A stretch of DNA of 64,000 nucleotides from the NCBI GenBank assembly GCA_016290215.1, contig JAEETH010000010.1, forward strand, positions 1 through 64,000, written 5' to 3'. This DNA comes from Bacteroidales bacterium (lineage in GTDB: Bacteria; Bacteroidota; Bacteroidia; Bacteroidales; F082). Below are positions 1-64,000 of the stretch, one piece after another. Position 1 is the first letter of the stretch. Every line of letters starts with the position of its first letter. Made by a program: the position numbers and the translations under genes. Under the pieces are notes generated by a model. It made no database searches, was not told where the DNA came from, and saw only the letters and a program-made list of their open reading frames with translations.

Positions 1-843
1 GGTTACGGAATTGGGAATGGTTAGCGAGCCAACAAGACCGTCGGCATCATTAAACATATAGGAAGGAATCCTTTGCACAGTGTTGCCGATAGTGAGCGTA
101 CCACTACAGTTTTCAAAAGGCTTGGCATCAGAAATGACATTAGCGCAGTTGATGGCATTATAATTCACTTGGGAGAAACCGTTGCAGTTCTTGAAAGCAC
201 TTTGGCCTATCGAAGCCACGGAAGTGCCGATGGTCAGCGTGCCTGAGAATCCTGAACAATCACAAAAAGCATTATTGCCTATCGAAGTCACTGAATTAGG
301 AATGTTCAGCGAGCCCGTGAAACCTGTGCAACCTCTAAAAGCTTCATTACCTATGGTGAGCACAGAAGTCGGAATGGTTAACGTACCTGTGAGACCTGTG
401 CAGCCAATGAAAGCCCGACCTTGTATCACATTCAAAGCATTGCTGAGAGTCAAAGTGCCACTGAAACCGTCGCACCACATGAAAGCTCCATAGCCAATGA
501 AATCCACGGTATTCGGTATGGTCAGACTGCCCGTGAGATCCGTGCACTCAAAAAAGGCATACCAACTGATGGATGTCACCGTATAAGTAACTCCATCATG
601 GGTGACCGTAGAAGGCAAAGTGATATCCCCCGTGGGTTTGGGGTAGTCACCCCACCAATCATTTATGGTTCCTGGATAGGTTATCTCCACATATTGTTCG
701 GTGGTATTGGTGATGTTGTAGTACAAGGTCTGCCCTGTAGAACAGGTGGCCGAGAAATCGTACGCATACGCCGTTCCCATGCCGAGAAAGAGGGCAAGGA
801 GGAGGGCGAAAACTCCTTTTCGATGTAGTAGAAATCTTTTCAT
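1..843 (-). CDS. BspA-like leucine-rich-repeat surface protein, partial (3' end beyond window)
   Basis: The minus strand is open from an ATG at 843 to the window edge (281 codons, no stop), so only the N-terminal part is present. It begins with a signal peptide (MKRFLLHRKGVFALLLALFL..., cleavage near GTAYA). After about 70 residues come repeats of roughly 23-25 residues of the form G-T-L-T-I-P-x-S-V-x-x-I-G-x-x-A-F-x-x-C, typical of the BspA/TpLRR (LRR_5) family of extracellular Bacteroidales proteins implicated in adhesion. At least six repeats are visible. A C-terminal sorting domain would lie outside the window. A TAnnTTTG promoter box sits about 45 bp upstream. The family is clear; the ligand is unknown. 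Confidence 0.85.
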   Translation of the reverse strand, partial: MKRFLLHRKGVFALLLALFLGMGTAYAYDFSATCSTGQTLYYNITNTTEQYVEITYPGTINDWWGDYPKPTGDITLPSTVTHDGVTYTVTSISWYAFFECTDLTGSLTIPNTVDFIGYGAFMWCDGFSGTLTLSNALNVIQGRAFIGCTGLTGTLTIPTSVLTIGNEAFRGCTGFTGSLNIPNSVTSIGNNAFCDCSGFSGTLTIGTSVASIGQSAFKNCNGFSQVNYNAINCANVISDAKPFENCSGTLTIGNTVQRIPSYMFNDADGLVGSLTIPNSVT

Positions 844-888
844 AATATGATGTTTTAATTGGTTTGTAATATCAAGTTAAAGACGCCT

Positions 889-896
889 CAAAATTA
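889..896 (-). promoter_or_regulatory. Bacteroidetes -7 promoter box for the LRR gene
   Basis: TAATTTTG on the minus strand matches the TAnnTTTG consensus, leaving a leader of about 40 nt before the ATG at 843. Confidence 0.5.
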
Positions 897-929
897 GGAA
901 TTATAAATAAAGAAACAAAAAAAATGCAC

Positions 930-956
930 AAAAAAAAGCCCCACTTTCGCGAGGCT
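930..956 (-). terminator. Rho-independent terminator of the TPR gene
   Basis: On the minus strand an 8-bp stem (AGCCTCGC / GTGGGGCT, with two G-T pairs) closes a GAAA tetraloop and is followed by a run of seven T. It lies 26 bp past the stop codon of the TPR gene, the expected geometry for an intrinsic terminator. Confidence 0.85.
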
Positions 957-981
957 CACCTTAAAACAATTATGAAAAACA

Positions 982-2160
982 TTATTCTCTACCGTCCAAT
1001 GCCTTCACTTCATCCATCATTTTCAGTTGCACGTAGATGGATCTCAGCACACTCTTCACTTCGTCGGAAGGTTGGGCCTCGTAAACCTGCTGGAGGTAAG
1101 GGAGACCCGTGCGAAGCAACTCGTTAGCTTGTTCTATCAAGCTGTTGTATTGTTCCAGTTCAGCTTTTGAAACGCCTGTGATATCGTTGGCTTGCTTGAT
1201 GTACTTGTTGGCCATGACGGTGTAAAGGACGCCAAGGTTATAGGTGGCATCGGAGTAGTCGGGGTTGATGGCTAAGGCCTGCTCGTAATATTGCTTGGCC
1301 TTGTCGGTGTCATACACGTCCTTGTTGTTCTCGTCGCCGTAGATGGTACCCAGCACGAAGAGCAGTTGGGCGTTTTCGGGGTCGAGTTCATGGAGCTTGT
1401 TGAGGTCGGCCACGGCTTCGGCGCCCTTGCCTTCCTTCAGGTAAGCATTCACCTTTTCGAGGATAAGGTTGGCGTCGCTGGGGTCTTTCTCCAAACCAGC
1501 GTTAATCATGGCCATAGCTTGCTCAGACTGACCTAAACCGTTGTAGCAAGCGGCAAGGTGTCTGTAGACCTCGGCGGTTTCGTTGCCGTTGTCCTTCAGC
1601 TCGGTGAAATACTCCAAAGCGGTGCTGTAGTCCTCGGCTCTCAGTGCTGAAGTGGCGGCGAGGTTCAGCATCTCACTGGCTTCGGTGCCACCGCCCAATG
1701 ACTTGGCGATGTCGTAAGCCTTCTTGAACATGGAGGCAGCCTCGGCAAACTTGCCGTTGTTGTAGTCGTCGGCGCCTTTTGAGTAGTAAGTGGTCATGAC
1801 CGAGCTGATACGCGTGGCGATTTCCATTTGGTTCTCTTCAACGAAGGATTCGTTTTCCATGCACTTCATCAGTGACTCGTACACCACTTCCAAAGCGTTG
1901 GGCACTTCGGCCTTCAGCTTTTCGTCATCGGATTGAATGATGTTTTGGTAGATGGAGGCGCGGTAGAGCCAAGCCTGGCATTGGTCGTTGGGCTTCATGC
2001 CAAGAAATTGCTCGTGGTTGACGCATTTCTCGATGGAGGCCATAGCCTTGGCATATTGGCCGTTCTTGTTGTACATGAAAGCGTCGGTTCTGTCTTTCTT
2101 TTGGGCCATCATCACGTTAGCAGTGAGGGCGATGACCAGCAAAATCATTACTTTTTTCAT
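982..2160 (-). CDS. Secreted tetratricopeptide-repeat protein
   Basis: A 392-residue protein with a signal peptide (MKKVMILLVIALTANVMMAQ) followed by helical TPR units. Recognisable repeat signatures include the segment around AEVYRHLAACYNGLGQ and the one around YSDATYNLGVLYTVMANKY, plus YYEQALAINPDY. TPR solenoids bind other proteins, so this is probably a periplasmic scaffold, but no partner can be named. It lies downstream of gyrA on the same strand across a 143-bp gap that contains a hairpin, so it is probably transcribed separately. It ends at a strong intrinsic terminator. No catalytic domain is visible. Confidence 0.85.
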   Translation of the reverse strand: MKKVMILLVIALTANVMMAQKKDRTDAFMYNKNGQYAKAMASIEKCVNHEQFLGMKPNDQCQAWLYRASIYQNIIQSDDEKLKAEVPNALEVVYESLMKCMENESFVEENQMEIATRISSVMTTYYSKGADDYNNGKFAEAASMFKKAYDIAKSLGGGTEASEMLNLAATSALRAEDYSTALEYFTELKDNGNETAEVYRHLAACYNGLGQSEQAMAMINAGLEKDPSDANLILEKVNAYLKEGKGAEAVADLNKLHELDPENAQLLFVLGTIYGDENNKDVYDTDKAKQYYEQALAINPDYSDATYNLGVLYTVMANKYIKQANDITGVSKAELEQYNSLIEQANELLRTGLPYLQQVYEAQPSDEVKSVLRSIYVQLKMMDEVKALDGRE

Positions 2161-2240
2161 TTTCTCAATTATTTAAAGTTTGACAATTTCGGTTTGTTAT
2201 CTTGTTTCCTTACAATTATTGTTCCAAAGTGATAAACTGT

Positions 2241-2294
2241 GCCTCCTATGTCATTCCAGCGTAGGCATGTGCGTAAGGGGGAATCTATGGGAGG
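2241..2294. repeat. Imperfect hairpin between gyrA and the TPR gene (GATTCCC/GGAATGACA-type repeat)
   Basis: GCCTCCTAT pairs with ATGGGAGGC, enclosing a minus-strand segment containing GATTCCCCC and GGAATGACA. It begins 10 bp after the gyrA stop. It may terminate gyrA transcription and resembles small dispersed palindromes in other bacterial genomes. A related GATTCCC..GGGAATGACA core occurs in the loop at 14703-14721. Confidence 0.5.
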
Positions 2295-2303
2295 CGCTTC
2301 TCA

Positions 2304-4901
2304 TCAGTTATTCTCTTCTTTAGTTTCAGTCGGCGTTTCGACTCCTTCGACAGAGTTATTGTTTTCAGTCGGCCCTTCGACAGGCTCAGGGACCTCGGTT
2401 TCTTCTTCGTCCTCGTGCTCGGTCTTGGTGACGGCAGCGATTTCGTCAGAACCGCGCAGGTCGATGAGCTTCACGCCTTGGGTGGCACGACCCATCACAC
2501 GCAACTTGCTGACAGCCATTCTGATAACGATACCCGACTTGTTGATAATCATCAAGTCTTCGTCGTCGGTCACGGCCTTGATGGCGATGAGGTCGCCAGT
2601 CTTGTCGGTGATGTTCAAGGTCTTCACGCCCTTCGCGCCACGGTTGGTGATGCGATAGTCCTCGATGTCGGAGCGCTTGCCGAAGCCCTTCTCGGAGACC
2701 ACCAAAACGGTCTGTTGCGGGTCGTTGATGCACACCATGCCGATGACTTCATCGTCGGGCGAACCCAAAGTAATGGCTTTCACACCCGTAGCAGTACGGC
2801 CCATCGGGCGGACAGTCTGCTCGTTGAAGCGGACGGCCTTGCCCGAACGAACGGCCATCAGCACCTCGTCGTTGCCTGAGGTCAAGCAGGCTTCGAGGAG
2901 TTGGTCGTCCTCGCGAATGTTGACGGCGATGATACCATTCTGGCGGATGTTCTTATACGCAGCCAAGTTGGTTTTCTTGATGATACCCTTCTTGGTGCAG
3001 AGGATGATATAGTTATTTTCAAGGTAGTCCTCATCGCTCATGCTCTTCACGTTCAGGTAGGCCATCACCTTGTTGTCCTTGTCGAGCGGCAACAGGTTCT
3101 GGATGGCACGTCCCTTGCTGTTCTTGCCCTCTTCAGGAATCTCGAAGGCTCTGAGTTTGTAGCACTTACCTTGTTCGGTGAAGAAGAGCAGATGGTTGTG
3201 GTTGGTGGCCGTGAAGATGTGTTCGATGAAGTCGGTGTCGCGAGTAGCGGAGCCCTTCGAGCCCTTGCCGCCACGGCTCTGCACGCGGTATTCTGTCAGC
3301 GGGGTACGCTTGATATAACCAAGGTGCGAGATGGTGATGACCACAGCGTCGTCGGCGATGATGTCTTCCATGCGGAACTCACCGGCGGCAGGCACAATTT
3401 GGGTGCGACGGGCGTCGCCATATTTTTCTTTGATGACGGTCAGTTCGTCCTTGATAATCTGGAACTGCAATTCCTCATTTTGTAGAATTTCGTGGAAATG
3501 TTTGATGCGTTCGTGGATTTCGTCCAACTCGTCCAAGATCTTTTTGATTTCGAGACCGGCCAACTGACCGAGGCGGTAGGCCACGATGGCGCTGGCTTGC
3601 GGGTCGTCGAAGCCGAACTTGTCCATGATGGCTTGCTTGGCTTCAGGCGTGCCGCCCTTACAGGCACGGATGGTGGCGATGATTTCGTCCACAATGTCGA
3701 TGGCGCGGGCCAAACCTTCCAAGATGTGGGCTCGGTCCTCGGCTTTCTTGAGTTCGAAGCGTGTGCGACGCAACACGATTTCGTGACGGTGGGCCACAAA
3801 ATGCTCAATCAATTGCTTGAGGTTCAAAGTATAGGGACGACCATTGACCAAAGCCACGTTGTTCACGTTGAACGAGCTTTGCAACGGGGTCATCATATAC
3901 AATTTGTTCAGTACGATGTCGGGGTTGGCGTCGCGCTTCAGCTCGTACACCACGCGGATACCCTTGCGGTCTGACTCATCGCGGATGTCGGCCAAGCCTT
4001 CCAACTTCTTCTCGTTGACGAGATCGGCGGTCTTCTTGATCATCTCGGCCTTGTTGACCTGATAAGGGATGGAGGTGGCAATGATGCGCTCATGGCCGTT
4101 GTGTTCCTCGAAGTGGGTCTCGCCGCGGAGGACGATGCGTCCCCTACCCGTCTCAAACGCCTCGCGCACACCTTCGTAGCCGTAGATGACGCCAGCCGTC
4201 GGGAAATCGGGGGCCTTGATGTATTGCATCAACTCTTGCGTGGTGATTTCGCGGTTGTCGATATAGGCGATGATGCCGTCGACGCATTCGCTGAGGTTAT
4301 GGGGAGCCATGTTGGTGGCCATACCCACGGCGATGCCGTTGGTGCCATTCACCAGCAAGGTAGGAATCTGCGTAGGCAGCACGGTAGGCTCCTGCAACGA
4401 GTCGTCGAAGTTGTTCTGGAAGTCGACGGTGTCCTTGTCGAGGTCGTCGAGCATTTCTTCAGCAATCTTCTGAAGACGAGCCTCGGTGTAACGCATGGCA
4501 GCAGGGCTGTCGCCGTCGACCGAGCCGAAGTTACCTTGGCCATCGACCAAAGGATAGCGCAGAGACCAGTTCTGGGCCATACGCACCATGGCGTCGTAGA
4601 CTGACGAGTCGCCGTGCGGGTGGTACTTACCGAGCACCTCACCGACGATACGGGCAGATTTCTTGTAGCCGCTGCGTGAGGTGACGCCCAGTTCTTTCAT
4701 GCCATAAAGCACACGACGGTGCACGGGCTTCAGGCCATCGCGCACGTCGGGCAAGGCACGCGAGATGATGACGGACATCGAATAGTCGATGTAAGCCGAC
4801 TTCATCTGGTTTTCAAGATTAACCTTGATAATTTTTTCTCCTGAGAGTTCTTCAGGCATTTCTTCCTGATTTTCAGGATTGTTGATATTATTTTCGTCCA
4901 T
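2304..4901 (-). CDS. gyrA: DNA gyrase subunit A
   Basis: An 865-residue type IIA topoisomerase subunit that cuts and religates DNA in the GyrA2GyrB2 complex to introduce negative supercoils. The N-terminal breakage-reunion domain is intact: [20 protein letters not shown] near residues 47-66, then [20 protein letters not shown], then AAMRYTE with the catalytic tyrosine at about residue 138. The quinolone-resistance positions equivalent to E. coli Ser83 and Asp87 are Ser99 and Asp103, i.e. wild type. The C-terminal half has the GyrA beta-pinwheel repeats, including a GyrA-box-like [10 protein letters not shown]. The acidic tail is unusual: it contains VPEPVEGP, encoded by a dispersed palindromic repeat. 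A TAnnTTTG box lies upstream. gyrB is not in the window. Confidence 0.97.
2371..2394. repeat. Dispersed palindrome half (family 1) inside gyrA
   Basis: The 24-mer beginning GGCCCTTCGACAGGCTCAGG lies in frame in the last 50 codons of gyrA and is read as PEPVEGP. The same sequence, with at most one change, recurs at 10777-10800, 10822-10845 (inverted) and 45049-45072. A degenerate related segment (TTTCGACTCCTTCGACAGAG) is at 2336-2355. Confidence 0.85.
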
Positions 4902-4938
4902 TTTCGGGTTCTAATTTTCGCTATTTAAAATAAGGGTG

Positions 4939-4946
4939 CAAAGATA
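4939..4946 (-). promoter_or_regulatory. Bacteroidetes -7 promoter box for gyrA
   Basis: TATCTTTG on the minus strand, 38 bp upstream of the gyrA ATG, matches TAnnTTTG. Confidence 0.65.
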
Positions 4947-5031
4947 GGGAATTTTTGGATAGGTTTGGAAAAAATGGTCAAAAACTTCAAAAACACGAAT
5001 CATCATCAATGAGCCATGAATTCCCAAAAAA

Positions 5032-5163
5032 TGGAATAAGTGGTCGTTTTTGCATCGAAAAAAATGGAATAAGTGACATTTTTATGCATAAAATTTATGG
5101 AATAAGTGACAAATTTTGGTGTAAAAAAAGTGGAATAAGTGACAAATTTATACTGATTTTTCA
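5032..5163. repeat. Four direct repeats with an exact 33-bp period
   Basis: The core TGGAATAAGTG(A/G) starts at 5032, 5065, 5098 and 5131, exactly 33 bp apart. Three copies extend to TGGAATAAGTGACA and the last two to TGGAATAAGTGACAAATTT. The rest of each unit is AT-rich and diverged. The array fills the gap between the divergent gyrA promoter and the promoter of the DUF4143 ATPase, ending about 10 bp before the latter's -7 box. The 33-bp spacing is close to three helical turns, so the cores would lie on nearly the same DNA face, as in an operator or iteron array. Because 33 is a multiple of 3, both strands also read as repetitive 11-residue peptides; I regard these as by-products. Confidence 0.9.
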
Positions 5164-5173
5164 AAAATAGTCG

Positions 5174-5181
5174 TATCTTTG
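5174..5181 (+). promoter_or_regulatory. Bacteroidetes -7 promoter box for the DUF4143 ATPase
   Basis: TATCTTTG matches TAnnTTTG and is 27 bp upstream of the ATG at 5209. The in-frame TTG at 5179 is part of this box, so it cannot be the translation start. Confidence 0.7.
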
Positions 5182-5208
5182 CGGCATAAAACACGAATTG
5201 TTGTCACC

Positions 5209-6588
5209 ATGTTAAAGCGCAAATTTACAGGCTATTTGGAGCAATATCTACAAAGCAACCCCGACAAAATCCTATTGGTTAATGGAGCCAGACAAATCGG
5301 GAAGTCCTATACTATCCGCTATGTCGGCAAAAAAATGTTCCGCCATTTTGTTGAAATCAACCTCAAGGAAGACAAGGAAGGCGAGCAGGTTTTTGCCGAT
5401 GTACACACAACCAACGACCTTTACATGCGCCTTAGCAACTACCCAGCACGGCACTTGGGTGACAAGTCGGACACTTTGGTTTTTTTGGACGAAATTCAAA
5501 GTTACCCGCATCTGCTCACCATGCTCAAGTTCCTCAACCAAGAAGGACGTTACCGCTTCATTGCCAGCGGCTCGCAACTGGGCATAGCTCTTTCGCAAAC
5601 ACCTTCAGTTCCCTTAGGCAGTATCGAGACACAGCAAATGTATCCACTTGACTTTGAGGAATTTCTATGGGCGACAGGCATCAGCGATGAATGGATTGGC
5701 GAAATTCGGAAACATTTCGAGTGCGAAGAGGCTTTGGACGAAAGCGTACACAACTTATTGATGAAACGTTTCCAATACTATCTGTTGGTTGGCGGCTTGC
5801 CTGAGGCCGTCAATAAATATTTGGAAGACAGGAATATGATGCGCGTGAGGACGGTCCACAAAGACATTCATGACTTATATCGAATCGATGCTTCGCAGTA
5901 TGACGACGAGCACAAACTGAAGATTCGCCGCATTTACGACCTCATTCCCAGCCATTTGGAAAACCGCAAGAAACGCATTGTCTATAAGCACATTGAGAAC
6001 AAGGCGGGCAAGGACTTTTCGGACTATGCAGATGAGTTCGAGTACCTGTCTAATTCGGGAGTAGCTCTTGAGGTGCTAGCCATCAGTAATCCTAAATTTC
6101 CATTGATGGAGACCGAACAAAAACGCCTTGTCAAGTTGTACCTCAATGATGTGGGATTACTCACCCACCTACTTTATGGATTAAATGTTAATGCTGTGTT
6201 GCAAGACATTCGTAGCATCAACTTAGGGACGGTTTATGAATCAGTGGTGGCACAAGAACTTCATGCCCATGGCTTTCCGCTGCATTATTACGACAAAAAG
6301 CCAACGGGAGAAGTGGATTTTCTCATTGACGACTATGGACGATTGAAGGTATTGCCTGTGGAAGTCAAATCAGGGAAAAACTATACCGAGCATAGTGCCT
6401 TGAGCAAGTTCCTGCAAACCCCCGATTACGGTATCGACCGCGCCATTGTGTTCTCCAACGAGCGGCAAGTCATGCACAAAAACGATGTGGTTTACATGCC
6501 CGTTTATTACTGCATGTTCTTGCAGTACAACCCCATTGACGAGGCATCGGCTGTTCTCCCTGAATTGGATATTCCTGAAATGATGTAA
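5209..6588 (+). CDS. AAA ATPase with DUF4143 C-terminal domain
   Basis: A 459-residue protein of the prokaryotic AAA_14/DUF4143 family. The N-terminal ATPase has a Walker A motif (GARQIGKS, about residues 26-33) and a Walker B motif (LVFLDEIQS, about 90-98), followed by IASGSQLG. The C-terminal domain has the PD-(D/E)xK-like signature GEVDFLI ... LPVEVKSG (about 367-389), usual in DUF4143. The cellular role of this widespread family is not established. I chose the ATG at 5209 because the upstream in-frame TTG overlaps the promoter. The gene is monocistronic, preceded by the 33-bp repeat array and followed by the clpC promoter. Its codon use does not stand out from its neighbours. Confidence 0.88.
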   Translation: MLKRKFTGYLEQYLQSNPDKILLVNGARQIGKSYTIRYVGKKMFRHFVEINLKEDKEGEQVFADVHTTNDLYMRLSNYPARHLGDKSDTLVFLDEIQSYPHLLTMLKFLNQEGRYRFIASGSQLGIALSQTPSVPLGSIETQQMYPLDFEEFLWATGISDEWIGEIRKHFECEEALDESVHNLLMKRFQYYLLVGGLPEAVNKYLEDRNMMRVRTVHKDIHDLYRIDASQYDDEHKLKIRRIYDLIPSHLENRKKRIVYKHIENKAGKDFSDYADEFEYLSNSGVALEVLAISNPKFPLMETEQKRLVKLYLNDVGLLTHLLYGLNVNAVLQDIRSINLGTVYESVVAQELHAHGFPLHYYDKKPTGEVDFLIDDYGRLKVLPVEVKSGKNYTEHSALSKFLQTPDYGIDRAIVFSNERQVMHKNDVVYMPVYYCMFLQYNPIDEASAVLPELDIPEMM

Positions 6589-6616
6589 AATTGTGGCGCG
6601 GCGCGGTTTTTGTTTG

Positions 6617-6624
6617 TACCTTTG
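6617..6624 (+). promoter_or_regulatory. Bacteroidetes -7 promoter box for the clpC operon
   Basis: TACCTTTG matches TAnnTTTG; the clpC ATG follows 74 bp downstream. Confidence 0.6.
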
Positions 6625-6698
6625 CACTCTGAATGAATCAGACAAGAGAAAATGTTGATTATTTATTAAAGTATTGAAAGTAAACGAATTGTAATAAT

Positions 6699-9272
6699 AT
6701 GGATGCAAAATTCTCTCCCCGCGTTCGTGCCATTTTGTCACTTAGCCATCAGGAAGCACAGCGTTTGGGGAACGCATACGTCGGGTTGGAGCACCTTTTT
6801 TTGGGTATGTTGAAGGAAGGTGGCAGCGCTGCCATCCAGATTTTGGAGAGCCTCAACCTGAACATCGAAGTCTTCTCAAAGAAATTGGAAGCCTCGGTAC
6901 GCACAGCCAACAACAACCAAAATCAAGTCTTAGCCTTGCCTTTGACCAAGCAGGCCGAGCGCGTGCTGAAGTTCACCTATATCATCGCCAAGGAGTTCCA
7001 TTCTGACATCGTCCGCTCCGAGCACCTCATGTTGGCCATCCTGCACGAGAAGAACAACATCATCTCGCAAAACCTTGAGTTTGAAGGCATCAACTACGAC
7101 AACTTCAAGCAGGAACTGTTGCGCTACACGGCCGAAAACGCCGACCCACAAGAATCGATAGAAGACACTCCAGGCTATGCCTCAAGCATTTTCGACGATG
7201 ATGACGATGACGACGACCTGATGAACGAAATCAAGCCGCAGCAGGAGAAGCCCAAGAAAACTCCTGCCGCCAAGAGCAAAACACCCGTGCTCGATAACTT
7301 CGGCCGCGACCTCACCAAGGCTGCCGAGGAGAACCGCCTCGACCCCATCGTAGGCCGTGAGCGCGAGCTGGAGCGCATTGCTCAAATCCTCAGCCGCCGC
7401 AAGAAAAACAACCCCATCCTGATTGGCGAGCCTGGCGTGGGCAAGTCGGCCATCGCCGAAGGTTTGGCTATCCGTATCGTGCAGCACCGCGTGCCGCGTA
7501 CCTTATTTAATAAGCGTGTGGTTATGCTCGACATCGGCTCCATCGTGGCCGGCACCAAATACCGCGGACAGTTCGAGGAACGCATCAAGGCCATCCTCAA
7601 CGAGTTGGAGAACAACCGCGACATCATCCTTTTTGTCGACGAAATCCACACTCTCGTCGGTGCAGGCAACGCCAACGGTTCCTTGGACGCAAGCAACATG
7701 TTCAAACCCGCCTTGGCGCGCGGCGAATTGCAGTGCATCGGCTCCACCACTTTGGATGAATACCGCCAGTATATCGAAAAAGACGGTGCCTTGGAGCGTC
7801 GTTTCCAGAAGATTCTCGTCGAGCCTACCACGCCTGCCGAGACCATCGAGATTTTGAACAACATCAAACCGAGATACGAAGACCATCACCTGGTCACCTA
7901 CACGCCCGAGGCCATTGAAGCCTGCGTGAAGCTCACCGACCGTTACCTCAGCGACCGTCATCTGCCTGACAAGGCCATCGACGCCTTGGACGAAGCTGGC
8001 GCACGCGTACACATTAAGAACATCGATGTGCCGAGCGAGATCACTGAACTGGAGAAACGCTTGGAAGAGGTGCGCAAGGACAAGAAAGCCGCCATCGCCG
8101 AACAGAAGTTCGAGGAGGCAGGCATGTACCGCAACGAGGAAGTCAAGATCCTTGACCGTCTCGATGCCGTCAAGAAAGCATGGGAAGATAATGCCGTGGC
8201 ACACCGCCAACCCGTGACCGAGCAAAACGTCGCCGAGGTCGTTGCCATGATGACGGGCGTGCCGGTGCAGCGCATCGCCAAGAACGAAGGCGACCGCTTG
8301 ATGCACATGGAGACCGAGTTGGCAGGCACCGTCATTGGTCAGGACGAAGCCATCAAGAAGGTGACCCGCGCCATCCGCCGCAACCGTGCCGGACTGAAAG
8401 ACCCGAACAAGCCCATTGGCTCGTTCATCTTCCTCGGCCCCACGGGTGTCGGTAAAACCTACCTCGCCAAGGTGTTGGCCAAGTTCCTCTTCGACAGCGA
8501 AGACGCCCTCATCCGCATCGACATGAGTGAATACATGGAGAAGTTCGCCGTGTCGCGCCTTGTGGGAGCGCCTCCCGGATACGTGGGTTATGAAGAAGGC
8601 GGCCAACTTACTGAAAAGGTACGTCGTAAGCCCTACTCCATTGTCCTTTTGGATGAAATCGAGAAGGCTCACCCCGATGTGTTCAACCTTTTGCTGCAAG
8701 TCCTCGATGACGGCCAGTTGACCGATAGCTTAGGTCGCAAGGTCGACTTCAAGAATACCATCATCATCATGACCTCCAACATCGGCTCGCGCCAATTGAA
8801 GGACTTCGGTCAAGGTGTGGGCTTCGGAACACAAGCCAAGCTTAATGCGAAGAACGAGTATTCGCAGAGCGTCATCGACAATGCCTTGAAGCGCACCTTT
8901 GCTCCCGAGTTCCTCAACCGCGTCGACGACGTGGTGATGTTCAACGCCTTGGAGAAGAAGGATATCCAGAAGATTATCGGCATCGAAATCCGTCAGGTGG
9001 TCAAGCGCGTCGAAGAGATGGGCTACAAGATCGAAATCACCGAGAAGGCCATGGACTTCCTCGCCGAGAAGGGCTGGGACGAACAGTATGGTGCCCGTCC
9101 GCTGAAGCGTGCCGTACAGAAGTATGTGGAAGACGTTTTGGCCGAGGCCATCATCTCTGCCAACCTCCACATCGGCGACACCATCAGCATCGACCTCGAC
9201 GAAAAAGGCGAAGAGACTATCGTCAACGTCATCCCGAGCGAAAAGAAAGTCCTTGAAGAAGCGCATGCCTGA
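6699..9272 (+). CDS. clpC: ClpC-type AAA+ protein unfoldase
   Basis: An 857-residue Hsp100 unfoldase that would feed substrates to a ClpP peptidase (not in the window). In order: a double Clp N-domain (residues 1-150); a linker with an eight-residue Asp run near 165-173; the first AAA+ module with Walker A GEPGVGKS (about 243-250) and Walker B ILFVDEIHTL; a UVR-like coiled coil (EQKFEEAGMYRNEEVK, about 467-482), which marks ClpC rather than ClpB; then the second AAA+ module with GPTGVGKT (about 580) and VLLDEIEKAHPDVFNLLLQ; and the small D2 domain. Its stop overlaps the next start by one base (TGATG), suggesting translational coupling to the tRNA-processing genes downstream. Confidence 0.93.
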   Translation: MDAKFSPRVRAILSLSHQEAQRLGNAYVGLEHLFLGMLKEGGSAAIQILESLNLNIEVFSKKLEASVRTANNNQNQVLALPLTKQAERVLKFTYIIAKEFHSDIVRSEHLMLAILHEKNNIISQNLEFEGINYDNFKQELLRYTAENADPQESIEDTPGYASSIFDDDDDDDDLMNEIKPQQEKPKKTPAAKSKTPVLDNFGRDLTKAAEENRLDPIVGRERELERIAQILSRRKKNNPILIGEPGVGKSAIAEGLAIRIVQHRVPRTLFNKRVVMLDIGSIVAGTKYRGQFEERIKAILNELENNRDIILFVDEIHTLVGAGNANGSLDASNMFKPALARGELQCIGSTTLDEYRQYIEKDGALERRFQKILVEPTTPAETIEILNNIKPRYEDHHLVTYTPEAIEACVKLTDRYLSDRHLPDKAIDALDEAGARVHIKNIDVPSEITELEKRLEEVRKDKKAAIAEQKFEEAGMYRNEEVKILDRLDAVKKAWEDNAVAHRQPVTEQNVAEVVAMMTGVPVQRIAKNEGDRLMHMETELAGTVIGQDEAIKKVTRAIRRNRAGLKDPNKPIGSFIFLGPTGVGKTYLAKVLAKFLFDSEDALIRIDMSEYMEKFAVSRLVGAPPGYVGYEEGGQLTEKVRRKPYSIVLLDEIEKAHPDVFNLLLQVLDDGQLTDSLGRKVDFKNTIIIMTSNIGSRQLKDFGQGVGFGTQAKLNAKNEYSQSVIDNALKRTFAPEFLNRVDDVVMFNALEKKDIQKIIGIEIRQVVKRVEEMGYKIEITEKAMDFLAEKGWDEQYGARPLKRAVQKYVEDVLAEAIISANLHIGDTISIDLDEKGEETIVNVIPSEKKVLEEAHA

Positions 9273-10747
9273 TGAACTACGACTTCAAGAAACATATCAG
9301 CAGTAAAATCTTTAAGGTGATTGCCTACGCCAGCGCGGAGTTGGGCTATAAGAGCTACGTCATCGGCGGTTATGTACGCGACATCCTGTTGCGCCGTCCT
9401 TCGAACGACATCGACGTGGTCACCGTGGGCAGCGGCATCACCCTCGCAAAGAAGGTTGCCTCCCTCCTACCCGGACACAAGGAAGCCAAATACTACGGCG
9501 CCTTTGGCACGGCCATGATTCGCTTCGACGGCATGGAAGTGGAGTTTGTGGGCGCAAGGAAGGAATCCTACGACCGCAACAGCCGCAAGCCCGTGGTGGA
9601 AAACGGCACCTTGGAAGACGACATCAGCCGCCGCGACTTCACCATCAACGCCATGGCACTCAGTCTCAACCCCGAGGACTTTGGCACCCTCATTGACCGT
9701 TACAACGGCATGGGCGACATGGAAGAACTGTTGTTGAGAACACCTTTGGACCCCGACATCACCTACTCCGACGACCCTTTGCGCATGATGCGCGCCGTGA
9801 GGTTTGCCTCACAACTCAAGTTCTACATTGAGCCCGAGTCATTCAAGGCCATCAAGCGCAATGCCGAGCGCATCAAGATCGTGTCGATGGAGCGCGTCAC
9901 CGAGGAATTGAACAAAATCATCCTCTCGCCTAAGCCTTCCATCGGTTTCAAACTTTTGGACGAGAGTGGTTTGTTGAAGCTCATCTTCCCGCAGCTCTGC
10001 TTGTTGAAAGGTGTGGAAGTCGTGCAAGGCCGAGGCCATAAGGACAACTTCCTGCACACGCTACAAGTGCTTGATCAAGTAGCCGAGAAGAGCAACGACC
10101 TTTGGCTGCGTTGGGCTGCTTTGCTGCACGACATCGCCAAGCCCCAGACCAAGCGCTGGGAAGACGGCACGGGCTGGACTTTCCACGGCCACGAGTTCAA
10201 AGGCTCCAAGATGGTGCCTAAGATTTTTGCCGCTATGAAGCTGCCCTTGAACGAGAAGATGAAATATGTGGAAAAGCTGGTCTTATTGCACCTCCGCCCT
10301 ATCGTTTTGGCTGAGGACATTGTCACCGACAGTGCCGTGAGAAGACTCCTCTTTGACGCTGGCGACGACATCGACGACCTCATGCTGCTTTGCCATGCCG
10401 ACATCACTTCGAAAAACGAGGAGAAAATCAAAAAATATCACCACAACTTCGAGATTGTTCAGGAGAAACTGAAGGAAATCGAGGCCAAGGACCACCTGCG
10501 CAACTGGCAGCCACCCATCGACGGCATCGCCATCATGGAGACTTTCGGCATCCCCGAGGGACGCGAGGTCGGTGTCATCAAGAATGCCATCCGTGAAGCC
10601 ATCTTGGACGGTGTCATTGGGAACAACTTTGGCGAGGCGTATGCCTTTATGAAGGAAGAAGGGCAAAAACTGGGTCTTAGCGTGGTGAAGGAAATCCAAG
10701 AACCGATTGTAGTGGCGAATAATGGGCCTGTACCGAATAAAGTGTGA
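9272..10747 (+). CDS. cca: CCA-adding tRNA nucleotidyltransferase / poly(A) polymerase family with HD domain
   Basis: A 491-residue class II nucleotidyltransferase. The head has the diagnostic GGYVRDILLRRPSNDIDVV (about residues 32-50), supplying the two catalytic aspartates, followed by DDISRRDFTINAMA and an R-x-D-P-L-R-M-M-R-A-x-R-F tRNA/NTP-binding segment. The C-terminal half contains an HD-type motif (AALLHDIAKPQT). In Bacteroidetes such proteins usually add or repair the tRNA 3' CCA end; poly(A) polymerase activity cannot be excluded from sequence. It overlaps clpC by one base and is followed after one base by miaA, so two tRNA-maturation genes are co-transcribed. Confidence 0.9.
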   Translation: MNYDFKKHISSKIFKVIAYASAELGYKSYVIGGYVRDILLRRPSNDIDVVTVGSGITLAKKVASLLPGHKEAKYYGAFGTAMIRFDGMEVEFVGARKESYDRNSRKPVVENGTLEDDISRRDFTINAMALSLNPEDFGTLIDRYNGMGDMEELLLRTPLDPDITYSDDPLRMMRAVRFASQLKFYIEPESFKAIKRNAERIKIVSMERVTEELNKIILSPKPSIGFKLLDESGLLKLIFPQLCLLKGVEVVQGRGHKDNFLHTLQVLDQVAEKSNDLWLRWAALLHDIAKPQTKRWEDGTGWTFHGHEFKGSKMVPKIFAAMKLPLNEKMKYVEKLVLLHLRPIVLAEDIVTDSAVRRLLFDAGDDIDDLMLLCHADITSKNEEKIKKYHHNFEIVQEKLKEIEAKDHLRNWQPPIDGIAIMETFGIPEGREVGVIKNAIREAILDGVIGNNFGEAYAFMKEEGQKLGLSVVKEIQEPIVVANNGPVPNKV

Positions 10748-10748
10748 A

Positions 10749-11759
10749 ATGGATAATGGTTTTAACCCTATAAATTGGCCCTTCGACAAGCTCAGGGACC
10801 TTGTTTCTTCAGGCAGCGAAGGGTCCCTGAGCCTGTCGAAGGGCCCGTACCCTACTAATAAGAAAACCCTCATCGTCATCGCCGGACCAACCGCATCGGG
10901 CAAAACCGCCTACTCTATTGAGTTGGCCAGGGCTTTGAACACGGTCATCCTCTCTGCTGACAGCCGACAGTTCTACAAGGAGATGAGCATCGGTACAGCG
11001 GCCCCAACTGTGGAAGAACTGAGCCAAGCCAAGCATTACTTTGTACATCATATCAGCATCGAGGACAAATACGATGTCGCCGACTATGAACGTGATGTCC
11101 TACAGCTTTTGGAAGAACTTTTTAAGACCCACGATGCCGTCATCATGACGGGCGGCTCTGGTCTTTTCATTGACGCGATATGCAATGGCATTGACGCCAT
11201 GCCTGATGTACAGCCCGAAATCAGGGAAAAGGTGCAAAAACTGTTGGATGAAGGCGGATTGAAGGCCTTGCAAGACGAAGTGCAACGCCTCGACCCAGAG
11301 TATTATGCCATCGTCGACCAACAGAATCCCCGCAGATTACAAAGGGCTTTGGAAGTATGTTACCAAACGGGGCAGCCTTTCTCCTCTTTCCGCAGCGGTA
11401 ACGCCGTCCAGCGCGACTTCAACATCAAGAAATATGCTTTGCTTTGGGACCGACAAGCCCTCATCGAGCGCATCGACAAGCGTGTTGACCTGATGATGGA
11501 GCAAGGCCTTTTGGAAGAAGCCAAAGCCTTGTATCCCAAAAGGCATCTGAATGCGCTAAACACGGTTGGTTACAAAGAATTGTTCGCCTATTTCGATGGG
11601 CAATGTACCCTTAAAGAAGCCGTGGAGCAAATCAAGATCCACACGCGGCAATATGCCAAGCGGCAGATGACTTGGCTGAGAAAAGACACAAGTTATCGTT
11701 GGATTATGCCGGAAGACTTCGATAATACCGTATCAGCCCTTCAGCAGGAGATGGCATGA
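10749..11759 (+). CDS. miaA: tRNA dimethylallyltransferase with repeat-encoded N-terminal extension
   Basis: MiaA transfers dimethylallyl to N6 of A37 in tRNAs reading UNN codons. The P-loop GPTASGKT (about residues 46-53), the DSRQFYKEMSIGTAAP segment and the MTGGSGLF and QQNPRRLQRALEV blocks are present. With the ATG at 10749, one base after the upstream stop, the protein is 336 residues, some 35 longer than usual. The extra N-terminus (around PFDKLRDLVSS...SLSLSKGP) is encoded by an inverted pair of dispersed repeats. No ATG, GTG or TTG lies in frame between the repeat pair and the conserved KKTLIVIAG start, so the extension appears to be translated. The 3' end overlaps the convergent kinase gene by 56 bp. 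Confidence 0.92.
   Translation: MDNGFNPINWPFDKLRDLVSSGSEGSLSLSKGPYPTNKKTLIVIAGPTASGKTAYSIELARALNTVILSADSRQFYKEMSIGTAAPTVEELSQAKHYFVHHISIEDKYDVADYERDVLQLLEELFKTHDAVIMTGGSGLFIDAICNGIDAMPDVQPEIREKVQKLLDEGGLKALQDEVQRLDPEYYAIVDQQNPRRLQRALEVCYQTGQPFSSFRSGNAVQRDFNIKKYALLWDRQALIERIDKRVDLMMEQGLLEEAKALYPKRHLNALNTVGYKELFAYFDGQCTLKEAVEQIKIHTRQYAKRQMTWLRKDTSYRWIMPEDFDNTVSALQQEMA
10777..10845. repeat. Inverted pair of family 1 palindromic repeats inside miaA
   Basis: 24-bp arms 10777-10800 and 10822-10845 are reverse complements at 23 of 24 positions, with a 21-bp spacer. They could form a stable stem-loop at the 5' end of the miaA reading frame. The left arm matches the copies at 2371 and 45049. Confidence 0.9.
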
Positions 11760-12540
11760 CCTCGCCCATGGCAAGGCCATATTCGGCCAGGCTCTCCCTT
11801 AAAAGGTTTTGGAAATGAAAAGCCACTGAGCCGACAAAGCTCACCTTCATTGTTTTATTGTGCTCAAAACGCAACACAAAGGCTTCGATGAAGGCCTTAA
11901 AACAACCTTTAACCAATTCTTTCATAAAAGGATTTGATTGGTACTCGCCTGCAAACTTGGCAAAGGTGGCCAAATAACGCGAAGGCAGAGGCTGATGATA
12001 AACCTTGTCGATGAAATCCTTTAATTCCAAATGATACGTTTCTTCAAATTTTTGACGCAAATCCTCTGGCATAAAGCCATAGAAATAGGCACGCACCACT
12101 TCCCTACCGATGTGCATACCGCTGCCCTCGTCACCGACAAGATAGCCTAAGGAAACGGCTTTTTCCACAATATTCTTGCCATCGTAAAGGCAAGAATTTG
12201 AGCCCGTCCCAAGGATACAAGCGATGCCTCTTTCATGACCTAAGACGGCATGACAGGCGGCCATCAGGTCATGGGTGACATGGATGTCGGCATGGGGAAA
12301 ATAGTTTTGGAATACCTCTTTGATGATCTGGCAATTCTGTTCGTTGCCACAACCAGTGCCGTAATAATGGATGGAATGGATTCCGTCAGGGAGAGACGCG
12401 CCGCGGCACGTCTCTACAAGGTCTTGCACGGGAGAATAATTCGGGTTGAAACCTTTGGTCACAAAATGGGCTTTGACCTCAGGGCCATCCATGAGAATCC
12501 ATCCCATTTTGGTAGAACCGGCATCGATGATCAATCTCAT
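11704..12540 (-). CDS. BadF/BadG-type ATPase, probable N-acetylglucosamine kinase-like sugar kinase
   Basis: A 278-residue ASKHA-fold protein. It shows phosphate-1 (DAGSTKMGW, residues 6-14), phosphate-2 (GTGSNSC) and adenosine-type (GDEGSGMHIGRE) motifs, the arrangement of the BadF/BadG/BcrA family that includes N-acetylglucosamine kinases. Absence of the cysteine-rich and partner features of benzoyl-CoA reductase activators, together with the size, favours a sugar kinase; the substrate is inferred only. Residues about 42-49 (ETCRGASL) are encoded by a second dispersed palindrome family. The gene is convergent with miaA (56-bp overlap) and has its own TAnnTTTG promoter. Confidence 0.8.
   Translation of the reverse strand: MRLIIDAGSTKMGWILMDGPEVKAHFVTKGFNPNYSPVQDLVETCRGASLPDGIHSIHYYGTGCGNEQNCQIIKEVFQNYFPHADIHVTHDLMAACHAVLGHERGIACILGTGSNSCLYDGKNIVEKAVSLGYLVGDEGSGMHIGREVVRAYFYGFMPEDLRQKFEETYHLELKDFIDKVYHQPLPSRYLATFAKFAGEYQSNPFMKELVKGCFKAFIEAFVLRFEHNKTMKVSFVGSVAFHFQNLLRESLAEYGLAMGEVMPSPAEGLIRYYRSLPA
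12392..12415. repeat. Family 2 palindrome inside the kinase gene
   Basis: AGAGACG and CGTCTCT arms (12392-12398, 12409-12415) flank a GC-rich CGCCGCGGCA centre. Related palindromes are at 16691-16720 and 42985-43011. It is in frame and adds a short loop to the kinase. Confidence 0.75.
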
Positions 12541-12556
12541 ACACTATAATTTGCCA

Positions 12557-12564
12557 CAAAAATA
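12557..12564 (-). promoter_or_regulatory. Bacteroidetes -7 promoter box for the sugar kinase
   Basis: TATTTTTG on the minus strand, 17 bp before the ATG at 12540. Confidence 0.55.
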
Positions 12565-12753
12565 ATCATTATTCCCAATCTTTGACACATTACAAAAGAC
12601 GAGAATGACTTTCTTTTATTAAAACACAAATTATCAGTAATTTACCACAAATTTTCCAAAAATTGAATTAATGACAATTTGTGTTTCATTTTTGGTAATT
12701 CGTGTTGACAGCCAAAGAAAAGAAATATTTTCGCCATAAACTGATATTTTTCT

Positions 12754-12761
12754 TAGTTTTG
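12754..12761 (+). promoter_or_regulatory. Bacteroidetes -7 promoter box for speA
   Basis: TAGTTTTG matches TAnnTTTG, 32 bp upstream of the speA ATG. Confidence 0.6.
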
Positions 12762-12793
12762 CAGTCCATTATAACACACAAAACCAAACTGCA

Positions 12794-14680
12794 ATGAGAA
12801 AATGGCGCATTGAAGACTCCGAGGACCTTTACAACGTGAAAGGCTGGGGAGGTAGTTACTTTTCCATCAACGAGAAAGGCCACATGGTCGTGACACCCAA
12901 AGAAGGCTGTGCCTCCGTCGACCTGCCGGAATTGGTTGACGAACTGTCACTTCGAGACGTGTCAGCACCCATGCTGCTGCGTTTCCCCGACATCCTCGAC
13001 GACCGCATCAACAAGATTGACTCCTGTTTCAAGGAGGCCGCCAAGGAATACGAATTCCACGGACAGAATTTCGTGGTGATGCCCATCAAGGTGAACCAGA
13101 TGCGCCCCGTGGTCGAAGAGATTGTCAGTCATGGCAAGAAGTGCAACATCGGTCTGGAAGCTGGTTCCAAGCCTGAGCTCCATGCCATCATTGCCCTTGG
13201 CACCGACTCCGACTCACTCATCGTGTGCAACGGTTACAAGGACGAGGAGTTCATCGAACTGGCTTTGCTTGCCCAAAAGATGGGTCGTAAAATCATCATC
13301 GTCATCGAGAAGCTTAATGAGCTGAAGGTCACGGCCAAGATTGCCAAACGCTTGAAGGTCACACCGAATCTGGGCGTGCGTATCAAACTCGCCAGCTCCG
13401 GTGCAGGCAAATGGGAAGAGTCGGGCGGCGACGGCAGCAAGTTTGGCCTCACTTCTTCCGAACTGCTCGAAGCCCTTGACTTCCTCGAAGAACACGACAT
13501 GAAGGATTGCCTGAAACTCGTGCATTATCACATCGGCAGCCAAGTCAGTAAGATCAAGAAAATCAACGTGGCCTTGCGTGAGGCGGCACAGTTCTATGTG
13601 CAGCTTTACAAGATGGGCTACCATATCGAGTACGTGGACATGGGCGGTGGTCTCGGCGTCGACTACGACGGCACCAGCTCCAGCAGTGCCAGCTCGGTCA
13701 ACTACAGCATCCAGGAATACGCCAACAACGCCATCTACACCATCGTGGATGCCTGCGACAAGAACGAACTCCCTCACCCCAACGTCATCTGTGAGTCAGG
13801 TCGTGCCCTTACTGCACATCATTCCGTGCTTATCTTTGAGGTGTTGGAAAAGACTTCGCTGCCCGAATGGGACGACGACGAGGAACCCGAAGAGAACGAC
13901 CACGAACTCATCAAGGAACTTTACGATTCCTGGGACGAACTCACCAAGAGCTCTTCTTTGGAAATCTGGCACGATGCCCAGGAAATCCGCGAAGAAGCCC
14001 TCAACCTTTTCAGCCTTGGCCTGCTCGACCTCAAGTCGCGCGCCAAGATTGAAAGGCTGTTCTGGAGCATCGCCCGCGAGGTGAACCACATCGCCAATAG
14101 TTTGAAGCGCGTGCCTGAGGACTTCACCTCACTGCCGAAGCTGCTTGCCGACAAATATTTCTGCAACTTCTCATTGTTCCAGTCTTTGCCCGACCTTTGG
14201 GCCATCGACCAACTCTTCCCCATCATCCCAATCCAGCGTTTGGATGAAAACCCGACCCACCTCGCCACTTTGCAAGACATCACTTGCGACAGCGATGGCA
14301 AGATCACCAATTTCGTTGCCAAGTCGACGCAGCACACCATCCCTCTGCATAGCTTCACCGACAAGGAGCATTACTATATCGGTGTGTTCCTCGTGGGTGC
14401 TTATCAGGAAATCTTGGGCGACCTCCACAACCTGTTTGGCGACACCAACGCTGTACACGTCTCTGTGGACGAAAAAGGCTACTACATCGATCAAGTCATC
14501 GACGGCGAGACCGTGGCCGACGTGCTGGAATATGTGCAATACAGTCCGAAGAAACTCGTCCGCACGGTGGAGACCTGGGTCACCAAGTGCGTGAAGGAAG
14601 GCAAGATTTCCGTCGAAGAGGGCAAGGAATTTTTGTCGAACTACCGTTCGGGATTGTACGGATATACTTATTTGGAATAA
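12794..14680 (+). CDS. speA: Biosynthetic arginine decarboxylase
   Basis: A 628-residue PLP enzyme converting arginine to agmatine, the first step of the agmatine route to putrescine/spermidine. The N-terminal WRIEDSEDLYNVKGWG is characteristic of SpeA. The PLP-binding lysine is in MPIKVNQ (about residue 99). The HYHIGSQ and DMGGGLGVDYDG blocks belong to the fold-III barrel and the CESGRALTAHHS block to the C-terminal sheet domain. The central helical insertion (WDDDEEPEEN... region) distinguishes it from ornithine/DAP decarboxylases. It is monocistronic, with a promoter box upstream and a strong symmetric hairpin 4 bp after the stop. No agmatine-processing genes are adjacent. Confidence 0.95.
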   Translation: MRKWRIEDSEDLYNVKGWGGSYFSINEKGHMVVTPKEGCASVDLPELVDELSLRDVSAPMLLRFPDILDDRINKIDSCFKEAAKEYEFHGQNFVVMPIKVNQMRPVVEEIVSHGKKCNIGLEAGSKPELHAIIALGTDSDSLIVCNGYKDEEFIELALLAQKMGRKIIIVIEKLNELKVTAKIAKRLKVTPNLGVRIKLASSGAGKWEESGGDGSKFGLTSSELLEALDFLEEHDMKDCLKLVHYHIGSQVSKIKKINVALREAAQFYVQLYKMGYHIEYVDMGGGLGVDYDGTSSSSASSVNYSIQEYANNAIYTIVDACDKNELPHPNVICESGRALTAHHSVLIFEVLEKTSLPEWDDDEEPEENDHELIKELYDSWDELTKSSSLEIWHDAQEIREEALNLFSLGLLDLKSRAKIERLFWSIAREVNHIANSLKRVPEDFTSLPKLLADKYFCNFSLFQSLPDLWAIDQLFPIIPIQRLDENPTHLATLQDITCDSDGKITNFVAKSTQHTIPLHSFTDKEHYYIGVFLVGAYQEILGDLHNLFGDTNAVHVSVDEKGYYIDQVIDGETVADVLEYVQYSPKKLVRTVETWVTKCVKEGKISVEEGKEFLSNYRSGLYGYTYLE

Positions 14681-14683
14681 AGC

Positions 14684-14740
14684 AAAGAAGCTTTTCACAC
14701 ATAGATTCCCAAGGGAATGACATGTGTGAAAAGCTTCTTT
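14684..14740. terminator. Long perfect stem-loop after speA
   Basis: A 19-bp perfect stem (AAAGAAGCTTTTCACACAT, 14684-14702, pairing with 14722-14740) ends in CTTCTTTT, as expected for an intrinsic terminator; being symmetric it could act in both directions. The 19-nt loop holds a smaller palindrome, ATTCCC-AA-GGGAAT. Confidence 0.75.
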
Positions 14741-14808
14741 TGACAACACAATGGCCGCTCCAACACTAAGTTGAGGCGGCCATTGTCATAAGCCATAGGC
14801 CATAGTCA

Positions 14809-16578
14809 TTAAGCGAACATCTTCTCAATGACATCCTTGTACTTCGCTGTGGCGACCTTACGTTTGATTTTAAGCGTAGGGGTCAGCATGCCGTTGGCGA
14901 TGCTCCACTCATCGGCAAGCAGTACTTGCTTCTTGACCTTCTCGGTCTCGCCCAAGCCCTTGTTGAGCTCGTTGACTTCGTTGGCGTAAAGCTTCAGCAC
15001 TTCGGGGTTCTTGACCATCTCCTCGTTGGTGGTGTAAGGAATCTTGTTCTCGTTGCACCAAGCCTTCAATTCGGCAAAGTTCGGGATGATGAGGGCACCG
15101 GCAAATTTCTGGTTCTCGCCCACCACCAAAACCTGCTCTATTAATTTGGAAGCGCTGAACTTGGCTTCGATGACGTCGGGGTTGATGTACTTGCCGCCCG
15201 AGGTCTTGAAAAGACTCTTGATACGACCTGTGATGCGCAGACGATTGTATTGGTCAATCTCACCCATGTCGCCCGTGTGGAACCAACCCTCCTCGTCGAT
15301 GACTTCCTTGGTCAGCTCGGGATGTTTGTAGTAGCCCATCATCACGTTGTGGCCACGACAGCAAATCTCGCCATTATCCGCAATCTTCACTTCGGTGCCT
15401 GGCAGCGGCTGCCCCACATACCCCACTTCGCGGCCATGCGGATTGCGGTTACTCACGGCAATGACGGGAGAAGTCTCGGTGAGGCCATAGCCCTCAAACA
15501 CTGGCATCTTGATGGCCGAGAAGAAACCCGCGACCTTTTGTGAAATGGCTGCAGCTCCCGAAACGATGATGTCGAAGTTCTCAGCGCCGATGTTTTCCCT
15601 AATCTTGGCATAGACCAACTTGTCGGCAATGGCCAGTTTTTTATCATAGAACCAATTGCGACTAACAGCATCAATCTTGTAGCGTTCGCCAAGGCGCACA
15701 GCCCAGAAGAAGATACTCTTCTTGAGGCCTTTTTGTTTGTTTCCAGATTGGATAATGGCGTCGTAGAAGCGCTCCAACACACGTGGCACGGCACACATCA
15801 TCGTGGGATGAATGGCTCGCATGTCGTTGGCGATGGTGCCCAAACTTTCGGCATAGTAAATCGACATGCCACGATATTGGTAGCAATAGTTCAAGGCGCG
15901 TTCGTAGGCATGGCAAACAGGCAGGAAGCTGAAGGCCTTGTTGGACGAATCGCTAATCGTGTAATGGAAATTCGGGAACTGGTTCATGAGGTTGTGGTGC
16001 GAAAGCATCACGCCTTTGGGTGTGCCGGTAGTACCCGAAGTATAGATGATGGTGGCACATTCCATCTCGTCGACGGTGGCCTTGCGGGCTGCAAGTTCAT
16101 CTTTATGCGGATGGTCTTTGCCCAATTGCAGCAACTGGTCGAAATAGGGGTATTTCTCGCGGTCAACCATGGTATAGACCAATTTCACGTTGGGCGCATC
16201 AGGCAAGATGTTGGTCACCTTGTTCATGACGGAGAGGCCGTCGATGATGACCATCTTGGCATCGCAGTCAGCAAGGATGTAACGGTAATCCTCTTCGCTG
16301 ATGGTAGGATACACCGGCACCGTAATGGCTCCAATCTGACTGATGGCCATATCGAGCATGTTCCATTCGGGACGGTTGGTCAAAATCATGGCCACCTTAT
16401 CGCCTTTCTCGATGCCCAACTCGATGAGGGCATAACTCAACGTATCGGCGTGTTCTTTATATGAGGTGGCACTATAATTTACCCATTGTCCGTTCTTTTT
16501 TCCAGCGAGGGCGACCTGCTGGTTGGGATACTTCTCCACATAGTTGTCGAGAAGATCAAATACTCTTTTGATTTCCAT
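14809..16578 (-). CDS. Long-chain fatty acyl-CoA synthetase (AMP-forming)
   Basis: A 589-residue ANL-superfamily ligase that activates fatty acids to acyl-CoA through an acyl-adenylate. The phosphate-binding motif YTSGTTGTPKGVMLSHHN lies near residues 180-197. The YGLTETSP adenylate motif and the GWFHTGDMGEID and RITGRIKSLFKTSGGKY hinge/C-terminal motifs are all intact. The size and the RIKSLFKTSGGKYINP stretch match the FadD15-like long-chain group common in Bacteroidetes rather than acetyl-CoA synthetase. It is monocistronic, with a TAnnTTTG box upstream. Chain-length preference cannot be read from sequence. Confidence 0.92.
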   Translation of the reverse strand: MEIKRVFDLLDNYVEKYPNQQVALAGKKNGQWVNYSATSYKEHADTLSYALIELGIEKGDKVAMILTNRPEWNMLDMAISQIGAITVPVYPTISEEDYRYILADCDAKMVIIDGLSVMNKVTNILPDAPNVKLVYTMVDREKYPYFDQLLQLGKDHPHKDELAARKATVDEMECATIIYTSGTTGTPKGVMLSHHNLMNQFPNFHYTISDSSNKAFSFLPVCHAYERALNYCYQYRGMSIYYAESLGTIANDMRAIHPTMMCAVPRVLERFYDAIIQSGNKQKGLKKSIFFWAVRLGERYKIDAVSRNWFYDKKLAIADKLVYAKIRENIGAENFDIIVSGAAAISQKVAGFFSAIKMPVFEGYGLTETSPVIAVSNRNPHGREVGYVGQPLPGTEVKIADNGEICCRGHNVMMGYYKHPELTKEVIDEEGWFHTGDMGEIDQYNRLRITGRIKSLFKTSGGKYINPDVIEAKFSASKLIEQVLVVGENQKFAGALIIPNFAELKAWCNENKIPYTTNEEMVKNPEVLKLYANEVNELNKGLGETEKVKKQVLLADEWSIANGMLTPTLKIKRKVATAKYKDVIEKMFA

Positions 16579-16609
16579 ATCCTAGATAATTCGTTTTCAA
16601 TTTGAGGGA

Positions 16610-16617
16610 CAAAAATA
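16610..16617 (-). promoter_or_regulatory. Bacteroidetes -7 promoter box for the acyl-CoA synthetase
   Basis: TATTTTTG on the minus strand, 32 bp before the ATG at 16578. Confidence 0.55.
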
Positions 16618-16690
16618 GGAAAAATCAACATAGGTTCCTAATTTTTAAAGAAATCTAGTTGATTTTTCAATGCAATTCGGAAATGATGCA

Positions 16691-16720
16691 TGTAGAGACG
16701 CAAAATTTTGCGTCTCTACA
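16691..16720. repeat. Perfect 30-bp palindrome (family 2)
   Basis: TGTAGAGACGCAAAA is followed directly by its exact reverse complement. It lies 3 bp past the end of the giant-protein operon and may serve as its terminator or RNA-stabilising end, though no T-run follows. Related copies are at 12392 and 42985. Confidence 0.85.
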
Positions 16721-16723
16721 AGG

Positions 16724-16981
16724 TCATTTTTGTTTCTTACGTTTCGATAACAGATAAGCGCCCGCCAACCCTGACAGCAGTAGCCATCCACTGCCAATAG
16801 GCGTATAAAACTGGTCATAATCTATTCCTTCTACGGGAGCAAAAAGAACAAATTCATCTGTCTCTTGACGAAGCATTCCTTCAAATTCATTGTCCGCAAT
16901 GAAGATTTGAGCTTTCAGAGAGCCAACACACAGCAGAAGAGCCGTGAGCAAAACCATGATATTTTTGTTCATTCTTTTCAT
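16724..16981 (-). CDS. Small secreted protein with C-terminal membrane anchor, last gene of the giant-protein operon
   Basis: An 85-residue protein: N-terminal signal peptide (MKRMNKNIMVLLTALLLCVGSLKAQ), a short polar middle (about residues 26-57), then YTPIGSGWLLLSGLAGAYLL and a basic KRKKQK end. The Pro-x-Gly-x-Gly, hydrophobic segment, basic tail order resembles the C-terminal anchors seen on many Bacteroidales surface-associated proteins. It starts 12 bp after the stop of the 4,796-residue gene, so it is very likely co-transcribed. A second ATG four codons in is equally possible as start. The function is unknown; it might help export or anchor the giant proteins, but that is inference from position only. 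Confidence 0.6.
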   Translation of the reverse strand: MKRMNKNIMVLLTALLLCVGSLKAQIFIADNEFEGMLRQETDEFVLFAPVEGIDYDQFYTPIGSGWLLLSGLAGAYLLSKRKKQK

Positions 16982-16993
16982 CTCTTTCTCTCC

Positions 16994-19900
16994 TTATCTG
17001 TTAACGATTACTTTTTGAACTTTAGTTTCTTTTCCGTTGGTGAGGCGGAACAAATACATACCGCTGGCCACTTCGGGTACGGTTATCCTCGTTTGGCCGC
17101 CATGGACTTCTTTCTCCCATAGCACCTGGCCATTCAAGTCGATGAACTCCAACTCGCCATCGCCTGTGACTAACCATTGTGAGCCGTCGAAGAAGACGAA
17201 GCTGTTAAGCTCAACGTGCTCTTCCACATCGGTCACGTTAAAGACTATGAGGAAGCGCGACGGATAGTCACCCTTATGGCCCTCGAAGGTATAGGAGTTA
17301 TTCCTAAGCATGTCGTACTGCACACCGGTTAGGTTGTCGATGAGGTACATACTATGGAAGTCGCCGTTGGCCGTATTCCACTTGATGTTGAAGATGTCGT
17401 CTTCCTTGGCTTCGAACCAAAGCGGCACTCGGTCGATGCCTTGCTGGGCGAAGAGTACGGCATAGTGCGTGTCGTCATGCTGGGCATAGAAGACACCATC
17501 GCCCACGCGCAGTTCTTTCATCTTGCGGGCACCGCCCCAGTTGGGACGCTCGAACTCGATGACTGTTACGTCGGCACAGCCTTGGTCACTGCTCAAGTAG
17601 AGATTGACCAATGGATAGGCTGGACGATCCTCACGCAAGTGGCTTTCCTCTCCATGTTTGGCAACCGAAGCACGAGTGGACAACATGGTTCCTTTAAACC
17701 GTAGAGGTTTAGTATCCTTCGCTTTCACATAGAAGGCTTGGTGAGGATGCAGATAACGCTCGGCATAATCACCGCCCCTAGAGCCATGCACAGGATAGTA
17801 CCTGAATGCAGTAGCGGCATCTTCGCCATCATATTTGTCAGCATTATAGACTACATAGAACGCGCGTTCATCCGCGTAATCACTCAAGTAATTCTGATCG
17901 CTCAACACCTCCAAGTTTGTGCCCTTAGCCAACTCATCAAAGTCTAAGTAACCATGATATGGATTACCCACCAAGTTCCAGCCAGGCATCATAGAGCCTG
18001 AGGTGTTCTTCAGCGTGATGCTTTGGCCATCATTGTCGACAGTATTCAGCTTGCCGTGGCTTTGCATGAAAGTTTCTTTCGTGATGGCCGCCATATAACC
18101 CTTTCCTGAAATCAAAGTCTCTTCGTTGACATTGGTTGGGGTCTGATCGTGGTTGGTCGCCTTCTCTGTGACATAATCCAACTTTACATGTGGCGTATCA
18201 CTGTGCCAGTGGTTAGGACCGTTACGCTTGAAGTTGATCCAGTGGTATTGCGGCTCATTCCATGTGTAGAAGTCCATGCCGTAAGGATAACGGTAAACGC
18301 CCGAGGAGGGACACTCATCAGAAGGTGTATTAGGGCTGTTCACGATGAAGAGATCGTCAGTTTGGGGAATGACAGACTCGTCTAACCCTGTCGGGAAATA
18401 TCCGTCAGCCACGTCATAATCCTTCATCCAGTAACGGTTGTTGCCATTAGGTTGTCCTCCGTTAAGCCAGTTGAACTCGTTGGCGGTGGACTCCCATGGG
18501 TTGTTGTAGTGCGGGCTATTAGCCACGTTATCACCCTTATAGTCAAATCCCAAAGGTGCGTTGCTCAACGGTGTAGAGAACATGTGCCAGTCGCGGGGCA
18601 AGAGGTAGCCACCAGTGCCAATGAGGCCTTCATTGATACCAGGCGAAGAGGAAGCATGTCCGCAGGAATTGTCGAAGGTGATACCCACATAGTTGTTGGC
18701 AAAGTCACTCAACTTGCCTGGATTGAGGATAGACACATCCTCGTGATAGCTCACTTTGCTTTGGGTAATGGAAAGGCTACTGCCCACGTTTTTCACGTCG
18801 CCATAAACAAAGAGGTAATCAGGAATGTCTTGGTCGTGTTCATCCTTCTCCAATGTTCTGGCAAGTGCGCTGTCAAGTTCGTTGTCATCACGTACAGGAC
18901 CACCATACTGCAAGGCACGACCTCCTTCATAAGTACCCACGCTACGGAAGTTACCTTGATAGATTGAGTCTGCATCAAACTCACAAAGCAGCAGCACAGG
19001 CAAGTCGCCGTTGATTTCGGCCAAGCCCGGACGCGCCCAGTGGGCGTAGGTGGAATCGGAAGCAGGATTCATGCTCCAAGCATTAATGTTGAGTCGGGCC
19101 ACCAACGTCGTGTCACCGTCGATGATGTTGTCGTAATACATGTAGCCAAGATTGTCGGGGCTGGTAGTATACGTGTAGTTATCGCTATGCTCACCACAGT
19201 TGTCGAAGGAGTAACCCTGCTCGACATAGCAGTAATCAATATCGTTGGTACCAACGAATTGGTTAATGATGCCCTTGAAGACAGAAGTACTTGTAGGCTC
19301 ATTACGCATGTGCGAATAACAGTTCTTCATCTCCATGCCATTAGCTCTGCCCAACAATCCACCAGCCAAAACACTATGGTTAGACGAGTTGATGTTGAAC
19401 GTCGCATTGACAAACGAGTTTTCGATAGAACTATTGTTAGAGGCGTTACCTACCAAACCTCCCATGGGGCCTGTGGAAGAGGCACCAATGCCCATCACAG
19501 GCATCGCCATCGACGAGTGGACCACGCCTGCCTCTACCTTTGCGACCAAGCCACCTCCGATAATGCCGCTTCCATTCTTGTCGGGGCAAATAATCTCAAC
19601 AGCGGCTTCGCTATTGGTGACATCGCCCTGTTCTTGATAACCAACCAATCCTCCGACGTTGAACGTGTTAACAGCATCAATTGAGGGGTTGAATGGGACG
19701 GTATTCTCAACCGTGGGAATCACGGGGCTAACCTTGCCACTTACCACGAACGTACGGTTGACATTGGCTTTATAGGTATTACCAAACAGTCCGTAGTCAT
19801 GACGTTCATAGATGGAGTCGCCCACGCCAATGTATTCGATGTAAAGGTTCTTGATAAGATGACCTTTACCATCATAATTTCCAGCAAACTGCTTGTGGTT

Positions 19901-22900
19901 GCCTTCAGCAGGGCTACCTATCGGTACCCAAACATATTGCTTCAGATTAATATCATCTGTCTGCTTGATAAACTTTGGGTGTTGTGAACTTGATGAGAAA
20001 TCAGTGGAAGAATACCCTACTCCATTCATACCCGAGGTCATGCTGATGAGCCAGGCCAAGCCCTTTTCATCCTTGATATTGAAGGTTGTGGTTGATCCTT
20101 CATTCACCTCTTCAATACTATTTTCGCCAGGGTTGGCACGCACCACATTGGCCCAAGTCCAGCCGAAGAACAAGGTGTTCTCATTCAAGTTGGGATTAGT
20201 CGGATTGGGGGTAATAATGGTCTCCGTTCCATCAATTGAAGTAGTCGCTCTTCCATCATAATAGGTAGTACGTTTGTGGTTTACAACACTCTCGTTGATA
20301 TAGAGCTTTTCGACATTCTCGTTGACGAAGAACCAACCTTGGTCGTCGTTGAAGTTGCAATTCTGCCATGCTTGGGAGGCTATTGCTTTAGCTTCCATCG
20401 TAGCAGTGGCAGCGGGAACGGCCTCCGCCACCGGCGAGAAGGTGTTGTCGTAATACCATTCAGCGGTGTTTCTGATCGGGCTGGTTACACCGATGTGGGT
20501 TTCCTTTTCCAACTCGTCTGTGATATTGAAGTGCTTGGAGAAGGTAGGCAGATACACATTACAATTGACAGGATGGTCATTCGAACCAACTACATGGCGT
20601 TGCTTATTGCTGGTAATGGTCACCAAACCTTCCACATTCACAGTGCAGGAGGCATCCTTGTCGACAAACAAACCACCACCTTGTGGAGTAACGGTGATTA
20701 CCTGCTGGCCACCTGACGTTGACTCTGTATAACAATCGTAGTCAACATTGTTGTACCATGTAGTAGCCACATCAATGCCATTGTAGCCACGCTGCAAGAT
20801 GGTGCCATTGGCCAAGATTGCTTCAGTACCTGTCTCGATGTTCTTACTGCCCTTAAGAGTGAGTGTACTATTGGCAGTAGTGACTACCATAGGCTTGTTC
20901 ACTTTATACACCTGCGTACTCATAAAGGAGGTTGGGATGCTATGAGTTGTAACATCCGTTGTGGTGGCTCCATACAAACCGTCCACCAACACATTCTCCA
21001 TCACGAAGTTGCTCTTGTTGGCATGGATCATCATGCCCAAGTTGGCGCCTGGACCTACAGTAGAGTTTCCTGTTTGTCCATTCCATGTATCTACATTATC
21101 AGGTGCTGTTGCAGGATGCTCCGCATCAACGACTGTCTCGTCATAATAGTCATTGCTCATCAAGTGTCCACCTGGGTAGCGGTACAACTTCAATTGATAA
21201 TCTGGCCATCTGTTCAAGTTGTCATTTTCGAGAACTGCTTCGATGGGGCCCACAACATAGATGATGTCATTGGCTTTGTCAAATGCAGGATACTTGGCTT
21301 CAGGAGTTGTAGATTCGTCATAGCAGATACCTTGTTCTAAAATGGTATTCCCTTCTACTGTTATGGTTTTATTGCCAGATACGGTCAGTTTGGGCTTATC
21401 AGGGAAATGGCCCCATCCCTCTTGGTGGTTTCTGTCCTTACCCCAACCGCCGTTGCCGTTGCCGATGCCTCTTCCGTCGACATACCAGATTCTGCCTGAA
21501 ATGACTGGCAACACCCATTCACGGAACTCCTCAAGGTCCATCTCACCATCTGCTCTATTCTGCACATACTCGCCGATGTTGAAATAAGGATATTGTTTCG
21601 TTTTGGTGAATTCACTTCCACCATCGTCGCCCTCATAATGGTAAGTATAATTCAAAACCTCATGATTCGCTTGGGTAAAGAAGTTGTAGTCCGTAACATA
21701 ACTCAGGAAACCGCCATCGCTTCCGTTCAAGATGTCACTCGTAAAATTATAACCATCTACGGCGATAGGATTGTTTTTCGGTGTCACCTTCGGGCGGGCG
21801 TAGGCAAAGCTCTCTGTACCATAAGGTTGGAATAAATCACCTCTCATCCTGAAGAAACCTTGCAGCTGGCCGTACTTCCTTATCTTGGTAGAGCCGCTTC
21901 CATCCAGATAGCGCACGTAAAGCCTTGAGTCGCCATTGAAGATAATGACGTTTTCTTGGTTATAAATCAAAGGCGAGTTAGGATTCGTTTGCGTATAATA
22001 CAACCTTGCGTTTTCTTGGGTGTTGCCTTCCTCTACCAATGGATTGACACCTATCCACTCCCAATCATTAGCGTTGCTGCCGTCCAAGTGGCCGTATGAG
22101 GTGCTGTTGGCATTGATCAGATGCAGGCTTCTCACTTCATGGATGGAGTCCATGTAAGCAGGAGCGCCGACAGCACCAAGCACGATGCCAGAGGCATTGG
22201 TCACATACACGCCCTTATCGACCTGAAGCACGGCAAACTTCCTTTCGGAATCGGATTGGCTGATGTCGTCAGCACCGCTCAGGTTGACGTTGGTATTGTC
22301 AAGCATGATAATGTCACCACGCTGCAGGGTGGTCAGTGTTCGGGAAGCCTGTGTCAACTCAGCATCTGAGTTGCCCTCAGGATTGCGCGTGCCGTAATTC
22401 CTGACTAAGATGTTACGGCCTTCCTCACCCGACTCGCAGTTGGTGCCACAGCCATATATGCCACCTTCGATGTTCATATAGTTGGTAGTGCTCTGGGCTG
22501 GAGCTGAGATTGTGGTGTTGTAGCCGGTGCCGTCGATGTAGACTCTACTGTAGCCCGACACGTTAAACGAGTGGTCCCATTCCGTTGAACCTATGCTTCC
22601 ATAAGAGCCGCCAAACACGCTGCCCTTGATGTCGAGGTTGGCAACGGCAGGAGTCTCCTGCCTGTGGATATTTTTGCCATAGAACTCATCCCCTGAGTCA
22701 TTTGACGTTTCGACGATGGCCTTCTGGCCTATCAAGACCGCCACGGAGCCTTTCACTTTGCCGCCGTAGCCGGCGCCATACACATTGCCTTTTTCAATGC
22801 CTCCTTTGGCGTCGGTGCCGATGGTGCCGCCACTAATGTTGACGAACGAGGCCCAACCCTTCGAATCGTGTGGGTCTGACGGGTTATCGTCTTCGGCATA

Positions 22901-25900
22901 ATAACTGCAGCCGTACACATTGCCTTCGACGGTGCCACCCCACATGTTGACCCAACGCGGAGCCTTGTTGGGGCGCGAAGCAGGAATCTGTCGGCTGCCG
23001 CCGAACAAACTACCATGTATCAAGCCACCCGACATGTTGACCACTTTGTAATCGTGTACCACACTCTGGCTACCACCGCCATACACATTGTTCCAGACGA
23101 CGGGTGAGTATTCGGTCCCGTCGACAGTCGATTTCCTGATGTTAACGATGGTATAGCCATATACCTCACCAGCCGTCTCGCTTTCGACAGTGGTGAGCAG
23201 ACCGCGACCGCCACCGTACACATTGCCGTCAAGAGTATTGTAATAAGTGGAAGTGGGATTGGCATCGTCAGCATCACCGATGATGCCGCCTTCAATGTCG
23301 ACAAGGGCATTCTTTCTCACATGGCCGTCCTCGCCGCCACCAAACGCCGAGCCGTAAATCTGGGCCGTCTGGCCAATGGTCACATGGGTGTTTTTGACGA
23401 AGGCCAAATCGACATACTCGCCACCCACGCCGCCGTGGCCTGAGCCGAACACGTTGCCGAAGTTCTCGTCTTCGTGAATCGTACCAACAGTACCGCCCAC
23501 GATAGTCACCGAAGCCAAGCCTGTTTTGTAGTTGCCCTGTGCATCGGGTTCCTCAGTGGCATTGCCCACCGAGGCCAGGTTGCCGCCGCCATACACATTA
23601 CGGATGACATGGCCGCCATCCATATTGACATGGGTGTTGCCTTGCACCAAGCCCGCCGTATGGCTATGGATTTGTTCACCTTCATGTTCGTATGTGTCGA
23701 CACCGCGACCACCGCCATACACATTGCCGTGGTAGGGGTCGTTGCAGGGTTCGAGATTACCATAATCATGGCCACCGATTTGTCCGCCATGGATGTTGAC
23801 GTAGGTGTCTTTCAACACATGTCCGTCTTCGCCCGAGCCGAACACCGAGCCTTCAATCCAGGTTTCGGTGCCTGATTTTTCCATGATGTTCACCGTGGTT
23901 TGCTTCACCTTCGACAAGCGTGTCGCCATGGTGCCAGGCGCATCTGCCTTACCTTTGGCGCCGCCATACACGTTGCCGCCCACGCGCTCGTCGGGGTGAG
24001 ACGGGTCGGTAATCAAGTGACCGATGTCGATGTTGCCGATTTGGTATTGTCCACCCACATTGACAGTGGCATAGCCGTGGTTGACGCCAACCAGCGTGTC
24101 GCCATTGACGTCGATACCGACCGAGCCGAGACGACCGCCGCCGAAGACGGAGCCGAGCATGTGGCCGCCCAAAATATTGACGGTGGTATTGCCACCCACG
24201 CGGCCAGCGGTTTCACTTTCTTCGTGGTAGTTACGGCCTCCGCCAAAGATGTTGCCGTCGAAGCCGGTGATGCCATTGGTACCCAAAGTGCCTTTCTTCA
24301 TCGTCACCGTGGCATCGCCCAACACGTGGCCTTGGCTGCCGCCACCGAACAGGCTACCCCAGACGCGGTCATCACCATCCATCGGCATATCCATCTCAAC
24401 GACGGCTGTGTTCACATTACAATAGGGACTCATGTGAGCATTGCTACCGCCCTTAGGACCACCGAAGACATAGCCGTTGAGGCCGGTACCGTCCAAAGGC
24501 CCGATAATGCCGCCGGTCACCTTCACCGTAGCCGTGCCAGTGTTGGCATCGGGAGTGACGCTGTTGGCACCCTCAGACAAATCGGAAGTATTTTCATAAA
24601 CGATATTAAACTGGCCCACGCTGGCCACTTCGCCACCGCCGAAAACATTCTCAAAGACATGGCCACCCTTGATATTAACATAGGTGTCACCATACACGCG
24701 ACCTGCTATTAAGATGGTCGGCTCGTGAAGCGCGTTGTCGGTATTCAATGATTCCGCCGTATCTGCGCCTTCATAGCCTCTACCTCCGCCAAACACATGG
24801 CCGCAGTTCTCAGCGACGTTATTGTTGGTGTAGACGCCGCCGATGGTGCAGTTGCCAGCGATGTTGACCGTGGTGCTGTCACGAACACTGCCGACTTCGC
24901 CACCGCCATACACTGAGTTCTTGATGGCTGCCGTGCCTTTGATGGTCACATTGGTCTGCTTGACGCGTGCCGCCAAAGGCCAGATGCTTTCAGATGCTGT
25001 ACTAATGACACCTCTACCACCGCCATAAACGTTGCCGCTCATGGTATAAGGATTGACGTGGCTGGGATGCGTTGAGCCGTTGCCAACGACGGTGCCGCCA
25101 CTGACATTCACGACCACGTGGCCGTAGGTCTGGGCGTTCTCGCCTGTCACATCGTCCCTCATTTGGCCATAATATGGATTGTCGGTCATGACACCATTGT
25201 TGTCATATTGGGCATCCACAAGGTAGGTGCCCACCGAGGCACGGTTGCCACCGCCAAAGACGGAGTTGAGGATGGTGCCACCGGTGATATTCAGGTTGAC
25301 ATTGCCACTCACCGAACCTGCGGTAAGGGCTTCCTCCGTGGTGCCACGACCGGCGCCAAACACGTTGCCGTCGGCCTTGGTGAGGCCTTGGGTCCCAATG
25401 ATGGTGGGAACATCGCTGGATGCCTGACTGACCTTGAGGTTGACGTCGCCCATGACGTGGGCGTCCTCGCCACCGCCAAAGACACAGCCGTAAATACGGC
25501 CACCGCTGACGGTGACATCGGTTTCCCAAACATTGGTCCAGGTGTTGAAGTAGATGCGCGGGTCGCCCTTGCCCGAGCCATAGAGATAGCCAGGGACAGG
25601 AAGGTTTTGAATATCTGTTGTGGTGCGCGGCACGCCGATGGTGCCGCCACTCATAACGACAGTAGCCTTACCGCCTGAATTATGGTCTTCGCCATGAATC
25701 GTATAATTATAGGTGTACCTACCCACATTGGTGACCTCGCAGCCGCCATAGAGGCAAGAAAGGATGTGGCCGCCGCTGACTTCCACGCGGGTGTTGCCCC
25801 ACACATGTCCCGCCGAACGCAGCCATTGGCTTTGGCCGTTGACTGAGCCGTAGGGATAGTAGCCTGAGCCGCCGCCAAACACATTGCCAAAGAAGGTGCC

Positions 25901-28900
25901 ACCGTCTTGGCCAGCTTTCGGTCTACCGGTCTCGGGGTCAATGACGAAGATGTCGTAGGGGTTGCCGTTCATAGTGTAATCCCAATGGGCTGTCGGGGCC
26001 AAGGCGCTACTGGCCCAGTCGTCATCGGTATATGGAATAGTGTAGCCTTGGCCTGCACCGATTTGTCCGCCTTGGATTTTCACCCAAGTGCTGTCAAACA
26101 CACTGCCGTTGTCGCCACCGCCATACACCGAACCGAGCACGAAGGCATCGTCTGAGATTTCCACCTCTGTGGTCCCAACACAGGCCATCAGTTCAACGAG
26201 ATGGTCGCCTTCTTCATCAACGACCTGTGAGGTCTCAAGCGATTCCGTCCAGCCTGCGCCACCGCCAAACACGTGGCCGAAGTCGTCGGGATAACCCGAC
26301 TCGGTAATCATCTGCATATTGTCCAAGCCGATGGTGCCGCCGCTGACGGCGACCTTAGTATGGCCGGTTTCGGGTTCAATATCGATATGGCTAACGCGAG
26401 CTCCAGTTTGGTTCCAAGTGTAATTGCCTACATTGGCCACCTCGCCGCCGCCATACACACTGCCGTAGATGCGTGCCGTGCCTGAGATTTCAACCTCGGT
26501 GTCCTTGACCAAGGAGATAAGCAAGGCCGATGATGCGGGATGGTCTGCAATGCCTGTCTTGCTGCCCTTGCCACCGCCGTACACGTCGCCTATGACAAAT
26601 TGTCTATCCCTCATGTAATCGAGATTGCCCACCGTGCCGCCCGTCACCTTGACCGAAACTTGACCATGTTCGGGGCCGTCTAACAAGGCTTTGTAGGCGT
26701 CTGCGGATGTGCCGGTTGGGGTCACGCCGTTATAGCCGATGCCCGTCAAGGCCAAACGCCCGCCGCCGAAGAGGCAACCGAGCAAATGGCCACCCTCCAT
26801 CTCGACGGTGATGTTGCCACGGGTGCGGCCCGCGGTGTAGTTCTTCTTGGAGTAGTTACGCCCGCCGCCGAAGATGTTGCCATCGTAGCTCGTGGTGCCA
26901 TAGGTTCCAATCAAGCCACTGACCAAGTGAACGGTATCGCTACCCAACACATGGCCGTCTTCGGCACCACCGAAGATGCTGCCCCAGATGCGGTTGGCAT
27001 GTGTGCCATCGTCCATCGGCATATTCACCTCAACTTTAGCATAGTTCACATTCGTGTAGCCCTTGTAAAGCTCAGTGGGGTCTTTACCGATACCCTCGCC
27101 GCCGCCGAACACATAGCCGTCCAAACCATTCAAGCCGATGTTAACATTGTAGGGATGGCCTAAATACGTTCCGGTTCCCGGTGCAGGACCCACTTGACCA
27201 CCAGTGACCTTCACTTGGGCAAAGCCAGAGGTCCCAACAGGCCTCAAATCCTGGACAGAGGTAGTCTGATCATTCGCATCGGTAAAAGTGTAAGTATAGG
27301 CTTCGCTCTCGCCCACGCTGGCCACCTCGCCACCGCCGTACACGTTGTAGAACACATGGCCGCCATTGATGTTGACCACGGTGCTGTCCATCACCAAGGC
27401 TGCGTTGACCTTGCTGAGGTGACCTTTGCCGCCTCCAAACACGTCGCCGCCCGAGGTGTGGTAGATACTGTCGTAAGGCTGTGCATGGTTGGTATTGCGT
27501 TTCCAAGTATATCCAATCGTTCCCACCTCGCCTGCGTTCATATTGACCTCGGTGCATTGCTTCACGATGCCGACCTCGCCACCGCCATACACATTGCCAA
27601 GCACATAGCCAGGGACGGGGATGCTGTTTTCGTTGTTTTGTCCCACATTGACCTCGGTATAGATGGAAGTGGAGAAACTGCTTTCGTCAAGCGCAAGTTC
27701 ACCACGGCTGCCGCCGAAAACGTGACCGCCGTAGCTGAACTTTTTGGTAACGCCGCCGTCAATGTAGCTTCCGTTCACATCCGAAAGCTTTCCGATAGTG
27801 CCGTTGATATTGACCGTGGCTAAGGTCTGGTTACGATTTGCATCGTAGGTAAGCGGTGGTATGCGCGGAGGGCCGACCGAGGCCAACGAGCCGCCGCCGT
27901 AGACGTTGCGGTGAATCAAGCCGCCGTTGATGGTGACCGAAGTGAAATGCGTCACCGAGCCTGACGAATTGCTGTGCTGATTGACGCCATAGACATCAGT
28001 AAAGGTTCCTGTACCTGATCCAGCGCCATACACATTGCCACGAGCCAACCATTGGAAGTGCAAGGTGTCGGATGTGCCAACCAAATCTTCCGCTGCCGTG
28101 GGATTGACATATTCATTACCAATCTCGGCATCGTTGACGACGACCTCAGTGCCCCAACGGACGTGACCGTCTTGTCCGCCGCCATACACCGAGCCAAAGA
28201 GTCGTGGGCTGTTTCCATCAGGTGTGGCATTGGGATTTTCACCGATGGTGACATGGGTATGGTTGACATAGCCGGAGAAGAACTCAGGACAATAATGGTA
28301 ACGCGGAGAGAGGGTTGACGGCACATTGGGTGCAGGTTCGCCACGGCTACTGCCGAAGACATTACCCGTAGGCAGGTCGTCCTTGTCGCCATTAGCCGTT
28401 CCGATTTGGCCACCATACACATTAACATAGGTGTGGCCAGAGTTCATGAGGAGTTCCCGCATCTCTGCCGTAGTCCACTTCTCGCCATAGCCGTTCACTT
28501 GGTAATCGCCAGGGCCACCGGCATAGTTGCCTTTACCGACCGAAGCGCGGTTGCCGCCGCCAAACACGTTACGCACCACATAGCCATCATTGACGGTGAC
28601 ATAAGTGTTGCCATACACCTTGCCAGCGGTGAGGCTGGTGATTTGGGCTTCATATAATTCACCAATATGCCAATCGCCATTGGGGTGATCGTTATAATGC
28701 TCCAAAGTCACAGGATAGGTATCCGTACCTTTACCGCCACCATAGATGTTGTGTCCGACGAGACCTTTTTCAAGAGTGACGCGCGCGTTTTCGTTCACAT
28801 GGCCGTTTTCGCCGCCGCCGTAAACAGCTCCTGGGAGGCAACCCAACGAGCCGAATCCAGTCCATTCACTCCATATTGAATAGAAGGCTGTTTCATAATC

Positions 28901-31384
28901 AATACTACCTGAATAAGTCGGTTTGTAGTTTTCGGGTGTGACAATGTTGTTGGGATAGTTGATGATAACTTCAGTGTTGTTGGAATTGGCGCAGTGTGCC
29001 ATCACATAACGGTCGCCGGCTATACCTTTGCCGCCACCATACACGTCGCCATTGTCCTCACGAGCTGCCTTGAGCAAGGCAACTTGATCGGCATCCGTAA
29101 GGTCATACACATGACTCACATTATCCTCGTCATAGTAAATGGGTTGTCCATTGGCATTCCACGGGCCCATATAGTCCTTGCCAGTCATACCGACACGTCC
29201 GTTATTGATGATAACAGTGTCATAGCCAGTCCCCTCTGCATATTTGAATTCGTATGGCCAGCTGAGGGCGAAGCCTTGGGTCTCGTCATCATGAATGGTA
29301 GGCCATTCTGTGAGGGTACCCACTGAGGCCAATGAACCGCCACCATAGATGCACTTCTTCACCCATCCCCCATTCATTACAACCTTGGTGTTGCCTTCGA
29401 TACGACCTGCGCGCTGCATAGGAGTGACCTGCACTGTTTCATCACTGTATTGGTTATGGACGTCCAAGGGTGCGAGCATCGTAGTGTTGTCGCTGCCGTA
29501 GCTGCCGCCATACACATTACGCCAAATCGTGCCACCATTGATGGTGACCGTGGCATTACCCGAAGGCTTGCCTGCATTGACATCGGTTTCATTGCTCGAC
29601 AAAGTGCCTAACTCGCTACCGCCGAACACACTGCCCTTGATGATGGTGTTGTCGCCACTAATCGTGACAGAGGTATTCTTCACTTTACCCAAGTTGGGCC
29701 ACATTGGGTTCACAGTGGTGCCGTCAATCTTGGTCAAACGACCCATCGAGCCACCGTAGACGTTGCCTCCGTAGGAGCGTCCTTCCGCGAGGACCGGGTT
29801 GCCCAAATGCAGTTTCGACTCATAGTCGTTACCGATGACACCGCCTGAAATGTTGACGGTGACATGGCCGTGAGTGACAGGATGAGCGGGGTCGCTGTAG
29901 TCGTCAGCCTGCATTTGGCCGTAAAGCGGATTGCCAACATTAACAAAAGGCGTGCCCACTGAGGCCAAGCGCCCGCCACCATACACGGAGCCGAGCATGG
30001 TACCTCCGCTGATGTTGAGCGTCACGTTGCCACCCACCGAGCCAGCTGTGAGGGCATCGCCCGAGAAACCGCGACCGCCGCCAAACACGTTGCCGTCGAC
30101 GTATGAATAGCCGTAAGTGCCAATGTGGGCTCCAGGCTCAATGTTCATCGCGACATTGCTGAGCACGTGGCCATCCTCGCCACCGCCAAACGCCGAACCG
30201 AAGATGAATGCATCGTCGCTGATGTTTACTTCGGCATTTTCAACATTGGTCCAGGTGTTGAACATAACACGTTGGTCGCCCTTGCCTCCTCCAAAGAGGT
30301 AACAGGTGACAGGGTGGTCTTTGATGCCCTGGAACGAGCGAGGCACACCGAGGGTGCCACCCGTCATATTGACGGTGCTGTTGCCCATAACGTCGGTTTG
30401 CTCGTTGCCGCCATAAACGTTGGTAAGGATGTGACCACCGGTGATGTTGACCACGGTATTGCCCCACACACGTCCTGCCGAACGACGCCAAACTGCCTTG
30501 GTATTCGCTTCGTCCCAGAAAGGATAATAACCAGAGCCTCCGCCAAACACATTGCCATAAAAAGTATGTCCATCGGTGGCATTAAGCGCGCCGCCTTGAG
30601 AGTCGTAATCTTCAGCGTAAATATCATAAGTATAGTAATGGCCGTTTCCATCGCCGTAGGGCCAGTGGTCACATTCGTGGAAAGCGCCGGCATCAGTTTC
30701 GGTGAAGGATCCGTCCTTGATTTTTTGAATCACCGTAGTCCATTGTTCCTCTGAATATAAACCATCATGCACTTGGGTGTTTCTATCATATCCCGTGCCA
30801 ATCTGGCCACCGGCGATCTCCACATGAGTATCGCCTAAAACAAGGCCATTCTCGCAACCGCCATAAACTGAGGCTGTGACAAGTGCCGAACCACTGATTT
30901 TCAGATGTGTCTCTTTGACCACGGCAAACAAGTTGGCTAAGGGGTAAGTAAGGGAGTCACTTTCACCTCTACTACCGCAGAAAACATACCCCAAGTCGTC
31001 CTCGTAAGTGGTTGCTCCAGGCTCAGGCATGAGCGTTTCGTTTTTGCCCACTTGTCCTCCCCTAATCAACACTTCGGTCTTGCCGGTACCTGTGGCACAA
31101 GTCTTTGGCTCTCCTGCGACATGCGCTCCCGTTGCCACATCGTAAAACTCAGTGAAGGTTCCCACCGAGCCAAGTTCGCCACCACCGTAGAGGCTACGTT
31201 CAACGATTCCTCCATTCAAGATAACCTTGGTGTTGCCTGTTACAAGACCCGTTTGTTGGTCGGAATGTATGCCTTCACCGCCGCCATAGACGGTGCCTTT
31301 GATGACTACCTGTGCCGAAGCCATGCCGCCCGTGAGCAACATAGTCAGCAAAAGAAAAGCTTTTCTTGATTTCAGTATATTCAT
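16994..31384 (-). CDS. Giant secreted (Y/F)GGG-repeat protein with T9SS sorting domain
   Basis: About 4,796 residues from the ATG at 31384; an in-frame GTG at 31411 would add nine residues but lies ahead of a cleaner signal peptide (MNILKSRKAFLLLTMLLTGG..., cleavage near ASAQ). Residue numbers here count from the GTG. Residues ~38-2990 hold roughly sixty modules of the form G-N-(T/V)-x-V-x-(I/M)-x-G-G-x-(I/V)-x-x-(V/I/L)-(Y/F)-G-G-G, suggestive of a beta-solenoid. Residues ~2990-3900 are less repetitive. Around 3915-4030 there are GLUG-like motifs (VGGLVGYQEQGDV, GGLVGNASNN, GGLLGRANG). The last ~70 residues match a type A T9SS C-terminal sorting domain, ending in SGMYLFRLTNGKETKVQKVI. It is probably displayed on the cell surface; the ligand is unknown. 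It starts a few tens of bases after the previous giant gene. Confidence 0.88.
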   Translation of the reverse strand: MNILKSRKAFLLLTMLLTGGMASAQVVIKGTVYGGGEGIHSDQQTGLVTGNTKVILNGGIVERSLYGGGELGSVGTFTEFYDVATGAHVAGEPKTCATGTGKTEVLIRGGQVGKNETLMPEPGATTYEDDLGYVFCGSRGESDSLTYPLANLFAVVKETHLKISGSALVTASVYGGCENGLVLGDTHVEIAGGQIGTGYDRNTQVHDGLYSEEQWTTVIQKIKDGSFTETDAGAFHECDHWPYGDGNGHYYTYDIYAEDYDSQGGALNATDGHTFYGNVFGGGSGYYPFWDEANTKAVWRRSAGRVWGNTVVNITGGHILTNVYGGNEQTDVMGNSTVNMTGGTLGVPRSFQGIKDHPVTCYLFGGGKGDQRVMFNTWTNVENAEVNISDDAFIFGSAFGGGEDGHVLSNVAMNIEPGAHIGTYGYSYVDGNVFGGGRGFSGDALTAGSVGGNVTLNISGGTMLGSVYGGGRLASVGTPFVNVGNPLYGQMQADDYSDPAHPVTHGHVTVNISGGVIGNDYESKLHLGNPVLAEGRSYGGNVYGGSMGRLTKIDGTTVNPMWPNLGKVKNTSVTISGDNTIIKGSVFGGSELGTLSSNETDVNAGKPSGNATVTINGGTIWRNVYGGSYGSDNTTMLAPLDVHNQYSDETVQVTPMQRAGRIEGNTKVVMNGGWVKKCIYGGGSLASVGTLTEWPTIHDDETQGFALSWPYEFKYAEGTGYDTVIINNGRVGMTGKDYMGPWNANGQPIYYDEDNVSHVYDLTDADQVALLKAAREDNGDVYGGGKGIAGDRYVMAHCANSNNTEVIINYPNNIVTPENYKPTYSGSIDYETAFYSIWSEWTGFGSLGCLPGAVYGGGENGHVNENARVTLEKGLVGHNIYGGGKGTDTYPVTLEHYNDHPNGDWHIGELYEAQITSLTAGKVYGNTYVTVNDGYVVRNVFGGGNRASVGKGNYAGGPGDYQVNGYGEKWTTAEMRELLMNSGHTYVNVYGGQIGTANGDKDDLPTGNVFGSSRGEPAPNVPSTLSPRYHYCPEFFSGYVNHTHVTIGENPNATPDGNSPRLFGSVYGGGQDGHVRWGTEVVVNDAEIGNEYVNPTAAEDLVGTSDTLHFQWLARGNVYGAGSGTGTFTDVYGVNQHSNSSGSVTHFTSVTINGGLIHRNVYGGGSLASVGPPRIPPLTYDANRNQTLATVNINGTIGKLSDVNGSYIDGGVTKKFSYGGHVFGGSRGELALDESSFSTSIYTEVNVGQNNENSIPVPGYVLGNVYGGGEVGIVKQCTEVNMNAGEVGTIGYTWKRNTNHAQPYDSIYHTSGGDVFGGGKGHLSKVNAALVMDSTVVNINGGHVFYNVYGGGEVASVGESEAYTYTFTDANDQTTSVQDLRPVGTSGFAQVKVTGGQVGPAPGTGTYLGHPYNVNIGLNGLDGYVFGGGEGIGKDPTELYKGYTNVNYAKVEVNMPMDDGTHANRIWGSIFGGAEDGHVLGSDTVHLVSGLIGTYGTTSYDGNIFGGGRNYSKKNYTAGRTRGNITVEMEGGHLLGCLFGGGRLALTGIGYNGVTPTGTSADAYKALLDGPEHGQVSVKVTGGTVGNLDYMRDRQFVIGDVYGGGKGSKTGIADHPASSALLISLVKDTEVEISGTARIYGSVYGGGEVANVGNYTWNQTGARVSHIDIEPETGHTKVAVSGGTIGLDNMQMITESGYPDDFGHVFGGGAGWTESLETSQVVDEEGDHLVELMACVGTTEVEISDDAFVLGSVYGGGDNGSVFDSTWVKIQGGQIGAGQGYTIPYTDDDWASSALAPTAHWDYTMNGNPYDIFVIDPETGRPKAGQDGGTFFGNVFGGGSGYYPYGSVNGQSQWLRSAGHVWGNTRVEVSGGHILSCLYGGCEVTNVGRYTYNYTIHGEDHNSGGKATVVMSGGTIGVPRTTTDIQNLPVPGYLYGSGKGDPRIYFNTWTNVWETDVTVSGGRIYGCVFGGGEDAHVMGDVNLKVSQASSDVPTIIGTQGLTKADGNVFGAGRGTTEEALTAGSVSGNVNLNITGGTILNSVFGGGNRASVGTYLVDAQYDNNGVMTDNPYYGQMRDDVTGENAQTYGHVVVNVSGGTVVGNGSTHPSHVNPYTMSGNVYGGGRGVISTASESIWPLAARVKQTNVTIKGTAAIKNSVYGGGEVGSVRDSTTVNIAGNCTIGGVYTNNNVAENCGHVFGGGRGYEGADTAESLNTDNALHEPTILIAGRVYGDTYVNIKGGHVFENVFGGGEVASVGQFNIVYENTSDLSEGANSVTPDANTGTATVKVTGGIIGPLDGTGLNGYVFGGPKGGSNAHMSPYCNVNTAVVEMDMPMDGDDRVWGSLFGGGSQGHVLGDATVTMKKGTLGTNGITGFDGNIFGGGRNYHEESETAGRVGGNTTVNILGGHMLGSVFGGGRLGSVGIDVNGDTLVGVNHGYATVNVGGQYQIGNIDIGHLITDPSHPDERVGGNVYGGAKGKADAPGTMATRLSKVKQTTVNIMEKSGTETWIEGSVFGSGEDGHVLKDTYVNIHGGQIGGHDYGNLEPCNDPYHGNVYGGGRGVDTYEHEGEQIHSHTAGLVQGNTHVNMDGGHVIRNVYGGGNLASVGNATEEPDAQGNYKTGLASVTIVGGTVGTIHEDENFGNVFGSGHGGVGGEYVDLAFVKNTHVTIGQTAQIYGSAFGGGEDGHVRKNALVDIEGGIIGDADDANPTSTYYNTLDGNVYGGGRGLLTTVESETAGEVYGYTIVNIRKSTVDGTEYSPVVWNNVYGGGSQSVVHDYKVVNMSGGLIHGSLFGGSRQIPASRPNKAPRWVNMWGGTVEGNVYGCSYYAEDDNPSDPHDSKGWASFVNISGGTIGTDAKGGIEKGNVYGAGYGGKVKGSVAVLIGQKAIVETSNDSGDEFYGKNIHRQETPAVANLDIKGSVFGGSYGSIGSTEWDHSFNVSGYSRVYIDGTGYNTTISAPAQSTTNYMNIEGGIYGCGTNCESGEEGRNILVRNYGTRNPEGNSDAELTQASRTLTTLQRGDIIMLDNTNVNLSGADDISQSDSERKFAVLQVDKGVYVTNASGIVLGAVGAPAYMDSIHEVRSLHLINANSTSYGHLDGSNANDWEWIGVNPLVEEGNTQENARLYYTQTNPNSPLIYNQENVIIFNGDSRLYVRYLDGSGSTKIRKYGQLQGFFRMRGDLFQPYGTESFAYARPKVTPKNNPIAVDGYNFTSDILNGSDGGFLSYVTDYNFFTQANHEVLNYTYHYEGDDGGSEFTKTKQYPYFNIGEYVQNRADGEMDLEEFREWVLPVISGRIWYVDGRGIGNGNGGWGKDRNHQEGWGHFPDKPKLTVSGNKTITVEGNTILEQGICYDESTTPEAKYPAFDKANDIIYVVGPIEAVLENDNLNRWPDYQLKLYRYPGGHLMSNDYYDETVVDAEHPATAPDNVDTWNGQTGNSTVGPGANLGMMIHANKSNFVMENVLVDGLYGATTTDVTTHSIPTSFMSTQVYKVNKPMVVTTANSTLTLKGSKNIETGTEAILANGTILQRGYNGIDVATTWYNNVDYDCYTESTSGGQQVITVTPQGGGLFVDKDASCTVNVEGLVTITSNKQRHVVGSNDHPVNCNVYLPTFSKHFNITDELEKETHIGVTSPIRNTAEWYYDNTFSPVAEAVPAATATMEAKAIASQAWQNCNFNDDQGWFFVNENVEKLYINESVVNHKRTTYYDGRATTSIDGTETIITPNPTNPNLNENTLFFGWTWANVVRANPGENSIEEVNEGSTTTFNIKDEKGLAWLISMTSGMNGVGYSSTDFSSSSQHPKFIKQTDDINLKQYVWVPIGSPAEGNHKQFAGNYDGKGHLIKNLYIEYIGVGDSIYERHDYGLFGNTYKANVNRTFVVSGKVSPVIPTVENTVPFNPSIDAVNTFNVGGLVGYQEQGDVTNSEAAVEIICPDKNGSGIIGGGLVAKVEAGVVHSSMAMPVMGIGASSTGPMGGLVGNASNNSSIENSFVNATFNINSSNHSVLAGGLLGRANGMEMKNCYSHMRNEPTSTSVFKGIINQFVGTNDIDYCYVEQGYSFDNCGEHSDNYTYTTSPDNLGYMYYDNIIDGDTTLVARLNINAWSMNPASDSTYAHWARPGLAEINGDLPVLLLCEFDADSIYQGNFRSVGTYEGGRALQYGGPVRDDNELDSALARTLEKDEHDQDIPDYLFVYGDVKNVGSSLSITQSKVSYHEDVSILNPGKLSDFANNYVGITFDNSCGHASSSPGINEGLIGTGGYLLPRDWHMFSTPLSNAPLGFDYKGDNVANSPHYNNPWESTANEFNWLNGGQPNGNNRYWMKDYDVADGYFPTGLDESVIPQTDDLFIVNSPNTPSDECPSSGVYRYPYGMDFYTWNEPQYHWINFKRNGPNHWHSDTPHVKLDYVTEKATNHDQTPTNVNEETLISGKGYMAAITKETFMQSHGKLNTVDNDGQSITLKNTSGSMMPGWNLVGNPYHGYLDFDELAKGTNLEVLSDQNYLSDYADERAFYVVYNADKYDGEDAATAFRYYPVHGSRGGDYAERYLHPHQAFYVKAKDTKPLRFKGTMLSTRASVAKHGEESHLREDRPAYPLVNLYLSSDQGCADVTVIEFERPNWGGARKMKELRVGDGVFYAQHDDTHYAVLFAQQGIDRVPLWFEAKEDDIFNIKWNTANGDFHSMYLIDNLTGVQYDMLRNNSYTFEGHKGDYPSRFLIVFNVTDVEEHVELNSFVFFDGSQWLVTGDGELEFIDLNGQVLWEKEVHGGQTRITVPEVASGMYLFRLTNGKETKVQKVIVNR

Positions 31385-31434
31385 TTTTTTATTTAGGCTA
31401 TTATATTTCACTTTTGAACTCTGCTTATATCATT

Positions 31435-34400
31435 TTAATCGTCATCCGATGGATCTGTCGATGGCACAATGATGATTTTCGTATCACCAATGATTTTGCC
31501 TTCCTTGCCACCGCCATAGACATTGCCCAAAATGGTGACCGGACTATCATTGGGATGAAGTTTGTCGCCAAGAATCACTAAGGGGTTGCTGGTAACGTCG
31601 CCTTTATTGCCACCACCATACACATTGCCTTCGTAGTGTTTCGGGCGAGGATTTTCTGCGCTTTCAATAACAGGAAGGTTCTGGCTGTCTCCACCTACAG
31701 TGGCCTTGAGAACCTTGATAAGAGGAGAGTAGCCAGGATAATCGGTGCTATTGTAATTACTGATATTGCGTGGCGTATAGTCTGTTCGGTTGCCACCGCC
31801 ATAGATGTTTCCGATAAAAGGAGGACAATCTGATTCCTCATCGAATTGCACTGTAATCGTAATCCTACCTTCCACATTGCCGTTGATGTCGCAAGCACCA
31901 TAGAGGTCTCCAATCGTACCTCCACGAATGAGCAGGTTGATGTTGCCGCCACGTCCCAAATCCGACTGAGTCAATTCAGGATGAGCGTCAATCATCTCCT
32001 GGGTGATTATATAAATGTTGGAAGCATAAGTCTCGTCAGGGCTGGTTGCAGGATTGTCGATACTGCCTTTTGAGCCTCCAAACACATTTTCAAATATACC
32101 GCCTTCGATGGTGAGGTTGATGTCGCCATAGATTTGCGCCTTGTTGCTACCGCAATACAAGTTGACGAATCTCATCAATCTATTGGGATCGGTTTCACAA
32201 ATAATGGTTTCAGTAATATCGTGGAAAATATCCACTTGATTGGAGCCCATATAGTGGTCAATGACCAACGCATTACCGCAGCCATCGAAGTTTGACAAAG
32301 AGATATTACCATTGATAGTACCATGCAGATTACTTCCGTTGAAGAGCGAATTCATATAGCCACCGCCAATGAGGATAGTGATGCCCCCTTCACCGATATT
32401 AGCTCCAAATTCCGGGCCAAGTTCGCCGTTACCGCCACCGAAAACCTGATCTAATCGACCGCCGTCGATAGTGAGATTCACGCCATACACTGCGGCTGCG
32501 TTTCCGCCGCCGAAGAGTCGCCAAATCGTGTTTTCGCAGCCGTGGACATTCACGATGTTTTTCAATCCGCTATCACCCGATGTGATAGTGTAGTCAGCTT
32601 GGTTGCCTCCACCGAAAACTTGGTGGATGGCATAACTGCCATCGGTGTTATCCACTACATTGTCTTCGTTATGAGCAGTTTGGTAAACATCCACATACAC
32701 ATTGCTCTTGGGCGAGCCATTCAAATTGTTGCAGCCATACACATCACAGTTGATGAGGTTGGCTTTGCCTGTATACGTGTCCGAATCATTCGAATCAGTC
32801 GCATAGCCGACATTGACGTAGACTTTGCCATAAACAAAAGCTTCTATACTTGTAGTAGCGCCGTTAACTCCGGCCTTTTGTCCCAAGCCGCCGCCGTAGG
32901 CAGCACCATTGATGATGCCGTTACGCAGGTTGACCGTGGTGGTAGTGGTAGCACCGGGGGTGTTTTGATCGGCAGTGTTCACGTTGCCCAAAGCCGAACC
33001 ACCGTAGAGTTCGCCATATAGAACCAGGCCCGTATTCTCTACGTTGGTATTATCGCCGAAGTTGACGATGACGTTGCCCGTGACCGTGGTTTCGTGACCG
33101 TAGCCGCCACCGTGGATGTTGGCGGTATTAGTGCTGCTGACACCTATTGTACCACCAATGAGTTGGACGAGAACGTCGCCACCCAGGTTGCCACTTTGGT
33201 CGCAGCCGCCGTAAACGCCTTTACCCAAGCCCGTAACGGCATCGCCATCGGTGCCGATGGTGCCGCCATAGACATAGACCTCAGTGTTGTTCGTGATACT
33301 AGCTTGCTTGCCGCCGCCCACCACCTTGTGGACCACAGTGCCATTGTTGACGTTGATTTCGGTGCTGCCATCCACAGGTGCCAACTCGCCGCCACCATAA
33401 ACATTACCTGACACGAGAGCAACGAATTCTTCTGAGCTCAAGTCCTCAGGAAGATCATCAGGAAGATAGCCCGACATAGCATCAACATAACCAAAGTTGA
33501 CTATCGGGTTGGATGTAACCGTTGCCGAGGCACCGTAGGCACCGCCAAACACATTGCCTCTAATGCCTTCTTCTTGGGCAATGTGCATCACATTGACAAC
33601 AGGTCCGTCAGTGGTAGAAGTTGGAGTATAAGGCGTCAGTTTGCCACCTCCATATACATTCGTCAGGTCGAGGCCACAGCTTACTTCATAGTCAATCACG
33701 TTAACGGTGATGCTTCCCGTAATGCTACCGTTTTGGTCACTACCGCCGAAAGCGTTTGTTATGGTTCCGCCTTCCAAATTGAGGGTGACGTTACCATCAA
33801 TATTGGCAGCTGTCTCATTTAACACACCCTTCGATCCACCAAAGACATTGTTAATCGTACCACCTCTCACATCGAATTGGACATTGCCTTGAATCTCGGC
33901 CATATTGGAACCACCGTATGCATTGTCGATCACGGCGCCACATTTAATAATTGAATAGACATTGTCGGAAATAAGATGCGCCTCATTGCTACCACCGAAG
34001 AAATCAGTGATGTGCATATCCATTTCCTCATTACACTGCGAATCGCCATTGACTTCGGTGTACATCGGACCTGCAATGTTACCTTCTTTGTTGCTACCGC
34101 CAAAGAGGTGGATTATTTCACCACCCGAGACAACCAAGTGGGTGCCACCATTGCCGATGTTGGCCGCGGTGACTTCACCGTTACCGCCACCGAAGACATA
34201 ATCCATTCGGCCGCCTTCAATAATCGTGGCCACCCCCGTGGCGTCTGCAGCATTACCGCCAGAGAACACCCTGCGGATGGTATTCAAACAATTGTGAACA
34301 TATACCAAGATAGAAGATTCATCTGCATCCGATGGTATGTAGTCGGCTTGGTTGCCACCGCCAAAGACCTGGTTGATGGCATAATATGGATTCTCGCCAG

Positions 34401-37400
34401 TCGCGGCACTGTAATCGTACTCGTCATCCGGGAAATTAAAGGCTGTCTTCCACACATGCACCTTCACGTCGTCCTGCGGTGAGCCGTTGGTGTTGTTGCA
34501 GCCATAGATATTACCATCCCTAAGGTCGATGAAACAGTTGGCTGGAAGCTGGTCTTCGTTGCTGATGTTGACGAACACCTTGCCGAAGACCTTGGCAGCA
34601 ATGGGGTCATTGCCTTGTCGGCCCAAAGCGCCGCCAAAAAGGTTACCATGGAGGGTGCCATTGAGGAAGCTGACAGTCGTGGAATTGTCGCCGTTCGTAT
34701 TGACACTGCCCAAGGCAGAGCCGCCATACACATTTCCGTAGATGATCGGAAGTCCAGTCCAAGAAGTGGCAGTGGCTGGACCAACATTGACGATGACATT
34801 ACCCGTAGTGCGAGTGGGCACACCGTATCCACCGCCAAACACTTCGGAGATGTGAGAGGCGTCGGCACCCACTTGGCCGCCTAAAATATCGACACGCGAA
34901 ACACGGCTTGTGGGCGGGTTGTTGGTGACCTCCGTGGCCACCGTCACCGACGGGTCCTCTATGGAATAAACCGTTCCATTGTCATAGAAATAGTTGCCGT
35001 TGCCGCCAGCATAGATGTTGCCGTTCACTTGGCCTCCAATGACGACGACAAGCGAGGTGTCGAGCACCGCGCCGCTGATGTCGCAGCCGCCGAATAGGTT
35101 GGCAGGAACATCCGCGCCACCTTCCACGAGTACCAAACTGTTGTGGTATACATCGTTCATGCGGCAACCTCCGTAAACGGCATTACTCACCACGGCATCA
35201 GGAATGACAACAGGAGCATTAGGAGTTGCTTGGTAGGAGCTGCGCAAGCGCACCATACTACCCACATTGCGGTAGGTGTTGCCACCAATGGTGAAATCCT
35301 TTCCTGTAGTCATAGCGCCTCTGTTGCAACCGCCATAAACGGTACCCACTTGGCCATGTAGTAAGATGATGTCAGGTACCAAGGGCACATTTTGTGTTTC
35401 CACAACATTATCCTTATTGTTGCCGCCAAAAATAGTGCCCACTTGGTCATAAGGAAGAGGATTATTAACATTGAGGAATACCGTGATAGAACCGGTCACC
35501 GTCACACCATTGCCACCACCATACACTGTATTAATATGGCCGCCTTGGTCTGCAGGGGAACCGTTAATGTTGATGTCGACGAAAGTGTTGGTCTGGATAG
35601 GTTTGTCATTGAACTGTCCTTGGTCATCGTATGAACAGTAGTGACCCGCAGGAATGACATCATCACCGTTTACATAGTCGTAGTCGCCGTTGCCGCCGCC
35701 ATACACCGTGTTGATGTCGGGCGTACCTGTGAGGCTGACGTATGTGTTTACCTCCGACAAAGAGGTGTAACCGTCAGAGGCAATATCATAACCCGCAGGA
35801 AAAACACGGTTGGAGATTTGACCTACCTGTCCCGAACGATCGTTGCCGCCATAAAGGGCACCGTCGAACTCATCCGTCATGCCGATGGAGCCACCCGAAA
35901 CGATTACCTCGTTGCCACCCAAGATGGAGGCCATATTACCACCGCCAAACACATTGCCCACTACTTCTCCGCCATCCATGCGCAACGATGCCAAGCCCAC
36001 AAATTGAGGGAACGACCTGTCGCCCACTGTGGCATCCGTAAAGCCAACTGGTGACATGTTACCACCAGCATAGACATTACCCTTGACCATTGCGTTTTCT
36101 GTAACAATCACATGGGTCTCGTTGTGGGTGGGAATGGCCCAACCAACATAGTTCTCAGGAGGACAATAGTTGATGCCTTCAATATAACTGATACCATCAT
36201 TGCAGTGGTAGAAACCATTACTGCCTCCGAAAAGATTGTTATAGACAACACCTCCAGATGCCTTGACATAGGTGCCTCCTTGAACAGCCTGATATGCTTC
36301 CGAAGGTGGATTGCTGGACACATTCGGGTTAACGCGTGTGCTACCCACATCACCGCTGATATTGCAACCGCCATAGACGGTGCCTACATGGCCATCCATG
36401 ATTTCCGTCCATGTGCTGTAGTCCACATTGCTCTTCTGACAGCCACCGTAAAGTAAGTCTATCAGGATATTAGGGCTGTTCATCTGAACGTGAGTACCGT
36501 ATTTGACATTCATACTTACGGGAGCATTGCCGTAAGTGTTCGGAGCGAGTATCGTAGTCTCTTCTTGAGCCAGCATATCGCCCTCGTTGCCACCGCCATA
36601 CACGGTGCCAATGCCTCCCGAGGTAAGGATAAGGTTCGGAACGCCTTCCATGGAAGCCCTATTGTTGCCGCCAAAGAGCGTACGTACATTGTAGATGCCA
36701 GAACGGTCCCAATGGTAATCACCATCGATGGCATTGTCTGTCAGGTCACCGCCTGAATAGTCTCCGATGGCATTCGTATAGACTTTACCATAGGCACCGT
36801 TGGCGAGCACAGCCAGTTGACAGTTGACAAGCACTTGGGTGGAGCGCACATCGTATTCGTTACCACCACCGAAGATGGTGTCAATCTGGCCGCCTTCCAC
36901 TGTGATGTAAATATTCTGGCCTTGCACCTTGTTGCCACCACCGAAGAGGTAGCCGATGCCGAAGTCACGGCCAAGTACACCATTATGATAGTTGTTACCC
37001 GTTTCTGTGGTCGTATTGGTGACCGTGATGCGTTCCTGGGATTGGTAGCCTAACGATCCGCCATAGTTGTTGCCACCGAAGATGGTGAAGATGGTGCCAC
37101 CATTAATGTTGATGGTCACATCATCGCTCGTTGCATTCAGGATGGCGTTTTTGGCGCCACCAAAGACGGAATCGATCTTAACGTAATCGTTGGTCACCGT
37201 AATCTTGGACTTTTTGATGGTAGGTGAAACAAAAGTCACATTCGAGCCGGTAGCGTTGGTCCAAACCGTGTCGCCCAACTGCTGATTGATTGTCATTTCC
37301 ACTATGCTGGCATTGTTCTCAATGGTGTACTCTGTATCGTATGAAGCAGGCTCAAAAGAGGTGCCGTTGTAGGCATAGTAGCCGTTGCCGCCGCCGTAGA

Positions 37401-38985
37401 TGTCGCCAATCCTTATAGGTGCATTGGTGGTACCATAATCGTCGAAGTCATTGGGGTCATCGGCTTCAACACCTATTGTGATGGTCGACCCTTCAGCGCC
37501 TAATACAGTTCTGGCAATGTCATTGCCGCCATACACGGCATGGATGCTGTCGCAGTTGATGATGGCCACCGCGGTATTGCCGCCTACATCGCCCATACGG
37601 CCACCTCCAAACACAGCGCCGTAAACCAACAAACCAGGTTGCTCTTTGGTATGGAAAGAATAAACTGACGCTGGGTTTTGGTCAGGGTCAGAACAAACGG
37701 CTTCCACCTTGTACTCATAATCTGTATCATAATCCAAGTTAGCGAGGAAATATGAGGTCACCTCCCCTACACCAACCGCGTTCCAAGCCGATTCGTTTTG
37801 CTTTTTCCAAAAGACAATATAACTCTCAGCCGTGGGAAGCCACGACACCGTGACGCCTTCGTAAGCGACCACTGGAGCGGCAGCCTGCCCAGGGTTATGG
37901 CACTGGGTTTTCAACGTGACCACAGCCGAGCGCGTCTGCATAGAACCGTTGGTATATGTAACGGTAAGCGAAATGAGAGCGGTTTGATGACTCGAAGGGT
38001 ATCCATTGTTAAAGGAAAGCGTCGGAGAAGACGCTGTAGTCGAACTTAAAGTAAGATACTGCGCACCTTGGCCAGAAATTTCCCAAGAATAAGAAGCGAT
38101 GCTGTTTTCGGTTATCGCTTCAGAACCAGGGATACCAGATTGTTCCGAACCGCCATAGAAATAATGCGGGGTGCCTTCAAAAAGATAAACGGTATAGGCT
38201 TGTCTATAGTCGTAAGAATATGGAAGGTCTTCGTCTACTTCAAGCGTTTGACTCGAACCATAATCCATTTCATCATTATCCAAAACGAGGTCGCCCAAGC
38301 CGCCTGATTCATTGCTGATTTCTTCGTCATACTCGGTAATCGTTACTGCACGGTACATTGCGCCATTGGTCGGAATATGATAACTGGATGCGGATGACAG
38401 TTGCCATGTACCATTATATTCCACCCAATACACTTCCCAACATTGCTGATCCACAGGGTCCCAGCTGTGGCCTTCACCGCAATCCCCTTCATTAGTAACA
38501 CCTTGGTAACGGTGACCGCGAGCCACGCCCGCGCCATATTGGTCTGGATCCCAGTCATAGAAATAGTAAATCTGGTCCGTGTTTCTCAGCAATTGGATGG
38601 ACGGCAATGTCGCTGAAAGCGAAAGTTGGCCATTGGGCTGTAACGGAGCCGCCAGAAAACGATAGTTGCCATTTCCGTCAATGAAATAGTAGTTATGGTG
38701 GAGACCATAAACGTTGGCGGTGTTGCCCGAATACCACAAGCATGTGGCAGGGTCGAACGTGGTGGCATCCTGCAACACCCAGTCTTGAGCGGTTTCATCA
38801 TATACATGTGCCAAATAATGGTCGCCTTTTTTGATGACATGCAGCGGGTCGTTCTGTGCCGCAACGCTTCCAACAAAAGCAAAAAGCAACAGGCCGCAAA
38901 CTGCTAACTTGCGTACTACTTTCTCCATATTTTTGCTTTTTCTCTTCATTTTCAGATGATGATGTATATTCAGTAGTTTTTTCAT
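31435..38985 (-). CDS. Giant secreted (Y/F)GGG-repeat protein with Ig/fibronectin-like N-terminus
   Basis: 2,516 residues. Possible starts are 38985, 38949 and 38928; the last gives the most compact signal peptide (MEKVVRKLAVCGLLLFAFVG..., cleavage near SVAAQ). Residues ~290-365 look like a PKD/Ig-like beta domain. Residues ~365-450 resemble a fibronectin type III domain (VTVSWLPTAESYIVFWKK ... YEYKVEAV). From ~455 to the end there are over fifty (V/I/L)(Y/F)GG(G/S/C/N) modules. It finishes in GNVYGGGKEGKIIGDTKIII plus a short acidic tail, with no T9SS sorting domain. The ending is very similar to that of the preceding gene. It lies 29 bp downstream of one giant gene and 23-50 bp upstream of the other. 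How it is retained at the surface is unclear. Confidence 0.87.
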   Translation of the reverse strand: MKKLLNIHHHLKMKRKSKNMEKVVRKLAVCGLLLFAFVGSVAAQNDPLHVIKKGDHYLAHVYDETAQDWVLQDATTFDPATCLWYSGNTANVYGLHHNYYFIDGNGNYRFLAAPLQPNGQLSLSATLPSIQLLRNTDQIYYFYDWDPDQYGAGVARGHRYQGVTNEGDCGEGHSWDPVDQQCWEVYWVEYNGTWQLSSASSYHIPTNGAMYRAVTITEYDEEISNESGGLGDLVLDNDEMDYGSSQTLEVDEDLPYSYDYRQAYTVYLFEGTPHYFYGGSEQSGIPGSEAITENSIASYSWEISGQGAQYLTLSSTTASSPTLSFNNGYPSSHQTALISLTVTYTNGSMQTRSAVVTLKTQCHNPGQAAAPVVAYEGVTVSWLPTAESYIVFWKKQNESAWNAVGVGEVTSYFLANLDYDTDYEYKVEAVCSDPDQNPASVYSFHTKEQPGLLVYGAVFGGGRMGDVGGNTAVAIINCDSIHAVYGGNDIARTVLGAEGSTITIGVEADDPNDFDDYGTTNAPIRIGDIYGGGNGYYAYNGTSFEPASYDTEYTIENNASIVEMTINQQLGDTVWTNATGSNVTFVSPTIKKSKITVTNDYVKIDSVFGGAKNAILNATSDDVTININGGTIFTIFGGNNYGGSLGYQSQERITVTNTTTETGNNYHNGVLGRDFGIGYLFGGGNKVQGQNIYITVEGGQIDTIFGGGNEYDVRSTQVLVNCQLAVLANGAYGKVYTNAIGDYSGGDLTDNAIDGDYHWDRSGIYNVRTLFGGNNRASMEGVPNLILTSGGIGTVYGGGNEGDMLAQEETTILAPNTYGNAPVSMNVKYGTHVQMNSPNILIDLLYGGCQKSNVDYSTWTEIMDGHVGTVYGGCNISGDVGSTRVNPNVSSNPPSEAYQAVQGGTYVKASGGVVYNNLFGGSNGFYHCNDGISYIEGINYCPPENYVGWAIPTHNETHVIVTENAMVKGNVYAGGNMSPVGFTDATVGDRSFPQFVGLASLRMDGGEVVGNVFGGGNMASILGGNEVIVSGGSIGMTDEFDGALYGGNDRSGQVGQISNRVFPAGYDIASDGYTSLSEVNTYVSLTGTPDINTVYGGGNGDYDYVNGDDVIPAGHYCSYDDQGQFNDKPIQTNTFVDININGSPADQGGHINTVYGGGNGVTVTGSITVFLNVNNPLPYDQVGTIFGGNNKDNVVETQNVPLVPDIILLHGQVGTVYGGCNRGAMTTGKDFTIGGNTYRNVGSMVRLRSSYQATPNAPVVIPDAVVSNAVYGGCRMNDVYHNSLVLVEGGADVPANLFGGCDISGAVLDTSLVVVIGGQVNGNIYAGGNGNYFYDNGTVYSIEDPSVTVATEVTNNPPTSRVSRVDILGGQVGADASHISEVFGGGYGVPTRTTGNVIVNVGPATATSWTGLPIIYGNVYGGSALGSVNTNGDNSTTVSFLNGTLHGNLFGGALGRQGNDPIAAKVFGKVFVNISNEDQLPANCFIDLRDGNIYGCNNTNGSPQDDVKVHVWKTAFNFPDDEYDYSAATGENPYYAINQVFGGGNQADYIPSDADESSILVYVHNCLNTIRRVFSGGNAADATGVATIIEGGRMDYVFGGGNGEVTAANIGNGGTHLVVSGGEIIHLFGGSNKEGNIAGPMYTEVNGDSQCNEEMDMHITDFFGGSNEAHLISDNVYSIIKCGAVIDNAYGGSNMAEIQGNVQFDVRGGTINNVFGGSKGVLNETAANIDGNVTLNLEGGTITNAFGGSDQNGSITGSITVNVIDYEVSCGLDLTNVYGGGKLTPYTPTSTTDGPVVNVMHIAQEEGIRGNVFGGAYGASATVTSNPIVNFGYVDAMSGYLPDDLPEDLSSEEFVALVSGNVYGGGELAPVDGSTEINVNNGTVVHKVVGGGKQASITNNTEVYVYGGTIGTDGDAVTGLGKGVYGGCDQSGNLGGDVLVQLIGGTIGVSSTNTANIHGGGYGHETTVTGNVIVNFGDNTNVENTGLVLYGELYGGSALGNVNTADQNTPGATTTTTVNLRNGIINGAAYGGGLGQKAGVNGATTSIEAFVYGKVYVNVGYATDSNDSDTYTGKANLINCDVYGCNNLNGSPKSNVYVDVYQTAHNEDNVVDNTDGSYAIHQVFGGGNQADYTITSGDSGLKNIVNVHGCENTIWRLFGGGNAAAVYGVNLTIDGGRLDQVFGGGNGELGPEFGANIGEGGITILIGGGYMNSLFNGSNLHGTINGNISLSNFDGCGNALVIDHYMGSNQVDIFHDITETIICETDPNRLMRFVNLYCGSNKAQIYGDINLTIEGGIFENVFGGSKGSIDNPATSPDETYASNIYIITQEMIDAHPELTQSDLGRGGNINLLIRGGTIGDLYGACDINGNVEGRITITVQFDEESDCPPFIGNIYGGGNRTDYTPRNISNYNSTDYPGYSPLIKVLKATVGGDSQNLPVIESAENPRPKHYEGNVYGGGNKGDVTSNPLVILGDKLHPNDSPVTILGNVYGGGKEGKIIGDTKIIIVPSTDPSDDD

Positions 38986-39014
38986 TGTCGTTTCCTCTTA
39001 TATTCAACTCATTC

Positions 39015-42000
39015 TCAAGGTTGTGGTGTAGTGCCGTTGATGATCACTTTTGTGTCGCCGCCGATCTTGCCTATATTGCCTCCGCCATAGATGTTGCCGA
39101 GCACCTTGGTCTGGTCTTTGACTAAAACTGTTGTGTTTTGAAGCACTTCACTCTCGTCGCCACCGCCAAACACGTTGCCTGTGCCATTGACACCCGGGGT
39201 ACCCACCGTGGTTGAACCTTCTAAGGTAAGAGAGACGCTATTTTCGACTGCGCCAAGACCTTCGAGCGGAACTGTAGTGAGCACATACCATTTATTGCTT
39301 CCCACAGGATACTCAAAAGTGGCATTTCTACCCGTATTTGTACCAGCTGGGATTACCACCCCTTGAGGGAACATCTGACCAGAAGCATTCTTATAGCACC
39401 AAGTGTATTCACGGTCGATGTATTCTAACGAATTCAATCTATTCATGCCATCCTGCATAAGACCGCCTCCATCAATATAAGGGAAATGCGGTTGATTCTT
39501 GTCATGAATTCGGAATGGCTCAATTTTACCTGAAAAGCCTCCGCCGTAAACATTGCCCTTTACGATGCAATCTGTTAGTTTGGAAGTAACATTACCTTTG
39601 ACATTGGCGAGGTTGCCACCACCATAAAAGTTGTTTTTAACTGTACAGTTGACCAATGTGTTGGAGACATCGCCCGTAATGGTGGTGCCAAACTGTGCCC
39701 AATGGAGGTAGGAACGAATCGTAGGATTCTCACCCAAACCATTGGACTCGACAAAACACTCGAACTCGAAAAGGGCATGGTATCCTCTGTTTAATGTAGT
39801 ATTTGGCCCTTCATAGGCTGTGCCTGCACCACTGATGGTATTAAGAGGGTTAAAAACATTATATCCATGAGAATTCCAGTATGTCAAAGTGGAAGGATTG
39901 GTAAAAGCAATATTACCATCTTCCTTTTGTTCGCGGTAGTAGCTGGTGCCTCCATTGCCGCCGCCATAATAATGTCCAAAAATAGTGCCTGTGGCATGGG
40001 TAGTAACAGTCATCTCATCGCCCATGACACCAATTTTAGGGCCTCCACAATATTTTTCCACTAGACTGTGGTCAATGGTGACATCAATGCTGCCAGATAT
40101 TGGCTTGGAACCATTGATACCACCGCCATAAAACTCACCTATGATGGAATGGTCGATCTTGAACGTGATACTGCCATCAACCTTTTCATAGCCCGCACCC
40201 GCTATCATGCCAAAATGGCCTCCATTGATGTAGCAATGAGGATTGTCCTGGTTGGCCCCTGCGTTAACATTATAGATACCAGAAAGATAGAATTCAGGAT
40301 AATCTCCACCAAGCACATTGACAGCACAATGCCTTGTTATTTTGCCATTACTGTCACGATTGCAGTGTCGGCCTGGCGTGAAACGCAACATACGGAAATG
40401 GCCTCCCAAAAGGAAATAAGAAGTATGGTCGTTGTCGCCATAACGCACAACGATTTGTTCGAAGTGACCTCCATTAAGAATCACCGGACCTTCCACTTTA
40501 TAATTAGAGTTATTGGTATTGTAATTATCATATTCAAACTGGGTTGTATGCATATAGGAAGTCTCGGTAATCTCAAAATGACCTTGAGGGGTAAAAATAC
40601 CGATGGTGTTTTGGTTTTCATTATGACGAACTGCCATACCCAACTCTGGCACGGTGAGGAAATCGAAACGAATGGGTTGGATGCATGGACGAGCAAATTG
40701 CCTACGGAATTGCAATTCAAAACAATAGTCTGGCTCATTGTCGAAGTCTTGGTCGATGCTCATTATCGTATAGGGATGCCATTTGTTGTCAACACCATAT
40801 CCTACACCGCCATTTTCATTCCTTAACTGGAAATTGCCAATGAGAACGATGGCTTGGTCATATACCGTGAAACTCAACGTGTTATTCGAGAGCGTGGCCG
40901 CATCAAGGGCTTTGATGGCAACACGCCAATCGGTATAGACTGTATGGCCCTGAAATGTAGTTGGCAATGTTCCTCCAGGCACAAAAGGCTCACCATATTT
41001 CACATCCCCATTGGGAGAATAGTTGGTCATTTTTACCCTATCAAGATAATGGCCTGTATTGTGCATATAGAACGCCTTGCCCCAATAGGCCTCAATGGTG
41101 ATGGCGGTCACGCCTTCGGGCACGTAGTAATAACCACCTTGGGCAAACACGCGACCACTCTTTGCATAAAGGTCTTTGTTGGTACAATTGCGGTCGGCAA
41201 AATTGAAACCATCTTCCCATGCGCGTTCTGAGACTTCATCGGGGGTATAGCTGCCATACGCAGACGAATAAGCATAGCCTTTGAAGGTGCCTGGTGTTCC
41301 GCCAGTTACCTCGGTTATCTTCCAGCCCGTCACCACATAGTCCGTATAATTACCGCCATAACGCGTGTTGTGGTCGCTGCTGGATGGGTTACCGAAAAGT
41401 TCGTTATAGTATGGAAGCTGCACTTTGCAATAGCCGTAGTCAAAATGCAGGGTATCCATGTCAGTGATGGTTCGCGTGATCGTAGTACCAGCGATGCCAG
41501 CAGGAGCATGATTGCCCGGGTTGACCGTGATGCTCAGTGTGCCCAAGCTCTTACCTTGATAAGGGGCAGCGTCGGTGCGTTGCACCCAAACACCTGCTTT
41601 ATCGTCCCATACCTTATCCGGGTCAGGGTTGATGACGGAAGGATACTTACCCCACTTCTTCAAAATGGGATAGGGAGCAATGCTGGGGTCAAGCACCCAC
41701 TTGGCAAGATCCAATTCCGTGACTTGTTCGTCGGTCGGTGTCGTTCCATTGATTCCGTTCACCCACCAAGTGCAGAGACGGCGATTGCTGTTGAAGATGC
41801 TACGATAGTATTCAAATCGGGTCAAATACTCCTCCAAAACAGGCCAAGAGGTTTTATGGCCAGCAATGGTCAAACCATTATCAAATGTGGCACTTTCGCG
41901 GAAAAAATCGTAAGGATTGATGCCCGTGTTCGAATCGTTTAGGATGACCTTGTTGCCATAGACAGGTGCGTAGTTTGCGCAATTGCCCGTATCAATGTCG

Positions 42001-42707
42001 CCATAAAACATGCAATTGACTACCATGGTCTTTATGTTAGCCTGGACCGAAGTCTGATTGTTGTTGCCCACCAATCCACCCACATAATAGTTACCGCCAC
42101 CGCCTTGGGTAATCCAAGCATAACTGAAGCAGTTGATGACGCGGGCAGTTCCGTCAAGCAAACCGACGAGGCTACCGCAATTGCGGTTGTTGCTACTCGC
42201 CACAGTGGACGGATTGTCAAAAATGTTGATGGGATTTGTGGGCAGAATGCCACAACTGTAGATGCGAGAATCGCCATTGGCAGTGCAGCAGATGGCTCCG
42301 ACATCGCCATCTTGACTGATAGCTACCTCTTTGAGCATGATATTACTGATGTGAGCTCCTGTAACAGTTATGAACAAAGGCCGAGTCAGTCCAGAAATGA
42401 CAGGGAAAGTGCCGTCAGCCTTTGCTTGAGCCGTCAGTGTGCCCGAAAAGGCAGCATTGAGCGAAGGGATGTAACTTGCCGCATCAATGTCTGTTGTAAT
42501 AACATAATTACCCGTGGCAGTCATCCCATTCAGTCCTGTCACATCAGTAATTGTTGTGGGTGTTTGTCCGAAAACATTTTCACACATGAAAACCGCAAAA
42601 ACAGCCATTATAAGCAAGTTCATCACCCACCTGCTTTGCTTTCTGCCATAATTATCATTCGAAAAAGTCGGATTTTTGCCATCCAAAGTTCCAAAACTCT
42701 TATTCAT
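39015..42707 (-). CDS. Large secreted protein with GLUG-like and (Y/F)GGG repeats, first gene of the giant operon
   Basis: About 1,230 residues from the ATG at 42707. An upstream in-frame ATG at 42755 would add a second hydrophobic stretch before the real signal peptide (SRWVMNLLIMAVFAVFMCEN, cleavage near VFGQ). The first ~250 residues carry GLUG-like turns (CGSLVGLLDGTARVINCFSY, YVGGLVGNNN). The middle is unlike known domains to my eye. The last ~400 residues carry YGGG modules such as NFYGGGNLANVKGNV. It ends in GNIYGGGNIGKIGGDTKVII with no sorting domain. A TAnnTTTG box about 95 bp upstream would drive the whole ~26-kb operon. Confidence 0.83.
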   Translation of the reverse strand: MNKSFGTLDGKNPTFSNDNYGRKQSRWVMNLLIMAVFAVFMCENVFGQTPTTITDVTGLNGMTATGNYVITTDIDAASYIPSLNAAFSGTLTAQAKADGTFPVISGLTRPLFITVTGAHISNIMLKEVAISQDGDVGAICCTANGDSRIYSCGILPTNPINIFDNPSTVASSNNRNCGSLVGLLDGTARVINCFSYAWITQGGGGNYYVGGLVGNNNQTSVQANIKTMVVNCMFYGDIDTGNCANYAPVYGNKVILNDSNTGINPYDFFRESATFDNGLTIAGHKTSWPVLEEYLTRFEYYRSIFNSNRRLCTWWVNGINGTTPTDEQVTELDLAKWVLDPSIAPYPILKKWGKYPSVINPDPDKVWDDKAGVWVQRTDAAPYQGKSLGTLSITVNPGNHAPAGIAGTTITRTITDMDTLHFDYGYCKVQLPYYNELFGNPSSSDHNTRYGGNYTDYVVTGWKITEVTGGTPGTFKGYAYSSAYGSYTPDEVSERAWEDGFNFADRNCTNKDLYAKSGRVFAQGGYYYVPEGVTAITIEAYWGKAFYMHNTGHYLDRVKMTNYSPNGDVKYGEPFVPGGTLPTTFQGHTVYTDWRVAIKALDAATLSNNTLSFTVYDQAIVLIGNFQLRNENGGVGYGVDNKWHPYTIMSIDQDFDNEPDYCFELQFRRQFARPCIQPIRFDFLTVPELGMAVRHNENQNTIGIFTPQGHFEITETSYMHTTQFEYDNYNTNNSNYKVEGPVILNGGHFEQIVVRYGDNDHTSYFLLGGHFRMLRFTPGRHCNRDSNGKITRHCAVNVLGGDYPEFYLSGIYNVNAGANQDNPHCYINGGHFGMIAGAGYEKVDGSITFKIDHSIIGEFYGGGINGSKPISGSIDVTIDHSLVEKYCGGPKIGVMGDEMTVTTHATGTIFGHYYGGGNGGTSYYREQKEDGNIAFTNPSTLTYWNSHGYNVFNPLNTISGAGTAYEGPNTTLNRGYHALFEFECFVESNGLGENPTIRSYLHWAQFGTTITGDVSNTLVNCTVKNNFYGGGNLANVKGNVTSKLTDCIVKGNVYGGGFSGKIEPFRIHDKNQPHFPYIDGGGLMQDGMNRLNSLEYIDREYTWCYKNASGQMFPQGVVIPAGTNTGRNATFEYPVGSNKWYVLTTVPLEGLGAVENSVSLTLEGSTTVGTPGVNGTGNVFGGGDESEVLQNTTVLVKDQTKVLGNIYGGGNIGKIGGDTKVIINGTTPQP

Positions 42708-42801
42708 ACTATTCAAACAATATAATAATACAATAAACAAAAAAACCGTCATCATTACGATGACACTAATTGCATAGTGCGTGCACTTTACAAAAATTGT
42801 G

Positions 42802-42809
42802 CAAAGGTA
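42802..42809 (-). promoter_or_regulatory. Bacteroidetes -7 promoter box for the giant-protein operon
   Basis: TACCTTTG on the minus strand matches TAnnTTTG. The remainder of the gap up to 42984 is AT-rich, and I see no further gene in it. Confidence 0.6.
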
Positions 42810-42984
42810 TTAAAAACAGCAAAAATATGGGCGTTTTTTGGGGTGGTTTTTTTATTAATTAATATATAATAATGCTTATTTTTAACAATACATTGATTAT
42901 CAATAAATTACAAAAAACACAATAAAAAAGGGAAGGCGACTAAATCGCGCATTTTCGAGGAATTGTCAAAAATGTTTGATTGTT

Positions 42985-43011
42985 GTAGAAACGCAAATTC
43001 TGCGTTTCCAC
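42985..43011. repeat. Imperfect palindrome (family 2) after the EamA gene
   Basis: GTAGAAACGCA and TGCGTTTCCAC are reverse complements except for one base, with a 5-bp centre. It lies 10 bp past the EamA stop and may act as its terminator. It is a diverged relative of 16691-16720. Confidence 0.7.
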
Positions 43012-43021
43012 GACGGAACGA

Positions 43022-43927
43022 TTAAATGCACAAGCACACCAAGGCCGCTAAAACCATCAAAAGCGGGATGATTTTGCTGCGAATGTTCTGCTCCTTGAAG
43101 CCGAAAATGCCATAGACGAACGACACCACAAGACGCACGCCATAGAGGATGAGCGGGATAAGCACCACCACAGCTGCATCTTGTTTAAGGCCGGTCAGAT
43201 AAATCACATCTGCCACGGTGACAAACACGGCCATCGCCACGATGCCCCAACGCCATTCGAACGGCTGTTTTTGCCGGTTCGGATGCCAAATGAGCCAGAA
43301 CAGCACCGCCATCATCAGGAAGTCGTAGATGGTGTACCATGCCTGGATGGTGGCAGGCGAGATGCTCTCCTTGCTGAGCAGAAACTTGTCGTAGACACCG
43401 CTAAAAGCCACTAATACAGCCGAGCCAAGCAGCATATACACCCACTTGTTCGACTTGAATTGTATGCCTTCCAACTTGCCCGAACGGTTCATAAAGTAGA
43501 ACGAGATGATGGCCAAGACCACACCCGTGCCTTGCAGCCAAGTCAGGCTTTCATGGAACACACAAAACATCAGGACGACCGTGATGGCCGGCCTCAACTG
43601 GTTGACAGGCCCCACCACCGTGATGGGCAGGTGCTTCATGGCCGAGTAACTGAACATCCACGAGGCGAGGATAAGCGCGGTCTTTCCTAATATTAATAGG
43701 TGTTGGCGTGCCGTCAGCGGCTCGATGAAGAGCTTCTGCATGAAATCACTGTCAAAAATAAAGGGCTTAAAATGCGATAGCAAGATAAAAGGCACAAACA
43801 AAGCGGCACTAATCATCGTGCTGTAGAACAACACAGGGATGATGGCATTGCCCACGACAGTCTGTTTCTTGAAGATGTCGTAGAAGCCCAACAGAAAGGC
43901 GGAAATCAAGGAAAGAACTACCCACAT
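43022..43927 (-). CDS. EamA-family (drug/metabolite superfamily) membrane transporter
   Basis: 301 residues with about ten hydrophobic helices arranged as two five-helix halves, the usual EamA architecture and length. The segments WMFSYSAMKHLPITVVGPVNQLRPAI and, in the second half, VADVIYLTGLKQDAAVVVLIPL are the expected paired EamA signatures. Such proteins export or import small metabolites; the substrate cannot be predicted. It starts 40 bp after the YafQ-type toxin gene, so it could be transcribed with it. Confidence 0.85.
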   Translation of the reverse strand: MWVVLSLISAFLLGFYDIFKKQTVVGNAIIPVLFYSTMISAALFVPFILLSHFKPFIFDSDFMQKLFIEPLTARQHLLILGKTALILASWMFSYSAMKHLPITVVGPVNQLRPAITVVLMFCVFHESLTWLQGTGVVLAIISFYFMNRSGKLEGIQFKSNKWVYMLLGSAVLVAFSGVYDKFLLSKESISPATIQAWYTIYDFLMMAVLFWLIWHPNRQKQPFEWRWGIVAMAVFVTVADVIYLTGLKQDAAVVVLIPLILYGVRLVVSFVYGIFGFKEQNIRSKIIPLLMVLAALVCLCI

Positions 43928-43967
43928 GATTCAGTTGTTAATATTCGCAATTGGTTTTGAAAGGGCA

Positions 43968-44240
43968 TCAAAAAACATCTTCGTGAGTTCCGGTGTCGAA
44001 CAAGTATAGCATACAACGATTTCTTACGATACGATACACCAAAACCCAGTCAAATTGTATGTGACACTCCCTAAAAGCTTTATAGTTGCCAGAAAGCAGA
44101 TGATCCTTATGTTTAGGATCCAAAGTCTTACCATCAGCTAATTGGCGGACTACGTCATCAAGCAATGAAATGTCAAGGCCTCGCTTTTTGGCTAACTTAT
44201 ATGATTTCTTGTACCTGCTCGAAAACTCAATGCTCATCAT
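43968..44240 (-). CDS. yafQ: YafQ-type mRNA interferase toxin
   Basis: A 90-residue RelE/ParE-superfamily toxin of the YafQ type, predicted to cleave mRNA on the ribosome. The characteristic residues are present: His in KHKDHLLSGN, Arg-Glu-Cys-His followed by FDWVLVYRI (the YafQ Asp-Trp pair), and the C-terminal GTHEDVF with catalytic His and Phe. The antitoxin gene is 5 bp upstream in the same orientation. Two consecutive ATG codons open the gene; either may be used. Confidence 0.9.
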   Translation of the reverse strand: MMSIEFSSRYKKSYKLAKKRGLDISLLDDVVRQLADGKTLDPKHKDHLLSGNYKAFRECHIQFDWVLVYRIVRNRCMLYLFDTGTHEDVF

Positions 44241-44245
44241 GGCTT

Positions 44246-44449
44246 TCAGGCGTTTATTTTTTCCAAATAATCGTCAAAGTCTTTACATTTGATGGTTCGT
44301 CCATTCTTGAAGTCATCAATGGCTTCATCAAGGCCAGATTTCTTCTTCGTCGTCTTGAGTTTTCTAATGCCATCAAGTTTCAACAAAGCAGCAATCAACC
44401 CCTTTATTGCCGGATTGGTAGCATCATATTGCAAAGTGATTGTTTCCAT
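44246..44449 (-). CDS. Antitoxin partner of the YafQ-type toxin
   Basis: A 67-residue protein from the ATG at 44449 (METITLQYDATNPAIKGLIA...). An in-frame start at 44485 would lie upstream of the promoter box at 44475-44482, so I reject it. The helical N-terminal part and the acidic, flexible end (GLDEAIDDFKNGRT ... DDYLEKINA) fit a small toxin-neutralising protein of the type found beside YafQ in Bacteroidetes. The position directly upstream of the toxin supports the call; DNA-binding ability is likely but not demonstrable here. Confidence 0.78.
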   Translation of the reverse strand: METITLQYDATNPAIKGLIAALLKLDGIRKLKTTKKKSGLDEAIDDFKNGRTIKCKDFDDYLEKINA

Positions 44450-44474
44450 TTTATTACCATTTGCGTTCTGGCTG

Positions 44475-44482
44475 CAAAAATA
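44475..44482 (-). promoter_or_regulatory. Promoter box of the YafQ toxin-antitoxin pair
   Basis: TATTTTTG on the minus strand, 25 bp before the antitoxin ATG; it decides the choice of start. Confidence 0.6.
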
Positions 44483-44510
44483 CAACTATTTTTTCAATGT
44501 AAGTAACGTT

Positions 44511-45614
44511 TTACTCCAAATCGATGTACACCGGAAGATGGTCGCTAAAGCCGCCGAAATAGCGAGGACCAATGTAAGTACGATAGAGTTTCTTGCCATG
44601 ATAGGCCTCGTCGTCCTCCAACATAAATTCGGCATGGAAGATGCGGGCGCTACCTTCTTTATAATGTAGGCCTTCCCTGTCGTCCATCACCGCAGGCGTA
44701 ACGATGATTTGGTCAAAAATCTGCCAGTCGGCCTGATGCTTCAAGGTGCCTTCAAAGCTCAAGCCTTCGTTTTTCCCGAATAGGTTGACGAGGCCACCTT
44801 CTTCTCTTTCTGAAGGATGACGCGCGCGCAGCACATCGTAGACGCTCGGGTCGGTGGGACAGTCGTTCAAGTCGCCCATCATGATGATTTTCGGCTGGTA
44901 GCCTTCGGGGGCGGCCGCCACGATGGAATCCACTTTGGCGCGCAAAATGGATGCAGAGCAGGAGCGAGAGCCCACCGTCTCCAACTCGCCGCTATACCTT
45001 GACGGCCAGTGGTTGACAAAGATGTGGAGGGTATCTGGATGTTGGGTCGGCCCTTCGACAGGCTCAGGGACCTTAGATCCAGCCGCGGTCGTTGAGCCTG
45101 TCGAAACGCCGCCTTTCATCGCAACAAACTTCGCATACAGAATATCCCTTGAATGATAAGCCGTATCCTCAGGATTATAATAAGGAAACACCGCACTCTC
45201 CACCAGCTGGAAATGGTCGATGGAATACACAATGGCGGGGTCGATGCCGCGCTTGTCGGGGCCTTCGTACAGTATCCAGCGATAGTTGTGCTTTTTCAAT
45301 GGTGTTTGCTCAAAAAGGGAACGCAGCACATATTCGTTCTCCACCTCGCACATGCCCAAGATGCCCAAGGGACGGTTCTCCGACATGGCCAAGATGGCCT
45401 TGTACATGTTGTTGCGCTTCTGGTAGAACCTCGACTTGGTCCAATGTTGCATCCCTTCTTCGGTGAAGGCATTGTAGGCCTTAGTGCTGTCCACAAAAGG
45501 GTCGAAGAAATTCTCCATGTTCCAGAAGGCGATGCGGACAGTGTTGTTTTGTGCAAAAACAGAATTAGTAATCACAAAACACGCAAAACAGAGCAAAACC
45601 AAGGTCTTATTCAT
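44511..45614 (-). CDS. Secreted endonuclease/exonuclease/phosphatase-family protein
   Basis: 367 residues: a signal peptide (MNKTLVLLCFACFVITNSVFAQ) and a DNase I-like EEP fold. Catalytic-site motifs are seen in order: FWNMENFFDP (metal-binding Asn/Glu, about residues 29-38), NHWPSRYSGE, MGDLNDCPTDPS and the C-terminal SDHLPVYIDL. The family hydrolyses phosphodiester or phosphomonoester bonds in nucleic acids, inositol phosphates or lipids; the substrate here is unknown. Residues ~168-188 (VSTGST ... KVPEPVEGP) are an in-frame insertion encoded by an inverted pair of family 1 repeats, sitting just before the conserved NHWP block. A promoter box lies 24 bp upstream. Confidence 0.88.
   Translation of the reverse strand: MNKTLVLLCFACFVITNSVFAQNNTVRIAFWNMENFFDPFVDSTKAYNAFTEEGMQHWTKSRFYQKRNNMYKAILAMSENRPLGILGMCEVENEYVLRSLFEQTPLKKHNYRWILYEGPDKRGIDPAIVYSIDHFQLVESAVFPYYNPEDTAYHSRDILYAKFVAMKGGVSTGSTTAAGSKVPEPVEGPTQHPDTLHIFVNHWPSRYSGELETVGSRSCSASILRAKVDSIVAAAPEGYQPKIIMMGDLNDCPTDPSVYDVLRARHPSEREEGGLVNLFGKNEGLSFEGTLKHQADWQIFDQIIVTPAVMDDREGLHYKEGSARIFHAEFMLEDDEAYHGKKLYRTYIGPRYFGGFSDHLPVYIDLE
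45049..45110. repeat. Inverted pair of family 1 repeats inside the EEP-family gene
   Basis: The left arm 45049-45072 is identical to 2371-2394. The right arm 45087-45110 (GGTCGTTGAGCCTGTCGAAA...) is its imperfect reverse complement, with a 14-bp spacer. The whole unit is translated in frame. Confidence 0.85.
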
Positions 45615-45637
45615 CGAATCAAGCGTTATTTTGAGTG

Positions 45638-45645
45638 CAAATATA
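45638..45645 (-). promoter_or_regulatory. Bacteroidetes -7 promoter box for the EEP-family gene
   Basis: TATATTTG on the minus strand, 24 bp from the ATG; it is back-to-back with the box at 45667. Confidence 0.6.
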
Positions 45646-45666
45646 GGCTTTTTCGGAAAAAGTTCG

Positions 45667-45674
45667 TAAATTTG
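45667..45674 (+). promoter_or_regulatory. Bacteroidetes -7 promoter box for the YoeB toxin-antitoxin operon
   Basis: TAAATTTG matches TAnnTTTG, 29 bp upstream of the antitoxin ATG at 45703. Confidence 0.6.
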
Positions 45675-45702
45675 CAGCGTAAACGAAAAATTCTATCAAA
45701 AA

Positions 45703-45957
45703 ATGACTGCCGTACAAATAGCCAATCTGAACGCAGAAATCCAACGCAATCTTGGCGCCTTGTCTGAAGACGAGACGATGCTTAACCGCGTTGCCAAATA
45801 TTTGCGCAAATTGGTGAAAGAAAAGGAAGATCCCACTTTGATGAGCAAAGAGGAATTCGTCCAAAAAATTGAGCGCTCCAAAAAAGAAGCACTCGAAGGG
45901 AAAGTACATAGCATAAAGAGCAAGGAGCAACTCTCCCAATTCCTCAATAGCTTATAA
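45703..45957 (+). CDS. Antitoxin partner of the YoeB-type toxin
   Basis: An 84-residue, highly charged helical protein (TAVQIANLNAEIQRNLGALS ... KEEFVQKIERSKKEALEGK). It has the size, charge and position of a type II antitoxin, four bases upstream of a YoeB-like toxin. The C-terminal SIKSKEQLSQFLNSL would be the toxin-wrapping segment. I cannot assign it to Phd/YefM with certainty; Bacteroidetes carry a distinct antitoxin type of this length. Confidence 0.78.
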   Translation: MTAVQIANLNAEIQRNLGALSEDETMLNRVAKYLRKLVKEKEDPTLMSKEEFVQKIERSKKEALEGKVHSIKSKEQLSQFLNSL

Positions 45958-45961
45958 TTAA

Positions 45962-46234
45962 ATGTACAATCTTGATTATACCGAAACTGCAAAAGCAGAT
46001 TTTCAGCGCCTTAAGCAAGGCGAACCAAAAGCATTTGCCAAACTTAGTAGGCTACTCGAAGAATTAATGGATCATCCACGCACAGGTACAGGTCATCCCG
46101 AGCAACTTTCAGGAGACCTTTCCGAACAATGGAGTCGTCGCATCACAAAGAAGCATAGATTAGTCTATGAAATACGTGATGCTCAGGTGATTGTGCTTGT
46201 TATTTTCGCTTACGGCCATTACGACGACAAGTGA
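45962..46234 (+). CDS. yoeB: YoeB/Txe-type mRNA interferase toxin
   Basis: A 90-residue RelE-superfamily toxin. The family signature is complete: TAKADFQRLKQGEPKAF, then GTGHPEQLSGDLSEQWSRRI, then KKHRLVYEI and the terminal YGHYDDK with the catalytic His-Tyr pair. YoeB cleaves mRNA in the ribosomal A site. Its last four bases overlap the GTG start of the next gene, so the downstream TlpA-like gene is likely translated from the same transcript. Confidence 0.93.
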   Translation: MYNLDYTETAKADFQRLKQGEPKAFAKLSRLLEELMDHPRTGTGHPEQLSGDLSEQWSRRITKKHRLVYEIRDAQVIVLVIFAYGHYDDK

Positions 46235-47055
46235 AACGTCATTTCTGCATAGTATTTCTTCTTTTCCTTTTGCCTTTGACCACAATCAAGGCCCAAAACG
46301 CTCATTTCTGGGATGGCATCGAGGCCTTCGATGGCCCCACGGACGAAAACCCCGTCTTGGCCGCACAATTAGATTTCTATTTCGACAAGATGGTGGCTCC
46401 CCTACCCGACTCCATCACTATGGAAATCAACCGACTGATTGAACGGACAAACAACAATACTGACCTCCGTGACTTCATCCTTTGGCATCTTTTGGAGAAA
46501 TACCGTCACCCCGAGTACATGAGTCAAGACCAAGTGTTTGTTTGGCTCTATGAAGAATACTTTTCCCGATTGGAAATCAAGGACTTGAACGAAACTAACT
46601 TGGCTTTAATCCGCGAGAAAGCTGAGACATTTCGAAGATTAGCATTATTCAACCTTGCACCCAATTTCGCGATAAACGATTCCGTTGATTTTCATTCCAT
46701 CGAAAGCGAATACACGGTATTGTTTTTCTACGACCACGACTGCGATGTGTGCCAGGAGGAAATGCAAGATTTGGATTCAATATGTGCAGAACACCCTAAA
46801 ATCATAGTTCTTGCCATCGACATGAATCCCGACAGTGCAGGTGAAAGTTCGGGCGGATTTGCAATCCGCCCGCAAGGAAACGGGGATTTGAAATCCCCCA
46901 TTCAATTCCTCTGGATTACAAATCCGTCGGAACTGATAGGCCTTTTCGACATCGAAACCACGCCGCTGATTTATGTCCTTGATCGCGACAAACGCATCAT
47001 TGCCAAGAAGATACAAGCGAAACAAATTGAGCTAATAGTGAGGAGTTTGGAGTGA
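46231..47055 (+). CDS. Secreted thioredoxin-fold (TlpA/ResA-like) protein with repeat-encoded insertion
   Basis: 274 residues with a GTG start overlapping the toxin stop (GTGA). A signal peptide (MKRHFCIVFLLFLLPLTTIKAQ) is followed by a helical N-terminal domain of the kind seen in Bacteroidetes TlpA-like proteins (about residues 25-145) and a thioredoxin fold with CDVC at residues 171-174 and a TTPLIYVLDRDKRIIAKK end containing the cis-Pro site. It is probably a periplasmic disulfide reductase or related redox protein. Residues ~207-232 (GGFAIRPQGNGDLKSPIQF and following) are encoded by a string of three small palindromes and look like an in-frame insertion. The final codons lie inside the bidirectional terminator hairpin. 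Confidence 0.82.
   Translation: MKRHFCIVFLLFLLPLTTIKAQNAHFWDGIEAFDGPTDENPVLAAQLDFYFDKMVAPLPDSITMEINRLIERTNNNTDLRDFILWHLLEKYRHPEYMSQDQVFVWLYEEYFSRLEIKDLNETNLALIREKAETFRRLALFNLAPNFAINDSVDFHSIESEYTVLFFYDHDCDVCQEEMQDLDSICAEHPKIIVLAIDMNPDSAGESSGGFAIRPQGNGDLKSPIQFLWITNPSELIGLFDIETTPLIYVLDRDKRIIAKKIQAKQIELIVRSLE
46850..46925. repeat. Cluster of three GGATTT..AATCC palindromes (family 3) inside the TlpA-like gene
   Basis: CGGGCGGATT/AATCCGCCCG (46850-46872), GGGGATTT/AATCCCC (46882-46898) and GGATT/AATCC (46913-46925) follow one another. Their coding contribution interrupts the expected run from the DMNPD strand to the next conserved block without a frameshift. Confidence 0.8.
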
Positions 47056-47097
47056 GGAGTTTGGAGTATTTTGGATTACTCCTCACTCCAAACTCCT
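47041..47097. terminator. Bidirectional stem-loop between convergent genes
   Basis: A 20-bp perfect stem: AGGAGTTTGGAGTGAGGAGT (47041-47060) pairs with 47078-47097, with a 17-nt loop. It overlaps the stop codons of both convergent genes (47053-47055 and 47096-47098). The left arm itself is two tandem TGAGGAGTTTGGAG units. Confidence 0.75.
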
Positions 47098-48175
47098 AAC
47101 TCAAAAACGATTTCATCTCAGGAAGACAAGCCTCCGCCTCCTGAAACAATCTCCATTGTGCCCGCGTGCGGACCAGATTGTGCTCAGGATATTTGATTTT
47201 GTAATAGGTGTCGCCAATGAGGTAATCCGCAAAGAAACGCACCGCCTGCATGTAGGGGAACAAGGTGGCGGCATACGGCAGGTTTTCTTTCTCAATGGGC
47301 AGCAGGAATGATTTCGTGCCTTCGAGATAGCCCTTCGCAAAAGCCTTGAAAATCTCCATGTTGAAGTGGATGTTGTCTAAATTCGGATCATCTTCCGCGC
47401 CGGTGTTGGCAGCCGAACGCAAGAAGTCACCGAAATCGGAGAAGACAAAACTGGGCATTATGGTATCCAAGTCGATGACACACAATACGTTGCCATCCTT
47501 GTCGAAGAGCATGTTATTGACCTTGGTGTCACAATGGCAGATACGCTTGGGGAGCTTGCCCTCGCGATACAATTGTTCGCCCAAACACATCCTTTCCTCC
47601 ACCGCCTTTATCTTCTTCACATAGTCCTGTACCTCAGGGTCTTTCATTCGGCCTGCCTTGTCATCGGTGATGGCATCATCCAACTGTCTCAAGCGGAACT
47701 CGATGTTATGGAAGTCGGGGATAATCTCGCCTATCGGGGCCTCCAAATCCGTCAGCAACGACTCGAAATCGCCAAACGAACGGCCCGCATAATAGGCATA
47801 CTTTGGCGTGACGGCCTCGTAGGTGTAGCTGTCGGCAATGAAGTCCATCACACGCCAGTATTTGCCGTCTTCGATGACGTATGTCTTGCCCGTATCGGCT
47901 TTCAGGAAATGCAAAACACGTCTGCCAATGTCTTTAACGCCTTGGTTTTCATATTTCTTTCGGATATGGTTTGTCACGGCTTCAATGTTGTTTTGCAGCA
48001 TTTCCACATCAGTAAAGACAGCATTATTGATGCGTTGCAATACATATTTCGGCTTGGTCCCCCCTTTCAACATTATTTTATAGGTGTCGTTGATGAGGCC
48101 GTTGCCTAAAGGCTGGATATTTTCGATAGTTTTCGGGTCAATAAAATGACCAGCGATGGAGAAAAGTTCGTTCAT
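47096..48175 (-). CDS. Phosphotransferase-family sugar kinase (N-acetylhexosamine 1-kinase-like)
   Basis: 359 residues with the APH/choline-kinase-like fold. Visible are the N-terminal LGNGLINDTYKI nucleotide loop, the Brenner motif HCDTKVNN (about residues 213-220; the catalytic base Asp is followed by Asn) and the DLDT metal-binding motif (about 234). The overall sequence resembles the NahK-type group that phosphorylates GlcNAc/GalNAc at C1, rather than aminoglycoside kinases. It is divergent from a GH109-type gene predicted to act on N-acetylgalactosamine, which fits a HexNAc-salvage role. Substrate assignment is an inference. Confidence 0.75.
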   Translation of the reverse strand: MNELFSIAGHFIDPKTIENIQPLGNGLINDTYKIMLKGGTKPKYVLQRINNAVFTDVEMLQNNIEAVTNHIRKKYENQGVKDIGRRVLHFLKADTGKTYVIEDGKYWRVMDFIADSYTYEAVTPKYAYYAGRSFGDFESLLTDLEAPIGEIIPDFHNIEFRLRQLDDAITDDKAGRMKDPEVQDYVKKIKAVEERMCLGEQLYREGKLPKRICHCDTKVNNMLFDKDGNVLCVIDLDTIMPSFVFSDFGDFLRSAANTGAEDDPNLDNIHFNMEIFKAFAKGYLEGTKSFLLPIEKENLPYAATLFPYMQAVRFFADYLIGDTYYKIKYPEHNLVRTRAQWRLFQEAEACLPEMKSFLS

Positions 48176-48221
48176 AATGTAGAATTTTTTGCGAAAATAG
48201 TGATTTTGAGCTTTAAATTCC

Positions 48222-48229
48222 TATTTTTG
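48222..48229 (+). promoter_or_regulatory. Possible -7 promoter box upstream of the GH109-type gene
   Basis: TATTTTTG on the plus strand. If used, the transcript would have a leader of about 160 nt containing the structured element at 48247-48366. Confidence 0.4.
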
Positions 48230-48246
48230 CCTTGAAAAAAATAAGA

Positions 48247-48366
48247 TTCCCTACGGGAATGGAGTTGGAATCATAGTTGTAATGCGGCGGTTAGAGTTGC
48301 CAACAGAAAGCAAGTACTTCATACCGCCGCAATTCCAAAGCAAACAACTTCCATTCCCGAAGGGAA
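48247..48366. repeat. ~120-bp structured intergenic element, copy A
   Basis: Left end TTCCCTACGGGAATGGAG; right end CCATTCCCGAAGGGAA, nearly its reverse complement. Each end is also a 5-bp mini-hairpin. Inside, GCGGCGG (48284-48290) pairs with CCGCCGC (48324-48330). The same architecture occurs at 55208-55331 and 56376-56496. Confidence 0.85.
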
Positions 48367-48393
48367 ACCCATAATAACTAAATTACTAACGGT

Positions 48394-49812
48394 ATGAGAA
48401 ACAAACTTTTACATTTATTTATCGGCATTTTTGTCTTGGCTGTGTTTACCGCTTGTAGCGAGAAGAAAGAAACCGAAGTTCCCAAAAAGAACTACCGCAT
48501 CGTCGGCAACACCATTGTCTTTGACGAGCCTCAGCGCATTGAAGGACAAAAGAGTGTCCTGCAATTCGCCGTCGACCCCATTGAGAACGTCCGCATCGGC
48601 TTCATCGGCCTCGGTATGCGTGGCCCCGATGCCGTCGACCGTATGACCTACATCGACGGCGTGACTGTCGTCGCCTTGTGCGACATCGAGCCCGACCGTG
48701 TCAAGAAGGTGCAAACCGACATCCTCGAAGCCAAAGGTCTGCCGCGTGCCGCTGCCTACACGGGTCGTGAGGCCTGGCGCGAGCTTTGCGAGCGCGACGA
48801 CATCGACCTCGTTTACATCTGCACCAACTGGCAGACCCATGTCATGATGGCTACCTATGCCATGCAATGCGGCAAGCATGTGGCCGTCGAAGTGCCCGCC
48901 GCCACCTCCATCGAAGAGTGCTGGCAGCTCGTCGACGTGGCCGAACAGACCCAGCGCCACTGCATGATGCTCGAAAACTGCTGCTACGACTTCTTCGAGC
49001 TGACCGCCCTCAACATGGCCCAAAAAGGTATGTTCGGCGAACTCATCCACGGCGAGGGTGCCTATATCCACAACCTGGAGCCTTATTGGCACGAATACTA
49101 CGAAAACTGGCGCTTGGAGTTCAACCAAAGCCATTCGGGCGACGTCTACCCCACCCACGGCCTCGGGCCCCTCTGTCAGGCCTTCAACATCCATCGCGGC
49201 GACCGCATGAAGACCTTAGTCTCGATGAGTACGCCTTCCTACAACGGCAAGAAAGTCGCCAAGGAGATGATGGGCGTCGACGACTTCGCTAACGGCGACA
49301 TGACCACCACGATGATTCAAACCGAGAAAGGCAAGACTTTGCTCATCGAACATGACGTCTACAACTATCGTCCTTACAATCGCCTCTACCAACTCACAGG
49401 TACGGAAGGCTTTGCCAACAAATATCCATCAGCAGGTTTCACCGTCCTTGAAGACAAACTGCCCGAAGGCTTCCTTAATGAAGGCGAGCATCTCAACCCG
49501 CACGGCTTTGTGCCTGCCGAGGTGCGCGACAAGATTTTGGAGAACTACCTCCACCCCATCGCTGTGGAGATTGAAGAGAAAGCCAAAGAAGTGGGCGGCC
49601 ACGGCGGCATGGACTTCATCATGGACTACCGCCTCATCTACTGCCTCCACAACGGCCTGCCCCTCGACGAAGACGTCTATGATGCCGCCGAATGGTCATG
49701 CCTCGGCGAGCTGACGGCAGCCAGCATCGCCAATGGTGGCATGCCAGTTGCCATACCTGACTTTACACGTGGCAATTGGGATAAGGTGAATGGATACAGA
49801 CATGCAGAATGA
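48394..49812 (+). CDS. GH109-type Gfo/Idh/MocA lipoprotein, probable alpha-N-acetylgalactosaminidase
   Basis: 472 residues. A lipoprotein signal (LAVFTAC, lipid-modified Cys21) is followed by a Rossmann NAD-binding domain (IGFIGLGMRGPDAV, about residues 69-82; ALCDIEPDRV) and the GH109-like core with EVPAATSIEECW, LENCCYDFFEL and the HGEGAYIHNLEPYWHEYYEN segment. GH109 enzymes remove terminal alpha-linked GalNAc by an NAD-dependent mechanism. The long match to this layout, the extracytoplasmic location and the adjacent HexNAc-kinase-like gene support the call over a simple dehydrogenase. It is monocistronic, with repeat element A in front of it. Confidence 0.85.
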   Translation: MRNKLLHLFIGIFVLAVFTACSEKKETEVPKKNYRIVGNTIVFDEPQRIEGQKSVLQFAVDPIENVRIGFIGLGMRGPDAVDRMTYIDGVTVVALCDIEPDRVKKVQTDILEAKGLPRAAAYTGREAWRELCERDDIDLVYICTNWQTHVMMATYAMQCGKHVAVEVPAATSIEECWQLVDVAEQTQRHCMMLENCCYDFFELTALNMAQKGMFGELIHGEGAYIHNLEPYWHEYYENWRLEFNQSHSGDVYPTHGLGPLCQAFNIHRGDRMKTLVSMSTPSYNGKKVAKEMMGVDDFANGDMTTTMIQTEKGKTLLIEHDVYNYRPYNRLYQLTGTEGFANKYPSAGFTVLEDKLPEGFLNEGEHLNPHGFVPAEVRDKILENYLHPIAVEIEEKAKEVGGHGGMDFIMDYRLIYCLHNGLPLDEDVYDAAEWSCLGELTAASIANGGMPVAIPDFTRGNWDKVNGYRHAE

Positions 49813-49818
49813 GCGCCC

Positions 49819-51939
49819 TCACCACTCAATTCTAACCCGTACACCTTCCGGAGCGTTCACAAATTTCAAAAGGAGCGTTTGACTTTCCTCATCCCAATTC
49901 GATTGGCTGGCGATGCTTACTTGCACCTGCTTGGGTGACTGCGGCAAAAGGATACGCATTGCATTTTCCGTGTCAACAGGCGATTTGGATACAAAACTAA
50001 AACTGTTTGAGGTAACCTCTTCGTCATACTGCCGCGAGGCTGACGCCAGCACCTGCGGACGGGTTTTATCTTCCACTTTATCCAAATCAAAAAGGAAAGC
50101 CTGCTCGCTTGGTTGAACCACCTTTTCGGAAAGCACGGGCAACGAAGGGTCAAACAAGTCAATGAAACGGCCTTTTAAAACCAATGGCTCACTCGAAACG
50201 GGACTCTCGTCTACAACAGAGGCAATCAGATAAGAGTCCCTGTGCAAAACGAAAGAGTTTTTTTGTTCGTATGGGCCGTAAGCCGCTTCCAAGGTTTGCA
50301 ATAGCAGGCTGTCAGCTCCCGCAGTAAGGACAAACTCTTGTGGATTATGACGCAATACATAGACTTGGCCTTTGCCAAAAGTGTAGTGCCCTTCAGCAAC
50401 TTGTTCGTCCATACCCATCAGTGCAAAAAGATGTTTCGAAGGGGCGGTATAATGGTTCCCGTTGGTATTCCACCATTCAGGAACGTTTTGGAACGGATCA
50501 TCATCGCGCCCGCAATAAATCAGGCTGCCTCCCTGCCCTACCCAATCGGCGATATGCCGGTGCGCCTCAGGGTCAAGGGGCTTCATGTTGTGATAGGTCA
50601 TCAACAGCACGCGCTGGTCGCGCCAAGTCGCTTCGTATCCCACGTTTTCCAAATGGATGATACCCAAAGGAATGCCCTGCTTAATGAGTGGCATGGCCAA
50701 GCCAAAGAAATTGACTAAATACGAGTCTTCTTTACCCATGAAGGGCTGTTGGAACATGATGGAATTCGACAAAAGAACACTAATCCCTTGCGCACCGCTG
50801 ACATGGTTTTCAGACTTCGGCATCATGTTGAGCGCATTAATCATCACCTGCATCTGCGTTGCATAATGACGGGGAATGACGGTCTTTTCATCGCTGTTAG
50901 GACTCAGACGATGGGGCCTCACATAAATGCGGTTAGGCCAAGGCATCACCTCATAATCGTTGATGTCGGGATAAAGCAGTTGGGCGGTAAAAGTGGCTTG
51001 ATAGTTGCGCCGATAATCCTCCCAATTCACTTCGCTGTCCTCGATGGGGTCGGTCAAAAAATACATTTTGCGTCCCGTGGGCCTCGCCATCGATTCGAGA
51101 CAACCATATTCCAAAAAGGCCATCTCAAAGACGCGCTCTTTCAGCACACCGTTGTAGTGGTTGGCCATACGCGACGTGCCTGTCCAGACCTGGGCGATAT
51201 AGCCGTCGCAATTCTCCATGGAATTCAACGAACATTCAGGCGAAACGATGCCCCACTGGGCATAATTGAGCAAGGAATGTGTCGGCACAAAACAACGGAC
51301 CTCCCTCCCCTGCTCACGCCCATATTGTTTGGCGTAAGCGAAAGCCTCATCGAGGGCACGACAATAAAGTTGATACTTGAGTTTGTTGGAGAAATAGGTA
51401 TTTTCCGCTGACACATGCTGTGGCCGCCAAGGGAAGCCATAAAAGTCCTGCCACTCACGCTTGAAAGCTTCGCTATACCCACTCCACACCCAAAACTCCG
51501 GCTCTTCGAAGTATAGGGTGTTCATGCCTTCGTCAATGGCGCGTTTGATGTGATTCTCTTTGAAATAAGACAAAAAAACATGGGTTGGCACAACGTAAGG
51601 CGAATTGGGACCATGCATGATTCCTTCACCCGATAGTCTCTTTTGCACCTCATCGTCATGGGGCTTTCCATCCCACTCGCCTTTGAAATAGGAGTCAAAG
51701 CCACCCCAAGCGATGCCGGACATGAAATGCGTGGTATAGCCATGGTCGCGCCATGAATTCACGCGGTCGTGGAACGAAAGCGTCGTATAATCGCCTGCGC
51801 CATACACCATGACCACATCGGAACGTACATCAAGGGTAGGTTTCCATTCCCAAAGGGTCTGAAACGAAGTCTTTTCACGCTGCGCCGAAAGCTGTTGCAC
51901 CATGAATAGCGACAAGACAACGAGCAGGGTTCTACGCAT
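49819..51939 (-). CDS. Uncharacterised secreted protein, glycoside-hydrolase-like barrel
   Basis: 706 residues with a signal peptide (MRRTLLVVLSLFMVQQLSAQ). The N-terminal ~400 residues read like a TIM-barrel hydrolase: SGIAWGGFDSYFKGEWDG, an acidic YFEEPEFWVWSGYSEAF block near residues 143-159 that could hold a catalytic Glu, and MYFLTDPIEDSEVNWEDY. Residues ~440-540 (GQGGSLIYCGRDDDPFQN, YTAPSKHLFALMGM) recall the glutamine-amidotransferase-like middle domain of GH42-type enzymes. I cannot assign it to a known family. It starts 8 bp after the glycosyltransferase stop, so the two are probably co-transcribed. Confidence 0.6.
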   Translation of the reverse strand: MRRTLLVVLSLFMVQQLSAQREKTSFQTLWEWKPTLDVRSDVVMVYGAGDYTTLSFHDRVNSWRDHGYTTHFMSGIAWGGFDSYFKGEWDGKPHDDEVQKRLSGEGIMHGPNSPYVVPTHVFLSYFKENHIKRAIDEGMNTLYFEEPEFWVWSGYSEAFKREWQDFYGFPWRPQHVSAENTYFSNKLKYQLYCRALDEAFAYAKQYGREQGREVRCFVPTHSLLNYAQWGIVSPECSLNSMENCDGYIAQVWTGTSRMANHYNGVLKERVFEMAFLEYGCLESMARPTGRKMYFLTDPIEDSEVNWEDYRRNYQATFTAQLLYPDINDYEVMPWPNRIYVRPHRLSPNSDEKTVIPRHYATQMQVMINALNMMPKSENHVSGAQGISVLLSNSIMFQQPFMGKEDSYLVNFFGLAMPLIKQGIPLGIIHLENVGYEATWRDQRVLLMTYHNMKPLDPEAHRHIADWVGQGGSLIYCGRDDDPFQNVPEWWNTNGNHYTAPSKHLFALMGMDEQVAEGHYTFGKGQVYVLRHNPQEFVLTAGADSLLLQTLEAAYGPYEQKNSFVLHRDSYLIASVVDESPVSSEPLVLKGRFIDLFDPSLPVLSEKVVQPSEQAFLFDLDKVEDKTRPQVLASASRQYDEEVTSNSFSFVSKSPVDTENAMRILLPQSPKQVQVSIASQSNWDEESQTLLLKFVNAPEGVRVRIEW

Positions 51940-51947
51940 AAGGGACT

Positions 51948-53900
51948 TTATTTTGTCATGATGGATTTAAAGAATATCTCGGCGTCCTTCCACACCGTAT
52001 AGTCGCGGGCATAAAGCAGGTTCATCTGGTTGAGGACATCGGCTTCGATATTCTTTTCCAAATGGGATGCGGGATTGTAGATGCCCTTGCGAATCTTGGG
52101 CAGTTTTTGCGACTCATCGGCGGGCGAGCAATATCCCACCCAGGTTCTGCGGCCAAACAGCACAAGGACAGCGTTTTTGAGGAACTGCACTGGCTGCTTC
52201 ACGACCAAGGCCAAGGGCAACCAGAAGATGATGCTGAACAGGCTCATCAGCACGTCAAAAAGGCGTTTGTTACGGCGGTTGGCCACCGTGTCAATCGCCT
52301 TGATATCAACGGTGTAAAGGTCGCCGCGCGTGTTGATGCTGTTGCTGCCGATGATGGACAGACTGTCTTCTGGGGCAATCTTGTAATCCACGTTGGTGGC
52401 GTGCCAGTCCACCATCTTGTCAATGATGACCTGATGCGGCACATCCTTGGAGCAGAAGATGACCTCGGTGATCTTATAAATCTCAATGATGTCGGGCACC
52501 TGCGAGAGGTTGCCGATGAAGCCCTCTGGGGCCTCGCCTTGCGCCTCCGAACTCACCAAACCGATGAAATCAGGCTTGATGGAGGTGCTTTCCAAGATGG
52601 AATTGACGCGTTGTGTCTCTTCGGGGCTACCGATGACCAAAAAGCGCTTCTTCTCCGTCCGTTTCGACTGAAAGTTCTCATTACCCATCAAAATGCCTAT
52701 GGCTCGCGTGATGCTCATCTCCAAGGCTAACCATAGCATTCCGAAGAGAATCAAGGCCCGCGAGAAACGGAGACTCTCGGGCAGCAAGGCATACAACACC
52801 AAAATCACGGCACTACCAAAGGCCACACCAAGGATGGCTTTCGCGATGCTATAAGGTTTGTCGTAACCTCCTGTGAAATAGGTGGACAACAGCCAAATCA
52901 AGATGTAAATCGGGAGCACCACCGCAAAGAGCACCGCTGGATAGGTGCCCACGCCGCCATAGATGTTGCCGTGACCCCAAAAATAGCTGATAGCCGCCAA
53001 GCCGCCGTAGCCCAGCACCGCATCCAAAAACGGGATGGCTGCCTTGTGGAAAAACTGCGACACCAAAGCAAAAAACGCCTTGATGTAGATGGCCATATTA
53101 ATAAGGAAAGAGAACGACTTGGCCCATGAGTTGCCGAAGTGCTTCTTGGCAAAAATCTCCATGGCGCGGTAGAAGACAAACACGTAGTTGACGCTGGTCT
53201 TCTTCGTGCTCTCGCCCTTGTAGTGGATGATGCGCGTTTCAGGGAAATAATAGTTCTTGTAACCGCCTTGCGTGATGCGGTAAGACAGGTCGATGTCCTC
53301 GCCATACATAAAGAAGGTCTCGTCGAGCAGGCCTACTTTATCGAGCGTTTCACGCCGCATCAGCATGAAAGCACCAGCTAAGATTTCCACCTCGTTGGTC
53401 TCATCGTTGGAGAGATGCCCCATGTAATAACGGGCGAAACGCTTGCTGTGCGGGAAGAGCTTGGCCAAGCCAAACATCTTATAGAACGCCGTTTTTGCTG
53501 TAGGCAAACCACGCTTCGACTCGGGCAAGAACTGTCCCTTGCCATCCACCATCTTCACGCCGAGGCCACCCGCATCGGGATGGCTGTCCATGAAGGCGAT
53601 ACACTTCGAGAAGGTGTCGTCCTCCACCACCGTATCGGGATTGAGCAGGAGAACGTACTCGCCTGTCGAAATCCTAATCGCCTGATTGTTCGCCTTCGCA
53701 AAACCTACATTGTCCTTGTTGGCGATGACCTTCACATCGGGAAACTTCTGCGCCAACATCTTCAGCGAGCCATCGACGGAGTTGTTGTCGACAACAAACA
53801 CCTCCCCCTCAATGCCCTGCATGGCACGTTGCACCGAATGCAGGCACTGTTCGAGGAAATACTCGACATTGTAGTTGACGATGACGACAGAGAGTTTCAT
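51948..53900 (-). CDS. GT2 glycosyltransferase fused to a polyprenyl-sugar-transferase-like C-terminus
   Basis: 650 residues in three parts. Residues 1-~240 are a family 2 glycosyltransferase (SVVIVNYNVEYFLEQCL; NPDTVVEDD; MYGEDIDLSYR). Residues ~255-400 contain several transmembrane helices. Residues ~415-650 resemble the nucleotide-binding and C-terminal portions of undecaprenyl-phosphate sugar transferases (FLVIGSPEETQRVN; NKRLFDVLMSLFSIIFW), but the usual catalytic loop after the last helix looks replaced (GRRTWVGYCSP), so that half may be regulatory or inactive. It is probably a membrane enzyme of exopolysaccharide or surface-glycan assembly. Confidence 0.75.
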   Translation of the reverse strand: MKLSVVIVNYNVEYFLEQCLHSVQRAMQGIEGEVFVVDNNSVDGSLKMLAQKFPDVKVIANKDNVGFAKANNQAIRISTGEYVLLLNPDTVVEDDTFSKCIAFMDSHPDAGGLGVKMVDGKGQFLPESKRGLPTAKTAFYKMFGLAKLFPHSKRFARYYMGHLSNDETNEVEILAGAFMLMRRETLDKVGLLDETFFMYGEDIDLSYRITQGGYKNYYFPETRIIHYKGESTKKTSVNYVFVFYRAMEIFAKKHFGNSWAKSFSFLINMAIYIKAFFALVSQFFHKAAIPFLDAVLGYGGLAAISYFWGHGNIYGGVGTYPAVLFAVVLPIYILIWLLSTYFTGGYDKPYSIAKAILGVAFGSAVILVLYALLPESLRFSRALILFGMLWLALEMSITRAIGILMGNENFQSKRTEKKRFLVIGSPEETQRVNSILESTSIKPDFIGLVSSEAQGEAPEGFIGNLSQVPDIIEIYKITEVIFCSKDVPHQVIIDKMVDWHATNVDYKIAPEDSLSIIGSNSINTRGDLYTVDIKAIDTVANRRNKRLFDVLMSLFSIIFWLPLALVVKQPVQFLKNAVLVLFGRRTWVGYCSPADESQKLPKIRKGIYNPASHLEKNIEADVLNQMNLLYARDYTVWKDAEIFFKSIMTK

Positions 53901-53905
53901 ATTTT

Positions 53906-53981
53906 TAGCTGTCAGCTGTCAGCAGGCAGCTATCAGCTTGGCAGCAAAATGCTGACAGCTGATGGCTGAAAGCTGATAGCC
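53906..53981. repeat. Nested inverted repeats upstream of the glycosyltransferase
   Basis: AGCTGTCAGC (53907-53916) pairs with GCTGACAGCT (53951-53960), and GCTATCAGCTT (53929-53939) with AAGCTGATAGC (53970-53980). They form interleaved palindromes that fill the gap between alkaline phosphatase and the glycosyltransferase. It may terminate the phosphatase transcript; it resembles low-complexity AGCTGATAGC repeats found in other genomes. Confidence 0.65.
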
Positions 53982-53995
53982 ATTTTATTCCACTA

Positions 53996-55165
53996 TTACT
54001 CAGGTTTACTATCTAAATTGACTTTTACGGCATTCATCTTGAGCTGTTTGCCTTCGGGCAGGCCGTCGCTAATGTTTTCAAGTCCGCAGGCATTCAGAAT
54101 CTTGCCTTTCATCTCGGTGTTTTGCATCCAGCCCGTAAATTGTTCGGCACCAGGGCCGTAGGCATAGACCATCACCGGCAAGCAGGTATGGCTTCTCGTC
54201 GAGTAATCAAACACGACATTGGTGTATTTGCCATTGGGATCGGGCAAGGTCAGGCCGCCTGTCTCATGGTCGGCGGTGACCACGACCAACGTGTTGCCTT
54301 TCTCCTTGGCATAGTCGAGGGCCACCTTGATGGCATAGTCGAAATCGAGCATCTCGTCCATCATCCACGTGGAGTCGTTGCCATGGCAGGCAAAGTCGAT
54401 TTGCGAGCCTTCCACCATGAGGAAGAAGCCGTTTTCAGCATTATCCAGGGTCTTCAAGGCCGTCTTTACGGCACGTGGCAGAAAGTCGCCACGCTCAGCC
54501 ACAGGAGGCATGTGGTCGTCGTTGGCGATAACGGCGTATTTCTTACAGGTCACGTCGATGTCGGCGAGGGTGTCGTAGACCTTCCAACCGAGTTCGTTCT
54601 CCATGCGTTCCACAAGGTTGATGCTGTCCTTGCGTTGGTTGAAATGCTTCATGCCACCACCGATGATAAGATTCAGATAAGGATTTTCGGCCATCTGCAC
54701 AGCAATATCCTCATATTGTTTGCGATACGGCACCTTGGCATAGAAAGAGGCAGGCGTGGCATGGGTGACATAGCTCGACACCACAATGCCCGTCTCCTTG
54801 CCTTGCTCCTTCATCACCTCAAGGACTGTTTTCACAGGAATCGAATCCGGATTCACGCCAATCATGGCATTTTTGGTCTTGTGGTCGCTGGCAAGAGCCG
54901 TGCCAGCCGCAGCCGAGTCGGTGATGTCGTTACTGGCCGAGTGGGTGTCGACTACGCCGATGTAAGGGAATTGTGAGAAGGTCATTTTTTCGCCCGACGC
55001 CAACATGGCCGCATAAACCTGCGGCAAGGCCATACCGTCGCCAATCATGTAAATGACATTCATGGCTTTAGGTGGTTCAGGCGTTTCTTCTTTCTTGCTG
55101 CCACATGAGGACAACATGCCCATTATGACGAGTGCGATTAGGGATAGAGTGGTTAGTTTTTTCAT
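53996..55165 (-). CDS. Alkaline phosphatase lipoprotein
   Basis: A 389-residue alkaline-phosphatase-superfamily enzyme. A lipoprotein signal ends in LSSC (Cys21). Metal and nucleophile motifs are in order: MIGDGM (about residues 40-45), NDITDSAAAGTALASDHKT (nucleophile Ser in DSAAAGT), MVEGSQIDFACHGND and TADHETGG. It would hydrolyse phosphomonoesters outside the cytoplasm for phosphate scavenging. A repeat element (copy B) separates it from the transketolase genes upstream. No Pho-box type site was recognised. Confidence 0.92.
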   Translation of the reverse strand: MKKLTTLSLIALVIMGMLSSCGSKKEETPEPPKAMNVIYMIGDGMALPQVYAAMLASGEKMTFSQFPYIGVVDTHSASNDITDSAAAGTALASDHKTKNAMIGVNPDSIPVKTVLEVMKEQGKETGIVVSSYVTHATPASFYAKVPYRKQYEDIAVQMAENPYLNLIIGGGMKHFNQRKDSINLVERMENELGWKVYDTLADIDVTCKKYAVIANDDHMPPVAERGDFLPRAVKTALKTLDNAENGFFLMVEGSQIDFACHGNDSTWMMDEMLDFDYAIKVALDYAKEKGNTLVVVTADHETGGLTLPDPNGKYTNVVFDYSTRSHTCLPVMVYAYGPGAEQFTGWMQNTEMKGKILNACGLENISDGLPEGKQLKMNAVKVNLDSKPE

Positions 55166-55207
55166 TATCGTTGAATCGTTGATTGTTTAATCGTTTAATT
55201 GTTGAGG

Positions 55208-55331
55208 TTCCCTGCGGGAATGGAGAGCTGTCTGTAGTTAAAAGGCGGCGGCTTCAAGAATCTTATGACTTGTGAACTCCACAAGCCGCCGCATTAAATG
55301 AGAACCTCACCACGCCATTCCCGCAAGGGAA
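55208..55331. repeat. ~120-bp structured intergenic element, copy B
   Basis: Left end TTCCCTGCGGGAATGGAG, right end CCATTCCCGCAAGGGAA; internal GCGGCGG (55245-55251) and CCGCCGC (55286-55292), here extended to a 10-bp stem (GCGGCGGCTT/AAGCCGCCGC). The outer ends and central stem match copies A and C; the connecting sequences do not. Confidence 0.87.
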
Positions 55332-55359
55332 TCCCTTTTATATCGTCTATTTCTGTCGT

Positions 55360-56313
55360 TTATTGCTTCCGTGCCACAACTTTTTTCACCGCTTCCACGA
55401 TGTCGGGCGTGTCGAGATGGTAGGCCTTCAACAGCTCCTCGGGCGTGCCGCTTTGGCCGAACACGTCATTGACAGCCACCATTTCCATCGGGCAAGGCAT
55501 GTTCAAAGCAAGCACTTGCGCGATGCTGTCACCCAAGCCACCGTTGCGTTGGTGTTCCTCTGCGGTGACCACACAACGGGTCTTCCCTACCGATTTCAGC
55601 ACAGCCTCCACATCCAAAGGCTTGATGGTATGGATATTAATCAGCTCAGCATTGATGCCCATTTCTTTCAGTATCGGTAGTGCTTGCACGGCTTTCCAAA
55701 CGAGGTGACCACAGGCGAAAATGGTCACGTCGCTGCCTTCTTGCAGCATTTGTGCCTTGCCGATGACGAATTTTTCATCCACAGGAGTGAAATTCGGCAC
55801 TTTCGGGCGACCGAAACGCAGGTACACAGGACCGTCGTATTCCGCAACGGCGAGGGTCGCGTTTTTAGTCTGGTTGAAGTCGCAAGGCACGATGACGGTC
55901 ATATTAGGCAGCATCTTCATCAGCCCAATGTCCTCAAGGATTTGGTGCGTGGCACCATCTTCGCCGAGGGTTAAACCAGCATGAGAGGCGGCAATTTTCA
56001 CGTTTTTGTTGGAATAGGCCACACTCTGACGGATTTGGTCGTAGACGCGGCCTGTGGCAAAAGCTGCGAAAGTACCTGTGAACGGAACGAAACCGCTCAA
56101 GGCCATGCCTGCCGCCATGTTGATCATATTGGCCTCGGCGATGCCCGTCTGGAAGAAACGCTCGGGGAACTCCTTAGCGAAGTCGCCCATCTTCAGCGAG
56201 CCAGTGAGGTCGGCACAAAAGGCCACCACCTTGGGATTGCGGCGCCCCGCTTCGAGCAAGCCTTCACCGAACCCTGATCTTGTATCTTTGTTATTCTGAA
56301 TTGTAAAGTCCAT
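55360..56313 (-). CDS. tkt: Transketolase, C-terminal subunit
   Basis: 317 residues corresponding to the pyrimidine-binding and C-terminal domains of transketolase. RFFQTGIAEANMINMAAGMA contains the ThDP-activating Glu. ASHAGLTLGEDGATHQ, YLRFGRP and VVTAEEHQRNGGLGDSIAQV follow. It works with the N-terminal subunit encoded just upstream (56498-57340) to form one active enzyme of the non-oxidative pentose phosphate pathway. Split transketolases are common in anaerobes and Bacteroidetes, so this is not a broken gene. Element C lies between the two subunit genes. Confidence 0.93.
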   Translation of the reverse strand: MDFTIQNNKDTRSGFGEGLLEAGRRNPKVVAFCADLTGSLKMGDFAKEFPERFFQTGIAEANMINMAAGMALSGFVPFTGTFAAFATGRVYDQIRQSVAYSNKNVKIAASHAGLTLGEDGATHQILEDIGLMKMLPNMTVIVPCDFNQTKNATLAVAEYDGPVYLRFGRPKVPNFTPVDEKFVIGKAQMLQEGSDVTIFACGHLVWKAVQALPILKEMGINAELINIHTIKPLDVEAVLKSVGKTRCVVTAEEHQRNGGLGDSIAQVLALNMPCPMEMVAVNDVFGQSGTPEELLKAYHLDTPDIVEAVKKVVARKQ

Positions 56314-56320
56314 GGTGTAT

Positions 56321-56370
56321 TATTTCAAGATTTCAATATTTCAAGATTTCAATATTTCAAATTTCAAGAT
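56321..56370. repeat. 16-bp tandem repeat upstream of the transketolase C-terminal subunit
   Basis: TATTTCAAGATTTCAA is repeated at 56321 and 56337, with a partial third copy from 56353. It is low-complexity AT-rich DNA between element C and the start codon. Confidence 0.75.
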
Positions 56371-56375
56371 TGAGT

Positions 56376-56496
56376 TTCCCTTCGGGAATGGAGTTTATTC
56401 GTTACATTATTTGCGGCGGCAAGAGAATTTGGCTAACCATAGCACCACTGGCCGCCGCAAACAAAAACAATCTCTGAACTCCATTCCCGTAGGGAA
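56376..56496. repeat. ~120-bp structured intergenic element, copy C
   Basis: Left end TTCCCTTCGGGAATGGAG; right end CTCCATTCCCGTAGGGAA, the exact reverse complement of the left end of copy A. GCGGCGG (56413-56419) pairs with CCGCCGC (56452-56458), extended to 10 bp (TTGCGGCGGC/GCCGCCGCAA). It ends one base from the transketolase N-subunit stop codon. Confidence 0.87.
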
Positions 56497-56497
56497 T

Positions 56498-57340
56498 CTA
56501 ATAATCCCCTAATGTTTCCTTCAACTGCGACAATGCATTTGCGGCCTGTTCGTCGTTGGGCGGTGTGCCGTGCCATTTGTGCGTGCCCATCATGAAGTCG
56601 ACACCCATGCCCATCTCGGTGTGGGCCAAGATGAGTTGAGGTCTGCCCTGATGCGTGTTTTCACGAGCGAGTTTCAGGATATTCACAATGGCATGCATGT
56701 CGTTTCCACTCATCTCCATGACATACCAGCCAAAAGCCTCGTATTTGGCGCGCAAGTCGCCGAGACTCAGCACGTCATCCGTGGGGCCGTCGATTTGTTT
56801 CTTGTTGTAGTCGATGATAGCAATGAGGTTGTCGATGCCCTTGGCGGGCGCATACATGGCAGCTTCCCAAATCTGGCCTTCCTCCTGTTCGCCGTCGCCC
56901 ATGAGGACATAGACGATATGTTGGTCGCCGTTCAGTTTCTTGGCTTGTGCCGCACCGATGGCAACAGAAAGGCCTTGTCCAAGTGAACCCGAAGCAATGC
57001 GGACGCCTGGCAAACCCTCAGCCGTGGTGGGATGGCCTTGAAGACGTGTGCCGAGGCGGCGGAAGGTAGCCAACTCTTTGACAGGGAAATAGCCGCGACG
57101 TGCCAGGATGCTGTAAAACATCGGGCTGATGTGGCCGTTGGAAAGGAAAAACATATCCTCGCCGTTGCCATCCATACGGAACTTGGCGGGGTCGATTTGC
57201 ATTTGATCGAAGTAAAGGGCTGTGACAATGTCGGTTGCGCCCAGCGAACCGCCCGGATGCCCCGACTGGCAGCCATGCACCATGCGGATGATGTCGCGGC
57301 GCACCTGAGAGGCGATTCTTTCTAATTCGTTGATGGTCAT
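56498..57340 (-). CDS. tkt: Transketolase, N-terminal (ThDP-binding) subunit
   Basis: 280 residues of the pyrophosphate-binding domain: SGHPGGSLGATDIVTALYF near the N-terminus, LGQGLSVAIGAAQA, and the thiamine-diphosphate motif GDGEQEEGQIWEAAMYA running to IIDYNKKQIDG (the GDG...N metal site). The C-terminal GMGVDFMMGTHKWHG is also typical. It pairs with the C-terminal subunit downstream. The gap between them (about 185 bp) is filled by element C and a tandem repeat, an unusually long spacer for a subunit pair. Confidence 0.93.
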   Translation of the reverse strand: MTINELERIASQVRRDIIRMVHGCQSGHPGGSLGATDIVTALYFDQMQIDPAKFRMDGNGEDMFFLSNGHISPMFYSILARRGYFPVKELATFRRLGTRLQGHPTTAEGLPGVRIASGSLGQGLSVAIGAAQAKKLNGDQHIVYVLMGDGEQEEGQIWEAAMYAPAKGIDNLIAIIDYNKKQIDGPTDDVLSLGDLRAKYEAFGWYVMEMSGNDMHAIVNILKLARENTHQGRPQLILAHTEMGMGVDFMMGTHKWHGTPPNDEQAANALSQLKETLGDY

Positions 57341-57410
57341 ATTATTAGTCTTGTATTTATTTGTAAACTATTCAGATTTTAATACCAATATCATTTTTCC
57401 TATGCTTTCT

Positions 57411-57507
57411 TTTGACTATGACTATTGACTATGACAATAACCGCTTTATAATATAGTTTATGCGGTCATAGTCATCGTCACAAGTCATAGTCCCAAGGTC
57501 TTGTGAA
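57411..57507. repeat. Imperfect inverted repeat built of GACTATGACTA units
   Basis: A left arm rich in GACTATGAC (about 57411-57443) and a right arm rich in GTCATAGTC (about 57472-57507) are imperfect reverse complements. The element occupies the 224-bp gap between the small basic ORF and transketolase. It may terminate the restriction locus. Confidence 0.6.
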
Positions 57508-57564
57508 TATTTATACCAAAAGTGATCATACACGTAAAATCTGACTGCAAATTTACGGAAAAAA

Positions 57565-57753
57565 CTATTCCAAATCACCCTTATCCACTTTGTTTTTCTT
57601 TCGGTCGTAGTCCTTCTTCGACTTGTGCACCCTCGAAGGTCGCATACTGACCTGCTTGCCGTACTGCTCGATTTCCTTCTCGCGGTCGGCTTTGAGCAAG
57701 GCTTTTACGCTGCTGAACTGCTTTTTCTTGTTCTTTTTGGACTTGGATTTCAT
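57565..57753 (-). CDS. Small lysine-rich hypothetical protein
   Basis: 62 residues, strongly basic (KSKSKKNKKKQFSSVKALLK ... KSKKDYDRKKNKVDKGDLE). It starts 34 bp after the hsdR stop. No domain is recognised. An overlapping frame (57581-57784) is open for 67 codons, so the coding frame is not certain. The high charge suggests a nucleic-acid-binding or ribosome-associated peptide, but that is a guess. Confidence 0.45.
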   Translation of the reverse strand: MKSKSKKNKKKQFSSVKALLKADREKEIEQYGKQVSMRPSRVHKSKKDYDRKKNKVDKGDLE

Positions 57754-57787
57754 GGTTTATGCTACTAATTTTCAATTGTTTCAATCA

Positions 57788-60700
57788 CTACGCTGCCCCA
57801 CCATACTGCCTACTCACATATTCATACACCGCATCGCGGTAATAGGAAATGCTCTCATCGGAATAGCTCTCGGGCAACTCCTGATACAACAAGTCGCGGA
57901 TGGTGATGTAAAGTGTGGCTTTGGTGATAGGTTTGTCGAAGGGATGGTCCATGCCTGCCAACTGCTCTTTGATTTTCTCCAAGAGGTCCTTTGCGACCTT
58001 TTTCAGCTTCTTGATGTCCTCCTTGGTCAAGTCTTCTTTAAACAGCACATCGTACATCGAAAGTTGCTCGTCGTTCTCGAAGCCTTCCCTGACATAGCGC
58101 TTTTCCTCCTCGGTCAGGTCGTGTGACAACTTCATCAGTTCCTCAAAGGTCTTTTCTATCGTGGCACGGTTCTGCTCTTGGTTGTATTCTTTGATGATTT
58201 GCTGGTACCGCTCATAGAAGTTGATGCGCGACGGATTAGCGGCCATCATCTGGGCAATCCGCTCTTGCAAGAGTTCCTGAATATCCTTCATCACCAGATT
58301 TTTCTCCTTGCTTCTGGCAAACTCGCTCCTAAGTAAGTCGAAATTGATGCCGCTGATGTCGAAACGGCGGCTGTCACCTTCCGAGATTGTAAGATTTTCC
58401 ACTTCAAGATGCTCATTCACAATCTCGTTGATGGTCACGCTAAGATCAGTGATGTCGGCGTGCTTGCGCTTCTTTTGCAATTCTTTGTAAATGGCCTCAA
58501 TAGCATCCTTTTGTTGTTTCATCTCTGGGGTAATATCCTCACGGTCAAGGTATTTCCACAGTTTCAGCAAGGTGGTGGCAAAGGTGCAGTAGGTCTTCCT
58601 GATTTCCAAGGTCTCACACATAGCGTTAGCAGCCTCTTTCAGCGACGAGAGCTTATAGAAACTTTCCGCTTCAATCAGTTGTTTTAGCTCAAAGCCATGT
58701 TCTTTCAGGAATGCCGTGGCCGCTGCCATGGTTTCCACGACATGCTTGATAAGTTCCTGCTTGTCGAGGGTCGGGTCGTTGCCGCCATTGTCCCGACACT
58801 GGGAAGCGTCGGCTCCTTCGGGATTGGCGGTATAGTCGGCCAAGGCCTGCCGCAACGCCTTCACAATGCCCATGTAGTCGATGATGAGGCCGTTGGTCTT
58901 GCCTTCGGCCACGCGGTTGGCGCGGGCAATGGTCTGCATCAGCGTGTGAGCTTTCATGGGTTTGTCAATGTAGAGGCACGACAGGGTCTTCACGTCGAAA
59001 CCCGTCAGCCACATGGCGCAGACGAAGACGATGCGGAGCTTCGAGTCGGCGTCCTTGAACTCTTTGTCGAGTTCACGTTTCTCCATCTTCTCGCGGTGCG
59101 TCTTGATGTCCAAGCCCCACTTCTCGAAGGTCTGAATCTCGTTCTGCTCTTGCGAGACGACCACGGCCATCTCGGTTTCCTTCATCCATTCCAACTTGCG
59201 CGTCAGCTCTTGCACTTCCTGTTGTGAGTCACAGGCAGCAATGATCTGCTCCAAAGCCTTGATTTCTTGCTGCCAGTATTCCTGGGCATAGTCGTACATG
59301 CGCACACAAGTCACTTTGTTGTAGCACACAAACATGGCCTTGCCCGAAGTCCAAAGGTCGCTATAGTGCTTCACGAAGTCCTGTGCCACAATGCGTAGCC
59401 TACTCCTGGCGGTCAGCAGGTGGACTTCCTTGGAAAACTCTCGTTCCAGTTTGGCCAACTGCGAAGCATCCATGTCACCAGCCTGCTCCAAGGCGGCGGC
59501 AATCTCCTCGTTGATTTCTGGGTTCTTCAAGTCCTTCAGTTTCTCGCCTCGGTTCTCGTAGAACAAAGGCACGGTGGCCTTGTCGTCCACAGCGCGTTTG
59601 AAGTCGTAGATGCTGACATAGCCGCCAAAGGTGCGGGCGGTGATGTTGTCGTTGGAAAGCAAGGGCGTGCCCGTGAATCCGATGCGGTGTGCCGTAGGCA
59701 GCAGGTGCATCAGGTTGTCGGCGAAGATGCCGTTTTGCGTACGGTGCGCCTCATCGCTCATCACGATGATGTCGTGGTCGGGATAGATGGGCTCGGCATT
59801 GGGGTCATTGAACTTCTGGATGAGCGAGAAGATGAAGGAAGGATTGCCTCTCAGCTTGGCTTTCAGGTCTTCACCGCTCGAAGCGATGAACTTCTCGGCC
59901 TTTACCTTGCCCAAGAGTCTGCAGTTCTCGAAAGTGTCGCTGATTTGTTTGTTCAGCTCGTCGCGGTCGGTGAGAATGACGATGGTCGGCGAGCCTTCAA
60001 ACTTGCGGCGTATCTTCTGCGACAAGAACACCATCGAATAACTCTTGCCGCTACCTTGGGTATGCCAAAACACGCCCAACTTGCCGTTGAGATACTGGCG
60101 GTTTCGATACATCTCAACGGCTTGGTTCACACCGAGATACTGGTGGTTGCGGGCCAAAATCTTCACCGTGGTGCCGCCCGAATGGTCGTAGAGGATGAAG
60201 TTCTCCAACAGATCGAGGAAGTTCTCTTTCTTGCAGATGCCGCGCAGCATGGTGGGCAGCTCGATGTTGCCCTCCTCCATCTCGTTGAGGCGTTTCCATT
60301 CGTGGAAAAACTCCCATTTCGAGTCAATGGTGCCCACCCGCGCCTCCAAGCCGTTGCTGAACATGATAAAGGCGTTGTGATAGAACAATTGCGGGATGGT
60401 ATCGAGATAGTCGCGGTAGTTCATGTTGAAGGCATCGACCACCTCCACGTCATGGTTTTTCAGCTCCATGAAAAGCAAGGGGATGCCGTTGACGAAGCCC
60501 ACAATGTCGGCACGGCGGCGATAGAGGGCCCCATGCACCCACAACTCGCGCACACAGAGGAACTCGTTCTTGTCGGGCGCGTTGAAGTCGATGACCTTGG
60601 CGCGCACTTCCTCGGTCTCGCCGTTGGGTTTTATGCGCGTAACAGGTACGCCGTCGCGGATGTATTGATACTTCTGCTCGTTGATTTGCATCAGCGTCTG

Positions 60701-60955
60701 GCTGCTCATGCGCTCCGTCATGCGCTCCACGGCTTCTTGCAGTTGCTTCTCGGTGAGCCAAGGGTTGAGGGCTTTGAGGGCCTTGCAGAAATGACGGATA
60801 AGTAGCACCTCGTGGTAAGTGGCACGGCCTAACGTGCCGTCTTTGCCCATGGTCTCCTGGTCGAAGGCATAGACGCTCTTCCAGCCGAGTTCCTTTTCCA
60901 TGAAATCGGCAGTGCTGCGCTGTATCAGTTGGTCTTCGCTGTAGTCGTGTGGCAT
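57788..60955 (-). CDS. hsdR: Type I restriction enzyme, R subunit
   Basis: A 1,055-residue motor/nuclease subunit. The N-terminal PD-(D/E)xK nuclease shows RRADIVGFVNGIPLLFMELK (Asp and ELK). The SF2 translocase has Walker A FWHTQGSGKS (about residues 298-307), Walker B/DEAH MSDEAHRTQ (about 396-404), IGFTGTPL, AMWLTGFDVKTLSCLYIDKP and QTIARANRV. The C-terminal helical region docks onto the methylase. It would translocate and cut unmodified DNA with HsdM and HsdS. It ends the operon, two bases after the DUF2971 gene. hsdM is not in the window and presumably lies beyond the right edge. Confidence 0.95.
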   Translation of the reverse strand: MPHDYSEDQLIQRSTADFMEKELGWKSVYAFDQETMGKDGTLGRATYHEVLLIRHFCKALKALNPWLTEKQLQEAVERMTERMSSQTLMQINEQKYQYIRDGVPVTRIKPNGETEEVRAKVIDFNAPDKNEFLCVRELWVHGALYRRRADIVGFVNGIPLLFMELKNHDVEVVDAFNMNYRDYLDTIPQLFYHNAFIMFSNGLEARVGTIDSKWEFFHEWKRLNEMEEGNIELPTMLRGICKKENFLDLLENFILYDHSGGTTVKILARNHQYLGVNQAVEMYRNRQYLNGKLGVFWHTQGSGKSYSMVFLSQKIRRKFEGSPTIVILTDRDELNKQISDTFENCRLLGKVKAEKFIASSGEDLKAKLRGNPSFIFSLIQKFNDPNAEPIYPDHDIIVMSDEAHRTQNGIFADNLMHLLPTAHRIGFTGTPLLSNDNITARTFGGYVSIYDFKRAVDDKATVPLFYENRGEKLKDLKNPEINEEIAAALEQAGDMDASQLAKLEREFSKEVHLLTARSRLRIVAQDFVKHYSDLWTSGKAMFVCYNKVTCVRMYDYAQEYWQQEIKALEQIIAACDSQQEVQELTRKLEWMKETEMAVVVSQEQNEIQTFEKWGLDIKTHREKMEKRELDKEFKDADSKLRIVFVCAMWLTGFDVKTLSCLYIDKPMKAHTLMQTIARANRVAEGKTNGLIIDYMGIVKALRQALADYTANPEGADASQCRDNGGNDPTLDKQELIKHVVETMAAATAFLKEHGFELKQLIEAESFYKLSSLKEAANAMCETLEIRKTYCTFATTLLKLWKYLDREDITPEMKQQKDAIEAIYKELQKKRKHADITDLSVTINEIVNEHLEVENLTISEGDSRRFDISGINFDLLRSEFARSKEKNLVMKDIQELLQERIAQMMAANPSRINFYERYQQIIKEYNQEQNRATIEKTFEELMKLSHDLTEEEKRYVREGFENDEQLSMYDVLFKEDLTKEDIKKLKKVAKDLLEKIKEQLAGMDHPFDKPITKATLYITIRDLLYQELPESYSDESISYYRDAVYEYVSRQYGGAA

Positions 60956-60957
60956 AA

Positions 60958-61635
60958 CTATAATAACTCTATGGTTTTCAAACTAGGAAAGAATCCTGGA
61001 ACAGAGTTTTCTTCCCTAATCATGTACACCCGAATCTTGGGATTTATGCTAGTGATTATTTTTCCATAAAAATCGCACTTTTCCTTAGGAACCCTATCTC
61101 CTAGATAGACAGCCATAACCTTAATATAATAAAAAGCTGACTGGGAACCGAACTTGTCCTTTTCATACATCCTGACCGCCCGCACCTCATGTTCGTTCTG
61201 CCAAATGGAGGTTTTGACTGACAAGATTTTTTTAATTCTTTCCTTCTCATCACCTTCAACTATTGGCAGTTTATCCTGATAATTCACTTCCACCAACTCC
61301 CACTCATTATTATGTAAATTAGTAGTTTGCAATTCGATGCAACACCCCTTATGGCTATCCGCATAATGTGACCACATCAAGTAATCATTCGGAAAAACCT
61401 GATCATCTTGCTTTGTCAACAAAGAACAAACCCTTGTTCTTTTAGGATTGCCATAGATATTCTCATAATCATCTTCATTTAGTCCAACTTTGTTGAATTT
61501 TCCTTCCATTGGGTCATTCAGCTCTTTATACACCGCCCCATAAAGACGGTTATTGACAATAATGTCAAGAAATCGTTCCAAGTCAGTAAGGCTTCTGTAC
61601 TTATAATACGTTCTTTTATACAAATCTATTTCCAT
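60958..61635 (-). CDS. DUF2971-family protein in the restriction locus
   Basis: 225 residues with the DUF2971 layout: YYKYRSLTDLERFLDIIVNN at the start, LNDPMEGKF, then WSHYADSHKGCCIELQT, and a C-terminal QNEHEVRAVR. No biochemical role is established for this family, but it is often seen near defence genes. The gene is markedly more AT-rich than hsdR or the housekeeping genes. It is two bases upstream of hsdR, so it is probably co-transcribed. Confidence 0.8.
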   Translation of the reverse strand: MEIDLYKRTYYKYRSLTDLERFLDIIVNNRLYGAVYKELNDPMEGKFNKVGLNEDDYENIYGNPKRTRVCSLLTKQDDQVFPNDYLMWSHYADSHKGCCIELQTTNLHNNEWELVEVNYQDKLPIVEGDEKERIKKILSVKTSIWQNEHEVRAVRMYEKDKFGSQSAFYYIKVMAVYLGDRVPKEKCDFYGKIITSINPKIRVYMIREENSVPGFFPSLKTIELL

Positions 61636-61651
61636 AGTATTGATATTTATA

Positions 61652-61703
61652 GGTTACACTTCCATCTCCCCTCCCATCAGCCTCGGCAGCAAACGGTCGC
61701 GGG
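61652..61703 (-). pseudogene. Leftover 3' end of an hsdS gene
   Basis: On the minus strand this reads SRDRLLPRLMGGEMEV followed by a stop, matching the C-terminus of the intact HsdS (ARDRLLPRLMGGKMEM). The DNA 61661-61703 is identical to 62566-62608 at 42 of 43 positions. An in-frame stop lies about 30 bp upstream, so it is not part of a functional gene. It marks a duplication or recombination scar. Confidence 0.8.
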
Positions 61704-61754
61704 ACTCCAGAGGCTTTTCTATTAACTATTATATATGATAACGTCTTCATAAAT

Positions 61755-62534
61755 TCAATGAATTGTTTTTTTGTTTTTCATTAGAACTTTAATAATTCGT
61801 CCCTTTTTCCTAAACGTCTCGATTAAAAGCATACTGCCAAAGCAGCCAATCAAAAAACTTAACAATGTCATCATCGAGCTTTTGGAGAAATGATCAAGCC
61901 ACCACTCAGGCATCAACAAATATACTGCGTATATTATTACAAATGCCACAGTTGATATCGTCAACAACATAGTTGACACACTCCGCTTTTCCTGGAATTG
62001 TGCTATATTACCAATATAAGTATTTTGAATTGTCGTATTTTTTATTCTATGATTAAAAACAAGCTTATTATCTATATTGTTCATATCATCAGGTGCTTCA
62101 ATAATAGCAGTATAATCGAAGCATTCTTTTGATATTAAAAGCCCTTCAACTCTAAAACATATAACGTTTCTTTTCTCCTCATCAATTCGGGATTTGACAA
62201 TTAGTCCACTTCCCAATGGACATACATTGACGGCTTTTACCACACATCCCTCTGGAAGAATTATTCTAATGTCAGTTGTTCTATCATCGTCTCCAATATC
62301 ATTTCTTCCAATATTAATAAATCCACCTTTCAGAACTTTCACATTTTTTGACAAGACTTCGTTTCCATAATGAAGTGAAAAGCCAGGGAATTCATCGGTT
62401 AACCCCTTTCCAATATCATAGGAATTGATTAAATAATGGTCGATTCGGCTTTTCTTCATCTGCCACCTGGCGATAAAATATGTAAAGATTATGCCGGCAA
62501 TTCCTAAAACAATTGATATAATAGTACCTGTCAT
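61755..62534 (-). CDS. Membrane protein of unknown function within the restriction locus
   Basis: 259 residues: an N-terminal transmembrane helix (IISIVLGIAGIIFTYFIARW), a cytoplasmic or periplasmic domain of about 150 residues with no recognised motif, and two C-terminal helices (LTISTVAFVIIYAVYLLM; LLSFLIGCFGSMLLIETF) followed by a basic tail. The topology with a soluble domain between helices recalls membrane-associated sensor or effector proteins of defence loci, but no family is assigned. It is AT-rich relative to its neighbours and bounded by hsdS 3'-end direct repeats. Confidence 0.7.
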   Translation of the reverse strand: MTGTIISIVLGIAGIIFTYFIARWQMKKSRIDHYLINSYDIGKGLTDEFPGFSLHYGNEVLSKNVKVLKGGFINIGRNDIGDDDRTTDIRIILPEGCVVKAVNVCPLGSGLIVKSRIDEEKRNVICFRVEGLLISKECFDYTAIIEAPDDMNNIDNKLVFNHRIKNTTIQNTYIGNIAQFQEKRSVSTMLLTISTVAFVIIYAVYLLMPEWWLDHFSKSSMMTLLSFLIGCFGSMLLIETFRKKGRIIKVLMKNKKTIH

Positions 62535-62543
62535 AGTCTTAGT

Positions 62544-63743
62544 TCATTTAATTTGTATTTTCATTTCCATCTTCCCTCCCATCAGCCTCGGCAGCAAACG
62601 GTCGCGGGCCTCGGTGAGAAGGCGGATTTGAGACAATAGCCCTTGCCTCTTTATATACATTGTTTGGAATGCTTCAAAAAACTCGTGGTTATTTGGAACA
62701 ACAAGCTCAATTGAATCTATATGTTTTTTCCCGAGATGTGCTACCGTTGCGCCGACAAGTGTTTTCTCAAAAAACTTGATAGGCTCTTGAATGGCTTGGA
62801 AAATGAATCCTTTTATTCCTTCTTCCTTTGGCCTAAATGAGCAAGCTCGTTGAACAAGGTAAGCATCTCCGCCACTCCAGCTATTGATATGGAAAATACC
62901 ATCCATACCGACCACAATATCTCCATTCCGAACAATATAGTTAGCAGGTGCTTCTTCCGTTGTGAAATCTGACGTTGTACCATCGGGAATATTTCTAATC
63001 CTTAATATAGGCATTCCGTCACCATCACTATTGAATAGCATTCCGTCAAAAGCATAACCATATTGTACATCAACCATATCAACCAACTTCTTCCTCTCCC
63101 ACCCCTCCGGCAGGCCATCCACCATCTTGGTGTTTTCATGCCCAGGGAAGCGCAACTCCACAAACCATTCCTTGTAGAGCCGCTGCGCCGCTTCCTCCAA
63201 CAGCTTGATCTGCTTCTGGTAGTTCTCTATCAAGGTGTCGTAGCGGGAAAGGATGGTGGCGATGCGGATTTGGATAGTTTTATCAGGAATTTCCACTTCC
63301 ATACCAAGCAAGTCGTCATTGGCTAGACTTGCACGAGTCGTCATCGACGAAAAGGCCATAAATTTGGCTCTAAATTTCTTGGAGCGAAGATAATAGCCAA
63401 TATACTCTGGAACAACTTCACCTGTAATTGGCCGAAGCCTTTTAGTGAATCCATTGTAGGTTGCATTGGGATAATCTTTAAGAGCCACAGAACTCATGCC
63501 CAACTCATCCATCGTTTCGCTGGTTCTTGTAATAAACACATCACCTTTCTTAATAGAACAAGCTACTCTTTCTTTATTTGATGATTGGACCAGTGAATCT
63601 AATGTGTCTGGCAAGAACCAATTGTTGAAAACATCTGAGAATGTTAGGAATGGGTAGCCACTTCCAAAGAATTGCCATCCTTTGGAAAGTCCATTATGAA
63701 CTTCGTAGAGTTCTCCCAACTTCACTTTTTTCCACTCGCTCAT
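62544..63743 (-). CDS. hsdS: Type I restriction specificity subunit
   Basis: 399 residues with two target-recognition domains, each followed by a conserved helical spacer. The first spacer contains IATILSRYDTLIENYQKQIK and LYKEWFVELRFPG; the second ends the protein with LLSQIRLLTEARDRLLPRL. HsdS sets the bipartite DNA target for methylation and restriction. Its ATG overlaps the stop of the upstream YhcG-type gene (ATGA), indicating one operon. The 3' end is duplicated at 61661-61703. Confidence 0.93.
   Translation of the reverse strand: MSEWKKVKLGELYEVHNGLSKGWQFFGSGYPFLTFSDVFNNWFLPDTLDSLVQSSNKERVACSIKKGDVFITRTSETMDELGMSSVALKDYPNATYNGFTKRLRPITGEVVPEYIGYYLRSKKFRAKFMAFSSMTTRASLANDDLLGMEVEIPDKTIQIRIATILSRYDTLIENYQKQIKLLEEAAQRLYKEWFVELRFPGHENTKMVDGLPEGWERKKLVDMVDVQYGYAFDGMLFNSDGDGMPILRIRNIPDGTTSDFTTEEAPANYIVRNGDIVVGMDGIFHINSWSGGDAYLVQRACSFRPKEEGIKGFIFQAIQEPIKFFEKTLVGATVAHLGKKHIDSIELVVPNNHEFFEAFQTMYIKRQGLLSQIRLLTEARDRLLPRLMGGKMEMKIQIK
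62566..62608. repeat. 43-bp direct repeat (hsdS 3' end), second copy at 61661-61703
   Basis: The two copies differ at one of 43 positions and are in the same orientation, 905 bp apart, flanking the 259-residue membrane-protein gene. Recombination between them would delete that gene. Confidence 0.9.
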
Positions 63744-64000
63744 TCCTTGTCCTCCTTCTTGCTACTCTCATTATACACCCTTTGCAGTTCTTCCTTCGGA
63801 GGCAGGACTTTCAAGAGTTCGGGGTCCATTTCGTCGGCAGTCATATAGGTGGCCACTCCCATTGGCTGCTTGAAGTCCTGCATGATGTATCCGGCATAGT
63901 CCTTGTCTGCATTCTTGCAGAGGATGATGCCGATAGGAGCCTCTTCGTGACTGCGGCGGTCGTCGTCGTTCAATATCCGCAGATAGGCACTCAACTGCGC
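63740..64000 (-). CDS. YhcG/DUF1016-family nuclease, C-terminal fragment (5' end beyond window)
   Basis: The minus strand is open from the window edge to a stop at 63740 (86 codons). The readable part (LSAYLRILNDDDRRSHEEAP, IGIILCKNADKDYAGYIMQD) matches the end of the DUF1016/YhcG PD-(D/E)xK group, often encoded inside type I restriction operons. The apparent start at 63994 (TTG) is internal. Its stop overlaps the hsdS start by four bases. Confidence 0.8.
   Translation of the reverse strand, partial: AQLSAYLRILNDDDRRSHEEAPIGIILCKNADKDYAGYIMQDFKQPMGVATYMTADEMDPELLKVLPPKEELQRVYNESSKKEDKE

Follow-up and report, generated by a model that had tools for sequence, protein, structure and literature searches.

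The window analysed here, a 64,000-nucleotide stretch of a Bacteroidales genome, holds an operon of three giant genes (A, B, and C) and one small gene (D), and among the three giants only C carries an export domain of the T9SS. We tentatively propose, with slightly less than even confidence, that the operon encodes a single T9SS-exported parallel beta-helix fibre at the cell surface, in which several chains would be stacked end to end.

Gene Layout of the Locus

The three adjacent minus-strand giants with spacers of tens of bases and the small gene 12 bp behind them, reported by a first-pass annotation made from the sequence alone, were recovered as open reading frames A to D (Table 1), separated by 29, 23, and 12 bases. 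Together, A, B, and C amount to 8567 residues, in line with the 8,500 or so estimated earlier. The signal peptides claimed for the giants were found as well, such calls being made by eye only for all genes. In gene C, an alternative ATG lies 27 bases after the GTG start. The locus is flanked by an EamA-like transporter on one side and an AMP-ligase on the other, in a genome whose assembly is 85% complete.

Table 1: Features of the locus, with positions in the window.
Feature	Position	Strand	Description
Gene A (P0001)	39015..42755	-	1246 aa; signal peptide; residues 89-165 PF05342-like; ~230-870 conserved and without repeats; repeats 871-1246; no CTD
A terminal coil	39018..39095	-	NIYGGGNIGKIGGDTKVIING plus short polar tail; putative uncapped C-terminal edge
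Gene B (P0002)	31435..38985	-	2516 aa; signal peptide, an N-terminal domain of its own ~44-280, weak PKD/fn3-like stretch ~281-455 (below cut-off), repeats as far as the C-terminus, no CTD
Gene C (P0003)	16994..31411	-	4805 aa, GTG start; signal peptide, repeats immediately after (~37-2985), C_mid 2986-3800, GLUG region 3801-4130, tail module 4131-4805 (module borders placed by the analyst)
Modelled stretch of C	23219..24349	-	residues 2355-2731 (377 residues); predicted parallel beta-helix
T9SS type A sorting domain of C	17000..17164	-	residues 4750-4804
Gene D (P0004)	16724..16981	-	85 aa, with a signal peptide, a short acidic stretch, a PIGSG motif, a single hydrophobic segment, and a KRKK tail
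TACCTTTG	42802..42809	-	possible Bacteroidota-type -7 box upstream of A

Instead of the single TAnnTTTG box noted earlier upstream of the first gene, two are present: TACCTTTG, which may be a Bacteroidota-type -7 box, and TATTTTTG at 42827-42820. The motif is unspecific, with 47 occurrences in the window for 33 expected by chance, four of the 47 being minus-strand copies within the giants. The longer form TAnnTTTGCA occurs 8 times (2.75 expected) and is also found upstream of the first gene in four relatives (G024, G018, G029, and G031). TACCTTTG is thus weakly indicated as the promoter box of A, chance occurrences being common.

Repeats and Predicted Fold

The glycine-rich repeat motif is real. 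Copies of [YF]GG number 56 in C, 46 in B, and 7 in A, compared with means of 8.9, 4.8, and 1.9 (maxima 18, 14, and 6) in 300 shuffles of each protein. The first-pass counts of about 60 and more than 50 copies were reproduced with a loose motif only (57 and 49), as the strict [YF]GGG occurs 39 times in C and 20 times in B. The repeats do not dominate all three giants, A being mostly non-repeat, with six [YF]GGG and repeats from residue ~870. Zero Pfam or NCBIfam families matched the repeats above cut-off, which agrees with the first-pass view that the pattern fits no nameable adhesin repeat. The operon is not a lone oddity, since at least 1159 database proteins match the C repeats and at least 1043 match the A-to-C region (E<=1e-3).

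For the single stretch of C that was modelled, AlphaFold2 predicted a regular parallel beta-helix with high confidence (pLDDT 86.3, pTM 0.90), as the earlier suggestion of a beta-solenoid would have it. The model matches solved beta-helices in VIA-align, which re-examined 149 chains ranked by Foldseek; other families may match too.

Sorting and Other Domains of the Giants

According to PMC12618676, T9SS substrates have a C-terminal domain that is recognised by the system. The CTD of C scored 30.6 bits with TIGR04183 (cut-off 23) and 24.3 bits with PF18962, under its cut-off of 27; the match is to a shortened kind that is often followed by D. No CTD was found in A or B with Pfam, NCBIfam, or a home-built model made from 34 domains of the same genome, and no type B CTD (the SprB kind) in A, B, or C with NCBIfam at E<=1. 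The genome encodes SprA (TIGR04189, 1934.5 and 586.1 bits), as did 11 of 11 other genomes tested. Among 240 listed homologues, which include the C of the window, 123 have both tail and CTD, 117 have neither, and none is mixed.

Outside the repeats, residues 89-165 of A match the N-terminal region of Peptidase M26 (PF05342, 40.6 bits for a cut-off of 27.7), without the M26 catalytic domain or any other Pfam match at E<=1. In C, the GLUG region matches PF07581 with 26.5 bits (cut-off 20.5), the best stretch being 3916-3940. No N-terminal TPS domain was found in A, B, or C (Pfam, E<=1), and two-partner secretion was rejected for this reason; the operon differs from HxuA and other two-partner secretion beta-helices in that it would use the T9SS instead.

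Synteny and Fused Genes

Conserved synteny, proposed as a check by the first-pass annotation, was found: the order A-B-C-D is kept at the same site in the relatives G024, G018, and, across two contig ends, G012. A search for related loci among genome contigs gave one locus. The A module was present in four of 393 genomes in an order-wide search, the present one included; an A-type protein (P0191) is encoded by Prevotella sp. tf2-5. A search of the family of G246 covered 15 genomes.

At the same site in G029 and G031, a single A+C gene is followed by D, and B is missing; no counterpart of B was found in the A+C fusions read. Such fusions also occur away from this site (G010 and G034), and 23 of the 120 listed matches to the A-to-C region have this architecture, the G029 protein among them. 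One B+C fusion (P0141) was seen among 120 listed proteins.

In another family (f111), all four CTD-less A genes are preceded, at a distance of 7-61 bases, by a solenoid giant that starts on a coil after its signal peptide. These four giants match the repeats of B best, and BLAST finds nothing in them that matches C_mid, GLUG, or tail; as nothing outside the repeats matches C, they are not classed as C-type. Only the one of G146 passes TIGR04183 (28.2 bits), the other three giving no NCBIfam hit and 10-15 bits with the home-built CTD model. A strict rule that a CTD-less A always stands beside a CTD-bearing neighbour is broken by G375 (two A genes in tandem) and G022:C61 (one), where there is no solenoid giant next to A.

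Chain Ends and Proposed Assembly

Alignments of the repeat region of A with 24 fused proteins, which reach residue 357-376 of its 376, put the break between A and C on a coil boundary. At the coil that follows the junction, the start of the window's C ranked 1-2 in 15 of the 24 and in the top five in 23, among a median of 29 coils and with a wide coil pattern, the 24 rows being related to one another. Ranks 1-2 at this coil were reached by the C start of G024 in 7 of 24 and by those of G018 and G022 in none; in the fused protein of G010 no C start ranked 1-4 at the junction.

The ends of the separate chains are conserved. CTD-less proteins stop 14-40 aa past the last coil motif in 92 of 117 cases (27% for random cuts), and the terminal-coil motif is present in 95 of the 117 compared with 0 of 123 CTD-bearing proteins; among the 22 CTD-less proteins that lack it, some look cut and one group ends in another domain. 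At the other end, of the 98 tail-bearing proteins in the C-repeat match set, 92 show a [YF]GG within the first 70 aa. Judged from the sequence alone, A and B both finish on an uncapped coil, and C begins on one; the B proteins of G024 and G012 have an extra C-terminal domain instead of the open coil.

In the assembly that we propose, C would be secreted and anchored by the T9SS via its type A sorting domain, and A and B would reach the periplasm through their own signal peptides. The uncapped last coil of A or B may then meet the first coil of C, also uncapped, in end-to-end docking. Since A and B have no sorting domain and would dock on C, they would be exported together with it or held by it. 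Their non-repeat domains could be binding modules along an adhesive rod, perhaps for plant or host glycans.

The terminal coil of the CTD-less proteins is highly conserved, as expected of a sorting signal, and stand-alone A genes exist (G375, G022:C61). Both would suit independent surface proteins that have an operon and a repeat type in common and no assembly, A and B using an unrecognised secretion signal, perhaps the terminal coil. We regard this explanation as unlikely, if the strongest of the rivals, because A+C fusions occur at the same locus together with one B+C fusion, A adjoins another solenoid giant in two families, and the matching coil is internal in the fused proteins. A signal peptide (called by eye) on a chain without CTD would also be compatible with A and B being periplasmic, for example as scaffolds for the solenoid of C before export, and never on the surface; this seems improbable, as the fused proteins carry the A module in a CTD-bearing chain. 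That the solenoids are enzymes for polysaccharide degradation, and not structural adhesins, is given slightly less credence still. Finally, a single gene split by sequencing or assembly error, as the single A and C chain of other species might suggest, was rejected as hardly credible, since the identical split recurs in three relatives (G024, G012, and G018), the three ORFs have separate signal peptides, and nothing corresponding to B was seen in the A+C fusions read.

The Small Protein D

D belongs to a family that is also found after other T9SS genes, and within the genus it comes after 41 of the 45 long tail matches. We see D as a small partner anchored in the membrane that probably serves as escort or anchoring factor to the subclass of T9SS substrate to which C belongs. 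It resembles the short anchored LPXTG and PEP-CTERM proteins in having a motif, a hydrophobic segment, and a basic tail, but it reached no curated cut-off (14.1 bits for 15.9 with the LPXTG model TIGR01167, 13 for 25.35 with the VPLPA-CTERM model TIGR03370). Exosortase PF09721 was not found in the 85%-complete assembly, and the idea that a known exosortase processes D was set aside on these grounds.

Comparison with Known Systems

C ends like other T9SS type A CTD proteins (TIGR04183/PF18962), in a genome with SprA, but the operon differs from them in size, solenoid body, co-encoded CTD-less A and B, and the shortened kind of CTD. SprB is a giant T9SS adhesin with a type B CTD; its carrier gene sprF lies directly downstream (PMC12618676, PMC10994853). 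The operon is alike in having a dedicated gene directly downstream of a putative T9SS adhesin; it differs in the type A CTD, the several chains, and the make-up of D, which at 85 aa and with one hydrophobic segment is unlike PorP/SprF-like proteins.

Curli solenoids stack head to tail, as stated in PMC10192328. The uncapped ends recall CsgA and other open-edged beta-solenoids, here from sequence comparison; the operon differs in being heteromeric, thousands of residues long, and T9SS-linked, and its stacking is what we infer. The Lactobacillus reuteri SRRP adhesins, Cthe_2159, and the tapirins are short single-chain solenoids from other phyla with other secretion routes. Titles and abstract openings from the mostly non-subscription literature on giant T9SS or Bacteroidales solenoids, CTD-less T9SS cargo, and split solenoid adhesins had nothing on these giants, and the accessible parts of PMC10202324 and PMC9143113 contained no CTD-less T9SS cargo.

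Implications

Here, CTD-less chains of about a thousand to several thousand residues are co-encoded with a chain that has the same repeat and a CTD. A bolder claim, which we consider possible and rather doubtful, is that the T9SS exports a multi-chain beta-solenoid, in which giants that have no sorting domain pass through the outer membrane in trans, docked end to end on a single CTD-bearing chain, and that D and the matching shortened CTD form a new dedicated class of T9SS accessory. Because the CTD-less giants are encoded beside the CTD-bearing chain and natural fused versions exist, export in trans is directly testable. The locus also brings out a small gene family, that of D, which goes with a single kind of sorting domain in the T9SS. 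If the claim is true, a fibre could be lengthened or re-tipped by new genes with no added export signals, and this would be a likely architecture for more than 1000 mostly unnamed giant proteins in the databases.

Operon Layout and Domains

The first-pass annotation described three giant genes and a small one separated by tens of bases, and this layout was borne out: genes A, B, C and D, all on the minus strand, encode 1246, 2516, 4805 and 85 aa, are separated by 29, 23 and 12 bases, and lie between an AMP-binding ligase and an EamA transporter (see table). The signal peptides of all four were called by eye. Its repeat counts of about 60 and over 50 are approached only by a looser motif: [YF]GG occurs 56 times in C, 46 in B and 7 in A (means of shuffled sequences 8.9, 4.8 and 1.9), and strict [YF]GGG 39, 20 and 6 times. 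In the repeats, no Pfam or NCBIfam family reached its cut-off; a search of PDB sequences, made with B only, gave one weak fn3 match (E 0.05).

Features with coordinates (bases unless stated)
Feature	Location	Position	Basis or remark
AMP-binding ligase	window	14809-16578	Pfam; one flank of A-B-C-D
EamA transporter	window	43022-43927	Pfam; other flank
TAnnTTTG boxes	window	42809-42802; 42827-42820	upstream of A
Possible upstream ORF	window, minus strand	42755-42775	six sense codons
YafQ-family toxin gene	window	43968-44240	PF15738
YoeB-like toxin ORF	window	45962-46234	by eye
Repeats (C_rep)	C, residues	~37-2985	
C_mid	C, residues	2986-3800	
GLUG region	C, residues	3801-4130	26.5 bits
Tail	C, residues	4131-4805	
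Sorting domain (CTD)	C, residues	4750-4804	TIGR04183, 30.6 bits (cut-off 23)
C paralogue	own contig C79 (L001)	3-9579	C-terminal 3089 aa
7,395-aa ORF	G022 contig C60 (L028-L029 joined)	10599-32786	102 [YF]GG
Broken A	G022 contig C59 (L071)	about 3100-5761	one internal stop

C ends in a T9SS type A sorting domain (CTD), on which PF18962 scored 24.3 bits, under its cut-off of 27. No sorting domain was found in A or B with Pfam, NCBIfam or a CTD model built from the genome's own domains. A has a match to the N-terminal region of M26 peptidases (PF05342, 40.6 bits, cut-off 27.7), and the M26 catalytic domain was not found in it; B has fn3/PKD-like stretches, all under cut-off. SprA is present in this genome and in 11/11 further genomes tested, a set outside which G430 and G431 fall, and type A sorting domains number at least 150 in the 3.8-Mb assembly. 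All genomes compared are metagenome-assembled, and the assembly studied is 85% complete.

Instead of the single TAnnTTTG box reported upstream of A, there are two. The motif is common, with 47 copies in the window where 33 are expected by chance; the longer TAnnTTTGCA occurs 8 times against 2.75 expected, and also precedes the first gene in all four relatives whose upstream DNA was examined (G024, G018, G029 and G031). A, B, C and D may plausibly share a single transcript. A possible upstream ORF has a stop codon overlapping the first ATG of A by one base; the assigned start of A is tentative. Upstream of the operon, a YafQ-family and a YoeB-like toxin ORF flank an endonuclease/phosphatase-family gene, one on each side.

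Chain Ends in Homologues

The C repeats have at least 1159 homologues. In the best 120 of these, the window's C among them, all four modules (C_rep, C_mid, GLUG and tail) are present in 99, C_rep alone in 18, and the tail is missing from 2; the remaining one, P0141, joins B's N-terminal region to C modules. For the fused A-to-C region there are at least 1043 homologues, and the best 120, the G029 protein among them, comprise 23 A+C chains with the tail and 97 A chains without it, of which 95 have a coil motif no more than 70 aa from their end. A CTD model built on 34 sorting domains of this genome was used to scan the C-termini of these 240 listed proteins: 123 had both tail and CTD and 117 had neither. 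Of the CTD-less proteins, 92/117 end 14-40 aa beyond their last coil motif (27% of random cuts do so), and 95/117 carry a terminal-coil motif, against 0/123 of the CTD-bearing ones. Among the other 22 are truncated genes and a group with a different domain at the end. Ten CTD-less solenoids of 6,800-8,000 aa (P0071, P0076, P0108, P0110-P0112, P0117, P0119, P0121 and P0122) share the end IKAVAxKxGYLPS, which is not a terminal coil.

At the other end, the first [YF]GG lies within 70 aa in 92/98 tail-bearing C-repeat homologues that start with M. In 24 fused proteins the A repeat region could be aligned up to residue 357-376 of 376, and for the start of the window's C the next coil ranked 1-2 among a median of 29 coils in 15/24 and in the top five in 23/24, these rows being related and so not independent. 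Other C starts ranked 1-2 at this junction coil in 12/24 (G012), 7/24 (G024) and 0/24 (G018 and G022), and in fused G010 no C start ranks 1-4 there.

Split and Fused Loci in Relatives

Three queries were run against the 60 nearest genomes, this one included: the last 801 residues of C (matches in 44, many to the generic tail only), the B N-terminal region (16 at E≤1e-3, with strong full matches only here and in G022, G012, G024 and G018) and the A non-repeat region (9, this genome included, all of a single genus). Neighbouring genes in the relatives were identified by sequence likeness rather than Pfam. The EamA/AMP-ligase site is occupied by A-B-C-D in G024, G018 and, across two contigs, G012, where the start of A ends contig C9 and the end of A, followed by B, C and D, opens C86. 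At the same site G029 (on the same contig as MAG RUG13948) and G031 have a single gene (3788 and 4013 aa) followed by D and lacking B, in which the A region continues directly into the last repeats of C and on through C_mid, GLUG and tail. A+C fusions of G010 (4862 aa) and G034 (3319 aa) lie at other sites without an adjacent D. G022 has, at another site, a repeat-only 1070-aa gene, B and a 7,395-aa ORF with C modules, whose first residues are probably spurious and whose relatives reach 7,993 aa among the matches listed, near the length limit searched. It also has an isolated A on C61 and, next to the AMP-ligase, a broken one, apparently an operon remnant at the usual site.

In a 10-row tree built from C_mid and the tail, 7/7 inner branches were well supported and split and fused states interleave, so that the change between them occurred at least twice; the tail-only tree (6/7 supported) places G029 differently. 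The window's A groups with fused G029/G031 (91/93), whereas its C groups with G024 and G012, and modules have therefore been exchanged. The A of G024 is very divergent.

With the A region of P0191 (attributed to Prevotella sp. tf2-5), matches were obtained in 4/393 genomes of the order, this one included, and in 4/15 genomes of a second family. In the latter (G246, G146, G430 and G431) the A gene follows, at 7-61 bases downstream, a 3823-3937-aa giant with 30 [YF]GG whose signal peptide is followed by a coil. By BLAST these giants matched B repeats (E 1e-16) and, weakly, C repeats, with no match to C_mid, GLUG or tail. Only the G146 giant passed TIGR04183 (28.2 bits); NCBIfam gave no match in the other three, which scored 10-15 bits with the CTD model, and a GVYxV...K-like stretch ends all four. 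G146 also has a repeat-only 1194-aa gene without CTD. Overall, a solenoid giant adjoins 8/10 intact CTD-less A loci read (the window, G024, G012, G018, G246, G146, G430 and G431), the exceptions being G022:C61 and G375, where two A genes in tandem lack a giant of this kind beside them. In 5/8 (the window, G024, G012, G018 and G146) the adjoining giant, or the C that follows B, has a CTD over cut-off or a clear score with the CTD model.

The Small Protein D

D has 31 homologues among the matches listed, one possibly the window's own, and 13/14 aligned rows show P-x-G-x-G followed by a hydrophobic segment and a basic tail (P0010 has PIAGG instead). Matches occur in 35/60 genomes, all of one genus, and in none of the 24 survey genomes outside it. 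In this survey 41/45 tail matches scoring 200 bits or more are followed, 3-296 bases further down their own strand, by a D match; those without are on G010:C19, G034:C2, G029:C18 (where the contig runs on for about 340 bases) and G020:C8 (at the end of a contig). In this genome, the TIGR04183 match begins only at profile position 10 or beyond in 16 of the 150 sorting domains listed. A D-like gene comes next in 9/15 of this shortened class (the window, C79 and seven more; the sixteenth has no room) and in 0/20 other CTD genes examined (Fisher 7e-5), or 1/21 with a C16 gene that has D outside the class (4e-4). The six shortened-class genes without it are L034, L035 and L037-L040. On C79 a 96-aa D-like ORF lies 16 bases downstream of the C paralogue, which has fn3-like inserts by eye.

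Proposed Assembly and Export

We propose that A, B and C would cross the inner membrane by Sec, C then being exported by the T9SS. The last coil of A and B would dock on the first coil of C, because open-ended beta-helices can join end to end, as curli subunits do (PMC10192328); the order A to C is that of the fused chains. The CTD of C would serve the whole rod. A CTD is otherwise described as required for T9SS cargo; in PMC10994853 a CTD-less signal-peptide fusion serves as negative control. For type B substrates a carrier gene often lies directly downstream (PMC12618676), and by analogy D may be a type A counterpart, although it resembles none of the known carriers. No paper on these proteins was found in the accessible literature on giant T9SS/Bacteroidales solenoids, CTD-less T9SS cargo and split solenoid adhesins. 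Binding is likely the task of A's and B's non-repeat domains. A plant polysaccharide as their target would be a guess, drawn from fold neighbours and the rumen origin of RUG MAGs.
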